Assembly (NCBI GenBank): GCA_913056235.1
Contig: CAJXMW010000004.1
Location: 124,001-188,000 of the forward strand
DNA from: an uncultured Fodinibius sp.
Lineage (GTDB): Bacteria > Bacteroidota > Rhodothermia > Balneolales > Balneolaceae
Direction: 5' to 3'
DNA: 64,000 nucleotides
The position numbers and the translations under genes are program-made. The notes under the pieces are model-generated. The model did not search any database and was not told the DNA's origin. It was given only the letters and a program-made list of their open reading frames with translations. This document shows positions 1 to 64,000 of the stretch, in pieces; within the stretch, counting starts at the first letter, position 1, and each line of letters opens with the position of its first letter.

Positions 1-1041
1 AGACGCCTCGACAAAGTATGTCAGTACGCCTTGATTGCTGCCGACGAGGCCATCAATGATACGGGTCTCGATTTGGATGAGGTCAACAAGGATGACGTCG
101 CTGTTATTGTAGGAACTGGAATTGGTGGGATGATCACCTTTTATGAACAGTCCATCTCATTCCATGAACACGGACCGCGTGGCGTTTCTCCATTCTTTAT
201 CCCGAAGCTAATTCCGGATATGGTAGCGGGGCAAATTTCCATCAAATATGGTTTTAAAGGCCCTAATTTTTGCGCCGTATCTGCTTGTGCAACTGGATCT
301 CACAATATTGGTCTAGCATACGATTCTATTAAACAGGGACAGTGCGATATGGCTGTTTCCGGTGGTTCTGAAGCCCCGGTCTCCCGTATTGGTGTAGCTG
401 GCTTCAACTCTATGAAGGCGATGTCTACGCGCAATGACGACCCCAAGACAGCTTCGCGCCCGTTTGATAAGAACCGTGACGGCTTTGTTCTTGGTGAAGG
501 ATCAGCGATTCTTTTTCTCGAAGAATATGAGCATGCTAAAGAACGCGGTGCACAAATCTATGGAGAAATCGTTGGATATGGTTTCTCTGCTGATGCACAT
601 CATATCACCGCACCTGATCCCGATGGAGAGGGGGTTATTCTGGCGTTGAATCGCGCACTTGATTCGGCTGGAATTGAAACTACGGATGTGGATCATATCA
701 ATATGCACGGAACTTCTACACCGCTTGGCGATATTGCTGAGACTAACTCCATCAAGAAGGTGTTTGGAGATCACGCATACGAGATTAATCATAACTCTAC
801 GAAGTCGATGACCGGCCATGCCTTGGGTGCAGCGGGAGCGATGGAAGCCTTGGCTGCAATGCTTACCACTTATCACGGAATGATACCGCCGACCATCAAC
901 TTTGAAACACCTGATCCCGACTGCGATCTGAATTACACCTTTAATGAGTCTGAAGTTCGGGACGTACAGTACGCTCTCAACAACGCTTTCGGTTTTGGTG
1001 GACACAACACGACACTTGTTTTTAAAAAATATGAAGAATAG
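1..1041 (+). CDS. fabF: beta-ketoacyl-ACP synthase II, 5' truncated by window edge
   Basis: Condensing enzyme of fatty-acid elongation: it adds two carbons from malonyl-ACP to acyl-ACP in the cytoplasm. The frame is open from base 1 (reading RRLDKVCQYAL), so the start lies upstream of the window. The thiolase-fold catalytic triad is visible: the nucleophilic Cys in SACATGS (codon 286-288), His in MHGTSTPLGD (codon 706-708) and His in MTGHALGAAG (codon 817-819). The C-terminal NAFGFGGHN motif is typical of FabF. The gene ends three bases before the likely rnc ATG, so the two are co-transcribed, a common arrangement in bacteria. It is a housekeeping gene outside the polysaccharide locus. Confidence 0.96.
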   Translation, partial: RRLDKVCQYALIAADEAINDTGLDLDEVNKDDVAVIVGTGIGGMITFYEQSISFHEHGPRGVSPFFIPKLIPDMVAGQISIKYGFKGPNFCAVSACATGSHNIGLAYDSIKQGQCDMAVSGGSEAPVSRIGVAGFNSMKAMSTRNDDPKTASRPFDKNRDGFVLGEGSAILFLEEYEHAKERGAQIYGEIVGYGFSADAHHITAPDPDGEGVILALNRALDSAGIETTDVDHINMHGTSTPLGDIAETNSIKKVFGDHAYEINHNSTKSMTGHALGAAGAMEALAAMLTTYHGMIPPTINFETPDPDCDLNYTFNESEVRDVQYALNNAFGFGGHNTTLVFKKYEE

Positions 1042-1044
1042 TTG

Positions 1045-1788
1045 ATGTTCGATCGACTCAGGTCATACTTCAAATCAGATAAAGAACTTCCGCCTGAGCA
1101 GGAACAACGAATTGATGAGCTCAAAGAGATTATCGGTACCAGCATCGATAATCCGTTTATCTATGTTCGTGCATTGCGTCACCGGTCTACGCTGGCTGAT
1201 GATAATTTTAGTTCCACAGATTCTTACGAGCGGCTCGAATTTTTAGGGGATGCCGTTCTAGACCTCATGGTTACTGAAATTATCTTTGATCATTTTCCCG
1301 ACAAAAATGAGGGTTTTCTGACCAAGCTGCGCGCAAAATTGGTGAAGGGAGATACCTTGGCTATGTATGCGCGAAACCTGAATCTCAATGAGCTGATGCT
1401 GTTGGGAGAACGCGTCAAAGGACAGGGCATTGAGCAATCCAAAAGTGTACTTTCTGATGTATTTGAGGCACTGGTTGGGGCACTCTATTTGGATTTGGGA
1501 TACGAACCATGTTCAAGGTTCGTGCGCGATGTAATCGAGAAGCATGTTAATTTCGACAAGATTATCGACTCGCTGGATAATTATAAAAGTTTGCTACTCG
1601 AATATGCGCAAGCTAATCAGATGAAAATACCCACCTATAGCGTAATTTCAGAAGAGGGACCTGGTCACGACAAGACGTTTGGCGTAGAAGTTTATGTGGA
1701 TGAAAAACCCGTGGCCCAGGGATCGGGCAAAAGCAAGAAAGAAGCCGAGCAACAAGCGGCACGGAAGGCTTTTGAAAAGCTAAAATAA
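1045..1788 (+). CDS. rnc: ribonuclease III
   Basis: Double-strand-specific endoribonuclease that processes rRNA precursors and structured mRNAs. The RNase III signature ERLEFLGDA is at about residues 62-70, with the second catalytic acidic patch in SDVFEALVGALYLD. A C-terminal double-stranded-RNA-binding domain runs from about residue 177 to 247 and ends in a lysine/alanine-rich helix. The length of 247 aa is normal. I chose the ATG at 1045; an in-frame TTG directly after the fabF stop (1042) would add one residue. It is translationally linked to fabF. Confidence 0.96.
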   Translation: MFDRLRSYFKSDKELPPEQEQRIDELKEIIGTSIDNPFIYVRALRHRSTLADDNFSSTDSYERLEFLGDAVLDLMVTEIIFDHFPDKNEGFLTKLRAKLVKGDTLAMYARNLNLNELMLLGERVKGQGIEQSKSVLSDVFEALVGALYLDLGYEPCSRFVRDVIEKHVNFDKIIDSLDNYKSLLLEYAQANQMKIPTYSVISEEGPGHDKTFGVEVYVDEKPVAQGSGKSKKEAEQQAARKAFEKLK

Positions 1789-1869
1789 AAAAAAGCCCCT
1801 ACACTTCCTGTCGAGCCTATTTCCTTGTCTCAGTAGCGTTCTCCTTATACTTTTAAAACAGAAATAGAT

Positions 1870-2058
1870 TCATTTACTGGGTGATTTAGCTTCCAGCTCG
1901 ATTCTAATTTCTTCAGTACGAACCGTTTTTGGCAGTTTCCAATAGCCATTATGGGTTAGAATCAGCAGAATTTATCGGGCATTTCATCCACCAGATTAAT
2001 ACCGGTAAAACTAGATTTCCCTACAGACATTACCGGGTTGTCCCTGTTCTTCAGAAGA
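1870..2058 (-). pseudogene. decayed or frameshifted short coding fragment, family unknown
   Basis: Read on the minus strand, one frame gives a protein-like stretch (NPVMSVGKSSFTGINLVDE...), and the next frame continues it (ILLILTHNGYWKLPKTVRTE...) to a TGA at 1870-1872. The two halves join if one A is restored to the short A run near 1969-1974. Composition is protein-like (hydrophobic strands, then a charged helix), but I do not recognise the family. It could be a degraded gene end or chance. A stop codon lies just upstream of the first half, so any parent gene is already truncated. Confidence 0.3.
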
Positions 2059-2319
2059 TGCTAGTAGTATTATATTATTTTACACGATATGCTATTTAGC
2101 AGAACCTGATCGACTGATTTTGCTGTGTCTAAGATGTCTTTGATATATGATCGGAACTAGTTTTGGTGGTTCTACAGCGGCGCGCAATCGAGCTTGTTGC
2201 TAAGTTAACGCAGTAATATTAACCGTTATATTTGGCTCGAAATAGGGTATTCCCCACATGAGGATTAGGAAATATTAACTATGTTTGTGGGGTAGGATAT
2301 AATAGATTTTTAATTGTCA

Positions 2320-2340
2320 GCAACTATAAAAAATAGTTGC
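2320..2340 (+). promoter_or_regulatory. perfect hairpin upstream of activator gene
   Basis: GCAACTAT and ATAGTTGC form an 8-bp perfect stem around a five-A loop. It is 130 bp upstream of the ATG at 2470 and 10 bp before a second hairpin. It could be 5'-UTR structure, an operator dyad or a weak terminator. There is no T run after it, so a terminator is less likely. Confidence 0.4.
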
Positions 2341-2350
2341 GGGGTATTAA

Positions 2351-2369
2351 CACTTCGATCTGCGAAGTG
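2351..2369 (+). promoter_or_regulatory. second perfect hairpin upstream of activator gene
   Basis: CACTTCG and CGAAGTG form a 7-bp perfect stem around a 5-nt loop (ATCTG), 100 bp upstream of the activator ATG. With the preceding hairpin it makes a tandem structured leader. The function is unknown. Confidence 0.4.
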
Positions 2370-2469
2370 GTGCAAATTAAAAATAACATGTCCGTTTGAT
2401 TTGAGAGCTACATGAGTAGGGAGAGCTTATGAGTGCCAATCAGCGGTTTTAAGTAAGGGGGAATATAGT

Positions 2470-3510
2470 ATGACTAAGGATATTGACGGTAAAAGTACGA
2501 AACGTAATGGTGATGACTTGAAGGGGAAGAAAAAGCCCGTTCTAATTACCCAAAACCCTATCATGGAAGAGTTGCTTAATAAGATCAAGCTAGTTGCTAA
2601 AACTAAAGCGACCTTGTTGATCATGGGAGAGAATGGGACTGGTAAGGAAGTGTTGGCACAATTGGTTCATTACTTCAGTGGGCGTAACCAAAAAAATATG
2701 GTGACCATTAACTGTGGTGCTATTCCCACTGAGCTTGTGGAAAGTGAACTCTTTGGTCACGAAAAAGGTGCTTTTACCGGAGCCCATGCCCTTAAAGAGG
2801 GATGTTTTGAGCTTGCTCACGGCAGTACGCTTTTCTTGGATGAAATAGGTGAAATGCCAAAGGCGATTCAGGTAAAATTACTTCGAGCTGTAGAGTTGGG
2901 AACGTTTCGACGAGTGGGAGGCAAAGAAGAAATTGATGTGGATGTGAGCCTGATTTCGGCTACTAACAAAATCCTGATGGACCAAGTGCAATCAGGCAGT
3001 TTTCGCGAAGATCTTTACTATCGTCTTAATGTCATTGAACTTTATGTCCCACCTCTCCGCCATCGCAAAGAAGATATTCCACTGTTGGTCAACTTTTACA
3101 AAAATCTGTTCGTGGACCGTTACAGTATAGACGATCTCGAATTTACCGATGATTCTATGGAGATGTTTATGGGATACGACTGGCCTGGTAATGTAAGAGA
3201 GCTTAAGAATGTAGTAGAACGTTGTGTTGTGCTTTCAGAAGGCAACCAAGTAGATCTCAAAGCTATACCGCCACGTATTCATCGTGGAGAAAATATTTAT
3301 CCTGTTACTGATATCAATCCCCAGAATGGTATGATCCAAATAAAAATTGGTTCAAGCCTCGAAGAGATTGAACAGAGAGTAATAGGCCAAACCCTTTCTT
3401 CGGTTGATAATAATAAAACAGAGGCCGCAAAAATTTTGGGATTTAGTCGAAAGACGCTGCACAACAAGCTGGATAAATACGAGAAAAATAAGCAAAAAGA
3501 AGAAAGCTAA
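2470..3510 (+). CDS. sigma-54-dependent transcriptional activator (bacterial enhancer-binding protein) without receiver domain
   Basis: AAA+ ATPase that remodels RNA polymerase-sigma-54 closed complexes. The Walker A motif GENGTGKE is at residues 53-60, the sigma-54-contacting GAFTGA loop at 100-105 and Walker B LFLDEI at 121-126. It also has the arginine-finger region RHRKEDIP, the sensor II motif WPGNVRELKN, and a C-terminal Fis-type helix-turn-helix in the last about 45 residues (NKTEAAKILGFSRKTLHNKL). The AAA+ domain begins by about residue 25, so there is no receiver, GAF or PAS domain, an architecture like PspF. Its activity must be controlled by amount or by a partner protein. It lies at the edge of a locus with ten -24/-12 promoters and is the only complete activator in the window, so it is the best candidate regulator for all of them. 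The start is ATG with a purine-rich AAGGGGG upstream. Confidence 0.93.
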   Translation: MTKDIDGKSTKRNGDDLKGKKKPVLITQNPIMEELLNKIKLVAKTKATLLIMGENGTGKEVLAQLVHYFSGRNQKNMVTINCGAIPTELVESELFGHEKGAFTGAHALKEGCFELAHGSTLFLDEIGEMPKAIQVKLLRAVELGTFRRVGGKEEIDVDVSLISATNKILMDQVQSGSFREDLYYRLNVIELYVPPLRHRKEDIPLLVNFYKNLFVDRYSIDDLEFTDDSMEMFMGYDWPGNVRELKNVVERCVVLSEGNQVDLKAIPPRIHRGENIYPVTDINPQNGMIQIKIGSSLEEIEQRVIGQTLSSVDNNKTEAAKILGFSRKTLHNKLDKYEKNKQKEES

Positions 3511-3549
3511 TTTTTCCTCACACACGTAATTTGAGAATCTAAGTTGGCT

Positions 3550-3580
3550 ATATTAGTAGGGATCAAACTACTACTAATAT
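3550..3580. terminator. dyad between convergent activator genes, candidate bidirectional terminator
   Basis: ATATTAGTAG (3550-3559) and CTACTAATAT (3571-3580) form a perfect 10-bp stem with an 11-nt loop. It sits 40 bp after the activator stop at 3510, between two convergent genes. It is AT-rich with only a short T run on either side, so termination efficiency is uncertain. Confidence 0.45.
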
Positions 3581-3735
3581 TTCTCTATCGTCACTTCTGT
3601 CCTATCTAATCTAACGCCTGTAAAAAATATTTGTGGGCGAATTAAGAGCAATAAATTCTCCCAAATGGGATGGATCATTGTCCGTTTTACAAAGAAGAGC
3701 TATCTCTTATATCTATAGTTGTTCTTTGCTACGTG

Positions 3736-4569
3736 CTATGACGACTTCTTTTCACCAAACTCATAAGGCAATTTCCAGCTCATCGAAAAGGGCAGGTGTT
3801 CACGTTCGATCGTTTGTCCATAAGAAAGTACGGCGCCCTGGAGAATGGCATTTTTAAGTTGACGGATATTGCCGGGCCAGTTATAATTAGAACATTCAAA
3901 AAGTGCTTTGCTAGATATTTTTAGATCTTTAAAATCTTGGGATCTTTTCTTTATCTCATTGATGAAATGATCGATTAATACAGGAATGTCCTCTTTGCGT
4001 TCCCGAAGTGGGGGCAGCATAATGAGCACAGGATCTAACTCATCCAGCATTTTTTGCCAGATAGAGGTACCCAAAATTTTATGGTAAGATTCTTGGTTCA
4101 ACGAGATAATCAGCCGTGGCTGAACTGTTTTGTTATATCGGAATAGCTGGGTACAGCCTTTAAGATACGAGTCTAGGATATCTCGCATATATGGGTACGG
4201 CAATTCTGAAAATTGATCCAGATATATGATGCCATTAAAAGCTTTTTCCAGGATATCATATCGAAGTTCGATATTGGTTTTTCCAAATTTTAGCTGTCCC
4301 CAAAACGCATCTTTATAGTCATTTTCAGTAATATCCACACAATAGAAAGATTGAAAAGGACCATCTGCCCGGTTACTATTCTCATGAATAATTTGGGCTA
4401 ATCGTTTCTTGCCAGATCCAATCTCCCCTACCAGGATGATATGCGATTCCAGCTTTGACAAACGAAGGATCTTGAAAAAGATATCCTGCATAAGGGCACT
4501 TTTTGAATGTTTTTCAATATCATCCAGTATCATGTCATTTATATCGAAGTGTAGGTTTGAAATTATCAT
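3736..4569 (-). CDS. degenerate sigma-54 activator-like AAA+ protein lacking GAFTGA and HTH
   Basis: The protein is clearly descended from the enhancer-binding-protein family: Walker A-like GEIGSGKK (residues 48-55), the PPLRERKEDIPVL segment with the arginine-finger region, and NWPGNIRQLKN (sensor II). Three things an activator needs are altered. The GAFTGA loop is replaced by unrelated sequence (about residues 90-103). Walker B reads IIYLDQ, with Gln where the catalytic Glu should be (residue 119). The protein stops after the AAA+ fold with no Fis-type HTH. It probably cannot activate sigma-54 or bind DNA itself, but could still form mixed rings with the activator at 2470. It is the last gene of the minus-strand export operon, 11 bp after the PorV-like gene, and so under a -24/-12 promoter. 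A modulatory role is inferred. Confidence 0.8.
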   Translation of the reverse strand: MIISNLHFDINDMILDDIEKHSKSALMQDIFFKILRLSKLESHIILVGEIGSGKKRLAQIIHENSNRADGPFQSFYCVDITENDYKDAFWGQLKFGKTNIELRYDILEKAFNGIIYLDQFSELPYPYMRDILDSYLKGCTQLFRYNKTVQPRLIISLNQESYHKILGTSIWQKMLDELDPVLIMLPPLRERKEDIPVLIDHFINEIKKRSQDFKDLKISSKALFECSNYNWPGNIRQLKNAILQGAVLSYGQTIEREHLPFSMSWKLPYEFGEKKSS

Positions 4570-4580
4570 AATGCTTATTA

Positions 4581-5561
4581 TTAAAAATGAATGGTTATGC
4601 CCAACTGGTGGTAGCGCTCAAAAAGATCTTGCGAATGCGATACTGTGTAGTCAATTTCTATTACGTTACTTGTAATGCCCATTCCAAATCTCGGAGCATA
4701 AGTGTTGGTTGCAGATTGGTATAAAAGTCCGGAGCGAAATGCCAAATAAGGTATGCGTTTAATTTCTATACCCACTTTGTACCATAATCCGTCTTCGCCA
4801 AAGCGTTTTTCATTGGCCATAGAGATGGAGAAATAAGGTTTCTTTCTCATCTCAGTAGGATAATTTAAGGTTCCACCTAGTTCCAGGCTTCTTGGTAAAT
4901 GCTGGCTTCCCAGCGTGGTAGTAGAAAGACTATGTACCATATAAGTAGGACTCCGACCTAATCCCCGGAACGCAATACCATAACTAATAGCTTCCGAAGG
5001 AGCATAGAGTACTCCAAATGTGGGATTAAATGTCCAGTAATAGGCAATTGAATTTTCAGCGTAGCTGATGTTATTGAAGATGCCAAGGCTCAGCACATTT
5101 TTAATGGTCAGGGCATAAGCTATATCCAGTTGAACCATGGTGATCTTGGGCTGAGGTAGCGAATTTCTGCCCAACAGGTTTAACGTTTCAAACCCGCGAT
5201 CATGATGAACTGCAAACTGTAGAGCAAAGGAATGGGTGCCTGCCCTTACAGCCGGCAATGTAAAATTCTCAAGCATCAGGTTATTATTCCAGTTTTGGGC
5301 AATGTTGATTTGGGCTTCCGAAAGATCTTTTACTAAGCCCAGGCCCGCTGGATTTATGTTGATAACGCTGAGGTTATTAGCATCGGCAACAGTTGCATCG
5401 GCCATAGCTCCGGTTCTGGCACTGTATTTATAGATCCGTGGCGCTCCTCGCTGCCCGGAGTTTGTAGTATCAGTGAGTTGCGCTTGGGCAGTGGACTGTA
5501 TAACCATACTCAAGGCAGCACAAAAGATACACGTAAAGAAATACCGGATCTTGATTTTCAT
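4581..5561 (-). CDS. PorV/PorQ-like outer-membrane beta-barrel protein
   Basis: A 326-aa protein with a cleavable signal peptide (about residues 1-27, ending AQAQ). The N-terminal segment (ARTGAMADATVADANNLSVININPAGLG) matches the start of the PorV/PorQ/FadL-like barrels of the Bacteroidota. The rest is alternating amphipathic strands ending in a terminal aromatic (TIHF), as expected of an outer-membrane barrel. It overlaps the upstream Wza-like gene by 4 bp (ATGA), so translation is coupled. Co-transcription with the outer-membrane polysaccharide exporter suggests it helps export or anchor the polymer. The exact role is unknown. Confidence 0.75.
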   Translation of the reverse strand: MKIKIRYFFTCIFCAALSMVIQSTAQAQLTDTTNSGQRGAPRIYKYSARTGAMADATVADANNLSVININPAGLGLVKDLSEAQINIAQNWNNNLMLENFTLPAVRAGTHSFALQFAVHHDRGFETLNLLGRNSLPQPKITMVQLDIAYALTIKNVLSLGIFNNISYAENSIAYYWTFNPTFGVLYAPSEAISYGIAFRGLGRSPTYMVHSLSTTTLGSQHLPRSLELGGTLNYPTEMRKKPYFSISMANEKRFGEDGLWYKVGIEIKRIPYLAFRSGLLYQSATNTYAPRFGMGITSNVIEIDYTVSHSQDLFERYHQLGITIHF

Positions 5562-6274
5562 AATTGAAGGACACTAAAAATTCCGAATAAAATGGCCACG
5601 TCTCTGAGGTACATCGACACGTCGCGCACCGCATTTTCTTTTCGGGGCACATAAACCATATCTCCGGGATAAACTTCGCCAGCAGTATTTATCTCTCCAT
5701 TGTCGAGGTATGTAGTTAAATCCAGAGCGGTATATTGCGGATAATCTTTCTGCCTATAGATACGAACGTTACGGATATTGGCTTCTTCGTTTGGTCCGCC
5801 GGCCATGGATAAAATTTTGAAGATTGAGGATCGGTCGTTTATCGCATAATTATCGGGTCTGGTAACCATCCCAAGTACTGAAACCGACATGTTATTGGTA
5901 CTTCTCAGCGAGACAATCAAGTTTATCTCTCCCTTTATATATTGAGAGAGATGCCCATGCAGATCTTTCTTTAATTCATCAACAGTTTGGTCACTTGCCT
6001 GAATTTCTCCAATGAGAGGTATAGCGATAGTTCCTCGATCTGAAACAGTAGTTTTCGTATTGAACTTCGGTTCCTCCCAAACTAAGACTTCAATTTCATC
6101 TCCTTTCTTTATCTGATAAGAGGAATCCGGTACTATGGAATTTTGGGGATTAGATTCAATAAAATCCTGAACAGCTTGTTTTTGCATCTTTTTCGAGCTG
6201 GAACAACCTTCTACTAAAAAGGCGGTTATCACTATAAGACTATAAAAAATGATTTGTTTTTTTAATGGAGCCAT
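5558..6274 (-). CDS. Wza-like outer-membrane polysaccharide export lipoprotein
   Basis: It forms or contributes to the outer-membrane or periplasmic export channel for polysaccharide. A lipoprotein signal ends in the lipobox LVEGC (Cys24). A Poly_export domain follows (about residues 52-130, SYQIKKGDEIEVLVWEEP), then a beta-grasp SLBB-type domain (about 135-210, VLGMVTRPDNYAI ... VYPGDMVYVPRK). It ends with a short hydrophobic segment (VAILFGIFSVLQL). At 238 aa it is the short Bacteroidota form rather than the 380-aa E. coli Wza. It is the first gene of a minus-strand operon behind the -24/-12 promoter at 6330-6345, divergent from the Wzz-like gene. Confidence 0.92.
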   Translation of the reverse strand: MAPLKKQIIFYSLIVITAFLVEGCSSSKKMQKQAVQDFIESNPQNSIVPDSSYQIKKGDEIEVLVWEEPKFNTKTTVSDRGTIAIPLIGEIQASDQTVDELKKDLHGHLSQYIKGEINLIVSLRSTNNMSVSVLGMVTRPDNYAINDRSSIFKILSMAGGPNEEANIRNVRIYRQKDYPQYTALDLTTYLDNGEINTAGEVYPGDMVYVPRKENAVRDVSMYLRDVAILFGIFSVLQL

Positions 6275-6329
6275 TTCTCATGCATATCGATTAAAATTTT
6301 TCAGAAGTTTGCACCTCTTAAACAATAAG

Positions 6330-6345
6330 AACAACAAATGTGCCA
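6330..6345 (-). promoter_or_regulatory. sigma-54 -24/-12 promoter of the minus-strand export operon
   Basis: On the minus strand it reads TGGCAC-ATTTG-TTGTT, an exact -24 hexamer with correct 5-bp spacing to TTG. It is 55 bp upstream of the Wza-like start at 6274, leaving a short leader. It drives the Wza-like, PorV-like and degenerate AAA+ genes. Confidence 0.8.
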
Positions 6346-6450
6346 ATCTTGGGTGCATTAGGCTTAAAGCTTTGAAACCCCTTAATGATCTAGAGTTAGA
6401 TTGTAAAGTCTGCTAATAAGTTTTTGAGGGGAGGGGCTTGCCAGCTATAC

Positions 6451-6467
6451 TGTGAACAAATTTCACA
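6451..6467. promoter_or_regulatory. CRP/FNR-like dyad
   Basis: TGTGAA (6451-6456) and TTCACA (6462-6467) form an inverted repeat with a 5-bp spacer, resembling CRP-family sites. It lies midway between the two divergent export promoters. Function is inferred only from shape and place. Confidence 0.3.
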
Positions 6468-6608
6468 TCTCAAATTTAATTTCTTGTGTAATAACGTGGC
6501 ATGATTGCTTGAAGCGAGGTCAGTTGGAAGACGTACTTATATTTAACCAAAGCTAGATTATGGCCTTAGAGATATATGCCCACATTATCGGTGATCTCAG
6601 AAGAATTG

Positions 6609-6624
6609 GCACAGCTATTGTAGT
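6609..6624 (+). promoter_or_regulatory. sigma-54 -24/-12 promoter of the Wzz-like operon
   Basis: TGGCAC-AGCTA-TTGTA, 46 bp before the Wzz-like ATG at 6671. The -24 element is exact and the -12 TTG has the correct spacing. Confidence 0.82.
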
Positions 6625-6670
6625 ACTAAAGTTAAAATACAGATACAACCACTAGAAAGGTGCTCAAGGA

Positions 6671-7987
6671 ATGGCAAAAAATATTTGGTATATCATTAAG
6701 CGACGTAAAGGACTCCTGTTTTTAACGCTGCTGTTTTTTGTGCTCTTAAGTGTCGGATCACTGTATGTAATAGATCCCAGATATGAGTCTTCTATTTCTA
6801 TCTTGGTGCAGAAAGAGGAGTCTATTGATCCGTTGGCTTTCTATGATATGGATGTTAGTGTAGGGAGCCCGGATCGACTCGTGGCCTTTAATGAGATTAT
6901 TTATAGCCGGTCTACTTTGGAGAAACTTATTGACAGTTTAAAGCTGGCTCAACACATCAGGGGCGACCTTGAGAAACAGGCATTGGTAGATGAGGTTCGG
7001 AATAATATTGTCACAAGCTCAAAGGCTTCCGATACGTTTGAGATTACTTATTATAGCACTAATCCGCGAAAAGCACGTGATGGGGTTGCGTTGCTTGCAA
7101 ATGATTTTATTCAAACACGGCAAAAATTGGAGAGAAGGAGAAAGGATGAAACCATCAAATTCATCCAGAATAAAATTGAAGAGCTGGAAAAAATTGTAGA
7201 GAATCAGCGTGATAAAATCATCAATACTACAGCCGAACAATTAAAAGAACAACCCCTTGATCAAGAAGTACTGCAAACCAGATTGCAAGAGATAGATAAT
7301 CAGCTTGTTCAGTTAGAATGGCAGTTGATGCGAGAGGAAGATAAGTTGAACATAATTAAGAAATTCTTAAATCAAGATTCGCAAAACCTGTCACTAAAAC
7401 CTCTCTTCAAGTTATCATTAGAAGAGGTAACCCTTGGCAAACGGCTTGGTGAACTCCTTGAAAGCTATGAAACGCTGAAACAGAACTTTACGGATGCTTA
7501 TCCTGAACTCCGTCTGCAGAGAGGGCAGATTATTGAGATAGTACGCCGCATTGAGCCAGCGATAGAGTCGAATTTATCAAATTTAAAAAGGCAACAGCAG
7601 AGTCTTACCCAAAAAAGATCTACTGTAATTAACGATATGGAAATGACTTTTGTGGCCAACCAAAGAACCAACACTCAGCAATCTAATATTTCGATCTATC
7701 AGGATTTATATGATGAAATGAAACTAAAACTGGAACAAACAAAGATATCTGATGAAATAGGGGATAAGGCAACTGTACAATATGTGATCATTGATCAGCC
7801 TTATGTTGCCAGGGAGGCTTCATTCCCTAAACCAAAATATGTGATTATTGCGGGAGCTATACTGGGCATTATCTTTGGCGTTATTTTTACAGCTATGGCC
7901 GAATCCTTTGATACTACCATCCGCCGTGAAGAGGATCTGGAGCTACAAAAACCTATAATTGCTTATCTGACAGATGGGAAAGTCTAA
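6671..7987 (+). CDS. Wzz/GumC-like polysaccharide co-polymerase
   Basis: Inner-membrane chain-length regulator that couples polymerisation to export. There is a transmembrane helix at about residues 14-34, then a Wzz N-terminal domain (ESSISILVQKEES). A long charged coiled coil covers about residues 155-330, and a second transmembrane helix at about 395-416 is preceded by the proline-containing segment FPKPKYV. The kinase domain fused in E. coli Wzc is absent and is supplied by the next gene, which overlaps by 14 bp. The 438-aa length fits this split form. Confidence 0.9.
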   Translation: MAKNIWYIIKRRKGLLFLTLLFFVLLSVGSLYVIDPRYESSISILVQKEESIDPLAFYDMDVSVGSPDRLVAFNEIIYSRSTLEKLIDSLKLAQHIRGDLEKQALVDEVRNNIVTSSKASDTFEITYYSTNPRKARDGVALLANDFIQTRQKLERRRKDETIKFIQNKIEELEKIVENQRDKIINTTAEQLKEQPLDQEVLQTRLQEIDNQLVQLEWQLMREEDKLNIIKKFLNQDSQNLSLKPLFKLSLEEVTLGKRLGELLESYETLKQNFTDAYPELRLQRGQIIEIVRRIEPAIESNLSNLKRQQQSLTQKRSTVINDMEMTFVANQRTNTQQSNISIYQDLYDEMKLKLEQTKISDEIGDKATVQYVIIDQPYVAREASFPKPKYVIIAGAILGIIFGVIFTAMAESFDTTIRREEDLELQKPIIAYLTDGKV

Positions 7988-8720
7988 ATCGAATTCCGAA
8001 AAATCCAAGAATACTGCACTTGAGCTGAGTGAGGAGATATTGAACGCCTCTCAAGATGCTCCAATGGTTTATGATGTGTCATTGGTTCCCATGTCAATCA
8101 GGGATAAAAAGCCTGATCATATTAATCACAAAATTGTTAATCAGAAATATTACAACAACTTTAACTTTTCTAAACTTGCTAAAGCGAACGAATCGTTAAA
8201 TGTTGCTTTAGGTGTGACAAGTGCCAACAAGGGAGAGGGCAAGACACTTGTGGCTTCGAATATGGCAGTGTCTTTGGCGCAGGCTTACCGGCAGCGTACG
8301 GTTTTAGTGGACTTGAATTTTAAAGATCCACAGCTGCACAAAATATTTGGGATTTCACTTGAGCCCGGACTCACCGAAGCTTTGGAAAAGCGAGTGCTTA
8401 ATGTAAATCCTACCAGTGTTAGTGATCTATTCTTGTTATCAGCTGGTAATTACAAAAACTATAAACCGGCCATCAAAGATACTATTGCACTAAGAGAAAT
8501 CCTCTATACCCTGAAGCACGAATTTGATTTTGTTATCGCAGATATGAGTTCTGTCTTTCCGTTTGAGGAATTTCCAATTCACTTTATTAATGAAATGGAT
8601 GGATTAATAGCTGTTGTAGATACACAAAAAACCCGCAAAGAGCATCTTCGAAAGATATTCAAACATGTAGATGAAAAAAGATTTGTCGGATACATCCTTA
8701 ATAAACTTCAAGGCTTGTAA
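7974..8720 (+). CDS. BY-kinase/ParA-like cytoplasmic ATPase partner of Wzz
   Basis: A P-loop ATPase of the bacterial tyrosine kinase (CpsD/CapB) type, normally cycling with the co-polymerase to control chain length. It has Walker A SANKGEGKT (residues 83-91), Walker A' VLVDLNFKDP and Walker B FVIADMS. The C-terminal tyrosine cluster found in Wzc and CpsD is missing: the tail has a single Tyr (RFVGYILNKLQGL). Its start is inside the end of the Wzz-like gene, indicating coupled translation. It may act as an ATPase without classic autophosphorylation. Confidence 0.85.
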   Translation: MGKSKSNSEKSKNTALELSEEILNASQDAPMVYDVSLVPMSIRDKKPDHINHKIVNQKYYNNFNFSKLAKANESLNVALGVTSANKGEGKTLVASNMAVSLAQAYRQRTVLVDLNFKDPQLHKIFGISLEPGLTEALEKRVLNVNPTSVSDLFLLSAGNYKNYKPAIKDTIALREILYTLKHEFDFVIADMSSVFPFEEFPIHFINEMDGLIAVVDTQKTRKEHLRKIFKHVDEKRFVGYILNKLQGL

Positions 8721-9076
8721 TCACCTAGCCAAAATTATTGGAAGTCTATTTAAGGTTAAATGAGTTTTTATGTGAAGAGTTTAGAAGTGGCAGTTGAGAG
8801 ATGAAAGTGAATAAGGAAGGATATTATGGGTTTTATTGAAAAGTACAGTTTTTACACAAACATAATACCCGTGAGAATATTGGTGACAAAGAGAAACATC
8901 ATTAAGGATATCGCTAATTGTACAAAGTGCTTTGTTTCTGTATTGGCTAACATATGCAATATTGGCGCGCTTGTTGCTTATCTAAATGAGACATCAATCA
9001 ATACCTACCAGAGAATTCTGGGGTACAGGTTTCAGTAGTCAATAAATAAAAAAGTCTGAAATTTAATCGCTGACTA
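8721..9076. other. 356-bp region with promoter for the GT2 gene
   Basis: The clear element is the -24/-12 promoter at 8963-8978. A 70-codon open frame (8826-9038) with a good AAGGAAGG upstream spans this promoter but has no recognisable features, so I do not call it. Confidence 0.5.
8963..8978 (+). promoter_or_regulatory. sigma-54 -24/-12 promoter of the membrane GT2 gene
   Basis: TGGCGC-GCTTG-TTGCT fits the consensus TGGCRC-G-N4-TTGC well, including the G after the -24 hexamer and the -12 GC. It is 98 bp upstream of the ATG at 9077. Confidence 0.75.
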
Positions 9077-10276
9077 ATGGTAATAGAAGTCGTGCAATAT
9101 TGTTTAGCTACATTATTAGGGACCCTGATAGGTTATCCCTTGTTACTCAGTTTCTTTGCCTTGAAGGGCAAAAAGTCTGACACATTTGCCACAACTCGAA
9201 ATCGAAAGTTTGCCATCCTGATACTTTCTCAAAACCATGGCAACGTGATTTCAAAATCACTATACAGTTTGTCGGGGTTGGTTTATCCCAAAAATATGTT
9301 TGATCTGATCGTGATTGCCGATCGTTGTAACGATAACACAGCAGAAATTGCAAAGAACCTTGGCGCTATTGTTTGGGAGCGATTGGAAGAAGATGGGAGC
9401 AAAGAGCGTACATTACATTGGGCATTTGAGCAGGTTGTGAGCAGTCAGCAAGCTTATGAAGCTGTTATAGTTTTTGATGCAAACAGTTTGGTATGTGCAA
9501 ACTACCTTGAAGTAATGAACTACTATTTGGAAAACGGGAGTAAGGTTGTTCAAAGTAGCGAGTTTATTCTTTCTCAATCTTCGGCTGGAGCTATAGAGGC
9601 AAAACGCATTGAATTTTTATTTAATAATTATATCAAACCCATGGGAAGAAAAGTGTTGGGATTGTCAATGGGGCTCAGATGCAATGGTATTTGTATATCT
9701 AGAGAACTACTTAAAGAAAATCGGTGGCCCCAGTGGTTGCTAAATAGTAACGGTGAACTGGGACTCATTTTGGAGTTAGAAGGTGTGAAGAAAGATTTTG
9801 CCCCGGAGGCACAGGTTTATCATGAAGTTGCCGGTGAAAGTGGTAAATCAGAAGAGACGAGGAAGATAAATCGTTTCTCAATTCAACGTAAATATTTTCC
9901 CAAATTTTTAAAGGCTGCTTTTAAGAAGAGATCGTTCCAATATCTGGATAACCTTATAGAACTTGTTACACCACCATTAAGGTATATGCTTTTAATTATA
10001 TTATTGATGCTTGTCGTTAATATAGCTTTGTGGTTCTTGGGTTGGGAAACGGTCTCTTTTATCTGGCTTTGGACAGGTATAACAGGTTTGGCAGTCTCGT
10101 ACCTACTGGTAGGATTAGCAGCAGCCGGGGCCGACCGTCAGGTTTATAAATCTCTTTTTTACATGCCCCTTCACCTGCTTTGGCAATTTAAAACCAAACT
10201 GGACAAACCTTCCTCAAAAGAAAGAAAGAAAATGTCGACGCCAGCCAAAGAACGTGATATGGCTTCGCCCTCCTGA
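9077..10276 (+). CDS. membrane-anchored family 2 glycosyltransferase
   Basis: Predicted to add a sugar to the nascent polysaccharide at the inner membrane. An N-terminal hydrophobic helix (about residues 8-28) is followed by a GT-A core (FAILILSQNHGNVISKSLYSL), with the metal-binding DxD replaced by FDAN (133-136). The family's PEA..YHE motif is present (FAPEAQVYHEVAGES). Two or three C-terminal transmembrane helices (about 295-370) and a basic tail follow. The usual acceptor-site ED and QRxRW motifs are degenerate (NGEL and KINRFSIQR). It is a single-gene unit behind its own sigma-54 promoter, ending close to the convergent dnaB. Confidence 0.82.
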   Translation: MVIEVVQYCLATLLGTLIGYPLLLSFFALKGKKSDTFATTRNRKFAILILSQNHGNVISKSLYSLSGLVYPKNMFDLIVIADRCNDNTAEIAKNLGAIVWERLEEDGSKERTLHWAFEQVVSSQQAYEAVIVFDANSLVCANYLEVMNYYLENGSKVVQSSEFILSQSSAGAIEAKRIEFLFNNYIKPMGRKVLGLSMGLRCNGICISRELLKENRWPQWLLNSNGELGLILELEGVKKDFAPEAQVYHEVAGESGKSEETRKINRFSIQRKYFPKFLKAAFKKRSFQYLDNLIELVTPPLRYMLLIILLMLVVNIALWFLGWETVSFIWLWTGITGLAVSYLLVGLAAAGADRQVYKSLFYMPLHLLWQFKTKLDKPSSKERKKMSTPAKERDMASPS

Positions 10277-10296
10277 TCTAAACTTATCCATTTCAC

Positions 10297-10319
10297 GAAG
10301 ATTACAGACAAAAATCTTC
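10297..10319. terminator. dyad between convergent GT2 and dnaB
   Basis: GAAGATT (10297-10303) and AATCTTC (10313-10319) form a 7-bp perfect stem in the 44-bp gap between convergent genes. It is AT-rich, so only a candidate bidirectional terminator. Confidence 0.4.
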
Positions 10320-10320
10320 C

Positions 10321-11847
10321 CTAAAATGGCGCTTCGTCATCACCGCCTGGATTGTGTCCCATCGGCGGCGGACCGTCATCTCCTCCTGACTGCTCATTAT
10401 TTTGGCTGGGACCATTGTTCTTGGGTTCTCCATATGGACCTTGTTCAGCTGTGGTGAGGTTTTCAAAACGGGCGTAATCTTTCACAAAATAGAGGGGTAC
10501 ACTACCTGTGGGACCATTACGCTGCTTGCCAATGATGAGTTCGGCCAAACCGGTAGTGGATTGACCCTCCGGCGTTGTTTTGATGCCGTAGTACTCCGGT
10601 CGATAGAGAAAACAAACAACATCAGCGTCCTGCTCAATGGATCCCGATTCACGAAGGTCGCTAAGTTGTGGGCGCTTGTCGCCACCGCGTTGCTCCACGG
10701 CCCGGCTGAGCTGCGAAAGTGCAATCACAGGCACGTCAAGCTCTTTGGCCAGCGCCTTGAGGCCACGAGAAATGGAGGCAATTTCCTGCTCACGCGTTCC
10801 ATGATCGCCGGTAGCCGTCATAAGCTGCAGGTAGTCAACGACAATGAGACCGATATCATGCTCGCTTTTCAGGCGGCGCGCTTTGGTGCGAAGTTCCATA
10901 ATGCTGAGTCCGGGTGTATCATCCACAAAAATGTTGGCCGTAAAAAGACGTCCCGCAGCATCAATCAGGCGTTTAAAATCTTCATCCTCGAGCTGCCCTG
11001 ATCGAGCGGTCTGTGCATTAATGCGTCCCTCCATAGTTAAGAGACGCTGAACAAGCGACTGGTTTGACATCTCGAGGCTGAAAATTGCCACCTTGGTTCG
11101 GAGTTTTTCATCCTGGTGGAGTGCTGCATTACGGGCGGTAGTCAATACATAGGCCGTTTTACCCATCGAAGGACGAGCAGCAATAATAACAAGGTCGCCA
11201 TCCTGCCAGCCGGCCGTCCATTTGTCTATATCCGTGCCGGTTGGGACACCTGTAATGCCCGATGACTTTCCGCGAATATCTTCGAGATACGAGAGCGTGT
11301 CTTTCAGTACGTCGCCAATAGGCTGGGCCTGTGCGCGCTGCTTGGAGTTGGCAAGATCAAAGATCCGTTGCTCAGCTTTATCAAGTACATCATAAGGATC
11401 AGAAGAGCTGTCGTAGGCCTCTTTGATAATATCAGTACAGCCCAAGATAAGATTTCGTTTTGTGGCCTTCTCTGCAATAATTTGAGCGTGGTAATCGACA
11501 TTGGCAGCAGAGCTTACTGATCGTGTCAACTCTGAAAGGTATCCGGCTCCACCACAAGTATCGAGCAATCCCTTGTCGCGCAGTTCATTTTCTACGGTGA
11601 GCAGATCCAGTGGATTGTCGCGTTCATACAGATCGTGTAACACCTCGAAGATGTGCTGATGGGCCGGCTTGTAGAAGTCTTTAGCCGAGAGCATCTGCAA
11701 GGCCACCGTAGCTGCCTCGTGCTCGATGAGCATGGATCCCAATACCGCTTCTTCGACCTCTACAGCCTGCGGTGGAACGCGTCCTTCTTGTTCTAAAATC
11801 TTCGAATCAGAATTCCCTTTGTAGTTAGATCCTTGTTGTGATGCCAT
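10321..11847 (-). CDS. dnaB: replicative DNA helicase
   Basis: Hexameric 5'-3' helicase that unwinds the replication fork. The N-terminal primase-interacting domain (PPQAVEVEEAVLGSMLIEHEA) is followed by a RecA-like ATPase with Walker A ARPSMGKTAY, Walker B LIVVDYLQLM, the motif REQEIASISRGLKALAKEL and the DnaB hallmark LSDLRESGSIEQDADVV. The C-terminal tail is acidic and glycine/proline rich, common in this phylum. The length of 508 aa is normal. It begins the minus-strand housekeeping block that interrupts the polysaccharide genes. There is no intein and no sign of transfer. Confidence 0.96.
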   Translation of the reverse strand: MASQQGSNYKGNSDSKILEQEGRVPPQAVEVEEAVLGSMLIEHEAATVALQMLSAKDFYKPAHQHIFEVLHDLYERDNPLDLLTVENELRDKGLLDTCGGAGYLSELTRSVSSAANVDYHAQIIAEKATKRNLILGCTDIIKEAYDSSSDPYDVLDKAEQRIFDLANSKQRAQAQPIGDVLKDTLSYLEDIRGKSSGITGVPTGTDIDKWTAGWQDGDLVIIAARPSMGKTAYVLTTARNAALHQDEKLRTKVAIFSLEMSNQSLVQRLLTMEGRINAQTARSGQLEDEDFKRLIDAAGRLFTANIFVDDTPGLSIMELRTKARRLKSEHDIGLIVVDYLQLMTATGDHGTREQEIASISRGLKALAKELDVPVIALSQLSRAVEQRGGDKRPQLSDLRESGSIEQDADVVCFLYRPEYYGIKTTPEGQSTTGLAELIIGKQRNGPTGSVPLYFVKDYARFENLTTAEQGPYGEPKNNGPSQNNEQSGGDDGPPPMGHNPGGDDEAPF

Positions 11848-11871
11848 CCGTTCGAAGTTATAAAATTAAAT

Positions 11872-11908
11872 CACCAATTGGTGTCCCGACAAGGGCAGGG
11901 GGGACACC
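11872..11908. promoter_or_regulatory. overlapping palindromes upstream of dnaB
   Basis: The perfect 12-bp palindrome CACCAATTGGTG (11872-11883) overlaps a 7-bp stem GGTGTCC (11880-11886)/GGACACC (11902-11908) with a GC-rich loop. It lies 25-60 bp upstream of the dnaB start. It could be an operator or a terminator for the upstream minus-strand chaB remnant. Confidence 0.4.
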
Positions 11909-12060
11909 ATTTAATAATGATTTGTGCCGCTGCCGTATTCGTAAAGTATAATAAATGCGAAACTTTTAACGAAGTTTTAAAAGCTATTTTTGTGAGTATT
12001 TATCCAAAGGTTGGCCTCCACATAGGGAGACCTATTTTGAGAAGTAAAAGAGATTATTTC

Positions 12061-12299
12061 CTACTTTTTTATGTTCTCTTTTGGAACCCATTTGCCTTCT
12101 TCTTTCACATATTTCTTCTTAACAGCCGTCCATGCTACTTTGTGGGCTGTTTCTTCTCTTGACTCATTACCGTGGCGCTCTTTCGGACCTGAATATTCAT
12201 CCCAGGCATTGTTATAGACCTCTTTGTAGATTTCCTGGGCATGTTTGGGCAGATTTTCTGAACCGAATTGGGCAGTTCAGAAATTTTCTCGTAAGGCAT
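12061..12299 (-). pseudogene. chaB: ChaB-family protein gene with a one-base frameshift
   Basis: On the minus strand, an ATG at 12297-12299 with a GAGG Shine-Dalgarno begins MPYEKISELPNSVQ. The frame then breaks, and the neighbouring frame continues NLPKHAQEIYKEVYNNAWDE... to SREETAHKVAWTAVKKKY and a TAG at 12061-12063. This is the ChaB family (about 76-80 aa), named as a cation-transport regulator though its role is poorly defined. The total is 239 bp, one short of 80 codons, and the break maps to the run of four T (plus strand) at 12254-12257, where a fifth would restore the frame. It is either a recent pseudogene or a homopolymer sequencing error. Confidence 0.85.
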
Positions 12300-12405
12300 A
12301 ACAACCTCTTTATTTTGATTGGTTACCTTAATAAACTCACTGTCACGGGAAAAGTTCTTCCCTGGGATATCAGATGTTTAATGATGGGATAATCATAGGG
12401 CGGAA

Positions 12406-13281
12406 TTACGGTTGGCCGCCCAGCTCATCGTAACGCTTTCTTAGGAGTTGAACGTCTTCCCAAGTGGGACGTTTCCATTTGGCATGGCGTAGCAGGGCCG
12501 CCGGATGGTAAGTAGCCATCAGTTCGTATTTACCGCGAAACTTGTGGAACTTGCCACGCATGCTTGAAAGGGATGCACTGTTCTTTTCCAGCAGTGTCTG
12601 CGCGGACACTTTGCCAAGTGACAGAATCAGTTTGGGATTGATCAGATCAATCTGTCGCTGTAGAAAAGGGAGGCTCCGTTCACGTTCCTCTGGCTTGGGA
12701 TTCCGGTTGTTGGGTGGACGGTGCTTTAGGATATTGGCGATATATACATCTTCGCGTTGAAAATTGATAGCATTCAATATCTTGTTTAATAGTTGACCCG
12801 CTTTGCCAAAAAAGGGTTCGCCCTGTTTGTCCTCTTCTGCTCCGGGCGCTTCGCCGATAAGCATTAGATCAGCATCGGGATTGCCCACGCCAAATACCAA
12901 CTGGGTGCCTTCCAAGTCGGTGCGTAGTACATCAGCTTTGCGACACAGTTTCTCCAGTTCTTCTAATGTATTACACTTATCAATTTGATAGTAAACCTCA
13001 TTGGAGTCATCCTGGTTGAACAATCCTTCCTGGGAGCTAAACGAATCATCATTCTGGGTTGTCGTGGAAGGCGTTTCTGAAGTTTGCTGAGACGGTTCAG
13101 TTACCGAAGAATTACTGGGAGTAGAAGATTCAGTTTGTGATTCTGATTTTCTTGTTATTTTATCTTCCGAATTTTCTGTGGATGGATTCATCGCAAAATC
13201 TCCATAGAGTTCGCGTTCCCGTTCAATAAAAGAGATGACCTGGTTGATCAGCTTTTCGGGATCTTGATTTGAATCAGCCAT
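12406..13281 (-). CDS. uracil-DNA glycosylase, family 4-like, with most Fe-S cysteines missing
   Basis: Predicted base-excision repair enzyme removing uracil from DNA. Motif GEAPGAEED (residues 143-151) and the C-terminal HPAALLR (His259) are the two family-4 active-site motifs. [12 protein letters not shown] and [12 protein letters not shown] also match. A low-complexity Ser/Thr/Glu-rich linker (about 30-95) precedes the domain. Family 4 enzymes carry four cluster cysteines. Here only Cys103 and Cys113 lie in the N-terminal region, and the later two positions are His (LKHRPP) and a Leu/Ser stretch (ERSLPFL). I start at the ATG at 13281, 7 bp after the mtaB stop, rather than at the upstream TTG/GTG-type starts that would extend far into mtaB. 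Confidence 0.88.
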
Positions 13282-13288
13282 AAAATTG

Positions 13289-14623
13289 TTATCCGACAAG
13301 TTCAGTGATGACCTGTTGTTCTTCTTTGGCTTTGGGCGTGAGTTCCCCGATAAGGTAACCATCTTTAGAACGGGCGCCCAGCCGTACTGGCAGAATCCTG
13401 TTTTCGTAACTCGGATCATAGGGCACGCCTACGCGCACGTAATTGTCCGTCCAGCCCAGTATAGCGCCATCGCGATTGGCACCTTCAAACAGTACTGGCC
13501 GCACTTCACCGATGAAAGAAGTGTCGAAATTGTACCGCTTCTTCTTTGACAGGCGCCGCATCTTGTGGGTACGATCTTTCCGGATGCTGTCCTGTACGTT
13601 CGGCTCAATATTCAGGGCGTGGGTATTGGGTCGTTCAGAATAGGTGAATACATGCAGGTAGGATACCGGCAGGCTGTCGATGAAATCATATGATTCTTGG
13701 AACAGCTCGTCTGTTTCACCGGGATGTCCGGTAATGACGTCTACACCGATAGCCGCATCCGGCATCAGATTACGGATAAGTTCTACGCGTTTTGCATATA
13801 AATCAGATTGGTAGCGGCGCCGCATAAGTCCCAGCATCTTGTCGCTGCCACTTTGCAACGGCATGTGAAAGTGAGGCTGCATCTTGTCTGATTCAGCCGT
13901 AAAATGGATGATTTCCTCGTGCATCAGGTTAGGCTCCACAGAGGAGAAACGAATGCGTTCGAGCCCATCAACCGTATCCAGTTTTTGGAGCAGCATAAAG
14001 AAGTTTTCGTCGGTACCGCGTCCAAAGTCCCCGGCATTAACGCCGGTAACAACAATTTCTTTGAAGCCTTCTTCAACCAGCAACTTCGCATTTTCAACGA
14101 CGGCAGAAATTTTGGGACTACGGCTTTCGCCCCGGGCCATGGGAATAGTACAAAATGAGCAGTTATAGCTACAACCATCCTGCACTTTTAAAAAGGCGCG
14201 GGTACGGTCATCCGCGGAAAAAGCATTATGAAAATCAACTGCTTCGTTTACATCTGAATTGTAAACAAGCGGCTCCGAACGTTTTTCGAAATCATCAAAG
14301 AGTTCAAGTAGCTTAAACTTATTCTTGGCACCCAACACAGCGTCGACTCCGTCAATCTCAGCTATCTCTTCAGGCTCCAGCTGAGCATAGCAGCCTATTA
14401 CTGCGACGAATGCCTCAGGATTGCGACGTAGGGCGCGGCGGACGACCTTGCGGCACGTGCTGTTGGCACCCTGGGTAACCGAACAGGTATTGACAACATA
14501 AATATCAGCTTGGTTATCAAAGTCTGTTATATCGTAGCCCTCCTGTTCAAAATCGCGCTGAATAGACATGGTCTCTGAGTAGTTCAGCTTACAGCCGAGG
14601 GTTTTAAAAGCAACTTTTTTCAT
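13289..14623 (-). CDS. mtaB: tRNA t6A37 methylthiotransferase
   Basis: Radical-SAM enzyme converting t6A to ms2t6A at tRNA position 37. The N-terminal MTTase domain has its cluster cysteines (TLGCKLN, NTCSV and IGCYAQ). The radical SAM motif CSYNCSFC is in the middle, and a C-terminal TRAM-like domain begins at about residue 375. The TLGCKLNYSE start and GVNAGDFG motif point to MtaB rather than MiaB or RimO. The length of 444 aa is normal. It is the first gene of a minus-strand operon with the uracil-DNA glycosylase, 7 bp apart. Confidence 0.92.
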   Translation of the reverse strand: MKKVAFKTLGCKLNYSETMSIQRDFEQEGYDITDFDNQADIYVVNTCSVTQGANSTCRKVVRRALRRNPEAFVAVIGCYAQLEPEEIAEIDGVDAVLGAKNKFKLLELFDDFEKRSEPLVYNSDVNEAVDFHNAFSADDRTRAFLKVQDGCSYNCSFCTIPMARGESRSPKISAVVENAKLLVEEGFKEIVVTGVNAGDFGRGTDENFFMLLQKLDTVDGLERIRFSSVEPNLMHEEIIHFTAESDKMQPHFHMPLQSGSDKMLGLMRRRYQSDLYAKRVELIRNLMPDAAIGVDVITGHPGETDELFQESYDFIDSLPVSYLHVFTYSERPNTHALNIEPNVQDSIRKDRTHKMRRLSKKKRYNFDTSFIGEVRPVLFEGANRDGAILGWTDNYVRVGVPYDPSYENRILPVRLGARSKDGYLIGELTPKAKEEQQVITELVG

Positions 14624-14964
14624 TGACTAACGCATAAATCGTTTTGAATTCAGGCTTATTAAGATAAGGAACAAGTGCTAAAATATCGATGCTGTACAGA
14701 TCTGATTTTTCATCCATCATAATGTTCTCATCTATCTACACTTGTAACATAATTGGACATCTGAATTTCGGGTATATAATAATTACTCAGCTCTTTCTTT
14801 AGGCTTGTTTCCACACCTTTCTAGCGCCGTTTTTTTGTTGGCACAGAAATTGTATCACTAAATATGAAAATCGGGAACTGGCTGGTGAACCAATCAAAGC
14901 TGGGATACTATTCGGGACCCTTTTGGAAATATAAGTAGCCTGATCCTTTAATTAATTGTCGTAA
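14624..14964. other. 341-bp region between mtaB and fcl with sigma-54 promoter
   Basis: This region contains the -24/-12 promoter at 14839-14854. A partial match to the proposed activator palindrome is at 14773-14789 (right half TTACTCA good, left half poor), 58 bp upstream of the promoter. Nothing coding is visible. Confidence 0.6.
14839..14854 (+). promoter_or_regulatory. sigma-54 -24/-12 promoter of the fcl-gmd operon
   Basis: TGGCAC-AGAAA-TTGTA, exact -24 hexamer and correct spacing, 110 bp upstream of the fcl ATG at 14965. Confidence 0.82.
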
Positions 14965-15918
14965 ATGAGTGCGAATAAGATTTATATAGCAGGTCATACT
15001 GGAATGGTTGGAAGCTCCATACTTGAGGCTTTCCAGCAGCGGGGATATGCGGATATCATTACGAAGTCTAGCAGTGAACTAGATCTGCGCAGGCAGGCTG
15101 ATGTAGAAACGTTTATCCATCAGGTAAAACCGGATATGATAATTCTGGCAGCGGCAAGAGTAGGAGGGATATGGGCTAATAATGAATATCCCTATGAGTT
15201 TCTATTTGATAATCTTGCGATACAGCATAATGTGATTAATGCTGCTCATCAAAATAATGTAGAGCGACTCATTTTTCTCGGCAGTTCTTGCATCTACCCA
15301 AAGCATGCAGATCAACCGCTGAAGGAGCAATATCTTTTAACTGGGTCTCTAGAGCCTACCAATCAGTGGTATGCAATAGCCAAGATTGCCGGGTTGAAGT
15401 TGTGTGAGGCATTGAAGCGCGAATATGGGCGAAATTATATCGCGTTGATGCCAACGAATCTGTATGGACGACGAGATAATTTTGATTTAGAAACCTCGCA
15501 TGTGGTTCCTGCCATGATTCGCAAGTTTCACGAGGCCAAAGAGGAAGGGCACCAGCCGGTTAAGCTGTGGGGATCGGGTATGCCGATGCGAGAGTTCCTG
15601 TATGTGAATGACTTGGCTGATGCAGTTTTGTATGCAGTCGAAAATAAGCTTGAAGAAAGCATGTACAACATCGGGACTGGTATTGACCTCTCGATTAATG
15701 ATTTGGCGCAGCTGATACAAGATATTGTTGGCCATCAAGGTGAAATACAATGGGATGAAAGCAAACCCGACGGGACACCTCGAAAGCTTCTGGACGTTTC
15801 TAAAATCCATTCGGCAGGTTGGAATCACAGCACAGAGTTGAAGCGGGGCTTGCAAAAAACATACAGCTGGTTTCTGCAAAACGAGAGTAATTTTAAAGAA
15901 GTGAAAATAAAAGTTTAG
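14965..15918 (+). CDS. fcl: GDP-L-fucose synthase
   Basis: Epimerase/reductase converting GDP-4-keto-6-deoxymannose to GDP-L-fucose with NADPH. It has the extended SDR nucleotide-binding motif AGHTGMVGS, the serine/cysteine segment FLGSSCIYP, the catalytic Tyr-Lys pair in YAIAK, and the family segment ALMPTNLYGRRDNFD. The length of 317 aa is typical. It is the first gene of an operon with gmd, the preceding enzyme in the pathway, so GDP-fucose is almost certainly a building block of the polymer. Confidence 0.95.
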   Translation: MSANKIYIAGHTGMVGSSILEAFQQRGYADIITKSSSELDLRRQADVETFIHQVKPDMIILAAARVGGIWANNEYPYEFLFDNLAIQHNVINAAHQNNVERLIFLGSSCIYPKHADQPLKEQYLLTGSLEPTNQWYAIAKIAGLKLCEALKREYGRNYIALMPTNLYGRRDNFDLETSHVVPAMIRKFHEAKEEGHQPVKLWGSGMPMREFLYVNDLADAVLYAVENKLEESMYNIGTGIDLSINDLAQLIQDIVGHQGEIQWDESKPDGTPRKLLDVSKIHSAGWNHSTELKRGLQKTYSWFLQNESNFKEVKIKV

Positions 15919-15954
15919 CAATCACACTCATTAACAACTAATGTTGAGGTAATT

Positions 15955-17052
15955 TTGGGAGAGCAAAATAAAAAGGTGGCATTAATTACGGGGGTAACCG
16001 GACAAGATGGATCCTATCTGGCTGAATTTTTACTTCTCAAAGGATATGAAGTCCACGGTATTAAGAGACGCTCAAGTTCTTTTAACACTGGAAGAATTGA
16101 TCATATTTATCGCGATCCGCATACCGAAGGATTACCGTTTCACCTGCATTATGGAGATCTGACCGATTCTACGAATATAATTCGCATTGTACAGGATGTG
16201 CAACCGGATGAAATTTATAATCTGGGAGCTCAGAGCCATGTACAGGTTTCGTTTGAGAGTCCTGAATATACGGCAAACAGTGATGCGTTAGGGGTGCTCA
16301 GAATTTTGGAGGCCATCCGGATTCTTGGTTTATCACAGAAAACAAAATTTTACCAGGCCTCAACCAGCGAATTGTTTGGGAAGGTGCAGGAGGTCCCGCA
16401 AACAGAGCGGACCCCATTTTATCCGCGTTCTCCTTATGGGGTAGCCAAACTGTATGCGTATTGGATTACCGTTAATTACCGAGAGGCCTATGGCATTTAT
16501 GCTGTTAATGGCATTCTGTTTAATCATGAATCTCCGGTACGGGGAGAAACATTTGTTACCCGAAAAATTACTCGTGCAGCAGTCCGTATAGCAGCGGGAT
16601 TGCAAGAAAAAACGTACTTGGGAAATCTAGAGGCCAAGCGAGACTGGGGACATGCCAAAGATTATATTGAAGGAATGTATTTGATGCTTCAGCAGGAAGA
16701 ACCGGAGGACTTTGTATTGGCAACCGGTAAGACGCACAGCGTGAGAGAACTTTGTGAGTGTGCATTCGGCCATGCGGGCATTCAGATTGAGTGGATTGGA
16801 GAGGGAAAAAATGAAAAGGGAATCAATGCCGCTAATGGGGAAACCATTATTGAGATTGATCCCCGATATTTCCGGCCAACCGAAGTGGATTTACTTATTG
16901 GAGATGCCACCGAAGCTCATAAAAAGTTGGGTTGGTATCCGAAATACAGTTTTGACCAGCTTATTGAAGAAATGATTAACGAAGACCAAGAAAAAATTAA
17001 CCTAGTGAATAACAATGAAGACTATTCCAAGATTGCAAAATTCCTCCAGTAG
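15955..17052 (+). CDS. gmd: GDP-mannose 4,6-dehydratase
   Basis: Converts GDP-mannose to GDP-4-keto-6-deoxy-D-mannose, the substrate of the upstream Fcl. Motifs: [38 protein letters not shown], catalytic YGVAK, and [15 protein letters not shown]. At 365 aa it matches the family. I keep the TTG at 15955 because it has a GAGG about 6 bp upstream; a GTG at 15976 would shorten it by seven residues. It overlaps the next gene by 38 bp. Confidence 0.95.
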
Positions 17053-18412
17053 TAAGGTAGCGGATCGAAAAGGAACCACCGATTTTAAAGAAGATTTCCT
17101 GCATAGTATTAAAGAACTGAGGGCTCAGATAGGAATAATTGGCCTTGGCTATGTGGGATTGCCCTTGTTGTGGACTTTCCACGAAGTGGGATTCCCGGTC
17201 ATGGGGTTCGATGTGGATTTAAAAAAGATCGAGGATCTTGAAAAAGGCAAACCCTACATCAAACATCTGGGATACGAGATGATGGAAAAGTTGGCGAAGT
17301 CAGAGAAATGTTCAGCGACCCGCGATTTTTCCGAACTTAGCAAGATGGATGCGATTATCATGTGTGTTCCTACGCCATTGAATGCTTATCGAGAGCCGGA
17401 TATGCAATATGTTGAGCAGACTACGCAAACCATTGCCAAATATTTAAGAAAGGGGCAGCTCGTAATTTTAGAATCGACGACTTATCCTGGTACGACTGAT
17501 GAACTCATCATACCAATATTGGAAGAAGCTTCGGGATTAAAATCGGGAGTAGACTTTTTTGTGGCTTATAGTCCCGAGCGTGAAGATCCGGGTAATCCAA
17601 ACTTTAATACCTCTAAAATCCCAAAAGTTGTTGGGGCTGATGGTCCGGAAGCCTTGGAAGTGGCGGTAGAGCTGTACAATGCAGTTATTGTGCAAACGGT
17701 TCCCGTCTCTGATAATAAAACGGCGGAGGCTGTTAAGTTAACTGAAAATATTTTCCGGTCGGTAAATATCGCTTTGGTTAATGAATTGAAGGTCGTATAC
17801 CAGGAGATGGGCATTGATATTCATGAAGTGCTGGATGCAGCTGCGACCAAGCCGTTCGGATTTATGAAATTTACCCCGGGTCCCGGTTTGGGCGGGCACT
17901 GTATTCCGATCGATCCATTCTATTTGACGTGGAAAGCCCGGGAAGTGGAACAGCATACCCGGTTTATCGAGCTGGCCGGAGAAATCAACACATCAATGCC
18001 GCGATATGTGATTGAGCGTACTATCAAGGCATTAAATAGCCGACAAATTGCTATGAACGGAAGCAAGGTTCTCATCATTGGGCTCGCTTACAAACCAGAT
18101 GTTGATGATTTGCGAGAGTCACCAACATTTAAACTGATGGACCTGCTCAAAAAATATGGGGCGAATGTATCGTATTACGATCATTACATCCCGGAAATTT
18201 GGGAGACCAGAGAGCACGACGACTGGACTGGGTTAAAAACGGTTGGCTGGAATAAAGAAAGTATTTCTGAGTTTGATGCCGTTATTATTTCGACCAATCA
18301 CTCAGATATCAACTATCAGGAACTAGCCGACTGGAGTGATACGATTATTGATACCCGGAACGCGATGAAACACATAACCCCCAGAATTGAAAACCAAATC
18401 TGGAAAGCTTAG
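17015..18412 (+). CDS. UDP-N-acetylhexosamine 6-dehydrogenase (WbpA/WecC family)
   Basis: Two-step NAD-dependent oxidation of a UDP-HexNAc to the uronic acid. It has the Rossmann motif [11 protein letters not shown], catalytic Cys in [13 protein letters not shown], and the C-terminal domain [15 protein letters not shown]. The context [21 protein letters not shown] is most like the WbpA group, which uses UDP-GlcNAc. With the WecB-like epimerase directly downstream (6 bp gap), UDP-ManNAcA is also a plausible product. The start is inside the end of gmd, and the first about 35 residues are an unusual extension. Confidence 0.88.
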
Positions 18413-18418
18413 CCATAG

Positions 18419-19570
18419 ATGAAAAAGCTATTAATTGTTGTCGGAACTCGTCCAAATTTTATCAAGGTTACGCAGTTTAAAAAGGTTGCGGAGAGAGAAT
18501 TTCCCGGTGCGTTCGATATAAAAATTGTTCACACCGGGCAACATTACGATGATAAGATGGCCGATGTCTTTTTCCGACAGTTTGATCTTATTCCGGACTA
18601 CTTTTTGGAAATCCCGCCTTCAACACCGAATAGTCAGATGGCTGAAGTTATGTTGCGGCTTGAGTCGGTAATTAAAGAATTTTCGGCCGATGTGCTTGTC
18701 GTTACAGGCGATGTAAACTCTACATTTGCCGCTGCGCTCACTGCAAACAAAATGAATATCCCACTGGCCCATGTCGAAAGTGGGTTGAGAAGCAGTGACC
18801 GGACGATGCCGGAAGAAATAAATCGTATTCTGACTGATGAAATTTCGGACTATCTGTTTATAACTGAGCAGAGCGGGATTGATAATCTAAAAAAGGAAGG
18901 CAAAAAAGAGAATCAGCTTCTATTTGTTGGCAATACCATGATTGACACGATGGTTGCTTTTAAGGATAAAATCGATAAGTCGCTGATATTGGAAGATCTG
19001 GGACTTAAAAAAGGCAATTTTGTACTCATGACAATGCACCGGCCTGCAACGGTGGATCACAAAGAAGAGCTGATCAAATTAATCCAGCTGATTGAGGCGA
19101 TCACTGAATCAGATAAATTGGTATTTCCCATCCATCCCAGAACTGTTAACAAGTTAAAGCATTTCGGGTTGTATGAACGGCTTGATGGTAACAATAATGT
19201 ATTGCTAACCGAGCCGATGGGCTATTTTGCCTTCCAAAAGCTGATTTCTGAATGCTGTTATATTCTTACTGACAGTGGAGGCATTCAGGAGGAATCGACA
19301 TATCAGAGGGTTCCTTGTCTTACACTAAGGCCAAATACAGAGCGCCCATCAACTATCAAGATTGGATCGAACACACTTGTTCCGTTTGATCTCAACGAGA
19401 TTAAGCGGTTAATCTATTTGATTAAAGAAGGCGAATATAAAAAAGGACAGATTCCACCATTGTGGGATGGGAATGCGACCTATCGAATACTTGAAGCACT
19501 TCAGGAGGCGCTGTACGACGGATCTCCGCATCTGGTGTTTACATCAAAAACGAAACAACTTGCAAAATAA
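18419..19570 (+). CDS. wecB: UDP-N-acetylglucosamine 2-epimerase (non-hydrolysing)
   Basis: Interconverts UDP-GlcNAc and UDP-ManNAc. It shows VVGTRPNFIK at the N-terminus, HTGQHYDDKM, AHVESGLRSSD and the C-terminal UDP-binding segment TDSGGIQEES, all characteristic of the family, and a normal length of 383 aa. It is tightly linked to the upstream dehydrogenase, so the pair likely supplies an N-acetylmannosaminuronic-type sugar. Confidence 0.93.
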   Translation: MKKLLIVVGTRPNFIKVTQFKKVAEREFPGAFDIKIVHTGQHYDDKMADVFFRQFDLIPDYFLEIPPSTPNSQMAEVMLRLESVIKEFSADVLVVTGDVNSTFAAALTANKMNIPLAHVESGLRSSDRTMPEEINRILTDEISDYLFITEQSGIDNLKKEGKKENQLLFVGNTMIDTMVAFKDKIDKSLILEDLGLKKGNFVLMTMHRPATVDHKEELIKLIQLIEAITESDKLVFPIHPRTVNKLKHFGLYERLDGNNNVLLTEPMGYFAFQKLISECCYILTDSGGIQEESTYQRVPCLTLRPNTERPSTIKIGSNTLVPFDLNEIKRLIYLIKEGEYKKGQIPPLWDGNATYRILEALQEALYDGSPHLVFTSKTKQLAK

Positions 19571-19582
19571 GGAGAAAAAACT

Positions 19583-20608
19583 ATGAAAGTATTGGTAACG
19601 GGCACAGACGGATATATAGGATCGGTACTTGGGCCATATTTGATTACGAGGGGGCATGATGTAACCGGATTGGATACGGGCTTTTACAGGGCCGGGTGGC
19701 TTTTTAACAATGGTGTAACGGTATACCCGTCATATATCAACAAGGATTTGCGGGAAATTGAACTGGAGGATCTGGAAGGTTTTGATGCCGTTGTTCATCT
19801 TGCGGAATTGTCGAATGATCCACTGGGACAACTTAATCCCGAGATCACATATAAAATAAACCACAAGGGAAGTGTTAGAATTGCTAAATTGTGTAAGCAA
19901 GCAGGTATAGAACGATTTATCTATGCGTCTTCGTGCAGTGTATACGGAACGGGCAATAGCGACTACAAAACAGAGGAGTCGGAGGTGAATCCTCAGACCG
20001 CCTATGCAGAATGTAAAACCCGGGTTGAGCGTGATGTATCAAAGTTGGCGGATGCTGATTTTTCGCCCACTTTTTTGAGAAATGCCACAGCCTATGGAGC
20101 TTCACCGAGAATGCGTTTTGATATCGTGCTAAACAACCTGGCCGGTTTAGCATGGACAACTAATGTTATTGAAATGATAAGTGATGGTATGCCGTGGAGA
20201 CCACTCGTCCATATTAAAGATATTAGCAAAGCGGTCGCGTGCGCACTGGAAGCACCTGTTGAGGCTATTCATAATGAAGTATTTAATGTGGGTGATACCG
20301 GGGAAAACTTCAGGGTTCGCGAAATTGCTGAAATTGTTGGTGCTGAATTCCCTGGCTGCAAAACCACCTTCGGAGACAGCGGCGGAGACAATCGAAGCTA
20401 TCGCGTATCCTTTGATAAGATAAACACTCAACTACCGGGCTTTTCTTGTGAGTATACGGCAGAGAAGGGAGCAGTGGAACTTTATGAGATGTTCAAAAAG
20501 ATCGATATGGGACCGGAGACCTTTAATGCCCGACCATATACAAGGCTCAAGCAATTGAAGTTTTTGTTGGAAACGCGACAGCTGAATGATGATCTCTTTT
20601 GGGTATAG
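19583..20608 (+). CDS. NAD-dependent sugar-nucleotide epimerase/dehydratase (extended SDR)
   Basis: Rossmann motif TGTDGYIGS (about residues 6-14), the serine segment YASSCSVYG and the catalytic Tyr-Lys in YAECK (TAYAECKTRVE). The substrate-binding half contains RNATAYGASPRMRFD. It belongs to a subgroup found in capsule loci beside C-methyltransferases and RfbF-like enzymes. Substrate is not deducible. A GGAG Shine-Dalgarno is upstream of the ATG. It is in the same operon as wecB. Confidence 0.85.
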   Translation: MKVLVTGTDGYIGSVLGPYLITRGHDVTGLDTGFYRAGWLFNNGVTVYPSYINKDLREIELEDLEGFDAVVHLAELSNDPLGQLNPEITYKINHKGSVRIAKLCKQAGIERFIYASSCSVYGTGNSDYKTEESEVNPQTAYAECKTRVERDVSKLADADFSPTFLRNATAYGASPRMRFDIVLNNLAGLAWTTNVIEMISDGMPWRPLVHIKDISKAVACALEAPVEAIHNEVFNVGDTGENFRVREIAEIVGAEFPGCKTTFGDSGGDNRSYRVSFDKINTQLPGFSCEYTAEKGAVELYEMFKKIDMGPETFNARPYTRLKQLKFLLETRQLNDDLFWV

Positions 20609-20719
20609 ATTTATTTCCTTTGGAATGAAACTTCCTGTCCCATTAGACATTGGTTGGGTTTCCAACCTTGACAAGGGGATGGTAGAACACAATTCTGATT
20701 TTAATACTCCCGGAAGGCA

Positions 20720-22108
20720 ATGGAATATGATGGGATACACCAGTTTATACCCACCCCAATAAATATGAAACATATGATTGTGAAAAATCCAGATAAACGA
20801 GTGAAAGCTATAAGCGGGATACGTATCAATCCGGGCAAAGATGAAAGTCTATATAATTTGGTAGAGGATTTATACCCGATCTGCCGAAGTATCACTGGAG
20901 ACGGTGTTAGGAAATCCATACAAATTATAAAGAAGTGGATTCCACTGCAGGTTCGTGAAATTCCAACCGGCACGGAGATTTTTGACTGGACTGTACCCAA
21001 AGAATGGAATATCAAAGATGCCTGGATAAAAAATTCCAACGGAGAAAAAATAATTGATTTTTCCAGGTCGAATCTCCACGTGGTGAACTACAGCATTCCT
21101 GTTGATAAAGAAGTAAGCCTCGAAGAACTGAAGCAACACCTTTACACCCTCCCCGATCAGCCCGACTTGATTCCTTATATAAAATCCTACTTTAAGGAAC
21201 AGTGGGGATTTTGTCTCTCGCACAACCAGTTAACTAGTTTGAAGGAGGATAGATACCACGTTTATATAGACTCTACACTAAAGGAGGGAAGTATGACCTA
21301 TGGGGAGTTATTAATTGAAGGAAAAAGCACCGATGAAGTGTTGATATCTACTCATATTTGTCATCCTTCCTTATGTAATGACAACTTATCGGGTATTTCT
21401 GTAGCTGCTCATTTAGCCCAATCATTGTTCGATGAAGAACTCCGATATTCATATCGATTCCTTTTTATTCCGGCAACGATAGGCTCTATAGCCTGGCTGG
21501 CCCAAAATGAAGACACAGTTGGGAGTATTAAATATGGACTTGTTCTGTCATGTGTCGGGGATTCAGGTAATATTACCTACAAAAAAAGTCGACAGGGCAC
21601 GGCCGAAATAGACAGGATCGTTGAACAGGTACTGGGTCATTCACATGACAAGTATGAAATTAGAGAATTTTTGCCTTTTGGTTATGATGAGAGACAGTTT
21701 TGCTCTCCGGCTTTTGACCTGCCGGTGGGTTGTTTTATGAGGACGCCCTTCGGGGAATTTCCAGAATACCACACCTCTGCAGATAACCTTGATTTTGTTA
21801 AACCTGAAGCTCTGGCTGATTCACTCTCTAAACTGACAGATATCATATATGTAATTGAGAACAACCGAAAATACCTGAACCTAAATCCCAAATGTGAACC
21901 AAACCTTGGGAAACGTGGACTCTACAGGTTAACGTCAGATAACAAAAAAATTGAAATCAACCAACTGGCTATCTTGTGGGTTCTTAATCTTTCCGATGGT
22001 AAGAATACCTTGTTGGATATTTCAGAAAGATCTGATATGAACTTCAATACAATTAAACAGGCAGCAGATGCGCTTGAGAGCGTTCAATTGCTGGAAAGAA
22101 TGTCTTAA
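20720..22108 (+). CDS. DUF4910 aminopeptidase-like protein
   Basis: An M28-like peptidase fold with family segments LYPICRSITGDGVR, STHICHPSLCNDNLSG (metal site His/Asp) and FPEYHTSADNLDFV (metal His). A C-terminal winged-helix-like domain follows (about residues 395-460, LAILWVLNLSDGKNTLLDI). Members are common in polysaccharide loci, and their substrate is unknown; it may act on amide bonds in sugar decorations. The start is uncertain: the ATG at 20720 has an AAGG too close, and the next in-frame ATG is at 20765. It is convergent with the FG-GAP gene. Confidence 0.8.
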   Translation: MEYDGIHQFIPTPINMKHMIVKNPDKRVKAISGIRINPGKDESLYNLVEDLYPICRSITGDGVRKSIQIIKKWIPLQVREIPTGTEIFDWTVPKEWNIKDAWIKNSNGEKIIDFSRSNLHVVNYSIPVDKEVSLEELKQHLYTLPDQPDLIPYIKSYFKEQWGFCLSHNQLTSLKEDRYHVYIDSTLKEGSMTYGELLIEGKSTDEVLISTHICHPSLCNDNLSGISVAAHLAQSLFDEELRYSYRFLFIPATIGSIAWLAQNEDTVGSIKYGLVLSCVGDSGNITYKKSRQGTAEIDRIVEQVLGHSHDKYEIREFLPFGYDERQFCSPAFDLPVGCFMRTPFGEFPEYHTSADNLDFVKPEALADSLSKLTDIIYVIENNRKYLNLNPKCEPNLGKRGLYRLTSDNKKIEINQLAILWVLNLSDGKNTLLDISERSDMNFNTIKQAADALESVQLLERMS

Positions 22109-22120
22109 TTATACTATGAG

Positions 22121-22269
22121 TCTGTCGGACTTAGCATAATCTACTGCGAACCATTCGAATTTAGCCAGATCTCGAGCTCCTTTTCTTAAATAGCGCCACT
22201 ATTCTCCTCAAAAGATCTCAAAATCTGACTCAAATTGGCTGCTCGTTACCATTTCCTAAGTCCGACAGA
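22121..22269. repeat. 149-bp segment bounded by 14-bp perfect inverted repeats
   Basis: TCTGTCGGACTTAG (22121-22134) and CTAAGTCCGACAGA (22256-22269) are perfect inverted copies bounding 121 bp of non-coding sequence in the gap between convergent genes. It resembles a small non-autonomous transposable element or IS remnant. I see no target duplication. A long-range terminator stem is the alternative. Confidence 0.45.
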
Positions 22270-22272
22270 TTC

Positions 22273-23451
22273 CTAGGGTGACTTCAGATTATTTCTCCAA
22301 AGCTCAATTGCACCATTTGTCGGCGAATCATTGTTCCAGTTCGCTCCCACGATATCCATGTCTCCGTCGTTGTCAATATCCGCCACCCGAATATTGTGTG
22401 ACCCCGTCGTCGCGATAATTTGTGGCCTCCAATCCAATGCGTTTCCCTCATTGCGATATATGGCTACCCTTCGGTTTTCCGCCTGGTGCATTTCCGCGAT
22501 GACAATGTCAGTATCACCATCAAGGTCCATATCAGCAACTTTAAATGTATGAATATGAGAAACGGTTGAATCAATGATGTGCTTTTTCCATTGATCCTGG
22601 TTTGTGGGATCAGCGGGGGCTTCATACCATGCTAGCTCTCCTTTGCTTTCAGCAGGAGCTATGATAATATCCATACGATTATCTTTATTCAGATCAAATG
22701 GTGTAACACCGACGTCCTTGCCCTCCCAGCCATTGGCGAATACGTGCTTTTCCCAGGGTTCTTCTTCTGGGTTCACAGGTGCCTTAAACCAGAAGCCGTC
22801 CAAAACCAGATCAATTTTTCCGTCATCATCTATATCTTGCAGGACAAGACCGCTACGTCCACCTGTATCGATCGATATCTTGGTCCATGAAGTTGGTGAC
22901 TCCTGGAGAAGAACTGATGTTTCACCGAGACGTACCACCACATCCAATTTGCCATCCTGGTTTAGATCTGCCACTTCTACATCATGAGCACCGGCGTCGG
23001 CAATCTTATGTTTTTTCCAATCGCCTTGGTCCGGTGTACCATCAGGACGTGGATTTTCGTACCAAAAAACGGTAGAGCCGGCATTAGTTTCTTTTGGAAT
23101 AATAACGTCCAGATCACCGTCATTATCAATGTCGCCCACCTGCATGTCCGTAGTGAATGAACCATCGGCGATCTTATATTTAGTCCAATTTGGATACTCG
23201 TACCAAAAAAGTCCGGTAGTGTCGCCTGTAGAACTGGCCGCGAGTACATCGGTGAAATCGTCTCCATTGATATCTCCAACAGTTTTGCAATGGGGATTTG
23301 GTGGATTATTCGAATCAATGATAACATGTTCGAATGGTATATCTTCAATATCGTCATTTGTAGTCTCTACTGAATCACAAAAAGAGAAAAATAACAGGGA
23401 TAACAAGCTGAATCTTAATACATAGGCAATAGATTGATTTTTTGTTACCAT
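22273..23451 (-). CDS. secreted FG-GAP/VCBS-type repeat protein
   Basis: A secretion signal (about residues 1-27; the SFC at its end could be an atypical lipobox) is followed by seven calcium-binding D-x-D-x-D-type loops, such as DINGDDFTD, DIDNDGDLD, DLNQDGKLD and DIDNDGDMD. These are typical of integrin-like beta-propeller repeats. Each repeat also carries a WYE or WKKH strand. It is likely an extracellular carbohydrate- or matrix-binding protein. It is transcribed opposite to the C-methyltransferase operon, with the tandem activator sites about 200-240 bp upstream, but no -24/-12 promoter was found for it. Confidence 0.82.
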   Translation of the reverse strand: MVTKNQSIAYVLRFSLLSLLFFSFCDSVETTNDDIEDIPFEHVIIDSNNPPNPHCKTVGDINGDDFTDVLAASSTGDTTGLFWYEYPNWTKYKIADGSFTTDMQVGDIDNDGDLDVIIPKETNAGSTVFWYENPRPDGTPDQGDWKKHKIADAGAHDVEVADLNQDGKLDVVVRLGETSVLLQESPTSWTKISIDTGGRSGLVLQDIDDDGKIDLVLDGFWFKAPVNPEEEPWEKHVFANGWEGKDVGVTPFDLNKDNRMDIIIAPAESKGELAWYEAPADPTNQDQWKKHIIDSTVSHIHTFKVADMDLDGDTDIVIAEMHQAENRRVAIYRNEGNALDWRPQIIATTGSHNIRVADIDNDGDMDIVGANWNNDSPTNGAIELWRNNLKSP

Positions 23452-23483
23452 TGATCCAAGCTCCTTTACTTTTTATAAACGGG

Positions 23484-23522
23484 ATTGTTGATTCTTTTTT
23501 TAAACCCCAAAAAATCAACAAT
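23484..23522. repeat. 10-bp perfect inverted repeat upstream of FG-GAP gene
   Basis: ATTGTTGATT (23484-23493) and AATCAACAAT (23513-23522) surround a 19-nt T- and C-rich loop, 33 bp upstream of the FG-GAP start. Its position suits an operator or leader structure of that gene. Confidence 0.4.
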
Positions 23523-23648
23523 GTTCCTCCAAAGTCTGGAGATCAGCTCGATGGCCACACCTTTCCCTAGCTTTTTCCAACAGAGGTTGCTTAGGAGATT
23601 TTGCACATCAAAAAATGATGAGCGGTTCATTCTAATGCTTGAACGGGT

Positions 23649-23666
23649 CGTGTAATTTTTTACTCG
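23649..23666. promoter_or_regulatory. putative activator binding site (UAS), first of a tandem pair
   Basis: CGTGTAA-TTTT-TTACTCG, an imperfect dyad of the CGNGTAA...TTACNCG type, centred about 167 bp upstream of the -24 element at 23825. The 4-bp spacer is one longer than in the other copies. The assignment to the Fis-type activator at 2470 is inferred. Confidence 0.6.
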
Positions 23667-23672
23667 GTCGTT

Positions 23673-23689
23673 TGAGTAGGAATTACCCG
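23673..23689. promoter_or_regulatory. putative activator binding site (UAS), second of a tandem pair
   Basis: TGAGTAG-GAA-TTACCCG matches the proposed dyad in the right half and in GNGTA of the left half. Its centre is about 23 bp from the first site and 144 bp upstream of the promoter. Confidence 0.5.
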
Positions 23690-23824
23690 ATTAACGTGAA
23701 GTCTATTTTCTCCACGCTCAAAAATAAATCTGTTTAAGGTAGAATACCTCCCAAAATTGCCTTTAAAGATGAAAGAGTTCACTAAGTATCAAGTCATATT
23801 ATTTCTAAAGTAACGGTACCTGAT

Positions 23825-23840
23825 TGGCACAGGTCTTGTA
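23825..23840 (+). promoter_or_regulatory. sigma-54 -24/-12 promoter of the C-methyltransferase operon
   Basis: TGGCAC-AGGTC-TTGTA, exact -24 hexamer and correct spacing, 154 bp upstream of the GTG at 23995. Confidence 0.82.
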
Positions 23841-23994
23841 TTTATAGATATGTGGATGCGTAATTCATAATTGGAAGTTATCTCCAAGTGGAGGGAGGGG
23901 CTGTTGCATCGGAAAATACTGTAATATCGTGTAATGCCTGGGTGATGAAAGTAGAAAAATGAATCATTTAACTAATAATTAAAATTCAAGAGAA

Positions 23995-25242
23995 GTGAAA
24001 AATAACGGAACAATAAAGTGCCTTAATTGCCAGAGCGAGCTAACATCAACGTTTGCTGATTTAGGTACATCACCGTTGTGTGAGGAGTTTGTGAAACCGG
24101 GAAACATCAACAAGGGTCAGCAATTTTATCCTTTGCATGCGTACGTGTGTGAAGAATGCCTGTTGGTTCAGGTCGGGGAATTTGTCAGCCCGGAAGAGAT
24201 CTATTCAGATTATTACTACTATTCATCTTATTCTGATTCTTGGCTTCGGCATGCCAAGAACTATGTTGACATGATGACGAATGGACATGGTTATGGGATC
24301 GATAAGCAAAGTTTTGTCGTAGAGATTGCCAGTAATGATGGCTATTTGCTTCAATATTTCAAGGATAAAGAAGTCCCCATACTTGGCGTTGAGCCTTCCG
24401 AAAATGTAGCCCGTGAATCGATTAAAAAGGATATTCCAACCGAGAAAGTTTTTTTCGGTGAACAAGCAGCCGTAAAATTAAAAAATAAGTATAAATCAGC
24501 TGACTTAATTTTAGGTAATAATGTGTTGGCTCATGTTCCCAAAATAAATGATTTCGTCAAGGGATTGGACGTGATGTTGAGTGAAAAAGGCATCATGACC
24601 TTTGAGTTTCCTCACTTAATGCAACTTGTGGATAACAACCAGTTTGATACTATTTATCATGAACACTTTTTCTACTATTCGCTGATTAGTGTGCAGTCGA
24701 TATTTAAAAAGCACGGGATGAAAGTCTTTGACGTCCAAGAACTGAGCACCCATGGTGGTTCGGTGAGGATTTTTGTTACTCGGGAATCAAATGAAGATCG
24801 GCCGGTAAGTAATAATGTCAAACGGATTTTAGAACTCGAAAAGGAGAAGGGATATCTGGATATAGATTTGTATACCTCCTTCGACAAGAAAGTTCAGCAA
24901 ACCAAAAGGGAGATTTTGAAGCTACTTATCGATCTCAAGAGCCAGGGCAAAACGATTGCTGGTTACGGGGCACCGGGCAAAGGAAATACGTTGTTGAATT
25001 ATTGCGGGATCAGGACGGATTTCATCGATTATACCGTAGATCGTAATCCCAATAAGCATGGCTATTTTCTACCTGGTTCGCTGATTCCGATTTTCCATCC
25101 TGAGAAGATTACGGAAACAAAGCCCGATTACGTTTTTATCCTACCCTGGAATCTGAAGGATGAGATCACGGAGCAGATCAGCTATGTGCGCGACTGGGGC
25201 GGAAAGTTCATAATCCCTATCCCGGAACCAATTATCGTTTAA
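23995..25242 (+). CDS. sugar C-methyltransferase, SAM-dependent (copy 1)
   Basis: Predicted to add a carbon-linked methyl to a keto-sugar nucleotide, as in TylC3/NovU-type enzymes. The N-terminal zinc-binding domain has Cys pairs (CLNCQSEL, LCEEF, CEECLL), a class I SAM domain (VVEIASNDGYLLQYF at about residues 103-117) and a C-terminal domain with GYGAPGKGNTLLNYCG. The 415-aa length is typical. Start is a GTG; no nearer ATG keeps the Cys pairs. It is a close paralog of 26868-28118. Confidence 0.88.
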   Translation: MKNNGTIKCLNCQSELTSTFADLGTSPLCEEFVKPGNINKGQQFYPLHAYVCEECLLVQVGEFVSPEEIYSDYYYYSSYSDSWLRHAKNYVDMMTNGHGYGIDKQSFVVEIASNDGYLLQYFKDKEVPILGVEPSENVARESIKKDIPTEKVFFGEQAAVKLKNKYKSADLILGNNVLAHVPKINDFVKGLDVMLSEKGIMTFEFPHLMQLVDNNQFDTIYHEHFFYYSLISVQSIFKKHGMKVFDVQELSTHGGSVRIFVTRESNEDRPVSNNVKRILELEKEKGYLDIDLYTSFDKKVQQTKREILKLLIDLKSQGKTIAGYGAPGKGNTLLNYCGIRTDFIDYTVDRNPNKHGYFLPGSLIPIFHPEKITETKPDYVFILPWNLKDEITEQISYVRDWGGKFIIPIPEPIIV

Positions 25243-25265
25243 TTCTAAAATAAATCATCAAAGAT

Positions 25266-26093
25266 ATGAAAGTTGTACTGTTTTGTGGCGGACTGGGCAT
25301 GAGGATGCGTGATTACTCAGAAGAAGTACCCAAACCGATGATAAAAGTAGGTTACAGACCTGTACTATGGAATATCATGAAATATTATGCCCATTTTGGC
25401 CATAAGGATTTTATCCTTTGTCTTGGGCACAAAGGCGATTTCATAAAACGCTATTTTGTCGAATACGAGGAGTATACCTCTAACAATTTTGTGCTGAATA
25501 ACGGAAACAGGGAAATAAAATTACTCAATAGCGATCTTGACGACTGGAATATCACATTCGTTGACACGGGCATGACGTCGAATGTGGGACAACGTCTGAT
25601 GAAAGTACGCCCATACCTTGAGGGGGAGGAGATGTTTCTGGCAAATTATGCTGATGGGTTGACAGATATGCCGCTGAATATGATGATCGACCAATTTGAA
25701 AAGTCGGGTAAAACGGGAGGTTTTCTGGCCTATCAACCCACACAGAGTTTTCATGTGGTACACCTGAGAGACAATGGTAAGGTTGACAGCATAAATCCCA
25801 TATCAAAATCAGGACTATTTATAAATGCCGGTTATTTTGTGTTGAGAAAGGAGATTTTCGATTACATGGAGTACGGTGAAGAGCTGGTGGTGGAACCCTT
25901 TCAGCGGCTGATCAAAGATAGCAAGTTGTACGGACACCAGTACGAAGGATTTTGGATGCCGCTTGACACCTTCAAGGATAAACAGCAGATAGACGACATG
26001 TATGTGGAAGGAATAACGCCCTGGCAAGTATGGGACCAGAGTGAAGCCGAAATGACTGCGAAAAGTGTGCAAAATGGAGCGGAGAAAATATGA
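25266..26093 (+). CDS. RfbF-like sugar-1-phosphate nucleotidyltransferase
   Basis: The N-terminal pyrophosphorylase signature is slightly altered (FCGGLGMRMRDYSEEVPKPM), followed by ILCLGHKGDFI and NYADGLTD in place of the usual YGDGV-type metal site. It is related to glucose-1-phosphate cytidylyltransferase, but the changes leave the nucleotide and sugar open. The C-terminal FWMPLDTFKDKQQIDDM matches RfbF. It is in an operon with C-methyltransferase copy 1 and overlaps the PIG-L gene by 4 bp. Confidence 0.83.
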   Translation: MKVVLFCGGLGMRMRDYSEEVPKPMIKVGYRPVLWNIMKYYAHFGHKDFILCLGHKGDFIKRYFVEYEEYTSNNFVLNNGNREIKLLNSDLDDWNITFVDTGMTSNVGQRLMKVRPYLEGEEMFLANYADGLTDMPLNMMIDQFEKSGKTGGFLAYQPTQSFHVVHLRDNGKVDSINPISKSGLFINAGYFVLRKEIFDYMEYGEELVVEPFQRLIKDSKLYGHQYEGFWMPLDTFKDKQQIDDMYVEGITPWQVWDQSEAEMTAKSVQNGAEKI

Positions 26094-26743
26094 TAAACAC
26101 CACTTTCTCTATTCCACGAAAAGAGGGATTGAATATTCTTCTTTTGGGGGCGCATTGTGATGATATTGAGATTGGATGTGGCGGAACCGTCTTAAAGTTA
26201 ATTGAGGATTATGAAATCGATCATCTTAAATGGGTTGTATTTACATCAACCGAAATTCGAAAAAAAGAGGCGCTTGCCAGTGCAAAACAGTTTCTTGGAA
26301 CGGTACAAAATGCAGAGATAACAATTCTGGATTATAAAGATGGTTTCCTGCCGTCGGTTTGGAGCGATGTAAAAGAATCATTCGAACAAATAAAAAATGG
26401 GTTCAATCCGGATATCATTTTCACTCATTACAGGAATGATTTGCATCAAGACCACCGAACCTTAAATGAATTAACCTGGAATACATTCAGAAATCATCTG
26501 ATTTTTGAATATGAGATACCTAAATATGACGGGGATATCGGCAATCCGAATTTATTTGTCCCCCTTGATGAAGATCAGATAATGCAAAAAAATGAGATTA
26601 TACAGGATTGTTTTAAAAGCCAGTTAGATAAACAATGGTTTGATGATTCTTTGTTGAACTCGATGCCGCGTATCAGGGGCGTAGAGTGTGCGTCAAAAAA
26701 CAAATATGCTGAAGCTTTTTACACAAGAAAGATGATAATTTAG
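26090..26743 (+). CDS. PIG-L family N-deacetylase
   Basis: Zinc-dependent de-N-acetylase of the LmbE/PIG-L fold. It has the AHxDD metal motif in LLGAHCDDIEIGCGG (about residues 19-33) and the HQDHR motif with the second-site histidine (about residue 124). The 217-aa length is normal. Probably it deacetylates an N-acetylated sugar or sugar nucleotide, giving a free amine for later acylation. The start overlaps the previous stop (ATGA). Confidence 0.87.
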   Translation: MINTTFSIPRKEGLNILLLGAHCDDIEIGCGGTVLKLIEDYEIDHLKWVVFTSTEIRKKEALASAKQFLGTVQNAEITILDYKDGFLPSVWSDVKESFEQIKNGFNPDIIFTHYRNDLHQDHRTLNELTWNTFRNHLIFEYEIPKYDGDIGNPNLFVPLDEDQIMQKNEIIQDCFKSQLDKQWFDDSLLNSMPRIRGVECASKNKYAEAFYTRKMII

Positions 26744-26867
26744 TCCCTCATACTGAGATTGAGAATCTTATTCATACGAATAAATTAAAGGCTCATTATG
26801 CAGGAAAGAGATTTAAAATTGGGTAGGAATTGTTTTACACAAATCAATAATAAACGGGAATTAGTAT

Positions 26868-28118
26868 ATGAAATGTCGTAACTGTCAGAAAAAATTGGAA
26901 CATACTTTTGTAGATTTAGGTGCTTCACCGCTTTGCAATGAGATTGTAAAACCGAACCAGCTCAACGATGGACAGCGGTCGTATCCGTTGCATACCTATG
27001 TTTGTGACAAGTGTTTCTTGGTGCAAGTAGGAGCTCAGGTGAGGCCAGAAGAGATTTACTCCGAATACAGTTACTTTTCATCCTTTTCAAGCTCATGGCT
27101 CGACCATGCCAAGCGCTATGTAGAAATGATGACCAGTGAGTATGACATTAGCCGTAATAGATTTGTCGTTGAAATTGCAAGCAACGACGGATATCTGCTC
27201 CAGTATTTCAAAGAAAAAAACATCCCTATACTTGGTGTCGAACCTTCTGATACCGTAGCCCGCGCCGCAATTGAGAAGGGCATACCAACCGAGCAATTGT
27301 TTTTTGGTGAACAGACAGCCAAAAGGCTATCCAACAAGTATCGCAAAGCAGATCTTATTTTGGGAAACAACGTGTTGGCACACGTCCCCGAAATACATGA
27401 TTTTATTAATGGATTAAGCGTGATGCTGAGCGAAAAGGGCATTATGACATTTGAGTTTCCCCACCTCATACAGTTGGTTGAAAACAACCAGTTTGACACG
27501 ATTTACCATGAGCATTTTTTCTATTATTCGCTTCATGCTGTACAATCCCTATTCAAAAAGCATGGATTTAAAATCTTTGATGTCCAGGAGCTGAATACCC
27601 ATGGAGGTTCCATCAGGATCTTTATTACTAGAGAATCCAATAATGATTATGAAGTCAGAAATAATGTAAACCGGATTTTGTTTGAGGAAAGTGAGAAAGG
27701 ATATCTGGAGGTAGCGTTCTACAAAACGTTCGAAAAAAATGTAAAGCAAACCAAGAGAGAACTTCTGAGCTTGCTCATCGATTTAAAAAATAAAGATAAA
27801 ACAATTGTTGGTTATGGCGCTCCCGGCAAAGGGAACACGTTGTTGAACTATTGCGGCATCGGTACAGATTTTCTTGACTATACCGTGGATAGAAATCCTC
27901 ACAAGCAGGGACATTTCCTGCCCGGCTCTTTAATACCTATCCTACATCCGGATAAGATCAGAGAGACACAGCCGGATTATGTTTTAATTCTTCCCTGGAA
28001 TTTGAAGGATGAGATCATCAAACAAATCAGCTTTGTACAGGATTGGGGTGGAAAGTTTATTGTCCCTATCCCCAAACCGATGGTGATCGGTGCTAAATCG
28101 GTACTAAACAAATTGTAA
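26868..28118 (+). CDS. sugar C-methyltransferase, SAM-dependent (copy 2)
   Basis: The domain order is that of copy 1 at 23995: N-terminal Cys pairs (CRNCQKKL, LCNE, CDKCFL), SAM motif VVEIASNDGYLLQYF, C-terminal GYGAPGKGNTLLNYCGIGTD. The two proteins are aligned over their full length with high identity, so this is a duplication within the locus. Substitutions are scattered and no catalytic motif is lost, so both copies look functional. The ATG start is clear. Confidence 0.88.
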   Translation: MKCRNCQKKLEHTFVDLGASPLCNEIVKPNQLNDGQRSYPLHTYVCDKCFLVQVGAQVRPEEIYSEYSYFSSFSSSWLDHAKRYVEMMTSEYDISRNRFVVEIASNDGYLLQYFKEKNIPILGVEPSDTVARAAIEKGIPTEQLFFGEQTAKRLSNKYRKADLILGNNVLAHVPEIHDFINGLSVMLSEKGIMTFEFPHLIQLVENNQFDTIYHEHFFYYSLHAVQSLFKKHGFKIFDVQELNTHGGSIRIFITRESNNDYEVRNNVNRILFEESEKGYLEVAFYKTFEKNVKQTKRELLSLLIDLKNKDKTIVGYGAPGKGNTLLNYCGIGTDFLDYTVDRNPHKQGHFLPGSLIPILHPDKIRETQPDYVLILPWNLKDEIIKQISFVQDWGGKFIVPIPKPMVIGAKSVLNKL

Positions 28119-28212
28119 AATATAAGAGAGATAATTATTTCGTTGAGGGGTATTTTTAGAGGATACAGCTGGGTTTATTTCTTGATAAGGCTATATATGA
28201 ATTTATAAGTCT

Positions 28213-28989
28213 ATGAAAAATAAAAGGCGAGATATTGTAGGCATTATACCTGCTGCCGGAAGTGCCTCACGAATATCACCCATTCCCTGTAGCAAAGAGA
28301 TTTACCCGATCGGGGTTCAGCAAGTTGGAGGAAAATCCCAAATCAAGGTAGTCACTTCTGATTTAATTGAAAGTTTTGTGCTGGCTGGTGCCGATCAGGT
28401 TTACATGATTATTCGCAAAGGGAAGTGGGATATTCCGCAGTATCTTGGCCTTGGTAAGCCAATGAATTCGTTAGCCTACATTGTTACCGATCCTACAGAA
28501 GGAACACATCATACTGTTGATCTCGCATATCCATTTGTCAAAGACAAGATCGTTTTATTGGGATTTCCCGACATCTTATTTAAACCGAACAATGCGTATG
28601 AGTTGTTGATCGATAAACAGAAACAGACCAACGCTGAGGTGGTACTGGGTCTTTTCAAGACTGCTAATCCCAGCAAGGCAGATATGGTTGATATTGATGA
28701 TCAAGGTCGCTTGAGAAATATTGTAATCAAACCTGACCAAACGATACTAACTGATACTTGGGCGATTGCTGTTTGAACATCAGCCTTTACCGAATTTCTT
28801 CACGATTTCGTTGTTAATGAGCTTTCAGATTAGTCAGTATCCGTGAAAAGGGAGCTATTTATTGGTGATGTCATCCGGCATGCTAATGAACAAGGGATGA
28901 TCGTAGAAACAGTTTCGTTTTCAGATGGAAAATTTATTGACATTGGAACTCTTCCTGATTTAGAAAAAGTATTAAAGAATGAATTTTAG
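28213..28989 (+). pseudogene. sugar nucleotidyltransferase (RfbA/RffH-like) with two in-frame stops
   Basis: The N-terminus is altered but recognisable (GIIPAAGSASRISPIPCSKEIYPIG), followed by PTEGTHHTVDLAYPF and LGFPDILFKPNN. The frame meets TGA at 28774-28776 (codon 188), where relatives have Trp, then TAG at 28831-28833 (codon 207). The same frame carries on with convincing sequence (FIGDVIRHANEQGMIVETV ... KFIDIGTLPDLEKVLKNEF) to TAG at 28987-28989. Without the two stops the gene would be 258 aa. No indel is needed, so this looks like a young pseudogene. A 187-aa truncated product may still be made. Confidence 0.85.
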
Positions 28990-29015
28990 AAGTAGAGATT
29001 ACTCTACTTCTACTG

Positions 29016-30713
29016 TTATCTTGGGTTTGGGGATTTGTGATTAAGAGCTTCCAAAAATATCACGATCTCTTCCAGGGTTGCATCGTCGTTAATGCCTGGA
29101 TTTGGCATTACAGTTCCCGGGGTAAAGATTTCAGGATTTCTGAGAAATGCCTTTAGATTTTTTGGTGTCCAGCTTCCCGATTTTTCTTTCATAGCTCTTG
29201 AATAATTTGGAAAGTCTGTAGCTCCTATCTGTGCGTTAAATATCTGGGCAAGACTTGGTGAGTTTGTATGATCATCAGGATCAATAGAGTGACACTGCCT
29301 ACAGGAATTAATGGTCGATTTAACTTTGCTGCGGAAACTTTCATTGCTGATTTCTTCGACCAGGTAATCGTTTACATAATTATCGGTGTAGGGCTTACCG
29401 GTAAGAAATATTAGTTTCTTGCTGTCGGTCCACAATATTATTTGCCCGTCAGTATGCTGATGTACGTAGCGAATTCGTTCACCTATTTCTATTTTCTCAG
29501 CAAACAGTACTCGGTTATTTTTTATACGTGTGTGAAACAGGCTCATACTTTTGAGTGATCCCATAAGCAGGTCACCGTCCCAGCTCTCATGGAATCCATC
29601 GATTAGTGTTAAGCTGGATATTGCAACAGAAGGTAACCATGCATAGGTCGGCTCTTTGAATTTTTCATGTCGCCCGTATGCGGGAGTATTGGGGATAGGA
29701 AGCTTGGAGTATTGCGTGCCAAGTGTCTCTACGGGCCAACCGTAGTTTTTACCCTCTTCAATATGGTTTAACTCATCGCCTCCCCGCAGACCATGCTCAA
29801 CGATCCAAACTTCACCATTTTTATCCAAAGTTACACCTTGAGGATTTCGAATACCGATAGAAAAAATCTTGTGTTGCCGAGAGTTTAAGTCTATTGCAAT
29901 AATCTTTCCATGTTCATTAGTGGGAGCTTGTGCAATGGCTTCTGGTGCATACATGCCGTCCCAGTGGTAATCGCCGCTGCCAAGAAACAGGGTGGAGGGA
30001 GGTCGAAAGGCAAGCCTGCCACCGGCTAGCCCCCCTTCCAGGGCGTTGTGTATACTTTTGAACGGAAGGCAGGGCTGTGCCCTGAAAAGAATATCCCAAT
30101 CTTCGCCTTTAGTAGATAATTGTTCAGAGGACTGAATGTTTGAGCCTAGCGGCAATATTGCTACGGTGTTGCGGTAACAGTTGGTAGTACTGTCAAATTC
30201 GGTATATGAAATAGCAAATCCACGGTCCCTGTCCGTCTGGTAATATTGAATATCATTATATCTAAAAAAACTAAGGTTGTGCTGAAGATGCTTAAATTCT
30301 TCGGATTCAGCTACATGGGTATATGCAGTAAAACCATTATCAGGCACTTTAATGTTGGTTCTCTTTATGTCATCTTTGGAATGAACAGAAAAAATTTGTC
30401 CATCATGAGCCAGCAATAACACTTCATCCCCGAAAGAGGTTAATCCGCCGCCTCTTCCATTCTTTCGGATGTGATCGCTCACATCAGCCTGATTGCTATA
30501 CAGTCGCAGGAAAATTGAATCGTAATACTCCGGCGCTTCAGGTGCTCCCATTCGTTCAAAAACATATCCAAACGCATTTAATTCAACTCTTCGGAAGAAC
30601 CCATATGTTGTCAATTTGTGTAACCCAATTAAATACCCGGCAAATACAAAAAATGAAATTACTCCAGTGAAAATAAACGAACGAACATACTTAGATTTGA
30701 ACCACCGTTTCAT
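29016..30713 (-). CDS. membrane-anchored GSDH-type sugar dehydrogenase fused to cytochrome c
   Basis: A 565-aa protein with one N-terminal transmembrane helix (about residues 12-33), so it is anchored facing the periplasm. The middle is a six-bladed glucose/sorbosone dehydrogenase propeller (IRNPQGVTLDKNGEVWIVEHG, RGGDELNHIEEGKNYGWP). The C-terminal cytochrome c domain has the haem motif CRQCH (471-475) and an axial Met in GTVMPNPG (about 536). The fusion implies periplasmic oxidation of a sugar with electrons passed to the haem; PQQ as cofactor is a family expectation. It is read opposite to its neighbours from its own -24/-12 promoter. Confidence 0.85.
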   Translation of the reverse strand: MKRWFKSKYVRSFIFTGVISFFVFAGYLIGLHKLTTYGFFRRVELNAFGYVFERMGAPEAPEYYDSIFLRLYSNQADVSDHIRKNGRGGGLTSFGDEVLLLAHDGQIFSVHSKDDIKRTNIKVPDNGFTAYTHVAESEEFKHLQHNLSFFRYNDIQYYQTDRDRGFAISYTEFDSTTNCYRNTVAILPLGSNIQSSEQLSTKGEDWDILFRAQPCLPFKSIHNALEGGLAGGRLAFRPPSTLFLGSGDYHWDGMYAPEAIAQAPTNEHGKIIAIDLNSRQHKIFSIGIRNPQGVTLDKNGEVWIVEHGLRGGDELNHIEEGKNYGWPVETLGTQYSKLPIPNTPAYGRHEKFKEPTYAWLPSVAISSLTLIDGFHESWDGDLLMGSLKSMSLFHTRIKNNRVLFAEKIEIGERIRYVHQHTDGQIILWTDSKKLIFLTGKPYTDNYVNDYLVEEISNESFRSKVKSTINSCRQCHSIDPDDHTNSPSLAQIFNAQIGATDFPNYSRAMKEKSGSWTPKNLKAFLRNPEIFTPGTVMPNPGINDDATLEEIVIFLEALNHKSPNPR

Positions 30714-30821
30714 ATCGGTTTTTCCTCTCTGTTTTATTAATTAAGTGATCTCTTGGTATATCTATTTCATAGTGAGGCCAACGTATTTATTGAGCCTCTT
30801 TAATTATCTACTGTATCTTAT

Positions 30822-30837
30822 AACAATAGTTGTGCCA
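30822..30837 (-). promoter_or_regulatory. sigma-54 -24/-12 promoter of the dehydrogenase-cytochrome gene
   Basis: Minus-strand TGGCAC-AACTA-TTGTT, 108 bp upstream of the ATG at 30713. The same core (TGGCAC-AACTA-TTGTT) recurs at 62579-62594. Confidence 0.82.
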
Positions 30838-30973
30838 GTTTCTGCTTTTCATCCGAAATAGACTTCCGCAAAACCAAGGGTACCGTGCAATTTTTAAAAC
30901 GGCAGTATTTCTTTTTGTGGAGATCCGAAGTTGTAAATCTTTCACAATAGAAAGGGGAAGCGGCCGGGTAGTT

Positions 30974-30990
30974 CGCGTAAAAATTACTCG
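30974..30990. promoter_or_regulatory. putative activator binding site (UAS) shared by divergent promoters
   Basis: CGCGTAA-AAA-TTACTCG, a near-perfect 7-3-7 dyad. Its centre is 113 bp from the plus-strand -24 element at 31095 and 145 bp from the minus-strand one at 30837, so one site could serve both. Confidence 0.62.
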
Positions 30991-31094
30991 ATTGTTTTTT
31001 TTACAGAATTGCTGACACGTATTCAAAAAAACTAAGAGTTAAAAAGCAGCTCTATAATACTCAGTAAGAGTGTTGATCAATATTTATCTCTAAG

Positions 31095-31110
31095 TGGCAT
31101 GCTTATTGTT
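31095..31110 (+). promoter_or_regulatory. sigma-54 -24/-12 promoter of the rfbF operon
   Basis: TGGCAT-GCTTA-TTGTT, one change from the -24 consensus, correct spacing, 60 bp before the rfbF ATG. Confidence 0.72.
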
Positions 31111-31170
31111 GTACTCCACATTGAATAAGAACTAACAATTCTGAAACTATTTATTAATGCGGGGACAAAG

Positions 31171-32001
31171 ATGAAAGCAGTTTTACTGGCGGGCGGATTT
31201 GGAACTAGACTGAGTGAGGAAACTTATGTGAAGCCTAAACCAATGGTAGAAGTTGGTGACCAGCCGATTCTATGGCATATCATGAAGATTTATTCCCACT
31301 ATGGGATCAATGAGTTTATCATTTGTTGTGGATATAAAGGGGCCATGATTAAAGACTACTTTTCAAATTATTTTTTGCATCGTTCGGATGTGACATTTGA
31401 TATGAAGAAGAATGAAATGAAAATCCATCAAAATGGGGTAGAGCCATGGAAGGTTACCTTGGTTGATACTGGGGATGGCACGATGACCGGTGGACGTTTG
31501 AAGCGTGTCAAGGACTACATAGGAGATGAAACATTTTGTATGACTTACGGTGATGGTGTAAGTGACGTGAATATTACAGAACTTATTCAATTCCATAAAA
31601 GTCAGGGAGCCCTTGCCACTCTTACAGCCGTACAGGAGCCCGGCCGGTTTGGTGTTTTTAAACTGGAAGATGATGACGTGAAAATCACCTCATTTCATGA
31701 AAAACCGATTGGTTCAGGGGCATGGATCAACGGCGGATTTTTCGTGCTTGACCCCGGTGTTTTCGATTATATACAAGGTGATGAGACGGTATGGGAGCAT
31801 GACCCTTTGCGAAACCTTGCCCGGCAGGGAGAACTAGGGGCATTTAAACACGATGGTTTTTGGCAGCCCATGGACACGCTTCGTGATAAAAAAGTTCTTG
31901 AAAGTATATGGAATTCAGAAAATCCGCCGTGGAAAATTTGGGATGAGCCAAAAATTAAAACAAATATCCACAATAAAAACCAGAAAGAAATAAAAGTGTG
32001 A
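31171..32001 (+). CDS. rfbF: glucose-1-phosphate cytidylyltransferase
   Basis: Forms CDP-glucose, the entry point to CDP-linked dideoxy and branched sugars. It has [19 protein letters not shown] at the N-terminus, [14 protein letters not shown], the metal/nucleotide site [25 protein letters not shown], and C-terminal [12 protein letters not shown], all as in RfbF. The 276-aa length is a little longer than the usual 257. It is the first gene of a long operon. No clear CDP-glucose 4,6-dehydratase of RfbG type was seen, so one of the SDR proteins must take over or it lies outside. Confidence 0.93.
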
Positions 32002-32040
32002 ACGTACTTTGTTGGTTTATCAAGAATCAAATTTAGATTA

Positions 32041-32958
32041 ATGAAGAAAGTAATAGTCACAGGCGCAACAGGTTTTATTGGCAGGCATACCATCCCAATT
32101 CTTCAAGAGCTGGAGTATGATATTCATGCCATTACATCCAAATCAGATAGAAATGATTTGAGGCAGGATATCAACTGGCATTCAGTTGATCTTCTTAAAC
32201 CTGATGAGGTTACCGGTCTTTGTCGGACTATCAAAGCTAATTATTTATTGCATCTGGGTTGGTATGATAATCCAAGTGACAGAATGATTTCTGAGCAGAA
32301 TATTAAATGGGTAGAAGCATCCTTACATCTAGCCCGGGAATTCGCTGGTAATGGAGGAAAGCGAATGGTACTTGGCGGAAGCTGCACAGAATATGACTGG
32401 AGATATGGATATTGCAGCGAGAGCATAACTCCAACCCAACCCGGATCAATGTACGGCGAATGTAAATCCGCCCTGCACAAGATTCTTGAAAAGTATGCCC
32501 GCAAACAGGGGCTCAGCTATGCCACTGGCAGAATATTTTTTGTGTATGGACCTTATGAACAAGAAAAACGCCTTGTTACTTATGCTATACGATCATTGTT
32601 GATGAGAAAAAAAGCAAATCTCTCACACGGTCATCAAATGAGAGATTATCTGTATGTCGGGGATGTGGCTGATGCATTAGTGACACTCTTGACCAGCGAT
32701 GTAACCGGAGCGGTAAATATCGGTTCGGGCCGCGCAGTAAAATTACGAGAGATAGTCAATTTAGTGGGAGAAAAATTGAACGGATTGGGACTACTAACAT
32801 ACGGACCTGTGGAAAGTACGTTCGACTCTCCAGTAGTAATGGCAGATATAAGCAGGCTTCGAGATGAGCTTGATTGGGAGCCGAAATACGATTTAGAAGA
32901 TGGAATTGAAGAAACCATCAATTGGTGGAAAGACGAAATAAAGGCCACTACAGTTTAA
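32041..32958 (+). CDS. NAD-dependent sugar epimerase/reductase (extended SDR)
   Basis: Glycine motif TGATGFIGR at the N-terminus, serine segment LGGSCTEYDW, catalytic Tyr-Lys in YGECK, and substrate segment GRIFFVYGPYEQEKRLV. This is typical of the reductases and epimerases that finish deoxysugar nucleotides. It follows rfbF by 39 bp, so a CDP-sugar substrate is plausible but not proven. Confidence 0.85.
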   Translation: MKKVIVTGATGFIGRHTIPILQELEYDIHAITSKSDRNDLRQDINWHSVDLLKPDEVTGLCRTIKANYLLHLGWYDNPSDRMISEQNIKWVEASLHLAREFAGNGGKRMVLGGSCTEYDWRYGYCSESITPTQPGSMYGECKSALHKILEKYARKQGLSYATGRIFFVYGPYEQEKRLVTYAIRSLLMRKKANLSHGHQMRDYLYVGDVADALVTLLTSDVTGAVNIGSGRAVKLREIVNLVGEKLNGLGLLTYGPVESTFDSPVVMADISRLRDELDWEPKYDLEDGIEETINWWKDEIKATTV

Positions 32959-32983
32959 TCAAAATTAAGATTACAGATACGAA

Positions 32984-34306
32984 ATGATTAGGATATTAGG
33001 AACAGGGATGGCAGGTTTCGGGGCTGCTCACAGGTTGCGTCAGGAAGGGATTAACTCAGAAATTTGCCTTTACGATAAAAATTCGTATATCGGCGGTCAT
33101 ACGGCCTCATTCGAAATGGAAGACGGATTTATCTTTGATGACGGCCCCCACATTTCATTTACCGATGACAAGCGGATTCAAAGGCTATTAGCTGACAATA
33201 TTAACCAAGAGTATGAAACAGTAAAGGCCACCGTCAATAATTACTGGAAAGGTCATTGGGTAAAGCACCCGGCACAGTGTAATCTACACGGCTTACCTGC
33301 TGATCTGATCGTGGATGTACTGGATGATTTTATTGAAGCAAAGCATACATCCAACGGCGATATCACTAATTATAAAGAGTGGCTATATGCCAAATTTGGC
33401 AAAACTTTTGCCGAGACATTCCCGATGGTGTATGGGAAAAAATATCATACGGTCGATGCAGAGAATATGGATATCGACTGGCTTGGCCCAAGGCTCTACC
33501 AGCCGGATTTAAAAGAAGTGCTTGAGGGAGCGCTTAAGTCTTCCACACCCGATGTACACTATGTCGATAAATTCAGGTATCCGACCAATCATGGCTTTGT
33601 GCACTATCTTGAAAATTTTAAAAAGCTAGGTGATATCAAACTCAATCACAAAGTTGTTGGCATCGATACTGAAGGTAAGTTGATTCGTTTTAGCAATGGC
33701 AAAACCGCTGAATATGATGAAATTATTTCATCAATCCCACTGCCTGAGCTTACAACTAATATCATCGATAATGTGCCCGATGAAGTGGTTGAAGCCGGTA
33801 AAAAACTAGCCTGCACAAGTTGTATCCTGGTGAATATCGGCATCGACAGAAATGACTTTACGGATGCAATATGGACCTATTTCTATGATACAGATATCAT
33901 ATTTACGCGGCTTAGCTTTCCTCACCTGATGTCTCCGAATACGGTTCCGGAAGGGTGTGGAAGCATTCAGGCAGAGATCTATTTTTCCGATAAATATAGG
34001 CCGGTAGATCGTACACCGGAAGAGTGTATTGAACCGGTAATTACCGATCTCAAACGATGTGGGCTGATCAATGAAGACGACAAGATTATACACAAGAGTA
34101 CCGGATTTATACCGTATGCGAACGTCATCTTTGATCTGGATCGTCAAGAGGCCCTAAAAACCGTTCATGGATATCTGGATGAAGTTGGGATACGGTACTG
34201 CGGACGGTATGGCGATTGGGGCTACATCTGGACCGATGAGGCGTTTCGAAGCGGGGAAGAAGCCGCGCAAACATTAGTTAACTCAAAACTTGTGGCCAAG
34301 AAATGA
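32984..34306 (+). CDS. FAD-dependent amine-oxidase/protoporphyrinogen-oxidase-like protein
   Basis: An N-terminal dinucleotide-binding fold (ILGTGMAGFGAAHRL, then an acidic strand end CLYDKNSYIGGHTAS) shows a GxGxxG FAD site with the family's GGH motif. The C-terminal GDWGYIWTDEAFRSGEEAAQ is the second FAD-contact segment. It resembles the UDP-galactopyranose-mutase-like and amine-oxidase-like proteins common in O-antigen loci. The substrate is unknown. The next gene starts inside its stop (4-bp overlap). Confidence 0.82.
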   Translation: MIRILGTGMAGFGAAHRLRQEGINSEICLYDKNSYIGGHTASFEMEDGFIFDDGPHISFTDDKRIQRLLADNINQEYETVKATVNNYWKGHWVKHPAQCNLHGLPADLIVDVLDDFIEAKHTSNGDITNYKEWLYAKFGKTFAETFPMVYGKKYHTVDAENMDIDWLGPRLYQPDLKEVLEGALKSSTPDVHYVDKFRYPTNHGFVHYLENFKKLGDIKLNHKVVGIDTEGKLIRFSNGKTAEYDEIISSIPLPELTTNIIDNVPDEVVEAGKKLACTSCILVNIGIDRNDFTDAIWTYFYDTDIIFTRLSFPHLMSPNTVPEGCGSIQAEIYFSDKYRPVDRTPEECIEPVITDLKRCGLINEDDKIIHKSTGFIPYANVIFDLDRQEALKTVHGYLDEVGIRYCGRYGDWGYIWTDEAFRSGEEAAQTLVNSKLVAKK

Positions 34307-35313
34307 ATAAACTGACAAACCAAGAGCCTTTTGTAAGTATTCTGACCCCCGTTTACAACGGGGGCAAATATCTGGAAGAGTGTATCCAAAGCGTACTCAA
34401 CCAGACTTACAGGAATTGGGAATATGTGATTGTCAATAACAAGAGTACCGATAATAGCCTGGAAATTGCCGAAAAATATGCAAAGCAGGATTCCCGCATC
34501 CGAGTGCATAATAACGAGGAATTTCTACCTCAGATGCAGAACTTGAATCATGCATTTCGCCAGATATCACCGGAAAGCAAATATTGCAAGGTTGTACATG
34601 CGGATGATTGGCTGTTTCCGGACTGTATTACAAAAATGGTGGCACTTAACGAAGAATATCCAACTGTTGGAATTGTAAGTGCTTATCGGCTGGATAATAA
34701 TAAAGTGAATTTAGACGGCCTGCCGTATCCAAGCCATTTTAATCCGGGCAAAGAAATTGCCCGCGATCATTTATTAAACGGGGTCTCATATTTCGGGGCG
34801 CCGAGTGCGTTGTTAATTCGTTCTGATCTTATCCGCAAGCGAGAGAAGTTCTACGAAGAATCGCATTTGGCAACCGATACAACGGCATGCATTGACTTGC
34901 TTAGAGAATCTGATTTTGGATTTGTACACCAGGTGCTGACCTTTTGCCGGCGTCACGAAATGAGCATGACAAATACCGAAGCCAAGGAAAACTATTCCTT
35001 TATGCATGCAAGGCTATTTTGTCTGCTGATGTATGGTCCATTTTTTCTAGAAGAGAAAGAACTCAATCGGACGGTTACTCACAAGTTGAATAAGTTTTAC
35101 ATACTACTTGCGAGAAATCTCTTCAGGACGAGATCCATCACAGAGTTCAAAAGACAACGTGAGATACTCCGTCATCTAGAGATGAAATTTGAAACGGCTA
35201 GGTTCATCAAAAACTTCATCAGAGAGTCAGCTATGCAGTTCTTGAATATTTTTGGAATTAAATTTAAGAGGGAAAAAAACAATGAAGTTTTCCATCATAA
35301 TTCCCACATATAA
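34303..35313 (+). CDS. family 2 glycosyltransferase
   Basis: The GT-A fold starts FVSILTPVYNGGKYLEECIQSV, with NNKSTDNS and the metal-binding HADDW in place of DxD. It is cytoplasmic with no transmembrane helix. The 336-aa length fits. Donor and acceptor cannot be told. It is translationally coupled to the genes on both sides (4-bp overlap before, 32-bp after). Confidence 0.88.
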   Translation: MNKLTNQEPFVSILTPVYNGGKYLEECIQSVLNQTYRNWEYVIVNNKSTDNSLEIAEKYAKQDSRIRVHNNEEFLPQMQNLNHAFRQISPESKYCKVVHADDWLFPDCITKMVALNEEYPTVGIVSAYRLDNNKVNLDGLPYPSHFNPGKEIARDHLLNGVSYFGAPSALLIRSDLIRKREKFYEESHLATDTTACIDLLRESDFGFVHQVLTFCRRHEMSMTNTEAKENYSFMHARLFCLLMYGPFFLEEKELNRTVTHKLNKFYILLARNLFRTRSITEFKRQREILRHLEMKFETARFIKNFIRESAMQFLNIFGIKFKREKNNEVFHHNSHI

Positions 35314-36151
35314 CGATTGGGAAAGGCTCATTAAATGCCTAACCGCTCTTGAGCGACAGACCTTAGATAAAAACCAGTTTGAGGTTATTGTTGTAAATAA
35401 CAGCGAAGAGGAAGGGGTACCCGCTGGCATTTCATTGCCTGAAGGGGTGCAACTTGTTCACGAGCCTACACCGGGATCTTATGCTGCCCGAAATAAAGGA
35501 GTAAGTATAGCGAGAGGAGAAATCATTGCATTTACCGACTCTGATTGTATCCCCCACAAAAACTGGTTGGCCAATGCAGAAAAGCATTTCCAGACGTCTA
35601 ACTGTGATCTACTGGGTGGTAGAGTAAAAATATTTCAGCCCGAAAATGGAGGGAAGTATGGTTATTTGTATGAGCGCTTTACAGCATTTCCCCAACATAA
35701 AAATGTACTCCTTGGAAAAGGTGTCACCGCAAATCTTTTTGTGAAAAAATCAGTTTTTGAGAAAAATGATGGGTTCGATTCACGGATAAAGTCGGGAGGC
35801 GACTGGGACTTTACCGAACGATGCACCGAAGCGGGAGATGTAATGATTTATGGTGAAGATGCATTGGTTTTCCATCCAGCAAGGGATTTGCCGACCATCT
35901 TGAAGAAGGATTTTCGGTTAACGTGCGGCGGTGCACTTACGGTAAAAGAAAAATATGGGCACAGTTATTTTCGAATGCTGGGCAGTCATCTTCTTCATGG
36001 GTTGATCATAAAGAGGAGTTTCAAAGAAAGAATTCGTGGTAGTGAACGAGCGATTGTTTTTTGTGTCGATTTACTAAAGTATTTCTATCGAACTGCAATT
36101 CATGGGGGGTTACTACTTCGGTTGATAGATCCAAACAAAATCAGGGAATAG
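35282..36151 (+). CDS. family 2 glycosyltransferase
   Basis: The N-terminus is KFSIIIPTYNDWERLIKCL, with GSYAARNKGVSIARGEIIAFTDSDC (DSD metal site) and GGDWDFTERCTEAG as the catalytic region. I start at the ATG at 35282, which has an AGAGGG at good distance. An upstream in-frame ATG at 35252 would add ten residues within the previous gene. 289 aa. Confidence 0.87.
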   Translation: MKFSIIIPTYNDWERLIKCLTALERQTLDKNQFEVIVVNNSEEEGVPAGISLPEGVQLVHEPTPGSYAARNKGVSIARGEIIAFTDSDCIPHKNWLANAEKHFQTSNCDLLGGRVKIFQPENGGKYGYLYERFTAFPQHKNVLLGKGVTANLFVKKSVFEKNDGFDSRIKSGGDWDFTERCTEAGDVMIYGEDALVFHPARDLPTILKKDFRLTCGGALTVKEKYGHSYFRMLGSHLLHGLIIKRSFKERIRGSERAIVFCVDLLKYFYRTAIHGGLLLRLIDPNKIRE

Positions 36152-36177
36152 AGGCCGGATTGATAAGAAAAAATCCA

Positions 36178-37326
36178 ATGGACAAGAAAAAAATTTTAAT
36201 AGTAAGCAGTTCTTTTTATCCGCAAAACTCTCCGCGATCATTTCGGACTACTGAGTTGGTAAAAGAGTTTGCCCGCCAGGGCCATGAGGTTACACTGCTA
36301 ACCTTGAAGGATGATCAGGAGCATTTGCTATTTGAAGAAAAACATGGAGTTACGATCAAGGATATCGGACCGTTGAGCTTTCCAAGAATCCAATTAAATG
36401 GCACTAATGGAATTGGAAGTTTATTCAAAAGGGTAGTACGTCGGGGAATGCTTCAATTCTTTGAATATCCTGACATTGAACTGTTGTTTAGAGTAAAAAA
36501 AGCCTTAAAGAGAGAGTCTGGATATGATCTGTTAATTTCAATCGCCGTTCCTCATCCTATTCACTGGGGTGTAGCTTGGGCGTGGAGAACCAAAAATCCC
36601 ATTGCAAAAACATGGGTGGCCGATTGCGGCGATCCATATATGGGAGAAACACTAGACTCGTTTCGCAAGATGTTCTACTTCAAGTATGCGGAGAAACATT
36701 TTTGTCGTAAAGCCGATGTTATCACGGTGCCTATTGAGTCTGCCAAGGACGGGTATTATCCAGAGTTCAGAGACAAGATTGCAGTTATTCCCCAGGGATT
36801 CAGCTTCGATGAAGTAGCAATAGATCAGGCCTCTTACACCAAGCATGAGGTACCTACCTTTGCCTATGCCGGAGGTTTTATCCCCGGCGGTAGAGATCCT
36901 CGGCCTTTCATCGACTATATAGTCAATACCAAAGATGATTTTAAACTTATTTTGTATACCAGAAATGGTGATTTGGTTGAGCCCTGGCTGGAGAAGGCTG
37001 ACGGGAGGATCGAAATCAGAGATTATATACCTCGGCCCAAGTTGCTCAAAACGCTAAGCACAATGGATTTTTTAGTCAATTTTGAAAACCAATCACCTTT
37101 AATGATGCCTAGCAAGCTTATCGATTATTACCTGGCCGGTCGCCCGGTACTGAATATATCGAGCAACGGATTGGATACTGACAAGATCAGTCGCTTTTTA
37201 AAGGGGGATTACAGTGAAAAGCTTATTTACAATGGTGTAGATCAATATCGTATTGAAAATGTATGCGGGCGTTTCTTAGACCTGTGCAGCAAAAACGAGA
37301 TCGGAAATGGAACAATACAACAATAA
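36178..37326 (+). CDS. GT4-like glycosyltransferase
   Basis: GT-B fold. The N-terminus KKILIVSSSFYPQNSPRSFRTTELVKEFARQGHEV is the usual first strand and helix, and the C-terminal donor domain has PSKLIDYYLAGRPVLNISS. I start at the ATG at 36178 because the upstream extension (to 36061) is out of family and lies inside the previous gene. It ends 20 bp inside the polymerase gene. Confidence 0.83.
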   Translation: MDKKKILIVSSSFYPQNSPRSFRTTELVKEFARQGHEVTLLTLKDDQEHLLFEEKHGVTIKDIGPLSFPRIQLNGTNGIGSLFKRVVRRGMLQFFEYPDIELLFRVKKALKRESGYDLLISIAVPHPIHWGVAWAWRTKNPIAKTWVADCGDPYMGETLDSFRKMFYFKYAEKHFCRKADVITVPIESAKDGYYPEFRDKIAVIPQGFSFDEVAIDQASYTKHEVPTFAYAGGFIPGGRDPRPFIDYIVNTKDDFKLILYTRNGDLVEPWLEKADGRIEIRDYIPRPKLLKTLSTMDFLVNFENQSPLMMPSKLIDYYLAGRPVLNISSNGLDTDKISRFLKGDYSEKLIYNGVDQYRIENVCGRFLDLCSKNEIGNGTIQQ

Positions 37327-38560
37327 AGAAGGATTTTATTCAGCCATACTTTTTCTGGTGTGGCCCCTGTTGGCCTTGGCTTCGGCATTTAAAAATTACC
37401 GTAGTAGTTGGGCTAAGAATATGCTTTGGGCATTTGTTGCCTTTTATGGGTTTTGTTTTGCTATTGGTGTTGAAAACGAGGGGGGAGATATTGTCCGATA
37501 TGTGGCAGAGTTTCAAAGTTTGCATGGAAAAGAGATAACCCTTACCGGGGCTTATAACTATTTTCTCAAAAGTGGTGAAATTGATATTGCCCGGACATTT
37601 ATAGCTATAGTTTTATCTCGTTTTACCGACAGCCAGTCTATTTTGACGTTGGTCTATGGAATAATATTCGGGTTTTTCTTTTCACGCAATATGTGGTTCG
37701 TACTTGAACACTTTAGGGGTAAAATTCGACCCATTACGATACTCTTATTTGTCTGTTTTTTCCTGATAGTACCTATTTGGGACATGAACGGTTTTAGAAT
37801 GTGGACTGCAGCTCACATCTTTATCTATGGTTTGTTACCCTATCTCTATGAGGATAATAAAAGGGGACTAATCATTGCCTCGCTTTCTATACTGGTACAC
37901 TTTTCTTTCTTGGTTCCGATATCCTTGTTGTATGTATATATACTGGCCGGCAATAGGCTCACACTATATTTCATTTTCTTTTTAATGACCTTCTTTATTT
38001 CGGAAATCAACCTATCGGCATTTAACAATCTTATTGAAGGTTATGCGCCTCAAATAATTGAACAGCGGACAGCCCCCTACCGAAGTAAGGAATATGTGGA
38101 GAATTACAGAGAGGACAGACCGACGATGAATTGGTACGCTATGTGGTATAACAATGCTTTAAAATGGTCAATAATGGGGTTTCTGGTAATCTTGTTCTTT
38201 AAAGGCCGAACTTTTTTTGCTCAACACAGGAGATGGTTGAACCTGTTTTCGTTCACCTTATTGTTCTATGGAATGGCTAATTTACTAAGTTCATTGCCAT
38301 CGGGAGGGCGATTTGTAGCTGTTGCAAATCTGGCTGCAGTGGCATTGATTCTATTATATGTGCAAAACAGGGAGCACGAAGTTGTAATGAAACGTTTTAT
38401 TATAGCAGCCTTTCCTGCCTTGCTGCTTTTTGTAGTTGTTTCATTCAGGACGGGGATGTATTCAATGAGTGCTACAGCGATACTGGGCAACCCGGTTATC
38501 GCATTATTTTTTACTGGAGAACACATTTCTGTAAATGATGTAATGAGAATGATCTTATGA
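37307..38560 (+). CDS. EpsG-like polysaccharide polymerase (Wzy role)
   Basis: Integral membrane protein with about ten to twelve hydrophobic helices spread over 417 aa, and short loops. It carries the EpsG-family pattern GGDIVRYVAEFQ after the second helix and DMNGFRMWTAAHIFIYGL near the middle. EpsG proteins act as Wzy-type polymerases joining repeat units on the periplasmic face. It is the only polymerase candidate in the window. It is coupled to its neighbours by overlaps (20 bp before, 4 bp after). Confidence 0.8.
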   Translation: MEQYNNKEGFYSAILFLVWPLLALASAFKNYRSSWAKNMLWAFVAFYGFCFAIGVENEGGDIVRYVAEFQSLHGKEITLTGAYNYFLKSGEIDIARTFIAIVLSRFTDSQSILTLVYGIIFGFFFSRNMWFVLEHFRGKIRPITILLFVCFFLIVPIWDMNGFRMWTAAHIFIYGLLPYLYEDNKRGLIIASLSILVHFSFLVPISLLYVYILAGNRLTLYFIFFLMTFFISEINLSAFNNLIEGYAPQIIEQRTAPYRSKEYVENYREDRPTMNWYAMWYNNALKWSIMGFLVILFFKGRTFFAQHRRWLNLFSFTLLFYGMANLLSSLPSGGRFVAVANLAAVALILLYVQNREHEVVMKRFIIAAFPALLLFVVVSFRTGMYSMSATAILGNPVIALFFTGEHISVNDVMRMIL

Positions 38561-39699
38561 TTTCAGGTTTAAAACGGCATATCGCCCGGCATGTAAAAAA
38601 TCTATCTGGATGGCGGACGGATCGCAAAATTGTTGTGATTGAAAGCGATGACTGGGGAAGTATTCGGATGCCTTCAAAGCAGGTATATCAAAGATGCCTG
38701 AAGGCGGGATATCGGGTTGATAAAATAGCATATGAGCGTTATGACAGCCTGGCCAGTGAGGATGATCTGGAACTGTTATTTGGGTTGTTGAAAACGGTCA
38801 AAGATCAGAACGGGAACGCTCCTGTATTAACAGCTAATATATTAACGGCAAATCCGGATTTTGACAAAATTAAAGCTTCGGGTTATCGGGAATATTTTTA
38901 CGAATTGATCACGAAGACTTTCGGCAGATACCCAAAGCATTCCAACTGCCTGAATTTATGGAAGATAGGACGGAGAGAGGGGATCTTTTATCCCCAGTCA
39001 CACGGCCGAGAACACGTGAATGTGTCTCTATTTATGAATGCTCTACAGCAAGGTGATGAAGATGTGTTATTCGCATTTGAAAATAGAATGGCCGGAAGCA
39101 TTCCTAAAAGTAACCCTATGCAGGGTAATCATTTTGTAGAATCACTGCGATATACTAATCAGCATGACAAGGAACAGAAGCTGTCGTTTGTTTTAGAAGG
39201 GTTAGATTTGTTTGAAGATCTGATGGGATACCGTTCGGAAACTTTTATTCCACCTAATTATATATGGAGTCCTGATTATGACGAATCAATGGCCCAAAAG
39301 GGAATACGTTATTATCAGGGGCACCGTAAAATGAGGGAGCCATTATTTGATGGTTCGATCCGGATGAATCGCCACAGGTTGGGAGAAGAGAATAAATTTG
39401 GCCAGAAATATTTGGTGAGAAATGCCATGTTTGAGCCCGCGATGTTTAACGCTAATCAGAATCCGGTAGGTAGTTGTTTACAGGATATATCGGCAGCTTT
39501 TAGAATGAATAAACCCGCTGTAATCTGTTCTCATCGATTGAACTATGTTGGATTTATCGAGCAGAGAAACAGGGATCGCAACTTGCGAATGCTCAAAGAA
39601 CTATTGTCGGAGATCACAAAACGGTGGCCGCAGGTCGAATTTTTAAATTCAGTACAGTTAGGAAATATGATGGTGAAAGAAAATGGAAGAGACATTTAA
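38557..39699 (+). CDS. NodB-like polysaccharide deacetylase-related protein (copy 1)
   Basis: A metal-site pattern of the NodB fold is visible: VVIESDDWGSIRMPS (catalytic and metal Asp pair) and a His pair in SHGREHVN, with VICSHRLNYVG near the end. The product is soluble, without a signal peptide, so it should act in the cytoplasm. The paralog at 55185 has the same motifs. Both sit next to ATP-grasp or adenylating genes. Deacetylase activity is inferred; the true substrate is unknown. Confidence 0.68.
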   Translation: MISGLKRHIARHVKNLSGWRTDRKIVVIESDDWGSIRMPSKQVYQRCLKAGYRVDKIAYERYDSLASEDDLELLFGLLKTVKDQNGNAPVLTANILTANPDFDKIKASGYREYFYELITKTFGRYPKHSNCLNLWKIGRREGIFYPQSHGREHVNVSLFMNALQQGDEDVLFAFENRMAGSIPKSNPMQGNHFVESLRYTNQHDKEQKLSFVLEGLDLFEDLMGYRSETFIPPNYIWSPDYDESMAQKGIRYYQGHRKMREPLFDGSIRMNRHRLGEENKFGQKYLVRNAMFEPAMFNANQNPVGSCLQDISAAFRMNKPAVICSHRLNYVGFIEQRNRDRNLRMLKELLSEITKRWPQVEFLNSVQLGNMMVKENGRDI

Positions 39700-40801
39700 G
39701 AATATCGTAAAAAGTAACCACCTTAGTAGCAAGAGCAAGCTCAAAAATCTGCTTTATTACTATTCAAGGAGAAGTGGCGCTATTAAGTCTTGGGAGAATA
39801 GGCATCAACAGGTTTTTAAGATTAATAGTACCTACAATACTCCATGTAGCGACGAGGTGGAGCTGGAACACCAACAAAAATGGTCGGCATTTAGAACAAA
39901 AGTTGATCTAAGTACGCTTAGATTATGTAAGAATATCTCGGGCCATGCCGATGCACGAATCATTCCGGAAGATATCTTTGTGTCGGATATAGAACCTACA
40001 CTGATGTCGGATGACTCGGTCCATTTTCTAAGTCATAAGAGTTTCTATAATCGCTGGTTTTCGAATGGGATTTTTCCGAGAGACATCTTTCATCGTATTA
40101 ACGGTCAATACCTTGATTCGTCGTTGAATCCCGTTAGTTTCGATGAGATAAAAAAACAAATATCGGATATTTCTTATCCGGTGGTGTTGAAGCCGAACAA
40201 AGATTCATTCGGAGGCAAGGATGTATTCTTTATTAATAATGCTGATACGCTTACCAAGGTCTGTGGGGAAAACAGGGACTTTGTAGTACAAGAGCAGATA
40301 CGCCAGCATGAGTTCTTTAAGAAGTATAACCCCGTTGGTCTTAACACAATTAGGGTGTACGTCTATAAATCCGTGAAAGATGACCGCTATCATGTGTTGA
40401 ATATGGCTTTCCGAATGGGAAAGGGCGGATCGCTGGATAACGAGACCTCCGGTGGTATTCACACGATGATAAATCCAGGGGGGCGATTAAATGGTTATGC
40501 AGTGGATAAGTATGGTACCAGATATGAAAAACATCCTGATACTGGCTACAACTTTGATGAAGTAATACCTGCGTATGAGGAGTTAGAGAAACTTGCCATT
40601 AAAATCGCACAGCAGGTATACTTCTCCAGAATTATTGGATTGGACGCTTGTTACGATCAGGAAGGCAAGTGGCGAGCAATTGAAGTAAATACGAAGGGCC
40701 ATACTATTCGTTTTTCACAATATGGGGGACAACCATTTTTCGGTGAGTTCACGGATGAGGTGATAGAATACTGTACACGTAATCATTGGGGATTAAAATA
40801 G
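39683..40801 (+). CDS. ATP-grasp enzyme, sugar-transfer-associated type (A)
   Basis: ATP-grasp fold of the sugar-transfer-associated type. The nucleotide-binding part has YPVVLKPNKDSFGGKDVF (Lys and Gly-rich loop), then VVQEQIRQHEFFKKYNP, GLNTIRVYVYKS, EKHPDTGYNF and the acidic metal site DACYDQEGKWRAIEVNTKGH. Such enzymes join a carboxylate to an amine through acyl phosphate. It overlaps the NodB-like gene by 17 bp. It is more distant from the three copies that follow. Confidence 0.82.
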   Translation: MEETFKNIVKSNHLSSKSKLKNLLYYYSRRSGAIKSWENRHQQVFKINSTYNTPCSDEVELEHQQKWSAFRTKVDLSTLRLCKNISGHADARIIPEDIFVSDIEPTLMSDDSVHFLSHKSFYNRWFSNGIFPRDIFHRINGQYLDSSLNPVSFDEIKKQISDISYPVVLKPNKDSFGGKDVFFINNADTLTKVCGENRDFVVQEQIRQHEFFKKYNPVGLNTIRVYVYKSVKDDRYHVLNMAFRMGKGGSLDNETSGGIHTMINPGGRLNGYAVDKYGTRYEKHPDTGYNFDEVIPAYEELEKLAIKIAQQVYFSRIIGLDACYDQEGKWRAIEVNTKGHTIRFSQYGGQPFFGEFTDEVIEYCTRNHWGLK

Positions 40802-40803
40802 AG

Positions 40804-41892
40804 ATGCCAGACTTCACAAAATATAGCATACCAGCTAGAATCTTGTTTCGAGAAAAGATGATGTTGAATCGTATAACAGATTCGTGGAATACGTATGTAG
40901 ATTCGAGGATGTCACGAGATGATGCGAATCAGATTAGGAAGCGGTTAGTATCAAACAGAGGTAGGAAAATCATTGACAAAAAGCTGGATAAGAAAATTAA
41001 AGCATATTGCCGTAAAGCATTTGGGAGTTCTTCTTATTGGCCTTGGATAGCCCTTTATACAGAGCTGAGGGGAGAGTTTAAGGAGGGCTGGATGCCAGAT
41101 GATTATTATCGGTTTCGCTTGTTGCCAAAGGTGAATCCCGAAAAGTTTATGAAATTTAGTGAAGCAAAGACAATAGACTATAAGTTATTTAATGAGTCTA
41201 TTGTTGCCCCGATTATCTTTAGAACCAACGGACGGTATTATAACAAGGGTGGAACCTTTAAAGAAATATCAGAGGTGAGAAAAATACTTGACAGCATTAA
41301 AGGTGAAGTCATCATAAAACCTGCTGACGGACATAGTGGTAAGGAGATAATGTTTAAGAAATCAAAAGAAATAAAACTCGAAGAGTTGCCAGAAGAGACA
41401 GATCTGGTAATTCAAAAAGTTGTTTCACAACACCCTGAGTTGCAAAAATTATATCCCTATTCGGTTAACACGTTTCGCGTCATGACTTACTTGGGGCAGG
41501 ATGGTTCTGTTGAAGTCAAATTTATTATCAACAGGTTTGGCAGAGCGGGCATAAGAGTCGACAACGCGTCTAGTGGAGGGGCTTGGATATATGTGAACCT
41601 AGATGGCACCGTAGAAACATTCGGATATGATTTTATTGGTAATAAAATAGGGCAAAAACATCCCGATACCCATATACAATATTCTGAATTAAAGTTCCCG
41701 TTTATCGATAAAGTAATTTCCTTCTGCAAGGAAGTTCATCTCAGCTTCCCATATGTAAGAATTGTTGGTTGGGATGTATTTGTCGACGAAAATGAAGAGC
41801 CAAAACTTATCGAGTGGAATGCCAATAATCCATTTTTCAATGTTATTGAAGCTCATTTTGGACCATATTTTGCTGATTTACTTGAATACTAA
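40804..41892 (+). CDS. ATP-grasp enzyme, sugar-transfer-associated type (B)
   Basis: Key segments are SSYWPWIALYTELRGEFKEGWMPDDYY, VIIKPADGHSGKEIMFK, SVNTFRVMTYLGQDG, KHPDTHIQYSELKFPF and the metal site GWDVFVDENEEPKLIEWNANNP. It is a close paralog of the genes at 43101 and 44301. I start at the ATG at 40804, two bases after the previous stop, rather than the TTG at 40786. Confidence 0.85.
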   Translation: MPDFTKYSIPARILFREKMMLNRITDSWNTYVDSRMSRDDANQIRKRLVSNRGRKIIDKKLDKKIKAYCRKAFGSSSYWPWIALYTELRGEFKEGWMPDDYYRFRLLPKVNPEKFMKFSEAKTIDYKLFNESIVAPIIFRTNGRYYNKGGTFKEISEVRKILDSIKGEVIIKPADGHSGKEIMFKKSKEIKLEELPEETDLVIQKVVSQHPELQKLYPYSVNTFRVMTYLGQDGSVEVKFIINRFGRAGIRVDNASSGGAWIYVNLDGTVETFGYDFIGNKIGQKHPDTHIQYSELKFPFIDKVISFCKEVHLSFPYVRIVGWDVFVDENEEPKLIEWNANNPFFNVIEAHFGPYFADLLEY

Positions 41893-41926
41893 ACTAATAG
41901 GCTATTAAACTGTTGAAAATGATTTT

Positions 41927-42955
41927 ATGAAAATTGCGATACATCAAAAGGAAAATGACTTTAGCTCCAGGTGGATTGACTACTGCAAAAGCCACCTGAT
42001 TGACTACAAGATTGTGAACTGTTATGACAGTGATATCATATCCCAGGTAGAAGATTGTGATGCAGTGATGTGGCATTTCAGTCAGACTGATCCGAGAGAT
42101 CATTTATTTGCGAAACAATTACTATTTGCCTTGCAAACGGCAGGCAAAAAAGTTTTCCCTGATTTTAATACGGCATGGTATTTTGATGACAAAGTGGGAC
42201 AAAAATATCTTTTGGAAGCAATCGGAGCACCCGTCGTACCTTCGTACGTTTTCTATGACAAACAGAAAGCTCTTGACTGGGTCGAAGAAGCTGACTTTCC
42301 AAAAGTATTTAAGTTGCGGAGAGGGGCCGGCTCCAATCATGTTAAATTAGTTCATACGAAATCAGAAGCAAATAAATTAGTCAGAAGGGCATTTTCCCGG
42401 GGGTTCAGCCAGTATGATAAGATTGCTAACCTGCAAGACCGGTGGTACAAGTACAAAAAAGGAAAAACCAGTTTTTGGGACGTTTGCAAAGCCGTTCTTC
42501 GCTTTGGCAAAACGACGGAGTTTGCAAGAATTGCAGGACCGGAGAAGGGATATATTTACTTTCAGGATTTCATTGAAGGTAATGATTCAGATATTCGTGT
42601 TATCGTCATAGATGGAAAAGCTTTTGCCATCAAACGGCTTGTTCGTGATGGAGATTTTCGGGCCTCAGGCAGTGGTCATGTGCTGTACGAAAAGCAGCAT
42701 TTTAATGAAGAAACCTTGCGGTTATCGTTTGACGTTGCCGAAAAAATCGACAGCCAGTGCCTTGCAATTGATTTTGTATATGGGGAGGGAAAGCCCCTGA
42801 TTGTGGAACTGAGTTATGGCTTTATCAAGGAGGTCTACTATTCTTGCGAAGGTTACTGGGATCGTGACCTGATATGGCATGAAGGTCCGTTCGATGCTCA
42901 GGGTTGGATGGTAGAACTTCTGTTGGACGAGATGAAAATGAGTAAATTGGAGTAA
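41927..42955 (+). CDS. ATP-grasp enzyme, RimK-like (C)
   Basis: A different ATP-grasp branch from its neighbours. It has a pre-domain (KIAIHQKENDFSSRWIDYC), NTAWYFDDKVGQKYLLEAIGAPVVPSY, FPKVFKLRRGAGSNHVKLV as nucleotide loop, YFQDFIEGNDSDIRVIVIDGKAFAIKRLV and the metal site AIDFVYGEGKPLIVELSYGF. This is RimK/glutathione-synthetase-like, so an amino-acid ligase activity is plausible. It sits inside the run of type B paralogs. Confidence 0.85.
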   Translation: MKIAIHQKENDFSSRWIDYCKSHLIDYKIVNCYDSDIISQVEDCDAVMWHFSQTDPRDHLFAKQLLFALQTAGKKVFPDFNTAWYFDDKVGQKYLLEAIGAPVVPSYVFYDKQKALDWVEEADFPKVFKLRRGAGSNHVKLVHTKSEANKLVRRAFSRGFSQYDKIANLQDRWYKYKKGKTSFWDVCKAVLRFGKTTEFARIAGPEKGYIYFQDFIEGNDSDIRVIVIDGKAFAIKRLVRDGDFRASGSGHVLYEKQHFNEETLRLSFDVAEKIDSQCLAIDFVYGEGKPLIVELSYGFIKEVYYSCEGYWDRDLIWHEGPFDAQGWMVELLLDEMKMSKLE

Positions 42956-43100
42956 AAAGGAGGACTCCAGGCTTTTTATGATTTATCTGGGGAATAAATA
43001 AGTCCCGGAGAGAGAGGATTGGGATCTGATGATGAACAGACGAAATCAGGTCTCGGTAGGTGTTAAATAGTAAAAACATCAATTAAAACATCGTTGGCAT

Positions 43101-44228
43101 ATGTATAGTCTATCATCGAAAATATCGTATCGTTTAAAAATAAAGCTGGATCAAATTGAAAATAGCTTTAGTAGGTATGTAAGCATTAAACTTTGTAGAA
43201 ATGAGGCAAAAACATACAGGAAACAGGTGATTGCGTTGAAAGGAAAATCGATTATTGACCGGTCATTAATGAGAGAAATCAAGGAGTATTGCCGTAAAGT
43301 TTTTGGGAGTACATCATATTGGCCTTGGATAGCCCTTTACACTGAGTTGAGGGGAGAGTTCAAGAGAGGATGGATGCCAGACGATTATTATCGCTTTGAA
43401 TTTCTGACGAAAATGAATCCTGAACGATACATGAAGTTTAGTGATGCAAAAACGATTGATCATAAACTGTTTGACGGTTTTATCATTGAACCCTTGTTTT
43501 TCCGTACAAATGGCCAGTTTTGTCTAAAGGATGGTACTGTAATTTCGAAATCAGAAGTCAGAAGCATACTTAGTGATATGAACGAAGAAATTATCATAAA
43601 ACCGGATAACGGGAGGGGCGGCAAGCGCATTACTTTTAAGCATTCGAGCGAATTACGCTTAGATGAGCTTCCAACTGATACCGATCTTCTGTTTCAAAAA
43701 GTGTTCAAACAGCATGAAGAATTGCAAAAATTGTATCCCCATTCTGTGAATACGTTCCGTGTGCATACGTTTATTGATAACCAGGGAACGGTAAATGTTA
43801 AGTTTGCCTACCTCCGATTCGGCCGAGGGGGCAGCAGGGTAGACAATTCTTCAAGTGGCGGAGGATGGCTGTTTATTGATTCAGATGGAACAATAATGCC
43901 GCACGCTTATGTAGATATTGGACTGGAAATAGGCGAAACCCATCCAGACACAGGTGTAAAGTTTGCTGAGCTTAAATTCCCATTTTTACCAAAAGTAAAA
44001 GAACTTTGTAAAAGGGCGCACCGCTCTTTTCCGCATACGCGCGTTATTGGGTGGGATGTTTGTATTGATGAAGAGGGAGAGCCAAAACTTATTGAGTGGA
44101 ACGCTAACAATCCTGGGTTCTGGGTTAATGAGGCACACTATGGGCCATTTTTTGATGAGCTCCTAATCAGCAAGCCCACATTGGTTAAGAAACCAAAACA
44201 AAAAGAGAGACTGGCTGCAATACATTAA
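43101..44228 (+). CDS. ATP-grasp enzyme, sugar-transfer-associated type (D)
   Basis: Paralog of the gene at 40804. Matching segments are STSYWPWIALYTELRGEFKRGWMPDDYY, IIIKPDNGRGGKRITFK, SVNTFRVHTFIDNQG, THPDTGVKFAELKFPF and GWDVCIDEEGEPKLIEWNANNP. A lysine-rich tail follows. 375 aa. The flanking gap (42956-43100) has a TGGCAT at 43094 but no -12 element. It is probably in the same long operon. Confidence 0.85.
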   Translation: MYSLSSKISYRLKIKLDQIENSFSRYVSIKLCRNEAKTYRKQVIALKGKSIIDRSLMREIKEYCRKVFGSTSYWPWIALYTELRGEFKRGWMPDDYYRFEFLTKMNPERYMKFSDAKTIDHKLFDGFIIEPLFFRTNGQFCLKDGTVISKSEVRSILSDMNEEIIIKPDNGRGGKRITFKHSSELRLDELPTDTDLLFQKVFKQHEELQKLYPHSVNTFRVHTFIDNQGTVNVKFAYLRFGRGGSRVDNSSSGGGWLFIDSDGTIMPHAYVDIGLEIGETHPDTGVKFAELKFPFLPKVKELCKRAHRSFPHTRVIGWDVCIDEEGEPKLIEWNANNPGFWVNEAHYGPFFDELLISKPTLVKKPKQKERLAAIH

Positions 44229-44300
44229 TTACAAGATACCGTATATGGGTCTTTATCAGTTCCAAATAGAATCATCAAATAATGCAAGAGAGAGTAACAG

Positions 44301-45374
44301 ATGTATAGTATTTCTTCAAGAATATCGTATAGAATCAAGGTGATGTTGAATCGAGTGAATAACTCATGGGATAAATATTCCCGCATAAGGATGTCAAGGC
44401 TAGAAGCGCGCATCCTAAGAAAGGAGATTATCGCTGAAAATGGTAAGACGATGGTAACCCCTCGACTTATGAAAGAGATTAAAAAATACTGTCGCAACAC
44501 TTTCGGAAGCAGTGCCTATTGGCCTTGGCTGGCAGTATATACGGAACAGACCGGAGAGTTTAAGAATGGGTGGATGCCGTATGAATATTATCGTTATGAA
44601 TTATTGCCCCAAATGAATCCTGAGAAATACAGAGACTTTAGTGAGTGCAAACATTTAGATTACAAATTATTTAACGGTTCTGTCGTAGAACCATTGTTTT
44701 TTAGATTCAATGGCTTGTATTATCACAAACAGGGGGCGGCACTAAAAAAGTCAGAAGTGAACGAGATTTTAGGAGAAATTGACAACGAGGTTGTTATAAA
44801 GGCCGTATCAGGAGGTGGAGGGAAGAATGTGATGTTTAAGCAATCCTCGGAGGTGTGTCTTGAAGAGTTGCCAGAGAGTTCTGATTTGCTGTTTCAAAAC
44901 GCAGTTGAACAACATTCGGAGCTTGATAAATTGTATCCCCATTCCATAAATACGTATCGGGTGTTAACCTTTCTTGATAACAAAGGGACAGTTAAGACAA
45001 AATTTGTAATCCTGCGGTTTGGACGTGGTGGGAATCGAGTTGATAATTGTTCCAGAGGTGGAGGATGGGTTTTTGTTTACCCGGATGGGACCTTATCAAC
45101 TAAGGGTCATGATGAATATGGATATAGTTTAGGAAACACACATCCGGATACGGGCACAGAGTTCAAAAAGTTAAGCCTTCCATTTTTGGACCAGGTAAAT
45201 GCCCTATGCAAAAAGGCTCACGGAGCGTTTCCATTCACTCGGATTATCGGCTGGGATGTTTATATCAATAAAGAGGGAGAGGCAAAATTAATTGAATGGA
45301 ATGCTGAGACACCGGGGTTTTGGAGTTTCGAAGCACATTATGGGCCATTCTTTGAAGAGTTGCTACCAGTTTAA
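44301..45374 (+). CDS. ATP-grasp enzyme, sugar-transfer-associated type (E)
   Basis: A third copy of the same subfamily. Its start (MYSISSRISYRIKV) nearly repeats that of the gene at 43101 (MYSLSSKISYRLKI), showing tandem duplication. Segments are SSAYWPWLAVYTEQTGEFKNGWMPYEYY, VVIKAVSGGGGKNVMFK, SINTYRVLTFLDNKG, THPDTGTEFKKL and GWDVYINKEGEAKLIEWNAETP. In the metal site the usual Asp is Asn (YINKEG), so metal binding may differ. Confidence 0.85.
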   Translation: MYSISSRISYRIKVMLNRVNNSWDKYSRIRMSRLEARILRKEIIAENGKTMVTPRLMKEIKKYCRNTFGSSAYWPWLAVYTEQTGEFKNGWMPYEYYRYELLPQMNPEKYRDFSECKHLDYKLFNGSVVEPLFFRFNGLYYHKQGAALKKSEVNEILGEIDNEVVIKAVSGGGGKNVMFKQSSEVCLEELPESSDLLFQNAVEQHSELDKLYPHSINTYRVLTFLDNKGTVKTKFVILRFGRGGNRVDNCSRGGGWVFVYPDGTLSTKGHDEYGYSLGNTHPDTGTEFKKLSLPFLDQVNALCKKAHGAFPFTRIIGWDVYINKEGEAKLIEWNAETPGFWSFEAHYGPFFEELLPV

Positions 45375-45437
45375 ATCAATCAGTTGTTAATTGCTATGAA
45401 TATTTTTATCAATTTCATCATTACCGGTTGACAAGTC

Positions 45438-46823
45438 ATGAAAACAAATTGGTCTAAGATAGTTCTATCTACAGTTTTTTTGGTTTGGGTATCAGGGTTC
45501 GTTTTAGTACCCGAAATAGAAGCACAAATACCGATCAGCTCAGCTGAAGATCGACAGGCCCTAATGGAACTCTATCGGGCAACCGGAGGCGACAACTGGA
45601 ACAATAATAGTGGATGGGGAAAAAGGAAACCCTCTAACGCCTGGTTTGGAGTACAAGTTGATAGAAAAGGTCGTGTTGTTCGCCTTGATTTGCAAGATAA
45701 TAACCTTACCGGCAGTTTACCGTCATCGATTGGGAATTTAAGCGAACTGAGATACTTGAACCTTAAGCAAAATCAATTGACGGGAAATCTTCCAAAGGAG
45801 ATTGGTAACATGCAGTCACTAGAATTTCTGCTGCTTTCCGGACGCACTTTTGATCCCCACTATACGAACGATCACCATCCCGGGAAAGAAGATGAGTCTA
45901 CCAATGAATTCACCGGTGAGCTTCCGGCCGAGTGGGGTAAATTATCACGAATTCAGCATATCGAATTGTCGCATAACCGTTTATCCGGCAGCATTCCCGA
46001 CACATGGGGTAATATGACTTTGCTCCGCGGGTTGTGGCTGAACGGAAATGGCCTGACTGGACAGCTTCCGACCGCCCTTGGCAATCTATCGAATTTGAGG
46101 AACCTGTCCCTGAGCCATAATAACTTTTCGGGGGAAGTTCCCCTGGAATGGTCCAAAATGGTCCAAATGCGGTTCCTGCGTCTTAATAACAACAGCCTGA
46201 AGGGTAACTTCTCAACCTCTTTTGCCAACTGGAGATATCTGAATTTGTTTTACCTGAACAAAAACAATTTCAGCGGTGAATTTCCTTCGTTTCTTGTAAG
46301 TGGCAAATTGACCAATCTAGCCACTATTGGATTATCGCATAATAAATTTTCTGGTCCATTGCCGGATTTTACTCCTCTTCTAAATGCTAACATTTATGTA
46401 CTTGAACTTGATAATAATGATTTCAGTGGGCCTATTCCGCCAGCGATTACCCGGATGCAAAACGCAGTAATTTTAGCTTTTGGGTGGAATGAATTTACTG
46501 GCCAGCTGCCTCAAATTGGTTGGTCAAATTTACGGCATCTCCGATTTTTAAGGGTATCAGATAATAAACTAACGGGTCCCATTCCCAGTGAGTTGCCGGA
46601 TAATCCAAAACTGAAATGGCTGTGGTTTCAAAACAATGAGTTTACCAGTGCAGATCCTGCTGCATTTGCAAATCTAAAGAGCAAAGAGCTAAAAGAAATC
46701 AATATTGGAGGGAACTGTTTATCCTACGAAGAACATATTGCACCGGCGGTGGCTCATCTAACTGATATGAATTTTTTGTATGGTAACCAGTCGGAGAAAA
46801 AAGATTTAAAGATTGAGCGATAA
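45438..46823 (+). CDS. secreted leucine-rich-repeat protein
   Basis: A signal peptide of about 33 residues ends EAQ. The LRR N-cap DRQALMELYRATGGDNWNNNSGW is of the plant-like type, followed by about 12 repeats of the LxxLxLxxNxLxGxIPxxxGN form to the C-terminal cap. There is no membrane anchor, so the protein should be extracellular. It closely matches the C-terminal half of the lipoprotein at 47163. It is likely a ligand-binding surface or matrix protein made with the polymer. Confidence 0.87.
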   Translation: MKTNWSKIVLSTVFLVWVSGFVLVPEIEAQIPISSAEDRQALMELYRATGGDNWNNNSGWGKRKPSNAWFGVQVDRKGRVVRLDLQDNNLTGSLPSSIGNLSELRYLNLKQNQLTGNLPKEIGNMQSLEFLLLSGRTFDPHYTNDHHPGKEDESTNEFTGELPAEWGKLSRIQHIELSHNRLSGSIPDTWGNMTLLRGLWLNGNGLTGQLPTALGNLSNLRNLSLSHNNFSGEVPLEWSKMVQMRFLRLNNNSLKGNFSTSFANWRYLNLFYLNKNNFSGEFPSFLVSGKLTNLATIGLSHNKFSGPLPDFTPLLNANIYVLELDNNDFSGPIPPAITRMQNAVILAFGWNEFTGQLPQIGWSNLRHLRFLRVSDNKLTGPIPSELPDNPKLKWLWFQNNEFTSADPAAFANLKSKELKEINIGGNCLSYEEHIAPAVAHLTDMNFLYGNQSEKKDLKIER

Positions 46824-47162
46824 TATTATACAGTATCGCTATTTATTGAATTCTGTATGAACAATTTTCGGTCGATTACAAGAATTATTTTCCCTGTTTC
46901 CCTTCTAATTTACGGCTGACTAAACCTCTACTTTCTCTATCTTCATGCCAACCAATCTGTTAGCGAGATAGTAGATCCTTTCTATATTGCGTGATAAAAT
47001 TTGGAACAATCGATGTAGGGGAAAGTATGATTTATCTTGTAATAATTATTACTAAATTGTTGTAATTATTACGTTTAAAAATAAAATTTGACGGCAATAG
47101 GCAAGAAACCCCAAACCCCAATTTCTTGCACTTTCCTACAACCCCAAAAGTAAGTACAGATT
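46824..47162. other. 339-bp gap between the two LRR genes
   Basis: AT-rich, no gene, no -24/-12 element. The one structure I see is a hairpin GCAAGAAA (47101-47108)/TTTCTTGC (47122-47129), with a C- and A-rich loop, 34 bp upstream of the next start. Confidence 0.45.
47101..47129 (+). promoter_or_regulatory. hairpin just upstream of the LRR lipoprotein gene
   Basis: GCAAGAAA and TTTCTTGC form a perfect 8-bp stem with a 13-nt loop (CCCCAAACCCCAA). It lies in the leader 34 bp before the ATG at 47163. Confidence 0.35.
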
Positions 47163-50021
47163 ATGAAATCTACATTTTTATACCTGATAACAGGTATATT
47201 TATTCTAGTTACGGTTATACAATGTGATAAAGCACCTACAGCCCCAGATAATACTTCAATTGATGATACAGAGGACCTACCAAAACCGGTCTTGGTCGAA
47301 CCATCCCAAAATGCACAAAACACAGGAAATACGGTAAAACTTTCTTGGGAAGAGATAAAACGAGCAGATAAATATCAGCTCCAGATATCTGAATCCCAAG
47401 ATTTTGGATCGGTAAATGTCGATTCAACAGTTTCTGGAACAGTATATACCACTTCTTCGCTTTCTTCAGAAACAACCTATTACTGGAGAGTAAAAGCCAT
47501 AAAAACTGGTGGAAATAGTGATCGTGAAAAGTTAGTTGGTCCTTGGTCTGAGGTCTGGCAGTTTACTAATGGCAGCTCAGATTCTGTGGATACTACAGTA
47601 GAATTGTTAAGCCCAGATGATGGACAAGTTTTGTCAGATACTAATCCAACCCTGAATTGGGATTCGACTTCAGTAGAAGCCAATTATCATTATCAAATTT
47701 CCAAAGATGCTAATTTTTCAGAAGTAGTTACAGATTCAGTAGTTGGCTTGACAAAAGTACAAGCTTCTCAACTACAAGAAGATCAACAATACTATTGGCG
47801 CGTAGTACCTGTCTTAGATAATCAAGAGAAGGAATGGTCAGAAGTCTATGATTTTATCATCGAAAGTGATGATGCAACTACGCCACGCGCAAAATTAGTA
47901 TCACCGTCTAATGGTGCCACTGAATTAGAAACGAGTCTCACCCTAAGTTGGGAGTCTCTTTCTGAAATTAGTGATTATCAGGTTCAAGTAGGCACAACTA
48001 GTAACTTTTCTGATCCCCTGATTTCTAAAACAGTTAGTGGAACATCCCATGAGATTTCAGGACTCAGCAAAGGGTTGCAATATTACTGGAGAGTGCAAGC
48101 GACCAGTGATGGTATTAGTGATAATTGGTCTTCCATCTGGGATTTTGAAACAAAAGCTCCTGATGTCCCAGCAGTAACATTGTCAGAGCCATCCGATGGT
48201 GCCACTGGACTTTCAACTAGTCCTACACTAAGCTGGGAATCACTATCTGGCATCGGTGAATACCAACTGCAGGTTTCAACAAGCAGCGACTTTTCAAATC
48301 CTATTGTTGATAATTCAGTTACGGGCACTTCCCAGGCATTGTCGGGATTGTCAAATGGACAGCAATATTACTGGCGGGTACAAGCAAACGGAGATAATAA
48401 TACAACGAACTGGTCAAGTGTTCGTAATTTCACCACAGAAGAAGAAACAGTACCATCAGTAACACTCGTTGCACCATCAAATGGTGCTACCGGCCTTTCA
48501 ACAAGTCTAAACCTTGAATGGGAAGCGCTTTCGGGAGTTAATCAGTACCAGGTACAGGTTTCGACCGATAGTAACTTCTCTAATATAATTCTTGATGAAA
48601 CAGCTAGCAGCACTTTACATGAAGTTATTTCTCTTGCAAATGATCAGCAGTATTATTGGAGGGTACAGGCTATTGGTGACAATAATAGTCAGAACTGGTC
48701 CAATACATGGAATTTTGCAACTAAAGCTCAAACCAGTAACGATAATCCCGAAGGAAGTGTAGCTGGAGACCGCCAGGCACTAATGGACTTGTATAGTGCA
48801 ACAAGCGGAAGTAGCTGGAGTAATGATTCAGGCTGGGGCAGTGGAGACCCATCCGGTTCATGGTACGGCGTTGAGGTCAACAGCAACGGACGAGTTGTGA
48901 GTCTTAACTTGCGCAGCAACAACCTTTCGGGCAACCTGCCGTCTTCGCTCGGTAATTTAACAAAGCTTGAGTACCTTAATTTGAAGCAAAATTATCTGAC
49001 AGGTACTCTTCCCGGCTCCATAGGAAACATGGAATCTTTGAGATTTCTCCTTTTATCCGGACGTACTTTTGATCCGGACTATACGAATGATCATCATCCC
49101 GGTAAGCAAGACGAGTCCACAAATGAATTTACTGGTCAGCTTCCGTCTGAATGGGGAGATCTGCCTAATATCGAACACCTCGAATTATCGCATAACAGCT
49201 TGTCCGGAAATATTCCCACTACGTGGGGGAACATGACTACGCTCCGTGGCCTCTGGCTAAATGGAAATGGATTAAGTGGAACTCTTCCGCCAGCACTTGG
49301 TAACCTTTCAAATCTGAGGAATTTAACCCTGAGTCATAACAACTATACGGGGCAAGTGCCTACCGAATGGTCCAATATGGGACAGATACGTTTCGTGCGT
49401 CTAAACCATAATAGCTTGGAAGGGAATTTTGATTCCTCTTTCTCAAACTGGACGAATTTGAATTTGTTCTACTTGAATAAAAACAATTTCAGCGGTGAGT
49501 TCCCGTCGTTTCTTGTCAGCGGAAATCTCCCGCATCTGGCTACCATCGGACTGGCTCATAACAGCTTCTCGGGTGAGTTGCCTGACTTTCAACCACTTCT
49601 GAGCGCAAATATCTATGTGATTGAGCTGGACCTTAATAACTTTAGTGGTCCCATTCCTCCTGAGATTACGCAGATGGAAAAAGCTAAAATTCTGGCTTTT
49701 GGTTGGAATAACTTCAGCGGCGAACTTCCGCAGAGTGGCTGGTCTAACTTGGACCAATTGCGGTTTTTTCGTGTTCGGGATAATGATCTCACGGGAGCTA
49801 TTCCCAGTGAGTTGCCGGATAATCCTAAGTTGAAGTGGTTATGGTTCCAGAATAATGATTTTACCAGCGCGGATCCTTACGCCTTGGGAGATCTTAGCAG
49901 TGATGAGCTAAGGGTGGTGGACATCAGTGGCAACCACCTGGATTACGCACAGGACATTGAACCTGCGGTTGCGCCATTGTCTGATATTAACTTTAATTAC
50001 GGAGACCAAACAGCCCAATAA
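47163..50021 (+). CDS. lipoprotein with five fibronectin-like repeats and a leucine-rich-repeat domain
   Basis: The lipoprotein signal ends at Cys in VTVIQCDKAP (about residue 21). Five similar repeats of about 95 residues follow (about 35-525), each ending YYWRVxA, with PSxGATGLSTSLxLxWE starts in the later copies; these are fibronectin III-like. An LRR domain then runs from about 535 to 950 and begins GDRQALMDLYSATSGSSW. That part aligns along its whole length with the protein at 45438, including the unusual insertion LLSGRTFDPDYTNDHHPG. It is probably surface-displayed, with the FN3 stalk holding the LRR head away from the membrane. A strong terminator follows. Confidence 0.88.
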   Translation: MKSTFLYLITGIFILVTVIQCDKAPTAPDNTSIDDTEDLPKPVLVEPSQNAQNTGNTVKLSWEEIKRADKYQLQISESQDFGSVNVDSTVSGTVYTTSSLSSETTYYWRVKAIKTGGNSDREKLVGPWSEVWQFTNGSSDSVDTTVELLSPDDGQVLSDTNPTLNWDSTSVEANYHYQISKDANFSEVVTDSVVGLTKVQASQLQEDQQYYWRVVPVLDNQEKEWSEVYDFIIESDDATTPRAKLVSPSNGATELETSLTLSWESLSEISDYQVQVGTTSNFSDPLISKTVSGTSHEISGLSKGLQYYWRVQATSDGISDNWSSIWDFETKAPDVPAVTLSEPSDGATGLSTSPTLSWESLSGIGEYQLQVSTSSDFSNPIVDNSVTGTSQALSGLSNGQQYYWRVQANGDNNTTNWSSVRNFTTEEETVPSVTLVAPSNGATGLSTSLNLEWEALSGVNQYQVQVSTDSNFSNIILDETASSTLHEVISLANDQQYYWRVQAIGDNNSQNWSNTWNFATKAQTSNDNPEGSVAGDRQALMDLYSATSGSSWSNDSGWGSGDPSGSWYGVEVNSNGRVVSLNLRSNNLSGNLPSSLGNLTKLEYLNLKQNYLTGTLPGSIGNMESLRFLLLSGRTFDPDYTNDHHPGKQDESTNEFTGQLPSEWGDLPNIEHLELSHNSLSGNIPTTWGNMTTLRGLWLNGNGLSGTLPPALGNLSNLRNLTLSHNNYTGQVPTEWSNMGQIRFVRLNHNSLEGNFDSSFSNWTNLNLFYLNKNNFSGEFPSFLVSGNLPHLATIGLAHNSFSGELPDFQPLLSANIYVIELDLNNFSGPIPPEITQMEKAKILAFGWNNFSGELPQSGWSNLDQLRFFRVRDNDLTGAIPSELPDNPKLKWLWFQNNDFTSADPYALGDLSSDELRVVDISGNHLDYAQDIEPAVAPLSDINFNYGDQTAQ

Positions 50022-50052
50022 TATTTAAGCATTATAGCTTATATCATCTATA

Positions 50053-50087
50053 AGCCGAGGTCGGATAATCGACCTCGGCTTTTTTTA
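50053..50087 (+). terminator. Rho-independent terminator after the LRR genes
   Basis: AGCCGAGGTCG (50053-50063) and CGACCTCGGCT (50070-50080) form an 11-bp GC-rich stem with a 6-nt loop and are followed by a run of T. It ends the LRR transcription unit 32 bp after the stop codon. Confidence 0.92.
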
Positions 50088-50112
50088 TTTGTGTCATTTT
50101 TATTTAAGACCC

Positions 50113-50129
50113 AGTGTAATAATTACGCA
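50113..50129. promoter_or_regulatory. putative activator binding site (UAS)
   Basis: AGTGTAA-TAA-TTACGCA matches the core GNGTAA-N3-TTACNC of the dyad, centred 136 bp upstream of the -24 element at 50257. Confidence 0.55.
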
Positions 50130-50256
50130 TCAGGATTTACTACGTGTTCTCGAAACTCCTTTCTAAGACTTCTTTACAATATGCTGGGCACCGGCAATTG
50201 GATTTTAAAAGCAAATAAACTTTTAAAGAGAATAAATTAGTGAGACTGTATCGCAT

Positions 50257-50272
50257 TGGCATAACTATTGCT
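50257..50272 (+). promoter_or_regulatory. sigma-54 -24/-12 promoter of the lipoprotein-sulfotransferase operon
   Basis: TGGCAT-AACTA-TTGCT, with the canonical -12 TTGC and one change in the -24 hexamer, 59 bp upstream of the ATG at 50332. Confidence 0.8.
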
Positions 50273-50331
50273 ACTTCTATTTAAAAGGTAGTGGCTATAA
50301 ACCTAACAATAGAAAAAACAATGGGGAGAAT

Positions 50332-51000
50332 ATGAAAAATATGGCTAGAGGTATTGCATGCCTAATGCTGATTGTGTTAGCAGGCATTAATGTTTCTTGT
50401 AAAAAGGATGTTACCGGGCATGAGCCCGAAATTTCAGATGCGCTTGACCCAATTGAGGAAGTAGTGTCGGTACCAAGTGGGGAAAACGTAACGATAACTG
50501 TAAACAGGAATTCGGGAAACCATGCTTATTTTAGCATCGGATTTAGTGGCATCAAAGAAAATATGATTATTGATAACACTATCAGAGATGGTTGGTGTAT
50601 TGATATCAGAACCCCGATTAATCGCAACAATGCTGTGTATGAAGGGATTAAGCTTTATTCCACATTCCGAGTAAAGAGCTGGCAACGAATAAATTACCTC
50701 TTCAATATGAAGGATCAACTAATGGCTAGTGATCCGAATCTGACTTGGCGTGAGTTTCAACTAGTAATTTGGTCTCTTCGTCTCTATCCGCAGTTTAAAT
50801 TGGATGATGTAGCTGTAGAAGACTTGCCAAATGAAATGCAAACCAATGGTGAGCCAAGATTTGACCGTGAAAAAGTTAAAGAATTGTTGGACATGGTAGA
50901 GTCAGGTTACCAAGAATTTACGTATGAGCCTGGTGTTAAGTATGCTGTAATTATTGAAACGCCGGCCGATGTTCAAACTTTAATAACATTTGTTGAATAA
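50332..51000 (+). CDS. lipoprotein with possible Cys-Gln thioester-type domain
   Basis: A lipoprotein signal with lipobox INVSC (Cys23) and a mature part of about 200 aa. I do not recognise it as a named family. Two segments recall bacterial thioester domains, in which a Cys and a Gln side chain form a reactive bond: GWCIDI (Cys89) and, later, EFQLVIWSL (Gln143), with SWQRINYLFN between them. This is pattern-level similarity only. It is the first gene behind a -24/-12 promoter, ahead of sulfotransferase and glycosyltransferase genes. If real, it could link covalently to amines on the polymer. Confidence 0.6.
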   Translation: MKNMARGIACLMLIVLAGINVSCKKDVTGHEPEISDALDPIEEVVSVPSGENVTITVNRNSGNHAYFSIGFSGIKENMIIDNTIRDGWCIDIRTPINRNNAVYEGIKLYSTFRVKSWQRINYLFNMKDQLMASDPNLTWREFQLVIWSLRLYPQFKLDDVAVEDLPNEMQTNGEPRFDREKVKELLDMVESGYQEFTYEPGVKYAVIIETPADVQTLITFVE

Positions 51001-51027
51001 TCAGGAAACAGGAGTATATCATCAACT

Positions 51028-51705
51028 ATGCTTATTTCTGAAAAAAATAAATACATATTTATATCAATACCCAAAACTGGAACTACTGCAATACAAAGTT
51101 TCCTGATGGAAAATGATAACAGTTGCGTAATGAATGCTATTCAGGTGGGGGATAACCGCATCAAAATTAATGAGCATATCAAAACAAAAAAGTTAAAAGA
51201 GCTGATGGGGAGAGCATTTGATGAGTATACGGTTTTTACCTTTATAAGAGATCCTGAGTCAAGAGGGGTGTCGGCTTATTTTTTTTATAAAAATGGTAAT
51301 ACACTAAAGTCACATCATATTACTCGAAATCTGATGGCTTGGGCGAATGTCTTTTTAACAAAGATATTTCCATTCAGCTTGTGGTCTCTTATCAAGCCGC
51401 AAAAGAAACTGGTTGATTACTTTTTTGATGACAATAACAATTTGCTAATCGATTTAGTAGGCAAAACGGATAATCTAAAAGAAGATCTCTTATCGATATC
51501 TGAGATCATTGGTATTCCGTTGCAAGATGGAGATATACCCGTTAAAAATCGATCAAAACACTTATCAGTTGAGGAATATTATGTAAACAGCGTCCACAAA
51601 AAGCTATATGATAAGCTGATCGAAAAGGACTTAAAATTATATGGCAAATATAGAGATAGCATATATACGGGAAACATAACTTTTAACCATTTGACCTATG
51701 ATTAA
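51028..51705 (+). CDS. sulfotransferase-family protein
   Basis: Transfers sulfate from PAPS to a hydroxyl or amine, here most likely on the polysaccharide. The 5'-phosphosulfate loop IPKTGTTAIQSF is at about residues 13-24, and the 3'-phosphate-binding segment FTFIRDPESRGVSAY at about 70-85. 225 aa, cytoplasmic. The stop overlaps the next start by 8 bp. A sulfated polymer would fit a marine or saline habitat. Confidence 0.85.
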   Translation: MLISEKNKYIFISIPKTGTTAIQSFLMENDNSCVMNAIQVGDNRIKINEHIKTKKLKELMGRAFDEYTVFTFIRDPESRGVSAYFFYKNGNTLKSHHITRNLMAWANVFLTKIFPFSLWSLIKPQKKLVDYFFDDNNNLLIDLVGKTDNLKEDLLSISEIIGIPLQDGDIPVKNRSKHLSVEEYYVNSVHKKLYDKLIEKDLKLYGKYRDSIYTGNITFNHLTYD

Positions 51706-52783
51706 AATAGGCCTTCTTATTCCATCTCTGCAATCTGGTGGTATGGAAAGGGTGATGTCTGAGTTGGCCGGATATTTTGTAAAGAAAAAGGATGTTGAGA
51801 TACACTTGGTTTTGTATGGAAAAAAGCGGGATATATTTTTCCCTGTTCCGGATAATATCAAAATATATAAACCGGATTTTGCTTTCACGGATTTCTCAAG
51901 GGTAATTAGTTCGCTGAAAACACTCTTTTTTGTTAGAAAAACGGTCAAGGAAATTAAGCCGGATACCATATTGAGTTTAGGGGAATACTGGAACAGTTTT
52001 GTGCTTTTGTCTTTATATGGATTAGACGTTCCAATATTTATTTCTGATCGGTGTCAGCCGGACAAATCACTGGGGACAATGCACGATTTGCTTCGGCGAT
52101 GGTTGTATCCCAAAGCGTCCGGCATTATTGCCCAGACGTCAAAGGCAAAAGAAATCTACCAGGCTGAGAAACTAAACAGAAATATCAGAGTGATTGGAAA
52201 TCCTATTTACGAAATTTCAATGAATGGTCAACCAAAGGCGAAAGAAAATATAATACTGACAGTTGGAAGGCTGATCGAGTCGAAGCATCACGATCGACTA
52301 ATTAGAATGGTAAAAGAGATTTCGCCAGAAGGATGGAAGCTGGTTATCGTGGGGGGAGACGCATTAAAACAAAAAGGTATGGAAAGGTTGCAAATTTTGG
52401 TTAAGGAATTAGGGATGAAGGATAACGTAGAGCTGACAGGTTCTGTTTCTGATATCGACTCCTACTATAAAAAGAGCAAAATTTTTGCATTCACATCCAG
52501 TTCTGAAGGCTTCCCAAATGTCATCGGAGAAGCTATGTCGGCGGGGCTCCCTGTCGTTGCTTATGATTGTGTGGCAGGACCGTCAGATATGATTGACGAT
52601 GGAAAAAACGGCTTTTTGGTACCACTTTTTTCTGATTCACAATTTTCAAAGAAACTGAAAAACTTAGTGAATGATGAGTGCCTCCGAATGCAAATGGGAG
52701 CGGAATCCCGAAAGAAAGTAAAGCAGTTTTCGATAGAAAATACGGGTGAACAATACTATTCATTTATTGCAGGTGGAACATGA
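51698..52783 (+). CDS. GT4 glycosyltransferase
   Basis: GT-B fold. It has N-terminal IGLLIPSLQSGGMERVMSELAGYF, donor-domain strand ILTVGRLIESKHHDRLI, and the EX7E motif in SSEGFPNVIGEAMSAGLPVV, with VAGPSDMIDDGKNGFLV. This resembles N-acetylhexosamine or galactose transferases of capsule loci, but the donor is not deducible. Coupled on both sides. Confidence 0.9.
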   Translation: MIKIGLLIPSLQSGGMERVMSELAGYFVKKKDVEIHLVLYGKKRDIFFPVPDNIKIYKPDFAFTDFSRVISSLKTLFFVRKTVKEIKPDTILSLGEYWNSFVLLSLYGLDVPIFISDRCQPDKSLGTMHDLLRRWLYPKASGIIAQTSKAKEIYQAEKLNRNIRVIGNPIYEISMNGQPKAKENIILTVGRLIESKHHDRLIRMVKEISPEGWKLVIVGGDALKQKGMERLQILVKELGMKDNVELTGSVSDIDSYYKKSKIFAFTSSSEGFPNVIGEAMSAGLPVVAYDCVAGPSDMIDDGKNGFLVPLFSDSQFSKKLKNLVNDECLRMQMGAESRKKVKQFSIENTGEQYYSFIAGGT

Positions 52784-54024
52784 AAGTGCTTCAAATAAAT
52801 GCGACTGTTAATACTACAAGTACCGGCCGGATCACGGAAGAAATAGGACAAACACTGCTGGATCATGGCCACGGAAGCTACATCGCATACAGTAAATCAG
52901 GTCCCGGGGGGAGTGGTTCTCACCTTATACGTATTGGCAATGATATCGATTTTTATCGTCATGGGCTTAAAACAAGAGCTTTAGATCGACACGGATTCGG
53001 TTCTAAAAAGAGTACTCAAGATCTTGTTGGTCAGATTAAAAATATTAAACCAGATGTTATTGGTCTCCACAATTTACATGGCTACTATCTAAATATTGAG
53101 GTGCTGTTTAAGTATCTGAAGAATGTACAGATTCCGGTAATATGGACGTTACATGATTGCTGGCCATTTACGGGTCATTGCAGTTTCTTCGATTATGTAT
53201 CCTGCGAAAAATGGAAAACAGGCTGTTACGAATGTCCGCTTTCTAATCGATATCCTGCGAGCTGGTTTATCGATAATTCAGAAAAGAACTATCACCAGAA
53301 AAGCGAGCTTTTTAACGGGCTTAAGAACTTGACAATCGTAACTCCTAGCCACTGGTTAGCCGAACTGACAAGCCAGTCATTTTTATCTAAATACCCGGTA
53401 GAAGTTATTCCTAATGGAATAGACGTGGATCGATTTGAACCTGTTGAGCCTAGTCTTGTCAAGGCCAAATATCAGCTCACTGATAAAAAAATAATACTCG
53501 GTGTTGCCAGCGTGTGGGATAGGAGAAAAGGGTTGGACGACTTCTTGCAGTTAAGCAAGCAGCTCGACGATCACTTTAGGATAGTATTGATAGGGCTATC
53601 AGAAAAAACAATCAGAGAGTTACCCTCAAATATTATAGGTATTCCCCGTACGGAGAATATTGATGAACTAATATCTTTGTACAGTTGTGCGGATGTTTTT
53701 GTTAATCCAACGCTGGTAGACAATTTTCCAACAACGAATCTTGAAGCACTAGCATGTGGAACGCCTGTTATCACATATAAAACTGGTGGAAGTCCTGAAG
53801 CTATCGATGCAAATACAGGATTGATTGTACCAAAAGGGGATGTTGGTGCATTACATTTTGGCATCAGAGAGATACTGAAGAATGGCAAATCAAATTATAG
53901 CAAAGCTTGTCGAAATCGGGCGATAGCGTATTTCAATAAAGAGGAGCGATTCCGGGACTACCTGAATCTTTATGAGAATGTTCGTCAAGGAGATAATATT
54001 GGGAATTACTATGCAGAAGGATAG
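52780..54024 (+). CDS. GT4 glycosyltransferase, WcaC-like
   Basis: The N-terminus is LQINATVNTTSTGRITEEIGQ. A Cys-rich segment (CWPFTGHCSFFDYVSCEKWKTGCYECPL) typical of colanic-acid WcaC-like enzymes follows, then the donor domain with EX7E-type NFPTTNLEALACGTPVITYKTGG. The 414-aa length is typical of the group. It starts inside the end of the previous gene (ATGA). Confidence 0.88.
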   Translation: MKVLQINATVNTTSTGRITEEIGQTLLDHGHGSYIAYSKSGPGGSGSHLIRIGNDIDFYRHGLKTRALDRHGFGSKKSTQDLVGQIKNIKPDVIGLHNLHGYYLNIEVLFKYLKNVQIPVIWTLHDCWPFTGHCSFFDYVSCEKWKTGCYECPLSNRYPASWFIDNSEKNYHQKSELFNGLKNLTIVTPSHWLAELTSQSFLSKYPVEVIPNGIDVDRFEPVEPSLVKAKYQLTDKKIILGVASVWDRRKGLDDFLQLSKQLDDHFRIVLIGLSEKTIRELPSNIIGIPRTENIDELISLYSCADVFVNPTLVDNFPTTNLEALACGTPVITYKTGGSPEAIDANTGLIVPKGDVGALHFGIREILKNGKSNYSKACRNRAIAYFNKEERFRDYLNLYENVRQGDNIGNYYAEG

Positions 54025-55204
54025 GAGAATTGTAATCGTCAACCAAGCTTCGAATTACCTTACAGTAGGTCTCTGTAACGCATTTACAGAAAAGTTTGAA
54101 GATGTAAAACTCATAACCGGGAGCATTCATGTACAGGGAGAGAAACTGAGTGCATCCGTTGGAGTGTCAAAAATATGTAAGTGGAAAGAACGGCCTGCCA
54201 GAGCTAAAATGATTTCCTATCTGAAGGCCTGCTTCCAGGTATATTGGTTATTGTTGACGCGGTATCGTAAGTATGACGTTCTTTTTGTTTCGCTGCCACC
54301 CATGGGTTACCTGATGTCAATTGTACTCCCAAACAGGTGCAGTATGCTTATTTGGGATGTCTATCCCGATGTTTTCAAAATTACCGGCATGAGAGAATCA
54401 CATCTTCTTTATCGGTTTTGGGGGTATTTAAACCGAAAAGTATTCCGGCGGGCCTACCGATTATTTACGATTGGCAATAAGATGGCGGACTTACTATCGG
54501 AATATGTCGATCGAGAAAAAATATTTATCACACCAATCTGGTCTATTTTTCAGTCTAATGGCAAAGTAGAGAAATGGGATAATCCTTTCGCCAGGCAACA
54601 TAAGCTCGGTAGCAAATTTGTGGTGCAGTATTCAGGTAATATTGGTCTTACCCACAATGTAGAGGTGATGGTACAGCTTGCTGAGCTATTGAAATCGCAA
54701 GAAGATATCCTGTTTCAGATCATAGGTCGGGGCCCAAGGATGCCGTACTTGCAGTCGTTGGTAAAACAGCGTGGTTTGCCTAATTGTCAATTTCTCCCTT
54801 TTCAATCGGATGAAATGTTTCCCTTTTCGCTGTCAGCTGCGGATCTGGGAGTTGTTATCCTGGATGAGAGTACTTCCAAGGGCAGTGTTCCCAGTAAGTC
54901 TTACAATTTAATGAGTTACGGGATACCCTCACTCTATGTCGCATCGGAGGATTCAGAACTACATGATTATGCTGAGAACTACGGTCACGCTAAGTGTGTA
55001 AATCATGATAAACTAGATGAAGCTGTTGAGTATATCCTTGCGTTGAAGAACGATCAGAATCTGCATGAGAAGTATTCACAAAATGCACTGACGGCTTCCC
55101 TGAACTATCGGCGATCGAATGCGGATCAAATTGTAGAATACTATTTAGAAACTTCCGGTGTCAACCAATTAAATACCTATAACCATGCCTCTGAAAGATA
55201 TTAA
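54011..55204 (+). CDS. GT4-like glycosyltransferase, WbuB-like
   Basis: GT-B fold with a recognisable donor domain: VVQYSGNIGLTHNVEVMVQLA, IIGRGPRMPYLQSLV, and PSKSYNLMSYGIPSLYVASEDSEL in the position of EX7E. I start at the ATG at 54011, overlapping the previous gene by 14 bp. An ATG at 53972 would add 13 residues of poor fit. It ends 20 bp inside the next gene. Confidence 0.83.
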   Translation: MQKDRRIVIVNQASNYLTVGLCNAFTEKFEDVKLITGSIHVQGEKLSASVGVSKICKWKERPARAKMISYLKACFQVYWLLLTRYRKYDVLFVSLPPMGYLMSIVLPNRCSMLIWDVYPDVFKITGMRESHLLYRFWGYLNRKVFRRAYRLFTIGNKMADLLSEYVDREKIFITPIWSIFQSNGKVEKWDNPFARQHKLGSKFVVQYSGNIGLTHNVEVMVQLAELLKSQEDILFQIIGRGPRMPYLQSLVKQRGLPNCQFLPFQSDEMFPFSLSAADLGVVILDESTSKGSVPSKSYNLMSYGIPSLYVASEDSELHDYAENYGHAKCVNHDKLDEAVEYILALKNDQNLHEKYSQNALTASLNYRRSNADQIVEYYLETSGVNQLNTYNHASERY

Positions 55205-56375
55205 AACCTCGATTACACTTAATGCAAAAAATTTGATAGGCTGGAAGACCAAACGTAAAATTGTAGTCATATCGGTAGATGATTATGGCAACGTCCGACT
55301 CCACTCCAGAGGGGCCAGAGAAAATATGGATCGGGAAGGGATGAAGGTCTATAATCGGTTTGATGCGTATGATACATTGGAAACAAGGGAAGATTTGGAA
55401 GCCCTCTACGAGGTCCTCACTTCGGTAAAAGACAAGAATGGCCGTCATGCTGTGTTCACGCCCTTTGCCTTGCCATGCAATATCAATTTTGAGAAGATGG
55501 CCGAAACCGGATATAAAGAATACCACAGAGAGTTGCTTCCGGAAACGTTTGAGAAATTAACGGTTCTTCAACCTGATGCGTACGAAGGCAGTTGGTCCCT
55601 TCTTCAGGAAGGAATAGCAAAAGGATTGATGGTTCCGCAGTTTCATGGTCGAGAGCATCTCAATTTGAAAGTTTTTGAGGAAAAATTAGCTAAGAGGGAC
55701 CACGAAGTGCTCACGGCGTTGCGAAACCGATCATATACTAGTATTTCTTCGAGCGGATATCCAACGATTCCCTATACTGCTGCATTTTCGTTCTGGAATT
55801 TCGGGGAGACTCGTCACTTTGATGAGATAATCCGGGATGGAATTGGAGCATTTGAGTTGGTTTACGGATACCGTCCCGTTCACTTTAATTCACCGGGGAC
55901 CCATGAGCACCCGGTGATTCACAAGGTACTCAAAGAAAAAGGCGTCAAATTTATAGATGCTACCTTGCTAAAACATGAGCACCTGGGGAACGGCAAATTC
56001 AGCAGAAAGCTTACCTATACCGGCAAAAGAAACCATCTGGATCAGATTTACCTTGTCCGGAATGTGGTATTTGAACCAACCGAAAGTCGCAGCGTAAACT
56101 GGGTTGAGTTCACGATGAAGCAGATAGAGGCAGCATTTCGCTGGAATCGACCTGCAATTATCAGTTCACATAGAGTTAATTTTTGCGGTCATATCGATGA
56201 ACAGAACAGGGAAGTGGGATTACATGCTCTCCGAGAACTACTGCAAAAAATCACAAGACGATGGCCGGATGTGGAGTTTATGGCTGCTAATGAGTTGGGA
56301 GCTTTAATTAATTCTGGTTTTGAATCAGTCCCCGCCCGAAGTAGAGCAGTTGGGAATTCCGAATATAGTTACTAA
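55185..56375 (+). CDS. NodB-like polysaccharide deacetylase-related protein (copy 2)
   Basis: Paralog of 38557-39699. The shared start (LKDIKTSITLNAKNLIGWKTKRKIVVISVDDYGNVRL) carries the metal Asp pair as VDDYG instead of SDDWG. The His pair is in FHGREHLN and the late His in ISSHRVNFCGH. Cytoplasmic, 396 aa. It precedes the CapK-like gene by 21 bp. Activity is inferred from the motif pattern only. Confidence 0.68.
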   Translation: MPLKDIKTSITLNAKNLIGWKTKRKIVVISVDDYGNVRLHSRGARENMDREGMKVYNRFDAYDTLETREDLEALYEVLTSVKDKNGRHAVFTPFALPCNINFEKMAETGYKEYHRELLPETFEKLTVLQPDAYEGSWSLLQEGIAKGLMVPQFHGREHLNLKVFEEKLAKRDHEVLTALRNRSYTSISSSGYPTIPYTAAFSFWNFGETRHFDEIIRDGIGAFELVYGYRPVHFNSPGTHEHPVIHKVLKEKGVKFIDATLLKHEHLGNGKFSRKLTYTGKRNHLDQIYLVRNVVFEPTESRSVNWVEFTMKQIEAAFRWNRPAIISSHRVNFCGHIDEQNREVGLHALRELLQKITRRWPDVEFMAANELGALINSGFESVPARSRAVGNSEYSY

Positions 56376-56396
56376 AAAAATCAAGACGGGAGTAAA

Positions 56397-57692
56397 ATGC
56401 TTCAGCAGGCAAGAGAACGCGTTTTTTGGCTATACGACAGGTTCAAAGGTTCAATAGTCAAGAATCATCTCAGTGATATATCTACCATACTAAACAGAAT
56501 GGATGATAGCGCAGAGAGGAAAACTGAGGACCGGCTGTCGGCATTGCTTACCCATGCTTCTGATACGACAGTGTATTATGCTTCGTTACAAGATAGCAGT
56601 AACCTGCAGGATTACCCGGTCATTAACAAAAATGTTATTCGTGAGAATTACGATCAATTCATTTCTCGGGATTTCGATCGAAATCAATTAAAACCGGCCG
56701 TTACCAGCGGTTCTACGGGCACGCCTTTCAAGGTTTTGCATGACCGGAATAAAGTATTAAGAAATACTGCTGACACCCTGTACTTTTCGAGTCTTGCCGG
56801 TTATGAGCTCGGCCAGCGATTGTATTATCTGAAGATCTGGAACAAAACAAACCGGAAAAGCTGGCTCTCTTTATTTATGCAGAATATCGTTCCGGTTGAT
56901 GTCAGTGATCAGTCAAATTCGTTCCTTGAGCAGTTTGCAGAACATTTAAATAATGATAAAGCGCCGAAATCTCTTTTGGGTTATGCTTCTGCCTTCGAGG
57001 TGTTATGTAGTTATTTGGAAGAAAAAAATATTGAAAAGGTCACATCAAAGGCCAAGTCGGTCATAACCATGTCGGAAGCACTTAATAATGTGACCAAGCA
57101 GAATATCAAAAAATATTTTGACTGCCAGGCATTGGCCAGATACTCAAATATTGAAAACGGTATTCTTGCACAACAAATGCCCGACGATGACCGGTACGCT
57201 TTAAACAGAGCTAGCTATTATTTTGAATTGCTTAAAATGAATAGTAACGATCCTGTTGAGCTGGGAGAGCCAGGGCGCATTGTGGTCACAGACCTGTTTA
57301 ACTATGGCATGCCTCTAATTAGATATGACACAGGGGATATCGGAATATTTGAACAGCAGGAATCAGGAGAGTTACTGTTGGCAAGAGTGGAAGGGCGTAG
57401 GATGGATATGATCTACAATAGCCGGGGTAAACTGGTGTCCTCCTATATAATAACCAACAATATGTGGAAATATACTGAAATCAAGCAGTATCAATTTATC
57501 CAGAAATCGGCCAACGACTATTGCTTTAGGTTAAGTGTTACAGATCAATTTGATTGTGAAGAGGAGCTCGTCAATGAATTTGAGCAGTATTTTGGCGAAG
57601 CTTCCCAAATTGAGGTAGAATATGTATCCGAAATACCACTGTTATCATCAGGAAAAAGAAAGAAAGTAGTTAACGAAATGTATCAAATGTGA
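56397..57692 (+). CDS. CapK/PaaK-like adenylate-forming enzyme
   Basis: Family of phenylacetate-CoA-ligase-like proteins, which activate a carboxylic acid as an acyl-adenylate. It has the P-loop-like motif TSGSTGTPFK (about residues 101-110), a central YSNIENGILAQQ, the ATP site IRYDTGDIG, and GRRMDMIYNSRGKLVSSY. Members occur in capsule loci (CapK), where they are thought to supply an acyl group for sugar decoration. It follows the second NodB-like gene and precedes an ATP-grasp gene. Confidence 0.83.
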   Translation: MLQQARERVFWLYDRFKGSIVKNHLSDISTILNRMDDSAERKTEDRLSALLTHASDTTVYYASLQDSSNLQDYPVINKNVIRENYDQFISRDFDRNQLKPAVTSGSTGTPFKVLHDRNKVLRNTADTLYFSSLAGYELGQRLYYLKIWNKTNRKSWLSLFMQNIVPVDVSDQSNSFLEQFAEHLNNDKAPKSLLGYASAFEVLCSYLEEKNIEKVTSKAKSVITMSEALNNVTKQNIKKYFDCQALARYSNIENGILAQQMPDDDRYALNRASYYFELLKMNSNDPVELGEPGRIVVTDLFNYGMPLIRYDTGDIGIFEQQESGELLLARVEGRRMDMIYNSRGKLVSSYIITNNMWKYTEIKQYQFIQKSANDYCFRLSVTDQFDCEEELVNEFEQYFGEASQIEVEYVSEIPLLSSGKRKKVVNEMYQM

Positions 57693-57885
57693 GGTTAGGG
57701 TTGTAGAATCAAACTTATGGGCTCGCTCAAATAATTTATAGGTACATCATAAAAAATTGGATCAGATCGTTTAGTTTTTAGACATATCATTATAAAAAAG
57801 TAATTCTAGGTTTCGGGTTTTTTAAGTAATATATATTAGTACGTGGTCCAAAAAAAGAGACCGTAATAACAAAACGTTGGCTAAA

Positions 57886-58890
57886 ATGAAACTAAAGAGA
57901 GTATTATATCTGGGGTACTATCTTAAACAATTGGACACTGAGAAGTTTGCCCAATTTTTTGATTACGCAAAAACTGTGACAGGGAAGTCATCCACTGCAC
58001 TGCTTGTCGACATCCTGAAATCAGTGTTAAACTATAATATTTCGGTGCTCGAATATTTTCAATTTCGTTTTTATATGCTTTCAAAGCAGGAGAGAGAAGC
58101 GTGGGCTGGAACAGGCCATATGTATGAATATCAGCTACGGATGAATCCCAGAAATGCTCGTCAGATCCTGGAAGACAAGACATTGTTTTATAAGAACTAC
58201 GGCGATTTTTTTGTCCATAATGTAGCAGATATCAAAGATCTGCAAAGCAAACCAGAGCTAGCGAATGCAATTTTGGGGAATTCCTCAGAGAAACTAGTGT
58301 TAAAATCTGCCGACGGTAATTGTGGCAAAGAAGTAGAAATACGAGACTGCAAGGATTTTGACCGAGAAGGCCTTATTAACTACATGGAGGTCATGGATTA
58401 CGACTTGGTGGAAGAATTTATCATACAGCATTCAGAGCTAAACAGGTTGTCACCATCGGCCGTAAACACCGTGCGCATTTTTACACAGCTGGATGAAAAA
58501 TCCGGAGTTGTAATCCTTGGATGCAGGTTGCGTATCTCAGTTAATTCACCGGTCGATAATATGGCAGCCGGAAACTTAGCAGCTCCCATTGATATATCCA
58601 CTGGTCGCTTAAGTGGCCCTGGCGTATATAGTGATGTAACCAAAACTGAAGAGGAACATCATCCAATTACAAAGGTAAAAATACCCGGGTTTGAAATTCC
58701 TTTTTGGAAAGAGACGCTTGAGATGGTGGAAAAAGCGGCTTTGCTTCATCCTCAAAATAGATCTATCGGTTGGGATGTTGTAATTACTGACAAAGGACCC
58801 GGACTTATTGAAGCAAATCATGATTGGTGTAAACTGCTGTGGCAGCTTCCGGTAAAACAGGGATTGAAATCGTCCTTACAGTTTAAATGA
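57886..58890 (+). CDS. ATP-grasp enzyme, sugar-transfer-associated type (F)
   Basis: The sixth ATP-grasp gene of the locus and the most divergent of its type. It has KLVLKSADGNCGKEVEI as nucleotide loop, LVEEFIIQHSELNRLSPSAVNTVRIFT, EEHHPITKVKIPGFEIPFW and the metal site GWDVVITDKGPGLIEANHDW. I use the ATG at 57886; a TTG at 57877 would add three residues. Eight bases separate it from the phosphoglycosyl transferase gene. Confidence 0.83.
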   Translation: MKLKRVLYLGYYLKQLDTEKFAQFFDYAKTVTGKSSTALLVDILKSVLNYNISVLEYFQFRFYMLSKQEREAWAGTGHMYEYQLRMNPRNARQILEDKTLFYKNYGDFFVHNVADIKDLQSKPELANAILGNSSEKLVLKSADGNCGKEVEIRDCKDFDREGLINYMEVMDYDLVEEFIIQHSELNRLSPSAVNTVRIFTQLDEKSGVVILGCRLRISVNSPVDNMAAGNLAAPIDISTGRLSGPGVYSDVTKTEEEHHPITKVKIPGFEIPFWKETLEMVEKAALLHPQNRSIGWDVVITDKGPGLIEANHDWCKLLWQLPVKQGLKSSLQFK

Positions 58891-58897
58891 CATTGAA

Positions 58898-59509
58898 ATG
58901 TTTTATATAAAATATTTTAAGAGGTTTTTCGATATAACGGCCTCGATGGTGATTTTACTGATCTCAATTCCTTTCCTGATACTCGTTTCTGTTTTGCTTC
59001 TGATCCAAAACCGCGGGGGTATCTTTTTCTACCACAAACGTTCGGGTTATCAAGAGAAACCTTTTTATATGATCAAATTCAAAACCATGACGGATGAAAA
59101 AGACGAAAAGGGCAATCTATTGCCTGATATGCAGCGCATAACAACGGTGGGAAATTGGATTCGTCGGCTTTCGCTGGACGAATTACCCCAGCTTTTAAAT
59201 GTGCTTAAAGGGGATATGAGTTTGATTGGTCCGCGTCCTTTATTGATGAGGTATCTACCGCTCTATAACAACGAGCAGCGAAAAAGACATAACGTGAAGC
59301 CAGGCATTACCGGTTGGGCACAGGTAAACGGGCGTAATGCAATTAGCTGGGAAAGAAAGTTTCAACTAGATGTTTATTACGTTAAGCATCAGTCGTTTAT
59401 GCTGGATATGAAGATACTCTGGCTTACCATTTTAAAAGTATTGAAGAGAGAAGGAATAAATCAGTCAGACTCCAGGCCAATGCAGCCATTTGAGGGGACA
59501 AACCGATGA
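58898..59509 (+). CDS. monotopic phosphoglycosyl transferase (PglC-like initiating enzyme)
   Basis: Starts each repeat unit by moving a sugar-1-phosphate onto undecaprenyl phosphate. It has one re-entrant N-terminal hydrophobic segment (about residues 9-36), then KRSGYQEKPFYMIKFKTM, SLDELPQLLNVLKGDMSLIGPRPLL and VKPGITGWAQVNGRN, the full set of family motifs. At 203 aa it is the short PglC type without the WcaJ N-terminal helices. The next genes are PglD-, PglE- and PglF-like, which points to diNAcBac-1-phosphate as substrate. It overlaps the next gene by 4 bp. Confidence 0.92.
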   Translation: MFYIKYFKRFFDITASMVILLISIPFLILVSVLLLIQNRGGIFFYHKRSGYQEKPFYMIKFKTMTDEKDEKGNLLPDMQRITTVGNWIRRLSLDELPQLLNVLKGDMSLIGPRPLLMRYLPLYNNEQRKRHNVKPGITGWAQVNGRNAISWERKFQLDVYYVKHQSFMLDMKILWLTILKVLKREGINQSDSRPMQPFEGTNR

Positions 59510-60141
59510 AAAAACTTTATATCATAGGAGCCGGAAGCGTGGGAGGACATGTAGCATTGAATATCAGTGAATATTCAGATGAGTTCGAAATTGCGGGCTT
59601 TTTGGACGATGACCCCGACAAAATTGGAGGTGAGCAATTTGGCTTTAAAGTATTGGGGAGTGTTTCCAAAGTACTTGATCTGCGAGAAGCTGCAATTGTA
59701 ATTGGTATTGCCTTTCCCAAAACCAAAAGAGCAATATTGGAACGAATATCAGGTAATGAAAAGCTGATATATCCTACACTCGTCCATTCAAAGGCGTGGG
59801 TTTCGCATGATGTAACCCTGGGAAAGGGGACCATTATCTATCCAGGTACGGCCATTAATTATGGTTCTAAAGTCGGAGATTTCGTTGTTATAAATATGAA
59901 TTGTGCCTTGGGACATCATACAACCGTTGGAGCCTGTACAAGTCTTGCACCGGGCGTCAACACTGGAGGACATACGACGGTTGAAGAGGGGGTGGAGCTC
60001 GGTATTGGAGCTTCAACATTGCAGGATATACGAATTGGTACTGGCAGTATAGTCGGGGGACAAAGCATGGTTACCAAAGACGTCCAACCCAATTCAACCG
60101 TTGCTGGCGTACCTGTCAAACGTGTGGATTGCACCAATTAG
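59506..60141 (+). CDS. PglD/NeuD-family sugar O/N-acetyltransferase
   Basis: The N-terminal Rossmann-like domain (KLYIIGAGSVGGHVALNI) binds the UDP-sugar. The C-terminal left-handed beta-helix has hexapeptide repeats from about residue 95 and the catalytic His in CALGHHTTVG (about 134-143). 211 aa. In the PglD role it acetylates the 4-amino group of UDP-2-acetamido-4-amino-trideoxyglucose to UDP-diNAcBac. It is coupled to the PglC-like gene. Confidence 0.9.
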   Translation: MKKLYIIGAGSVGGHVALNISEYSDEFEIAGFLDDDPDKIGGEQFGFKVLGSVSKVLDLREAAIVIGIAFPKTKRAILERISGNEKLIYPTLVHSKAWVSHDVTLGKGTIIYPGTAINYGSKVGDFVVINMNCALGHHTTVGACTSLAPGVNTGGHTTVEEGVELGIGASTLQDIRIGTGSIVGGQSMVTKDVQPNSTVAGVPVKRVDCTN

Positions 60142-60162
60142 CCGATCACTTTAAACAAAGAA

Positions 60163-60196
60163 TTTAGGCCTGTAAAGGAGTCCTAAAAATTTTTAC
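60163..60196. terminator. candidate bidirectional terminator between convergent genes
   Basis: TTTAGG (60163-60168) and CCTAAA (60182-60187) pair, followed on the plus strand by AAATTTTT. It is in the 51-bp gap between the PglD-like gene and the convergent barrel gene. The stem is short. Confidence 0.35.
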
Positions 60197-60912
60197 AACA
60201 GAAAGTAAACCGAAAATGTAAGTGCCGTATTTTGTGAGTGGTGCATAAGTGTGGAATCATCTCCGCCATTAAATACTGATAACAAGGCGCGTGCTTCGAG
60301 CCCAATTTTTTGGTCGAGGCCATGTTCCAGACCCACTCCCAAGACAACTCCTCCGTTATATTCGGGATATTGGCCGGAGACGTTATTTGAGAACTGACCC
60401 TCAAAGGGAATTCCTATTGGAGCTCCGCTGGTTGTACCTTTGAAACGAGCATCCAAAAGGTAACTACCAAATAGTCCGCCTGTTGCGTGATAGGTAGTTG
60501 CCGCTTGTTGACGTCCATAAGCAACAGGATACGGTGATTGGCTGGTTAGTTGAAGTAATAGGGGCATGTAGATGTACTGAAGTTCAGTTTGGCTATCTGT
60601 TTGTAATTCGAAGCCCCGTAGTTGGAAGGGTTCATTGTATTTTGCTCCAAGTTGAATGTAAGAAGGCTCAATTTGTAGCCGGAAAGATCGTGAAAGTTTT
60701 TTTCTCACAACGAGTCCTGCATGGTAAGAAGAAGTCACTTTGGGATTCAGCTCAAGATTAATATCACCACTTGAGTATTGAAAGTTTGAGAGATGCGAAC
60801 TGAGATTGACCCCTCCCGTTATCCCCAATTCCAGTGATTGACTCTTGGCTGTTTCAGCAATTACAAAGATGAAAACAGATATTGATAGGAATAGTGCTTT
60901 TACGTAATTCAT
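60193..60912 (-). CDS. PorT-family outer-membrane beta-barrel protein
   Basis: An outer-membrane barrel of the Bacteroidota PorT/OMP_b-brl_2 type. A signal peptide (about residues 1-25, ending AKSQ) is followed by GITGGVNLSSHLSN, repeated amphipathic strands, and a closing strand ending NTALTFSVYFLL. I start at the ATG at 60912, which has GGGG at the right distance. The TTG at 60924 would add four residues. It is the only minus-strand gene in this part of the locus, and its link to the polysaccharide is positional only. Confidence 0.78.
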   Translation of the reverse strand: MNYVKALFLSISVFIFVIAETAKSQSLELGITGGVNLSSHLSNFQYSSGDINLELNPKVTSSYHAGLVVRKKLSRSFRLQIEPSYIQLGAKYNEPFQLRGFELQTDSQTELQYIYMPLLLQLTSQSPYPVAYGRQQAATTYHATGGLFGSYLLDARFKGTTSGAPIGIPFEGQFSNNVSGQYPEYNGGVVLGVGLEHGLDQKIGLEARALLSVFNGGDDSTLMHHSQNTALTFSVYFLL

Positions 60913-60982
60913 TGTAGTCCCCAAAAGTTTAATTTATGTCAGCGGTAGTACTATCAGTTATTCAAAAGGAACTGGTACTAGC

Positions 60983-60999
60983 AGTGTATTTTTTACTTG
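60983..60999. promoter_or_regulatory. putative activator binding site (UAS), weaker match
   Basis: AGTGTAT-TTT-TTACTTG keeps GNGTA and TTAC of the dyad, centred 92 bp upstream of the -24 element at 61083. Confidence 0.42.
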
Positions 61000-61082
61000 A
61001 TAATATTACCGTTTTAAAGTTCGCTCTCCTCAACTGACTCCTGATTGCTCCTCAAGGGCTGGAATCGCGACCTCACTTCTAT

Positions 61083-61098
61083 TGGCACAACTTTTGTA
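61083..61098 (+). promoter_or_regulatory. sigma-54 -24/-12 promoter of the aminotransferase gene
   Basis: TGGCAC-AACTT-TTGTA, exact -24 hexamer, 102 bp upstream of the ATG at 61201. Confidence 0.82.
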
Positions 61099-61200
61099 CC
61101 AAACTATATTACAATTCTACTTTTACTGAAAAATTGGATAGTGAACGCAACAAAAGTGAAGTGGGATTTATGTTAAAAAATCAATAATTCAACTATATCA

Positions 61201-62445
61201 ATGAAATCAGCATCACGAATTTATCTTTCTTCTCCTCACATGAATGGTTCTGAACTGAACTATATTCATGAGGCATTTCGCAAAAACTGGATTGCTCCGC
61301 TGGGGGCAAATGTGGATGGGTTCGAGGAAGATTTACAGGCCTTCACTAGCAGGGGACATGCTGCTGTCGTTTCATCCGGTACATCAGCTCTCCATTTAGC
61401 CTTAGTACTTTGTGGCGTAGAGTCGGGTGATGAAGTGATTTGCCAATCTTTTACGTTTACCGCATCTGCTAATCCGATTCGGTATCAGGGAGCTACCCCT
61501 GTATTTGTTGATTCAGAAACCGAGACATGGAATATGGATCCTGCCATCCTAGAGAAAGCAATCTTAGATCGAATAAAGAATGGTAAAAAGCCAAAAGCTA
61601 TTATCGTTGTTCATCTTTATGGAATGCCGGCGAAAATGCGTCGGATTCAAAAAGTAGCATCAACATATGGCATTCCTGTTATCGAAGATGCCGCGGAAGC
61701 GCTGGGATCTATGGTTGAGGATAGAAAATGTGGCTCTTTCGGATTGTTATCCGTTTTATCATTTAACGGTAATAAGATTATTACTACCTCTGGAGGAGGT
61801 GCTCTTTTAGCCGATGATAAAAAAAGTATAGAGAGAGCTCGTTTCCTGGCTACTCAGGCTCGAGATCAGGCTGCTCATTACGAGCATTCACAACTCGGTT
61901 ATAATTATAGGATGAGCAACATTGTAGCCGGTATAGGCCGTGGACAGATGAACTCTCTGGATGAATATGTATTAGCAAGACGTGCTAATCACGATTTTTA
62001 CTTCAGAGAGTTAAATGGGAACTGGCTTACAGCAGCAGATGCATCAGCGAAAAGTCGAAAGGAATCTTCCAACGGGATTTATTTCTTGAAAGAGCCTGCC
62101 GGTTACTTTAGCAATCGTTGGCTTACGACCATACTGGTAAATCCAGCAGAGACGGGAGGAGTAACAAGGGAAGATCTGCGCCTTGCCTTGGAAAAGGAGA
62201 ATATCGAAAGCCGACCGCTATGGAAGCCCATGCACATGCAGCCGCTGTATGAAAATTCACCTTATTATGGATGGGGGGTTTCTGACAGGTTATTTGAACT
62301 GGGACTTTGTTTGCCATCAGGAAGCAATCTCACTGACGAGGAGCGTTTTCGTGTTGTGTCAACAATCAAGAAGAGATTAAAAAAAGCCGACATGAATTCT
62401 AAGCAAAACAATAGTCGAGTAACTTTTACTCGACCAGCTGAATAA
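61201..62445 (+). CDS. DegT/DnrJ/EryC1-family sugar aminotransferase (PglE-like)
   Basis: PLP-dependent transaminase that aminates a keto-sugar nucleotide. It has RKNWIAPLGANVDGFE at the start, SSGTSALHLAL for the PLP phosphate, VIEDAAEALGS with the PLP-ring Asp, the Schiff-base Lys in FNGNKIITTSGGG, and a C-terminal MHMQPLY. The 414-aa length is slightly above the family mean. In the PglE role it makes UDP-2-acetamido-4-amino-2,4,6-trideoxyglucose from the product of the PglF-like enzyme downstream. It has its own promoter. Confidence 0.9.
   Translation: MKSASRIYLSSPHMNGSELNYIHEAFRKNWIAPLGANVDGFEEDLQAFTSRGHAAVVSSGTSALHLALVLCGVESGDEVICQSFTFTASANPIRYQGATPVFVDSETETWNMDPAILEKAILDRIKNGKKPKAIIVVHLYGMPAKMRRIQKVASTYGIPVIEDAAEALGSMVEDRKCGSFGLLSVLSFNGNKIITTSGGGALLADDKKSIERARFLATQARDQAAHYEHSQLGYNYRMSNIVAGIGRGQMNSLDEYVLARRANHDFYFRELNGNWLTAADASAKSRKESSNGIYFLKEPAGYFSNRWLTTILVNPAETGGVTREDLRLALEKENIESRPLWKPMHMQPLYENSPYYGWGVSDRLFELGLCLPSGSNLTDEERFRVVSTIKKRLKKADMNSKQNNSRVTFTRPAE
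62416..62432. promoter_or_regulatory. putative activator binding site (UAS), perfect dyad
   Basis: CGAGTAA-CTT-TTACTCG is a perfect 7-3-7 palindrome and the best copy in the window. It overlaps the last codons of the aminotransferase gene and is centred 155 bp upstream of the -24 element at 62579. Confidence 0.65.
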
Positions 62446-62455
62446 AAGTAACACG
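62439..62455. promoter_or_regulatory. putative second activator site, weak
   Basis: TGAATAA-AAG-TAACACG is a partial match whose centre is 23 bp from the perfect dyad at 62416-62432, the same offset as in the pair at 23649/23673. Supported mainly by that spacing. Confidence 0.35.
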
Positions 62456-62578
62456 ATCTACTTGAAGACCTGTTTTCTTTTTTTTCAGAAATAGAAAAAT
62501 AGTAATCAATTGATGCTTTCAGCCCTTGGATTCGTTTTCATCGTAATAAAAGAAATTGTTTTAGTGATTTTGAAGAAC

Positions 62579-62594
62579 TGGCACAACTATTGTT
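62579..62594 (+). promoter_or_regulatory. sigma-54 -24/-12 promoter of the PglF-like gene
   Basis: TGGCAC-AACTA-TTGTT, exact -24 hexamer, 56 bp upstream of the ATG at 62651. Confidence 0.84.
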
Positions 62595-62650
62595 TAGATA
62601 ATAAATGAATAACATGACATCGTAGAGAATCAAAAATATGAGGGACTCTA

Positions 62651-64000
62651 ATGGTAACTCAATCATATAGCACTGGGAATAAGTATGTAAACAAGTTTAC
62701 AAGAGCTGTGTTTTTTATAATCGGAGATATATCAGCTCTATTTTTATCCGCAGTAGTGGCATACCTTATTCTTTATCCTTTTACTTCTGCACAAAAACCA
62801 TTTCCCGTTGATCATATTCTAATTATAACTGCTTCGGTACTTTTGGGATTAGCATTCTTCAGAATGTATTTGGTAAGCTGGCGATATACCAGCTTAAGCG
62901 ATTTGGTTAGAATTATATTAGCCATTGTGGTAGGGGGAGCATTTTCACTGGGGATAGCACAGTTCTTTTTCCAGGTGGGGAATTATGAAGGTGCTTATAC
63001 CGCGCTTTTTTTAATTAATGGCGTCTTATTTGTGGGGGGATTCCGAATAAGTAAAAGAATGTATCAGGGCTTGGTTCCATCCCGAGAGAAAAAAAAACAC
63101 GCGATTATTTTCGGGGGTGAAAGCGAAGGAGAGCAAATCCTCCGAGATATTCTAACAAAAAACCGTTGGAATTTAACGGTTCATGCCATCTTTGATGATC
63201 GAGCGATGCCGGGACTTCGCTTGCACGGGGTTCAAATCTTAGGGGGCAAACAGAAGATGATTGATTATATCAAGATCCATCCTGTTGACCAGCTTATTGT
63301 AGCATTTCCAGAATTTCCCAAAAGTGAGTTAAAAGGAATTATCGATGAGGTAAAGGCAATACGGCCGGAAATGGATATCAAGATACTACCTTCATTTCAT
63401 TCTTTGACGGATGACCCGGTAGGAGTAAGGAATATTCGCGACGTTAGTATCGAAGATATTTTAGGCAGAAAGCCCGTAAGGATTGACATGGATTCGATCA
63501 AAGCTAGCATTAATGGGAAAATTGTGATGGTTACAGGGGGCGGGGGATCAATAGGAAGTGAATTGGTGCGGCAGTGTGCAAGCCTGAAACCTGCAAAGTT
63601 AATTGCTCTTGACATTGATGAGACCGACTTGTTCCACATTGAAAATGAATTTAAGGGATCCGAAACTGAGGTTATTCCTTGTGTAGCCAGTATTATCGAT
63701 GAGAAAAAAATGGATCAAATCTTACGGAGCGTTAAGCCGGATATAATTTTCCATGCGGCAGCTTATAAGCATGTTCCCATGATGGAAAACTTTCCCGAAG
63801 AGGCGATAAAAGTGAATGTTGGCGGAACTCGAACTATGGCTTTGCTTGCCTGTAAGCACAATGTGAAGAAGTTTGTTATGATTTCTACTGATAAAGCAGT
63901 AAATCCGGCAAATGTAATGGGAGCTACCAAGAGAATAGCCGAAGAAATCTGCATGGCCTACAATGGGATTTATGAGACTAGGTTTATATCTGTGCGGTTT
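62651..64000 (+). CDS. membrane UDP-HexNAc 4,6-dehydratase (PglF/WbpM/CapD-like), 3' truncated by window edge
   Basis: The frame is open from the ATG at 62651 to the last base (450 codons) and continues beyond. Four N-terminal transmembrane helices (about residues 15-135) precede a first Rossmann-like domain (HAIIFGGESEGEQILRD). The catalytic SDR domain follows: MVTGGGGSIGSELVRQ, HAAAYKHVPMME and ISTDKAVNPANVMGATKR. The classic catalytic Tyr is replaced by Met-Gly (MGATK), as is normal in this family. It removes water from UDP-GlcNAc to give the 4-keto-6-deoxy sugar used by the PglE-like enzyme upstream. Confidence 0.92.
   Translation, partial: MVTQSYSTGNKYVNKFTRAVFFIIGDISALFLSAVVAYLILYPFTSAQKPFPVDHILIITASVLLGLAFFRMYLVSWRYTSLSDLVRIILAIVVGGAFSLGIAQFFFQVGNYEGAYTALFLINGVLFVGGFRISKRMYQGLVPSREKKKHAIIFGGESEGEQILRDILTKNRWNLTVHAIFDDRAMPGLRLHGVQILGGKQKMIDYIKIHPVDQLIVAFPEFPKSELKGIIDEVKAIRPEMDIKILPSFHSLTDDPVGVRNIRDVSIEDILGRKPVRIDMDSIKASINGKIVMVTGGGGSIGSELVRQCASLKPAKLIALDIDETDLFHIENEFKGSETEVIPCVASIIDEKKMDQILRSVKPDIIFHAAAYKHVPMMENFPEEAIKVNVGGTRTMALLACKHNVKKFVMISTDKAVNPANVMGATKRIAEEICMAYNGIYETRFISVRF

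Follow-up and report, generated by a model that had tools for sequence, protein, structure and literature searches.

Amide-linked amino acids and other acids occur in many bacterial polysaccharide structures, and to our knowledge the enzymes that attach them are often not known. In the Wbp/Vim system of P. gingivalis and T. forsythia, as outlined in one account (PMC7468200), the putative CE4 deacetylase VimE frees the C2 amine, the amino-acid transferase VimA joins an amino acid to this amine, and the AsnB-type WbpS makes a uronamide. In C. jejuni, the TupA-like ATP-grasp domain at the C-terminus of Cj1438 is described as amidating the glucuronic acid of the capsule (PMC11800379). A deacetylase (TIGR03006) and an asparagine synthase (TIGR03108 amidotransferase) are reported to occur together in XrtA/PEP-CTERM and similar EPS loci (PMC4784049; PMC7468200), and the pathway to the N-alanyl deoxyhexose found in P. 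intermedia is called unknown by those who describe it (PMC11969387).

The window, i.e., the whole stretch of 64,000 nucleotides analysed here, contains a Wzy-type polysaccharide locus of a Fodinibius-like salt-loving bacterium with five PF14397 (ATPgrasp_ST) genes and one RimK-type ATP-grasp gene (Table 1), in agreement with the six ATP-grasp genes of the preliminary description. The division of labour outlined for Wbp/Vim matches that of the NodB, RimK or AG, and X genes of the window, X being the exchangeable position of module I (see below). However, VimA is described in that account as FemAB/GNAT-like and not as an ATP-grasp enzyme, and no VimA-like FemAB/GNAT family was seen when 50 window ORFs were scanned against Pfam, a set without the leucine-rich repeat (LRR) ORFs 45438 and 47163 and the short ORFs. 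In addition, modules of the window type do not follow the distribution of the type IX secretion system (T9SS). The likeness to the C. jejuni capsule lies in an ATP-grasp enzyme encoded in a polysaccharide locus and an amide on a sugar, but Cj1438 is presented as TupA-like rather than PF14397, with the carboxylate of GlcA as acceptor, and no deacetylase partner was seen for it in that source. AsnB genes and a gene for a TIGR03006-like deacetylase (246 bits, cut-off 276) also occur in relatives of the window, as in XrtA loci, but all the relatives scanned fall below the XrtA family cut-offs, and the scanned ORFs of the window include neither gene type. The statement that no described pathway has this set should therefore be softened: the logic is that of Wbp/Vim (PMC7468200), and amidation by an ATP-grasp domain is described in C. 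jejuni (PMC11800379). Relatives suggest that the ligases and the deacetylase-like proteins together exchange acetyl groups on the sugars for amino acids or other acids, a type of chemistry of which the outline has been described, though for other enzymes.

Table 1. Genes of the polysaccharide locus discussed in the text (window positions).
Feature	Position	Strand	Evidence
Nucleotide-sugar 6-dehydrogenase (possible uronate source)	17015..18412	+	TIGR03026 417 bits, cut-off 189.8
WecB-type UDP-GlcNAc 2-epimerase	18419..19570	+	TIGR00236 304.9 bits, cut-off 210.15
PIG-L-type de-N-acetylase	26090..26743	+	PF02585 63.8 bits, cut-off 28.2
EpsG-type polysaccharide polymerase, encoded just before NodB1	37307..38560	+	PF14897 44.2 bits, cut-off 30.1
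NodB1, protein with predicted deacetylase/GH57-type fold, module I	38557..39699	+	Model, Foldseek, invariant residues
AG1, PF14397 ATP-grasp, the gene following NodB1	39683..40801	+	110.9 bits
AG2, PF14397 ATP-grasp	40804..41892	+	135.9 bits
RimK-type ATP-grasp ligase, a partner conserved with genes at the NodB1 position	41927..42955	+	PF08443 38.1 bits
AG3, PF14397 ATP-grasp	43101..44228	+	144.2 bits
AG4, PF14397 ATP-grasp	44301..45374	+	118.3 bits
NodB2 of module II, in one family with NodB1 (35% identity)	55185..56375	+	NodB2 clade, invariant residues
CapK/PaaK-like acid-adenylating enzyme	56397..57692	+	NCBIfam DVU_1553 AMP-ligase 87.7 bits, below cut-off 300
AG5, PF14397 ATP-grasp, precedes PglC	57886..58890	+	158.3 bits
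PglC-type initiating phosphosugar transferase	58898..59509	+	PF02397 214.6 bits
PglD-type sugar N-acetyltransferase	59506..60141	+	TIGR03570 169.3 bits, cut-off 160.8
DegT aminotransferase (LegC/PglE-like)	61201..62445	+	PF01041 305 bits; TIGR04181 367 bits, below cut-off 420
PglF-type 4,6-dehydratase	62651..64000, past window end to 64591	+	PF02719 385.8 bits, scored in L117:651-2588 (L117 base 1 = window 62001)

Some accessory genes need qualification. The CapK-like gene has a match of the adenylating type, but this lies under its cut-off, as does its Pfam AMP-binding score (13.4 bits, cut-off 29.9). The PIG-L deacetylase is a family match, but it is encoded outside the range for which it had been listed. 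The 6-dehydrogenase falls below the cut-offs of both the UDP-ManNAc and the UDP-GlcNAc dehydrogenase models.

All five PF14397 genes exceed the curated cut-off of 31.4 bits (range 110.9-158.3), and thus the "four or five" genes initially assigned to the sugar-transfer-associated type are five. The starts of AG2 and AG5 are internal ATGs, their ORFs opening at TTG 40786 and 57877, respectively. No other gene of the 3.97-Mb genome passes the cut-off (three further matches, at 20-23 bits, lie below it), and among 14 well-known control genomes the cut-off was exceeded in two and E 1e-10 was reached in none. PF14397 is a family model only. None of the papers searched names it, the search of papers and structures yielded no member that has been characterised, and no solved structure proved to be close; the window genes are members by score and by residues. 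The ATP-grasp residues K117, K167, D319, E332, and N334 (AG3 numbering) are intact in the five copies, which keep all 16 conserved positions checked. The HP-x-T segment before the metal site, pointed out as common to all but the RimK-like protein, is present in all five but proved to be a general family signature (H in 36, P in 34, and T in 30 of 36 aligned PF14397 proteins). The predicted AG3 model (pLDDT 91.8) is closest to RimK, ArgX/LysX, and TTL ligases (Z 12-14; RimK 5zct, Z 14.1, rmsd 3.6, 215 aligned residues, VIA), and none of the six ATP-grasp proteins matched the TupA ATP-grasp model at E 0.1.

AG2, AG3, and AG4 share 53-57% protein identity, as expected from their description as close paralogs, while AG1 and AG5 are 21-28% identical to the other copies and belong to separate clades (8 and 13 rows, respectively, each with support 100/100). 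As to the proposed tandem duplication, AG2-AG4 form one clade (98/98) that also includes the single copies of two relatives (G003 and G008). Within it, AG2 groups with these copies (94/90, not starred) and AG3 pairs weakly with AG4 (80/66). Trees in which the three window copies form a clade of their own are likewise compatible with the data (p-AU 0.196), so that more than one order of duplications would fit. The differences among the three genes at codon positions 1, 2, and 3 (0.31-0.37, 0.21-0.26, and 0.57-0.61) indicate that all of them are under protein-level constraint.

The RimK-like assignment of the gene inside the ATP-grasp run was confirmed by PF08443 (38.1 bits, cut-off 21), while its TIGR00768 (rimK_fam) score of 63.9 bits is below the cut-off of 143.4. 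The motif E-x-N, which we take to be the metal motif of the RimK family, reads E-x-S in the five orthologues aligned. At E 1e-40 this family is found in 22 of 394 genomes of the phylum, 16 of which are among the 22 genomes with NodB.

Neither of the two NodB-like proteins matches any deacetylase model, but the fold of NodB1 and the residues of both fit the assignment. No match to PF01522 or other deacetylase models of Pfam and NCBIfam was found at E 0.1. The sole Pfam matches were GH57 for NodB1 (17.3 bits, cut-off 21.2) and Perilipin_2 for NodB2 (17.7 bits, cut-off 30.1), both below cut-off; there was no NCBIfam match, and hhalign of the NodB family against a PF01522-type profile gave a probability of 0.4%. 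Nevertheless, NodB1 is predicted to have a barrel fold of the deacetylase/GH57 type (pLDDT 91.3): its best Foldseek match is 3qbu (E 1.1e-7), and the model aligns with 3rxz (Z 19.1, rmsd 3.2, 248 aligned residues, VIA) and 3qbu (Z 19.0), and with GH57 chains of the same fold at Z 16-18. D31, D32, H149, H153, and H326 are invariant in 15 of 15 aligned NodB proteins, with the same residues in NodB2, and lie at or adjoining the ends of strands 25-33, 144-148, and 321-326 of the model, a placement taken from the model itself. We assume that D, D, H-x3-H, and H are the catalytic and metal residues of CE4/NodB deacetylases. No signal peptide was seen by eye in NodB1. NodB1 and NodB2 are considered putative deacetylases.

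Two modules can be told apart in the locus by comparison with relatives. The first, module I, follows the EpsG-type polymerase and has the form NodB1-[X]-RimK. X is ATPgrasp_ST in the window, whereas other loci have asparagine synthase or PGA_cap at this place, or both of them, or no gene at all; the number of PF14397 genes beside the module ranges between 0 and 4 among loci that are alike in other respects. Module II is NodB2-(CapK)-AG5-PglC. In the NodB1 clade, AG1 is the next gene in eight of ten rows and RimK in the other two. Asparagine synthase takes the place of AG1 in the NodB subclade of G021 and G001, and PGA_cap is the partner in that of G011, G113, and G160. In the NodB2 clade (12 rows, 100/100), AG5 lies within two genes of NodB2 in 11 rows, with CapK alone in the twelfth, and PglC follows these genes in all 12; in G002 the CapK homologue alone stands between NodB2 and PglC, without AG5. 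The NodB subclade tracks the partner enzyme, with few independent switches, and inherited neighbourhoods inflate all of these counts.

An amide-type or acid-activating gene immediately adjoins 32 of 58 NodB genes versus 22 of 298 other ORFs of at least 300 residues in the same loci, many of which were chosen by ATP-grasp matches; 17 of the 58 have no amide-type gene within four genes, six of these being at the edge of the stretch. In the class, PF14397 occurs in 18 of 20 genomes with NodB versus 21 of 175 others, and of the 42 PF14397 genes in these NodB genomes, 35 are no more than 10 kb away from a NodB. In the phylum, PF14397 is present in only 11 of 22 NodB genomes (and in 18 genomes without NodB), and thus ATPgrasp_ST is not a required partner of NodB. 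Nine further loci, from other families of the phylum, were selected by the presence of NodB only, five of them from one genus; RimK was in the stretch in seven, and three, all of one genus, have the order NodB-NodB-(PGA_cap)-AsnB-RimK.

The earlier interpretation is supported in part: its central proposal, that deacetylases free amines of a surface polymer on which ligases then make amides, is supported by this context, namely by NodB adjacency, by RimK at NodB-chosen loci, and by subtype tracking. The reading that we favour, if at a little less than an even chance, is de-N-acylation of sugars followed by ATP-driven amide formation, the Wbp/Vim logic with other enzymes. On the deacetylase activity, the amide product, the compartment, and the order of steps we infer the following. 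The product of the locus would be a lipid-linked, Wzy-polymerised surface polysaccharide whose amino-sugar acyl groups are exchanged in the cytoplasm. In module II, next to PglC/PglD/DegT/PglF, NodB2 would strip the N-acetyl group from the initiating diamino-type sugar, either as nucleotide sugar or undecaprenyl-linked, and the amine set free would then be acylated with a carboxylic acid (amino or hydroxy acid) that AG5, CapK, or both have activated. In module I, next to the polymerase, NodB1 would free the amine of another sugar and the RimK-type ligase would cap it with an amino acid, while AG1-AG4 may add other amide bonds to this repeat, AG1 holding the place of the asparagine-synthase-type amidotransferase of relatives. 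More speculatively, and on balance unlikely, NodB-[amide former]-RimK might be a general, undescribed N-acyl-exchange cassette of Bacteroidota surface polysaccharides, in which unrelated acid-activating enzymes (ATPgrasp_ST, asparagine synthase, CapK, and PGA_cap-linked ligation) can replace one another as cartridges, a separate NodB subtype going with each, and ATPgrasp_ST has multiplied in the lineage of the window to put a small peptide or several different amino acids on the polymer.

For AG1-AG4 there is a live rival, possible although doubtful, in which a hexuronic acid of the polymer is activated at its C6 carboxylate by these enzymes and RimK, and various amines (amino acids, amino alcohols) are attached there, NodB modifying the same sugar independently. 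Asparagine-synthase-type amidotransferases stand at the place of AG1 (G021, G001) and after NodB (L109, L110, L115), and such enzymes make uronamides, as a mutant showed in the case of WbpS from P. gingivalis and as the account cited also reports of WbqG (PMC7468200); TupA-like Cj1438C is likewise described as amidating GlcA (PMC11800379). The locus itself encodes the nucleotide-sugar 6-dehydrogenase, and the predicted AG3 fold is nearest to RimK, ArgX, and TTL. Ligases of the RimK/LysX type activate the carboxylate of the acceptor, which favours uronate amidation. However, it leaves unexplained both CapK at the place of AG5 and AG5 beside PglC/PglD/DegT/PglF, a gene set whose product is presumably a 6-deoxy amino sugar without carboxylate.

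We consider it improbable that the six ligases add residues in turn to build a short peptide side chain on a sugar. Linked peptide ligases are described as often serial (PMC4431377), runs of four to five PF14397 genes occur in 6 of the 39 PF14397-bearing genomes of the class, PGA_cap and RimK genes lie beside NodB in G113, G160, and G381, and an L-amino-acid-ligase-type ATP-grasp gene (LAL_C2) lies beside two PF14397 genes in G043, but the variable PF14397 number beside module I argues against a fixed series, and the close kinship of AG2-AG4 equally fits substrate variants or dosage. It also seems quite unlikely that NodB1 and NodB2 are GH57-like or other hydrolases instead of deacetylases, with the ATP-grasp genes acting on an unrelated small metabolite or being redundant copies. 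The lack of a deacetylase family match, the GH57 chains nearly equal to deacetylases (Z up to 17.8 versus 19.1), and PF14397 runs without NodB in the stretch examined (G029, G095, and G152) would agree with it, but in all eight NodB-bearing Fodinibius genomes sampled NodB lies among glycosyltransferases, behind the polymerase (module I) and before PglC (module II), and the partners of NodB are swapped for other amide-type enzymes. An aminoacylated linking sugar that anchors secreted proteins through T9SS or a sortase, as in P. gingivalis, is disfavoured by genome distribution and very improbable: the logic resembles Wbp/Vim, the genome has 12 T9SS tails and one exosortase-like gene, the loci of G113 and G160 encode LRR proteins with such tails, and the N-alanyl-deoxyhexose of P. 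intermedia is a linker described as lacking a known pathway (PMC11969387), but four Fodinibius genomes without NodB (G004, G006, G007, and G009) have T9SS tails and five genomes of family f27 with the NodB pair and RimK have none.

Among relatives, one AG3-type gene of G001 that adjoins a PF01522/DUF3473 deacetylase (L047) speaks for the preferred reading of sugar de-N-acylation and amide formation, and the distance of 8.8 kb between AG5 and NodB2 in G030 speaks against it. A cassette of this kind, where the ligase can be foretold from the subtype of the putative deacetylase, offers concrete enzyme candidates and a first handle on PF14397. Six clustered ATP-grasp genes are not unique to the window, since G113 carries four PF14397 and two RimK genes.

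The window is part of a large polysaccharide locus, whose genes are collected in the table, and its system of NodB-like proteins and ATP-grasp ligases is a new version of the known amide-decorating polysaccharide loci. Its interest lies in the exchange of partner genes beside NodB and in a protein family, PF14397, without a characterised member found in the sources searched. No Wzx-type flippase could be named among the window ORFs scanned, and a Rfam scan gave nothing at gathering cut-offs. One window ATP-grasp gene has close named relatives, 59% identical, in the two species Aliifodinibius salipaludis and F. (Fodinibius) salsisoli, which makes the organism Fodinibius-like (family Balneolaceae).

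Features of the polysaccharide locus (nucleotide positions in the window)
Feature	Position
Wza-like export gene	5561
Wzz-like chain-length gene	6671
GDP-fucose-type genes	14965, 15955
Nucleotide-sugar dehydrogenase	17015
WecB-type epimerase	18419
DUF4910/DUF2172/HTH_47 protein	20720-22108
EpsG-type polymerase	37307
NodB1 (NodB-like protein, module I)	38557-39699
AG1 (PF14397)	39683
AG2 (PF14397)	40804
RimK-type ligase	41927-42955
AG3 (PF14397)	43101
AG4 (PF14397)	44301
Two secreted leucine-rich-repeat proteins and a lipoprotein-like protein	45438-50021, 50332-51000
Sulfotransferase (PF03567)	51028-51705
NodB2 (NodB-like protein, module II)	55185-56375
CapK	56397
AG5 (PF14397)	57886
PglC	58898
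PglC-, PglD-, DegT- and PglF-type genes and Wzc-type protein, downstream in the locus	

Gene layout was compared over 23 genome stretches (L037-L059) and 35 more (L071-L105), and two arrangements recur: in module I a polymerase is followed by NodB, a gene X and RimK, and in module II NodB2 is followed by AG5 and/or CapK and then by PglC. The NodB tree comprised 41 genes and took only ORFs longer than 300 residues, a filter that removes the NodB2 of genome G030 (incomplete at the stretch edge) and a G160 fragment from both the tree and the adjacency count. The ATP-grasp tree had 69 rows (ORFs of more than 250 residues with more than 100 bits, fragments being thereby dropped), and both trees were made without L037 and L038, which look like duplicates of G003 and G008. 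In F. salsisoli and A. salipaludis, module I is found directly (L037, L038); module II is found in G008 and G003. In the NodB1 clade (100/100; 10 rows from nine genomes, as the G160 contigs C405 and C175 possibly represent the same region twice) the next gene is AG1 in 8/10, one of the AG1 neighbours in G160 being a fragment of 141 residues at the end of its contig, and RimK in 2/10. The partner is an asparagine synthase (Pfam) for the NodB pair of G021 and G001 (100/100), and PGA_cap for the group of G011, G113 and G160 (100/98; by Pfam for the first two and by phmmer for G160). Within the NodB2 clade (12 rows, 100/100), AG5 comes next in nine, follows after one intervening gene in two and is absent from G002, where CapK stands alone in module II; PglC comes after the NodB2-clade genes in 12/12 rows. 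AG5 of G030 lies 8.8 kb from its NodB2, which is outside the tree. This tracking of the partner by the NodB subclade is suggestive, not statistical, because partner switches are few.

An independent set of nine loci was chosen by NodB alone in other families of the phylum, which covers nine of the ten such genomes (G339, with a match split in two, was left out). RimK is found within the stretch in seven of the nine, the exceptions being L112 and L114. Five of these loci come from a single genus, that of L109, L110 and L115, and they therefore amount to fewer independent cases than nine. The order is NodB-NodB-(PGA_cap)-AsnB-RimK in L109, L110 and L115, and NodB-PGA_cap-RimK-RimK in L113. The AsnB proteins scanned were over the cut-off of asn_synth_AEB and below that of the XrtA amidotransferase model. 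The PF14397-positive genomes listed for the phylum include none of these nine; thus, AG1 occupies the place of an asparagine synthase in other lineages. In L108 (8571-12871) and L116 (4422-7229), DUF362 and nickel-insertion (LarC-type) genes lie between the NodB pair and RimK, accompanied in L108 by an AIR-carboxylase-like (LarB-type) gene, a possible sign of a nickel-pincer racemase that acts on an acid to be attached.

The preliminary description had proposed a survey of such neighbourhoods, and co-occurrence was indeed seen. Among 195 genomes of the class, 20 have NodB and 39 have PF14397, the two occurring together in 18 (Fisher p 8e-13), and among 394 genomes of the phylum NodB and RimK are each present in 22 and are found together in 16 (p 4e-19), both values being uncorrected for relatedness and assuming that the paired searches drew the same genomes (totals are equal, and the no-match genomes agree as far as shown). 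In the class, 42/76 PF14397 genes belong to NodB genomes, and 35 of these 42 have a NodB at most 10 kb away; the remaining seven (G095, G194) have no NodB on the same contig. Counted from the NodB side, a PF14397 gene lies at most 5 kb away for 19/43 matches. In the phylum, PF14397 was found in 29 genomes, 11 of which also have NodB. RimK is probably the commoner and older companion of NodB, and we infer that PF14397 is a lineage-level addition. An amide-type gene (PF14397, RimK, AsnB, PGA_cap or CapK) lies within four genes of the NodB ORF in 41/58 cases, and none does in 17/58; such a gene directly adjoins 32/58 NodB ORFs vs 22/298 other ORFs of at least 300 residues in the same loci.

The six ATP-grasp genes announced earlier for this locus are real, five being PF14397 members, the only ones of the window's genome to exceed the cut-off, and one being of RimK type. 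ATPgrasp_Ter (PF15632) was rejected as the family, with no member in the locus and one sub-cut-off match elsewhere in the genome. Every one of 36 PF14397 proteins has both ATP-grasp lysines, the aspartate and the glutamate, the asparagine of the textbook E-x-N motif is kept in 35/36, and all five window copies keep 16/16 positions checked. The RimK-type ligase departs from textbook ATP-grasp enzymes by an E-x-S at this place in 5/5 orthologues aligned. AG2, AG3 and AG4, previously described as close paralogues, are 53-57% identical, and each is under protein-level constraint. Structure prediction, also suggested at that stage, gave for AG3 a model (pLDDT 91.8) whose nearest structures are RimK, ArgX/LysX and tubulin-tyrosine-ligase (Z 12-14), all of them carboxylate-amine ligases. 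By sequence, PF14397 had 11 matches to structure chains at E 0.01, all weak and to general ATP-grasp proteins, and the RimK family had none at E 0.001. No paper bearing the PF14397 family name was found in the literature searched; the idea of the family probably goes back to a 2009 amidoligase survey.

One rival explanation holds that the NodB proteins are not deacetylases and that the ATP-grasp genes act on an unrelated metabolite or are redundant copies, which we judge improbable, though slightly less so given that three NodB-selected loci with AsnB and RimK come from a single genus. Neither NodB1 nor NodB2 matches polysaccharide-deacetylase models, hhalign gave no link to the canonical PF01522/DUF3473 deacetylases of neighbouring genomes, and the single sequence match to structure chains (E 0.9) is at chance level. 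The NodB1 model (pLDDT 91.3) has a fold like those of polysaccharide deacetylases, ArnD, heparan N-deacetylase and GH57 enzymes. D31, D32, H149, H153 and H326, invariant in 15/15 NodB proteins, are at or beside strand ends, where such residues stand in CE4 enzymes. Together, fold and residues point to deacetylation as the likeliest putative activity. The PF01522/DUF3473 deacetylase of L047 (TIGR03006-like) has homologues upstream of NodB2, adjoining or one gene off, in six relatives, and downstream of a different NodB in L071 (L046, L047, L051, L052, L071, L079 and L105 are concerned); the window showed no such gene.

That ATP-grasp, AsnB and CapK genes replace one another next to NodB genes of one kind suggests a single shared job, in which a carboxylate would be activated and an amide made on a sugar already processed by NodB. 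We hold the overall reading, N-acyl exchange by NodB and ATP-driven amide ligases, tentatively, at slightly less than an even chance, lowered from an even one because the three NodB-selected loci with AsnB and RimK share one genus. The Pgl-pathway neighbours of module II presumably make a 6-deoxy diamino sugar that has no carboxylate; AG5 and CapK would therefore be expected to bring an acid to an amine, and in module I both acid-to-amine and amine-to-carboxylate directions would be possible. Literature searches pairing family names with polysaccharide terms returned precedents, among them the Wbp/Vim pathway, and otherwise nothing or papers judged unrelated. According to passages of PMC7468200 on the Wbp/Vim system, serine or glycine replaces the C2 acetyl, WbpS of P. 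gingivalis converts the uronate to an amide, and both modifications are on one sugar. By analogy, NodB would correspond to VimE, RimK would take the place of VimA, and X would be WbpS or an ATP-grasp substitute. The preliminary description had suggested that the locus serves a polymer with several amide-linked groups or a stepwise-built peptide; its interpretation is partly supported, and several different substituents are possible but not demonstrated by copy number alone. A peptide product is also possible.

Runs of at least four PF14397 genes occur in 6/39 PF14397 genomes of the class, with five genes in G029 and four each in the window, G095, G113, G152 and G160. The run of G113, four PF14397 and two RimK genes interrupted only by NodB1, equals the six of the window. 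The stretches surrounding the runs of G029, G095 and G152 (L040, L075, L077) showed no NodB. G043 (L048 8188-12798) has a row of genes that comprises two PF14397 members, an unknown gene and an ATP-grasp of the L-amino-acid-ligase type.

A tie to T9SS linking sugars or anchoring was discarded, as the distribution of T9SS vs the modules speaks against it. One exosortase-like gene over the cut-off is found on another contig of the window's genome (L120, G000 C7, ~830-1225). The leucine-rich-repeat and lipoprotein-like genes, read by eye between the modules, have homologues that recur in many relatives' loci, and the leucine-rich-repeat protein within the G113 and G160 loci carries a T9SS tail. 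Besides the window sulfotransferase, a sulfotransferase-like gene (weak, below cut-off) lies between NodB2 and AG5 in G125 (L079 8856-9731), and thus freed amines might also be sulfated. The DUF4910/DUF2172/HTH_47 protein is of the CA_C2195 type, for which passages of PMC4000134 propose a role in modified surface carbohydrates and note that in C. acetobutylicum an ATP-grasp gene lies close by.
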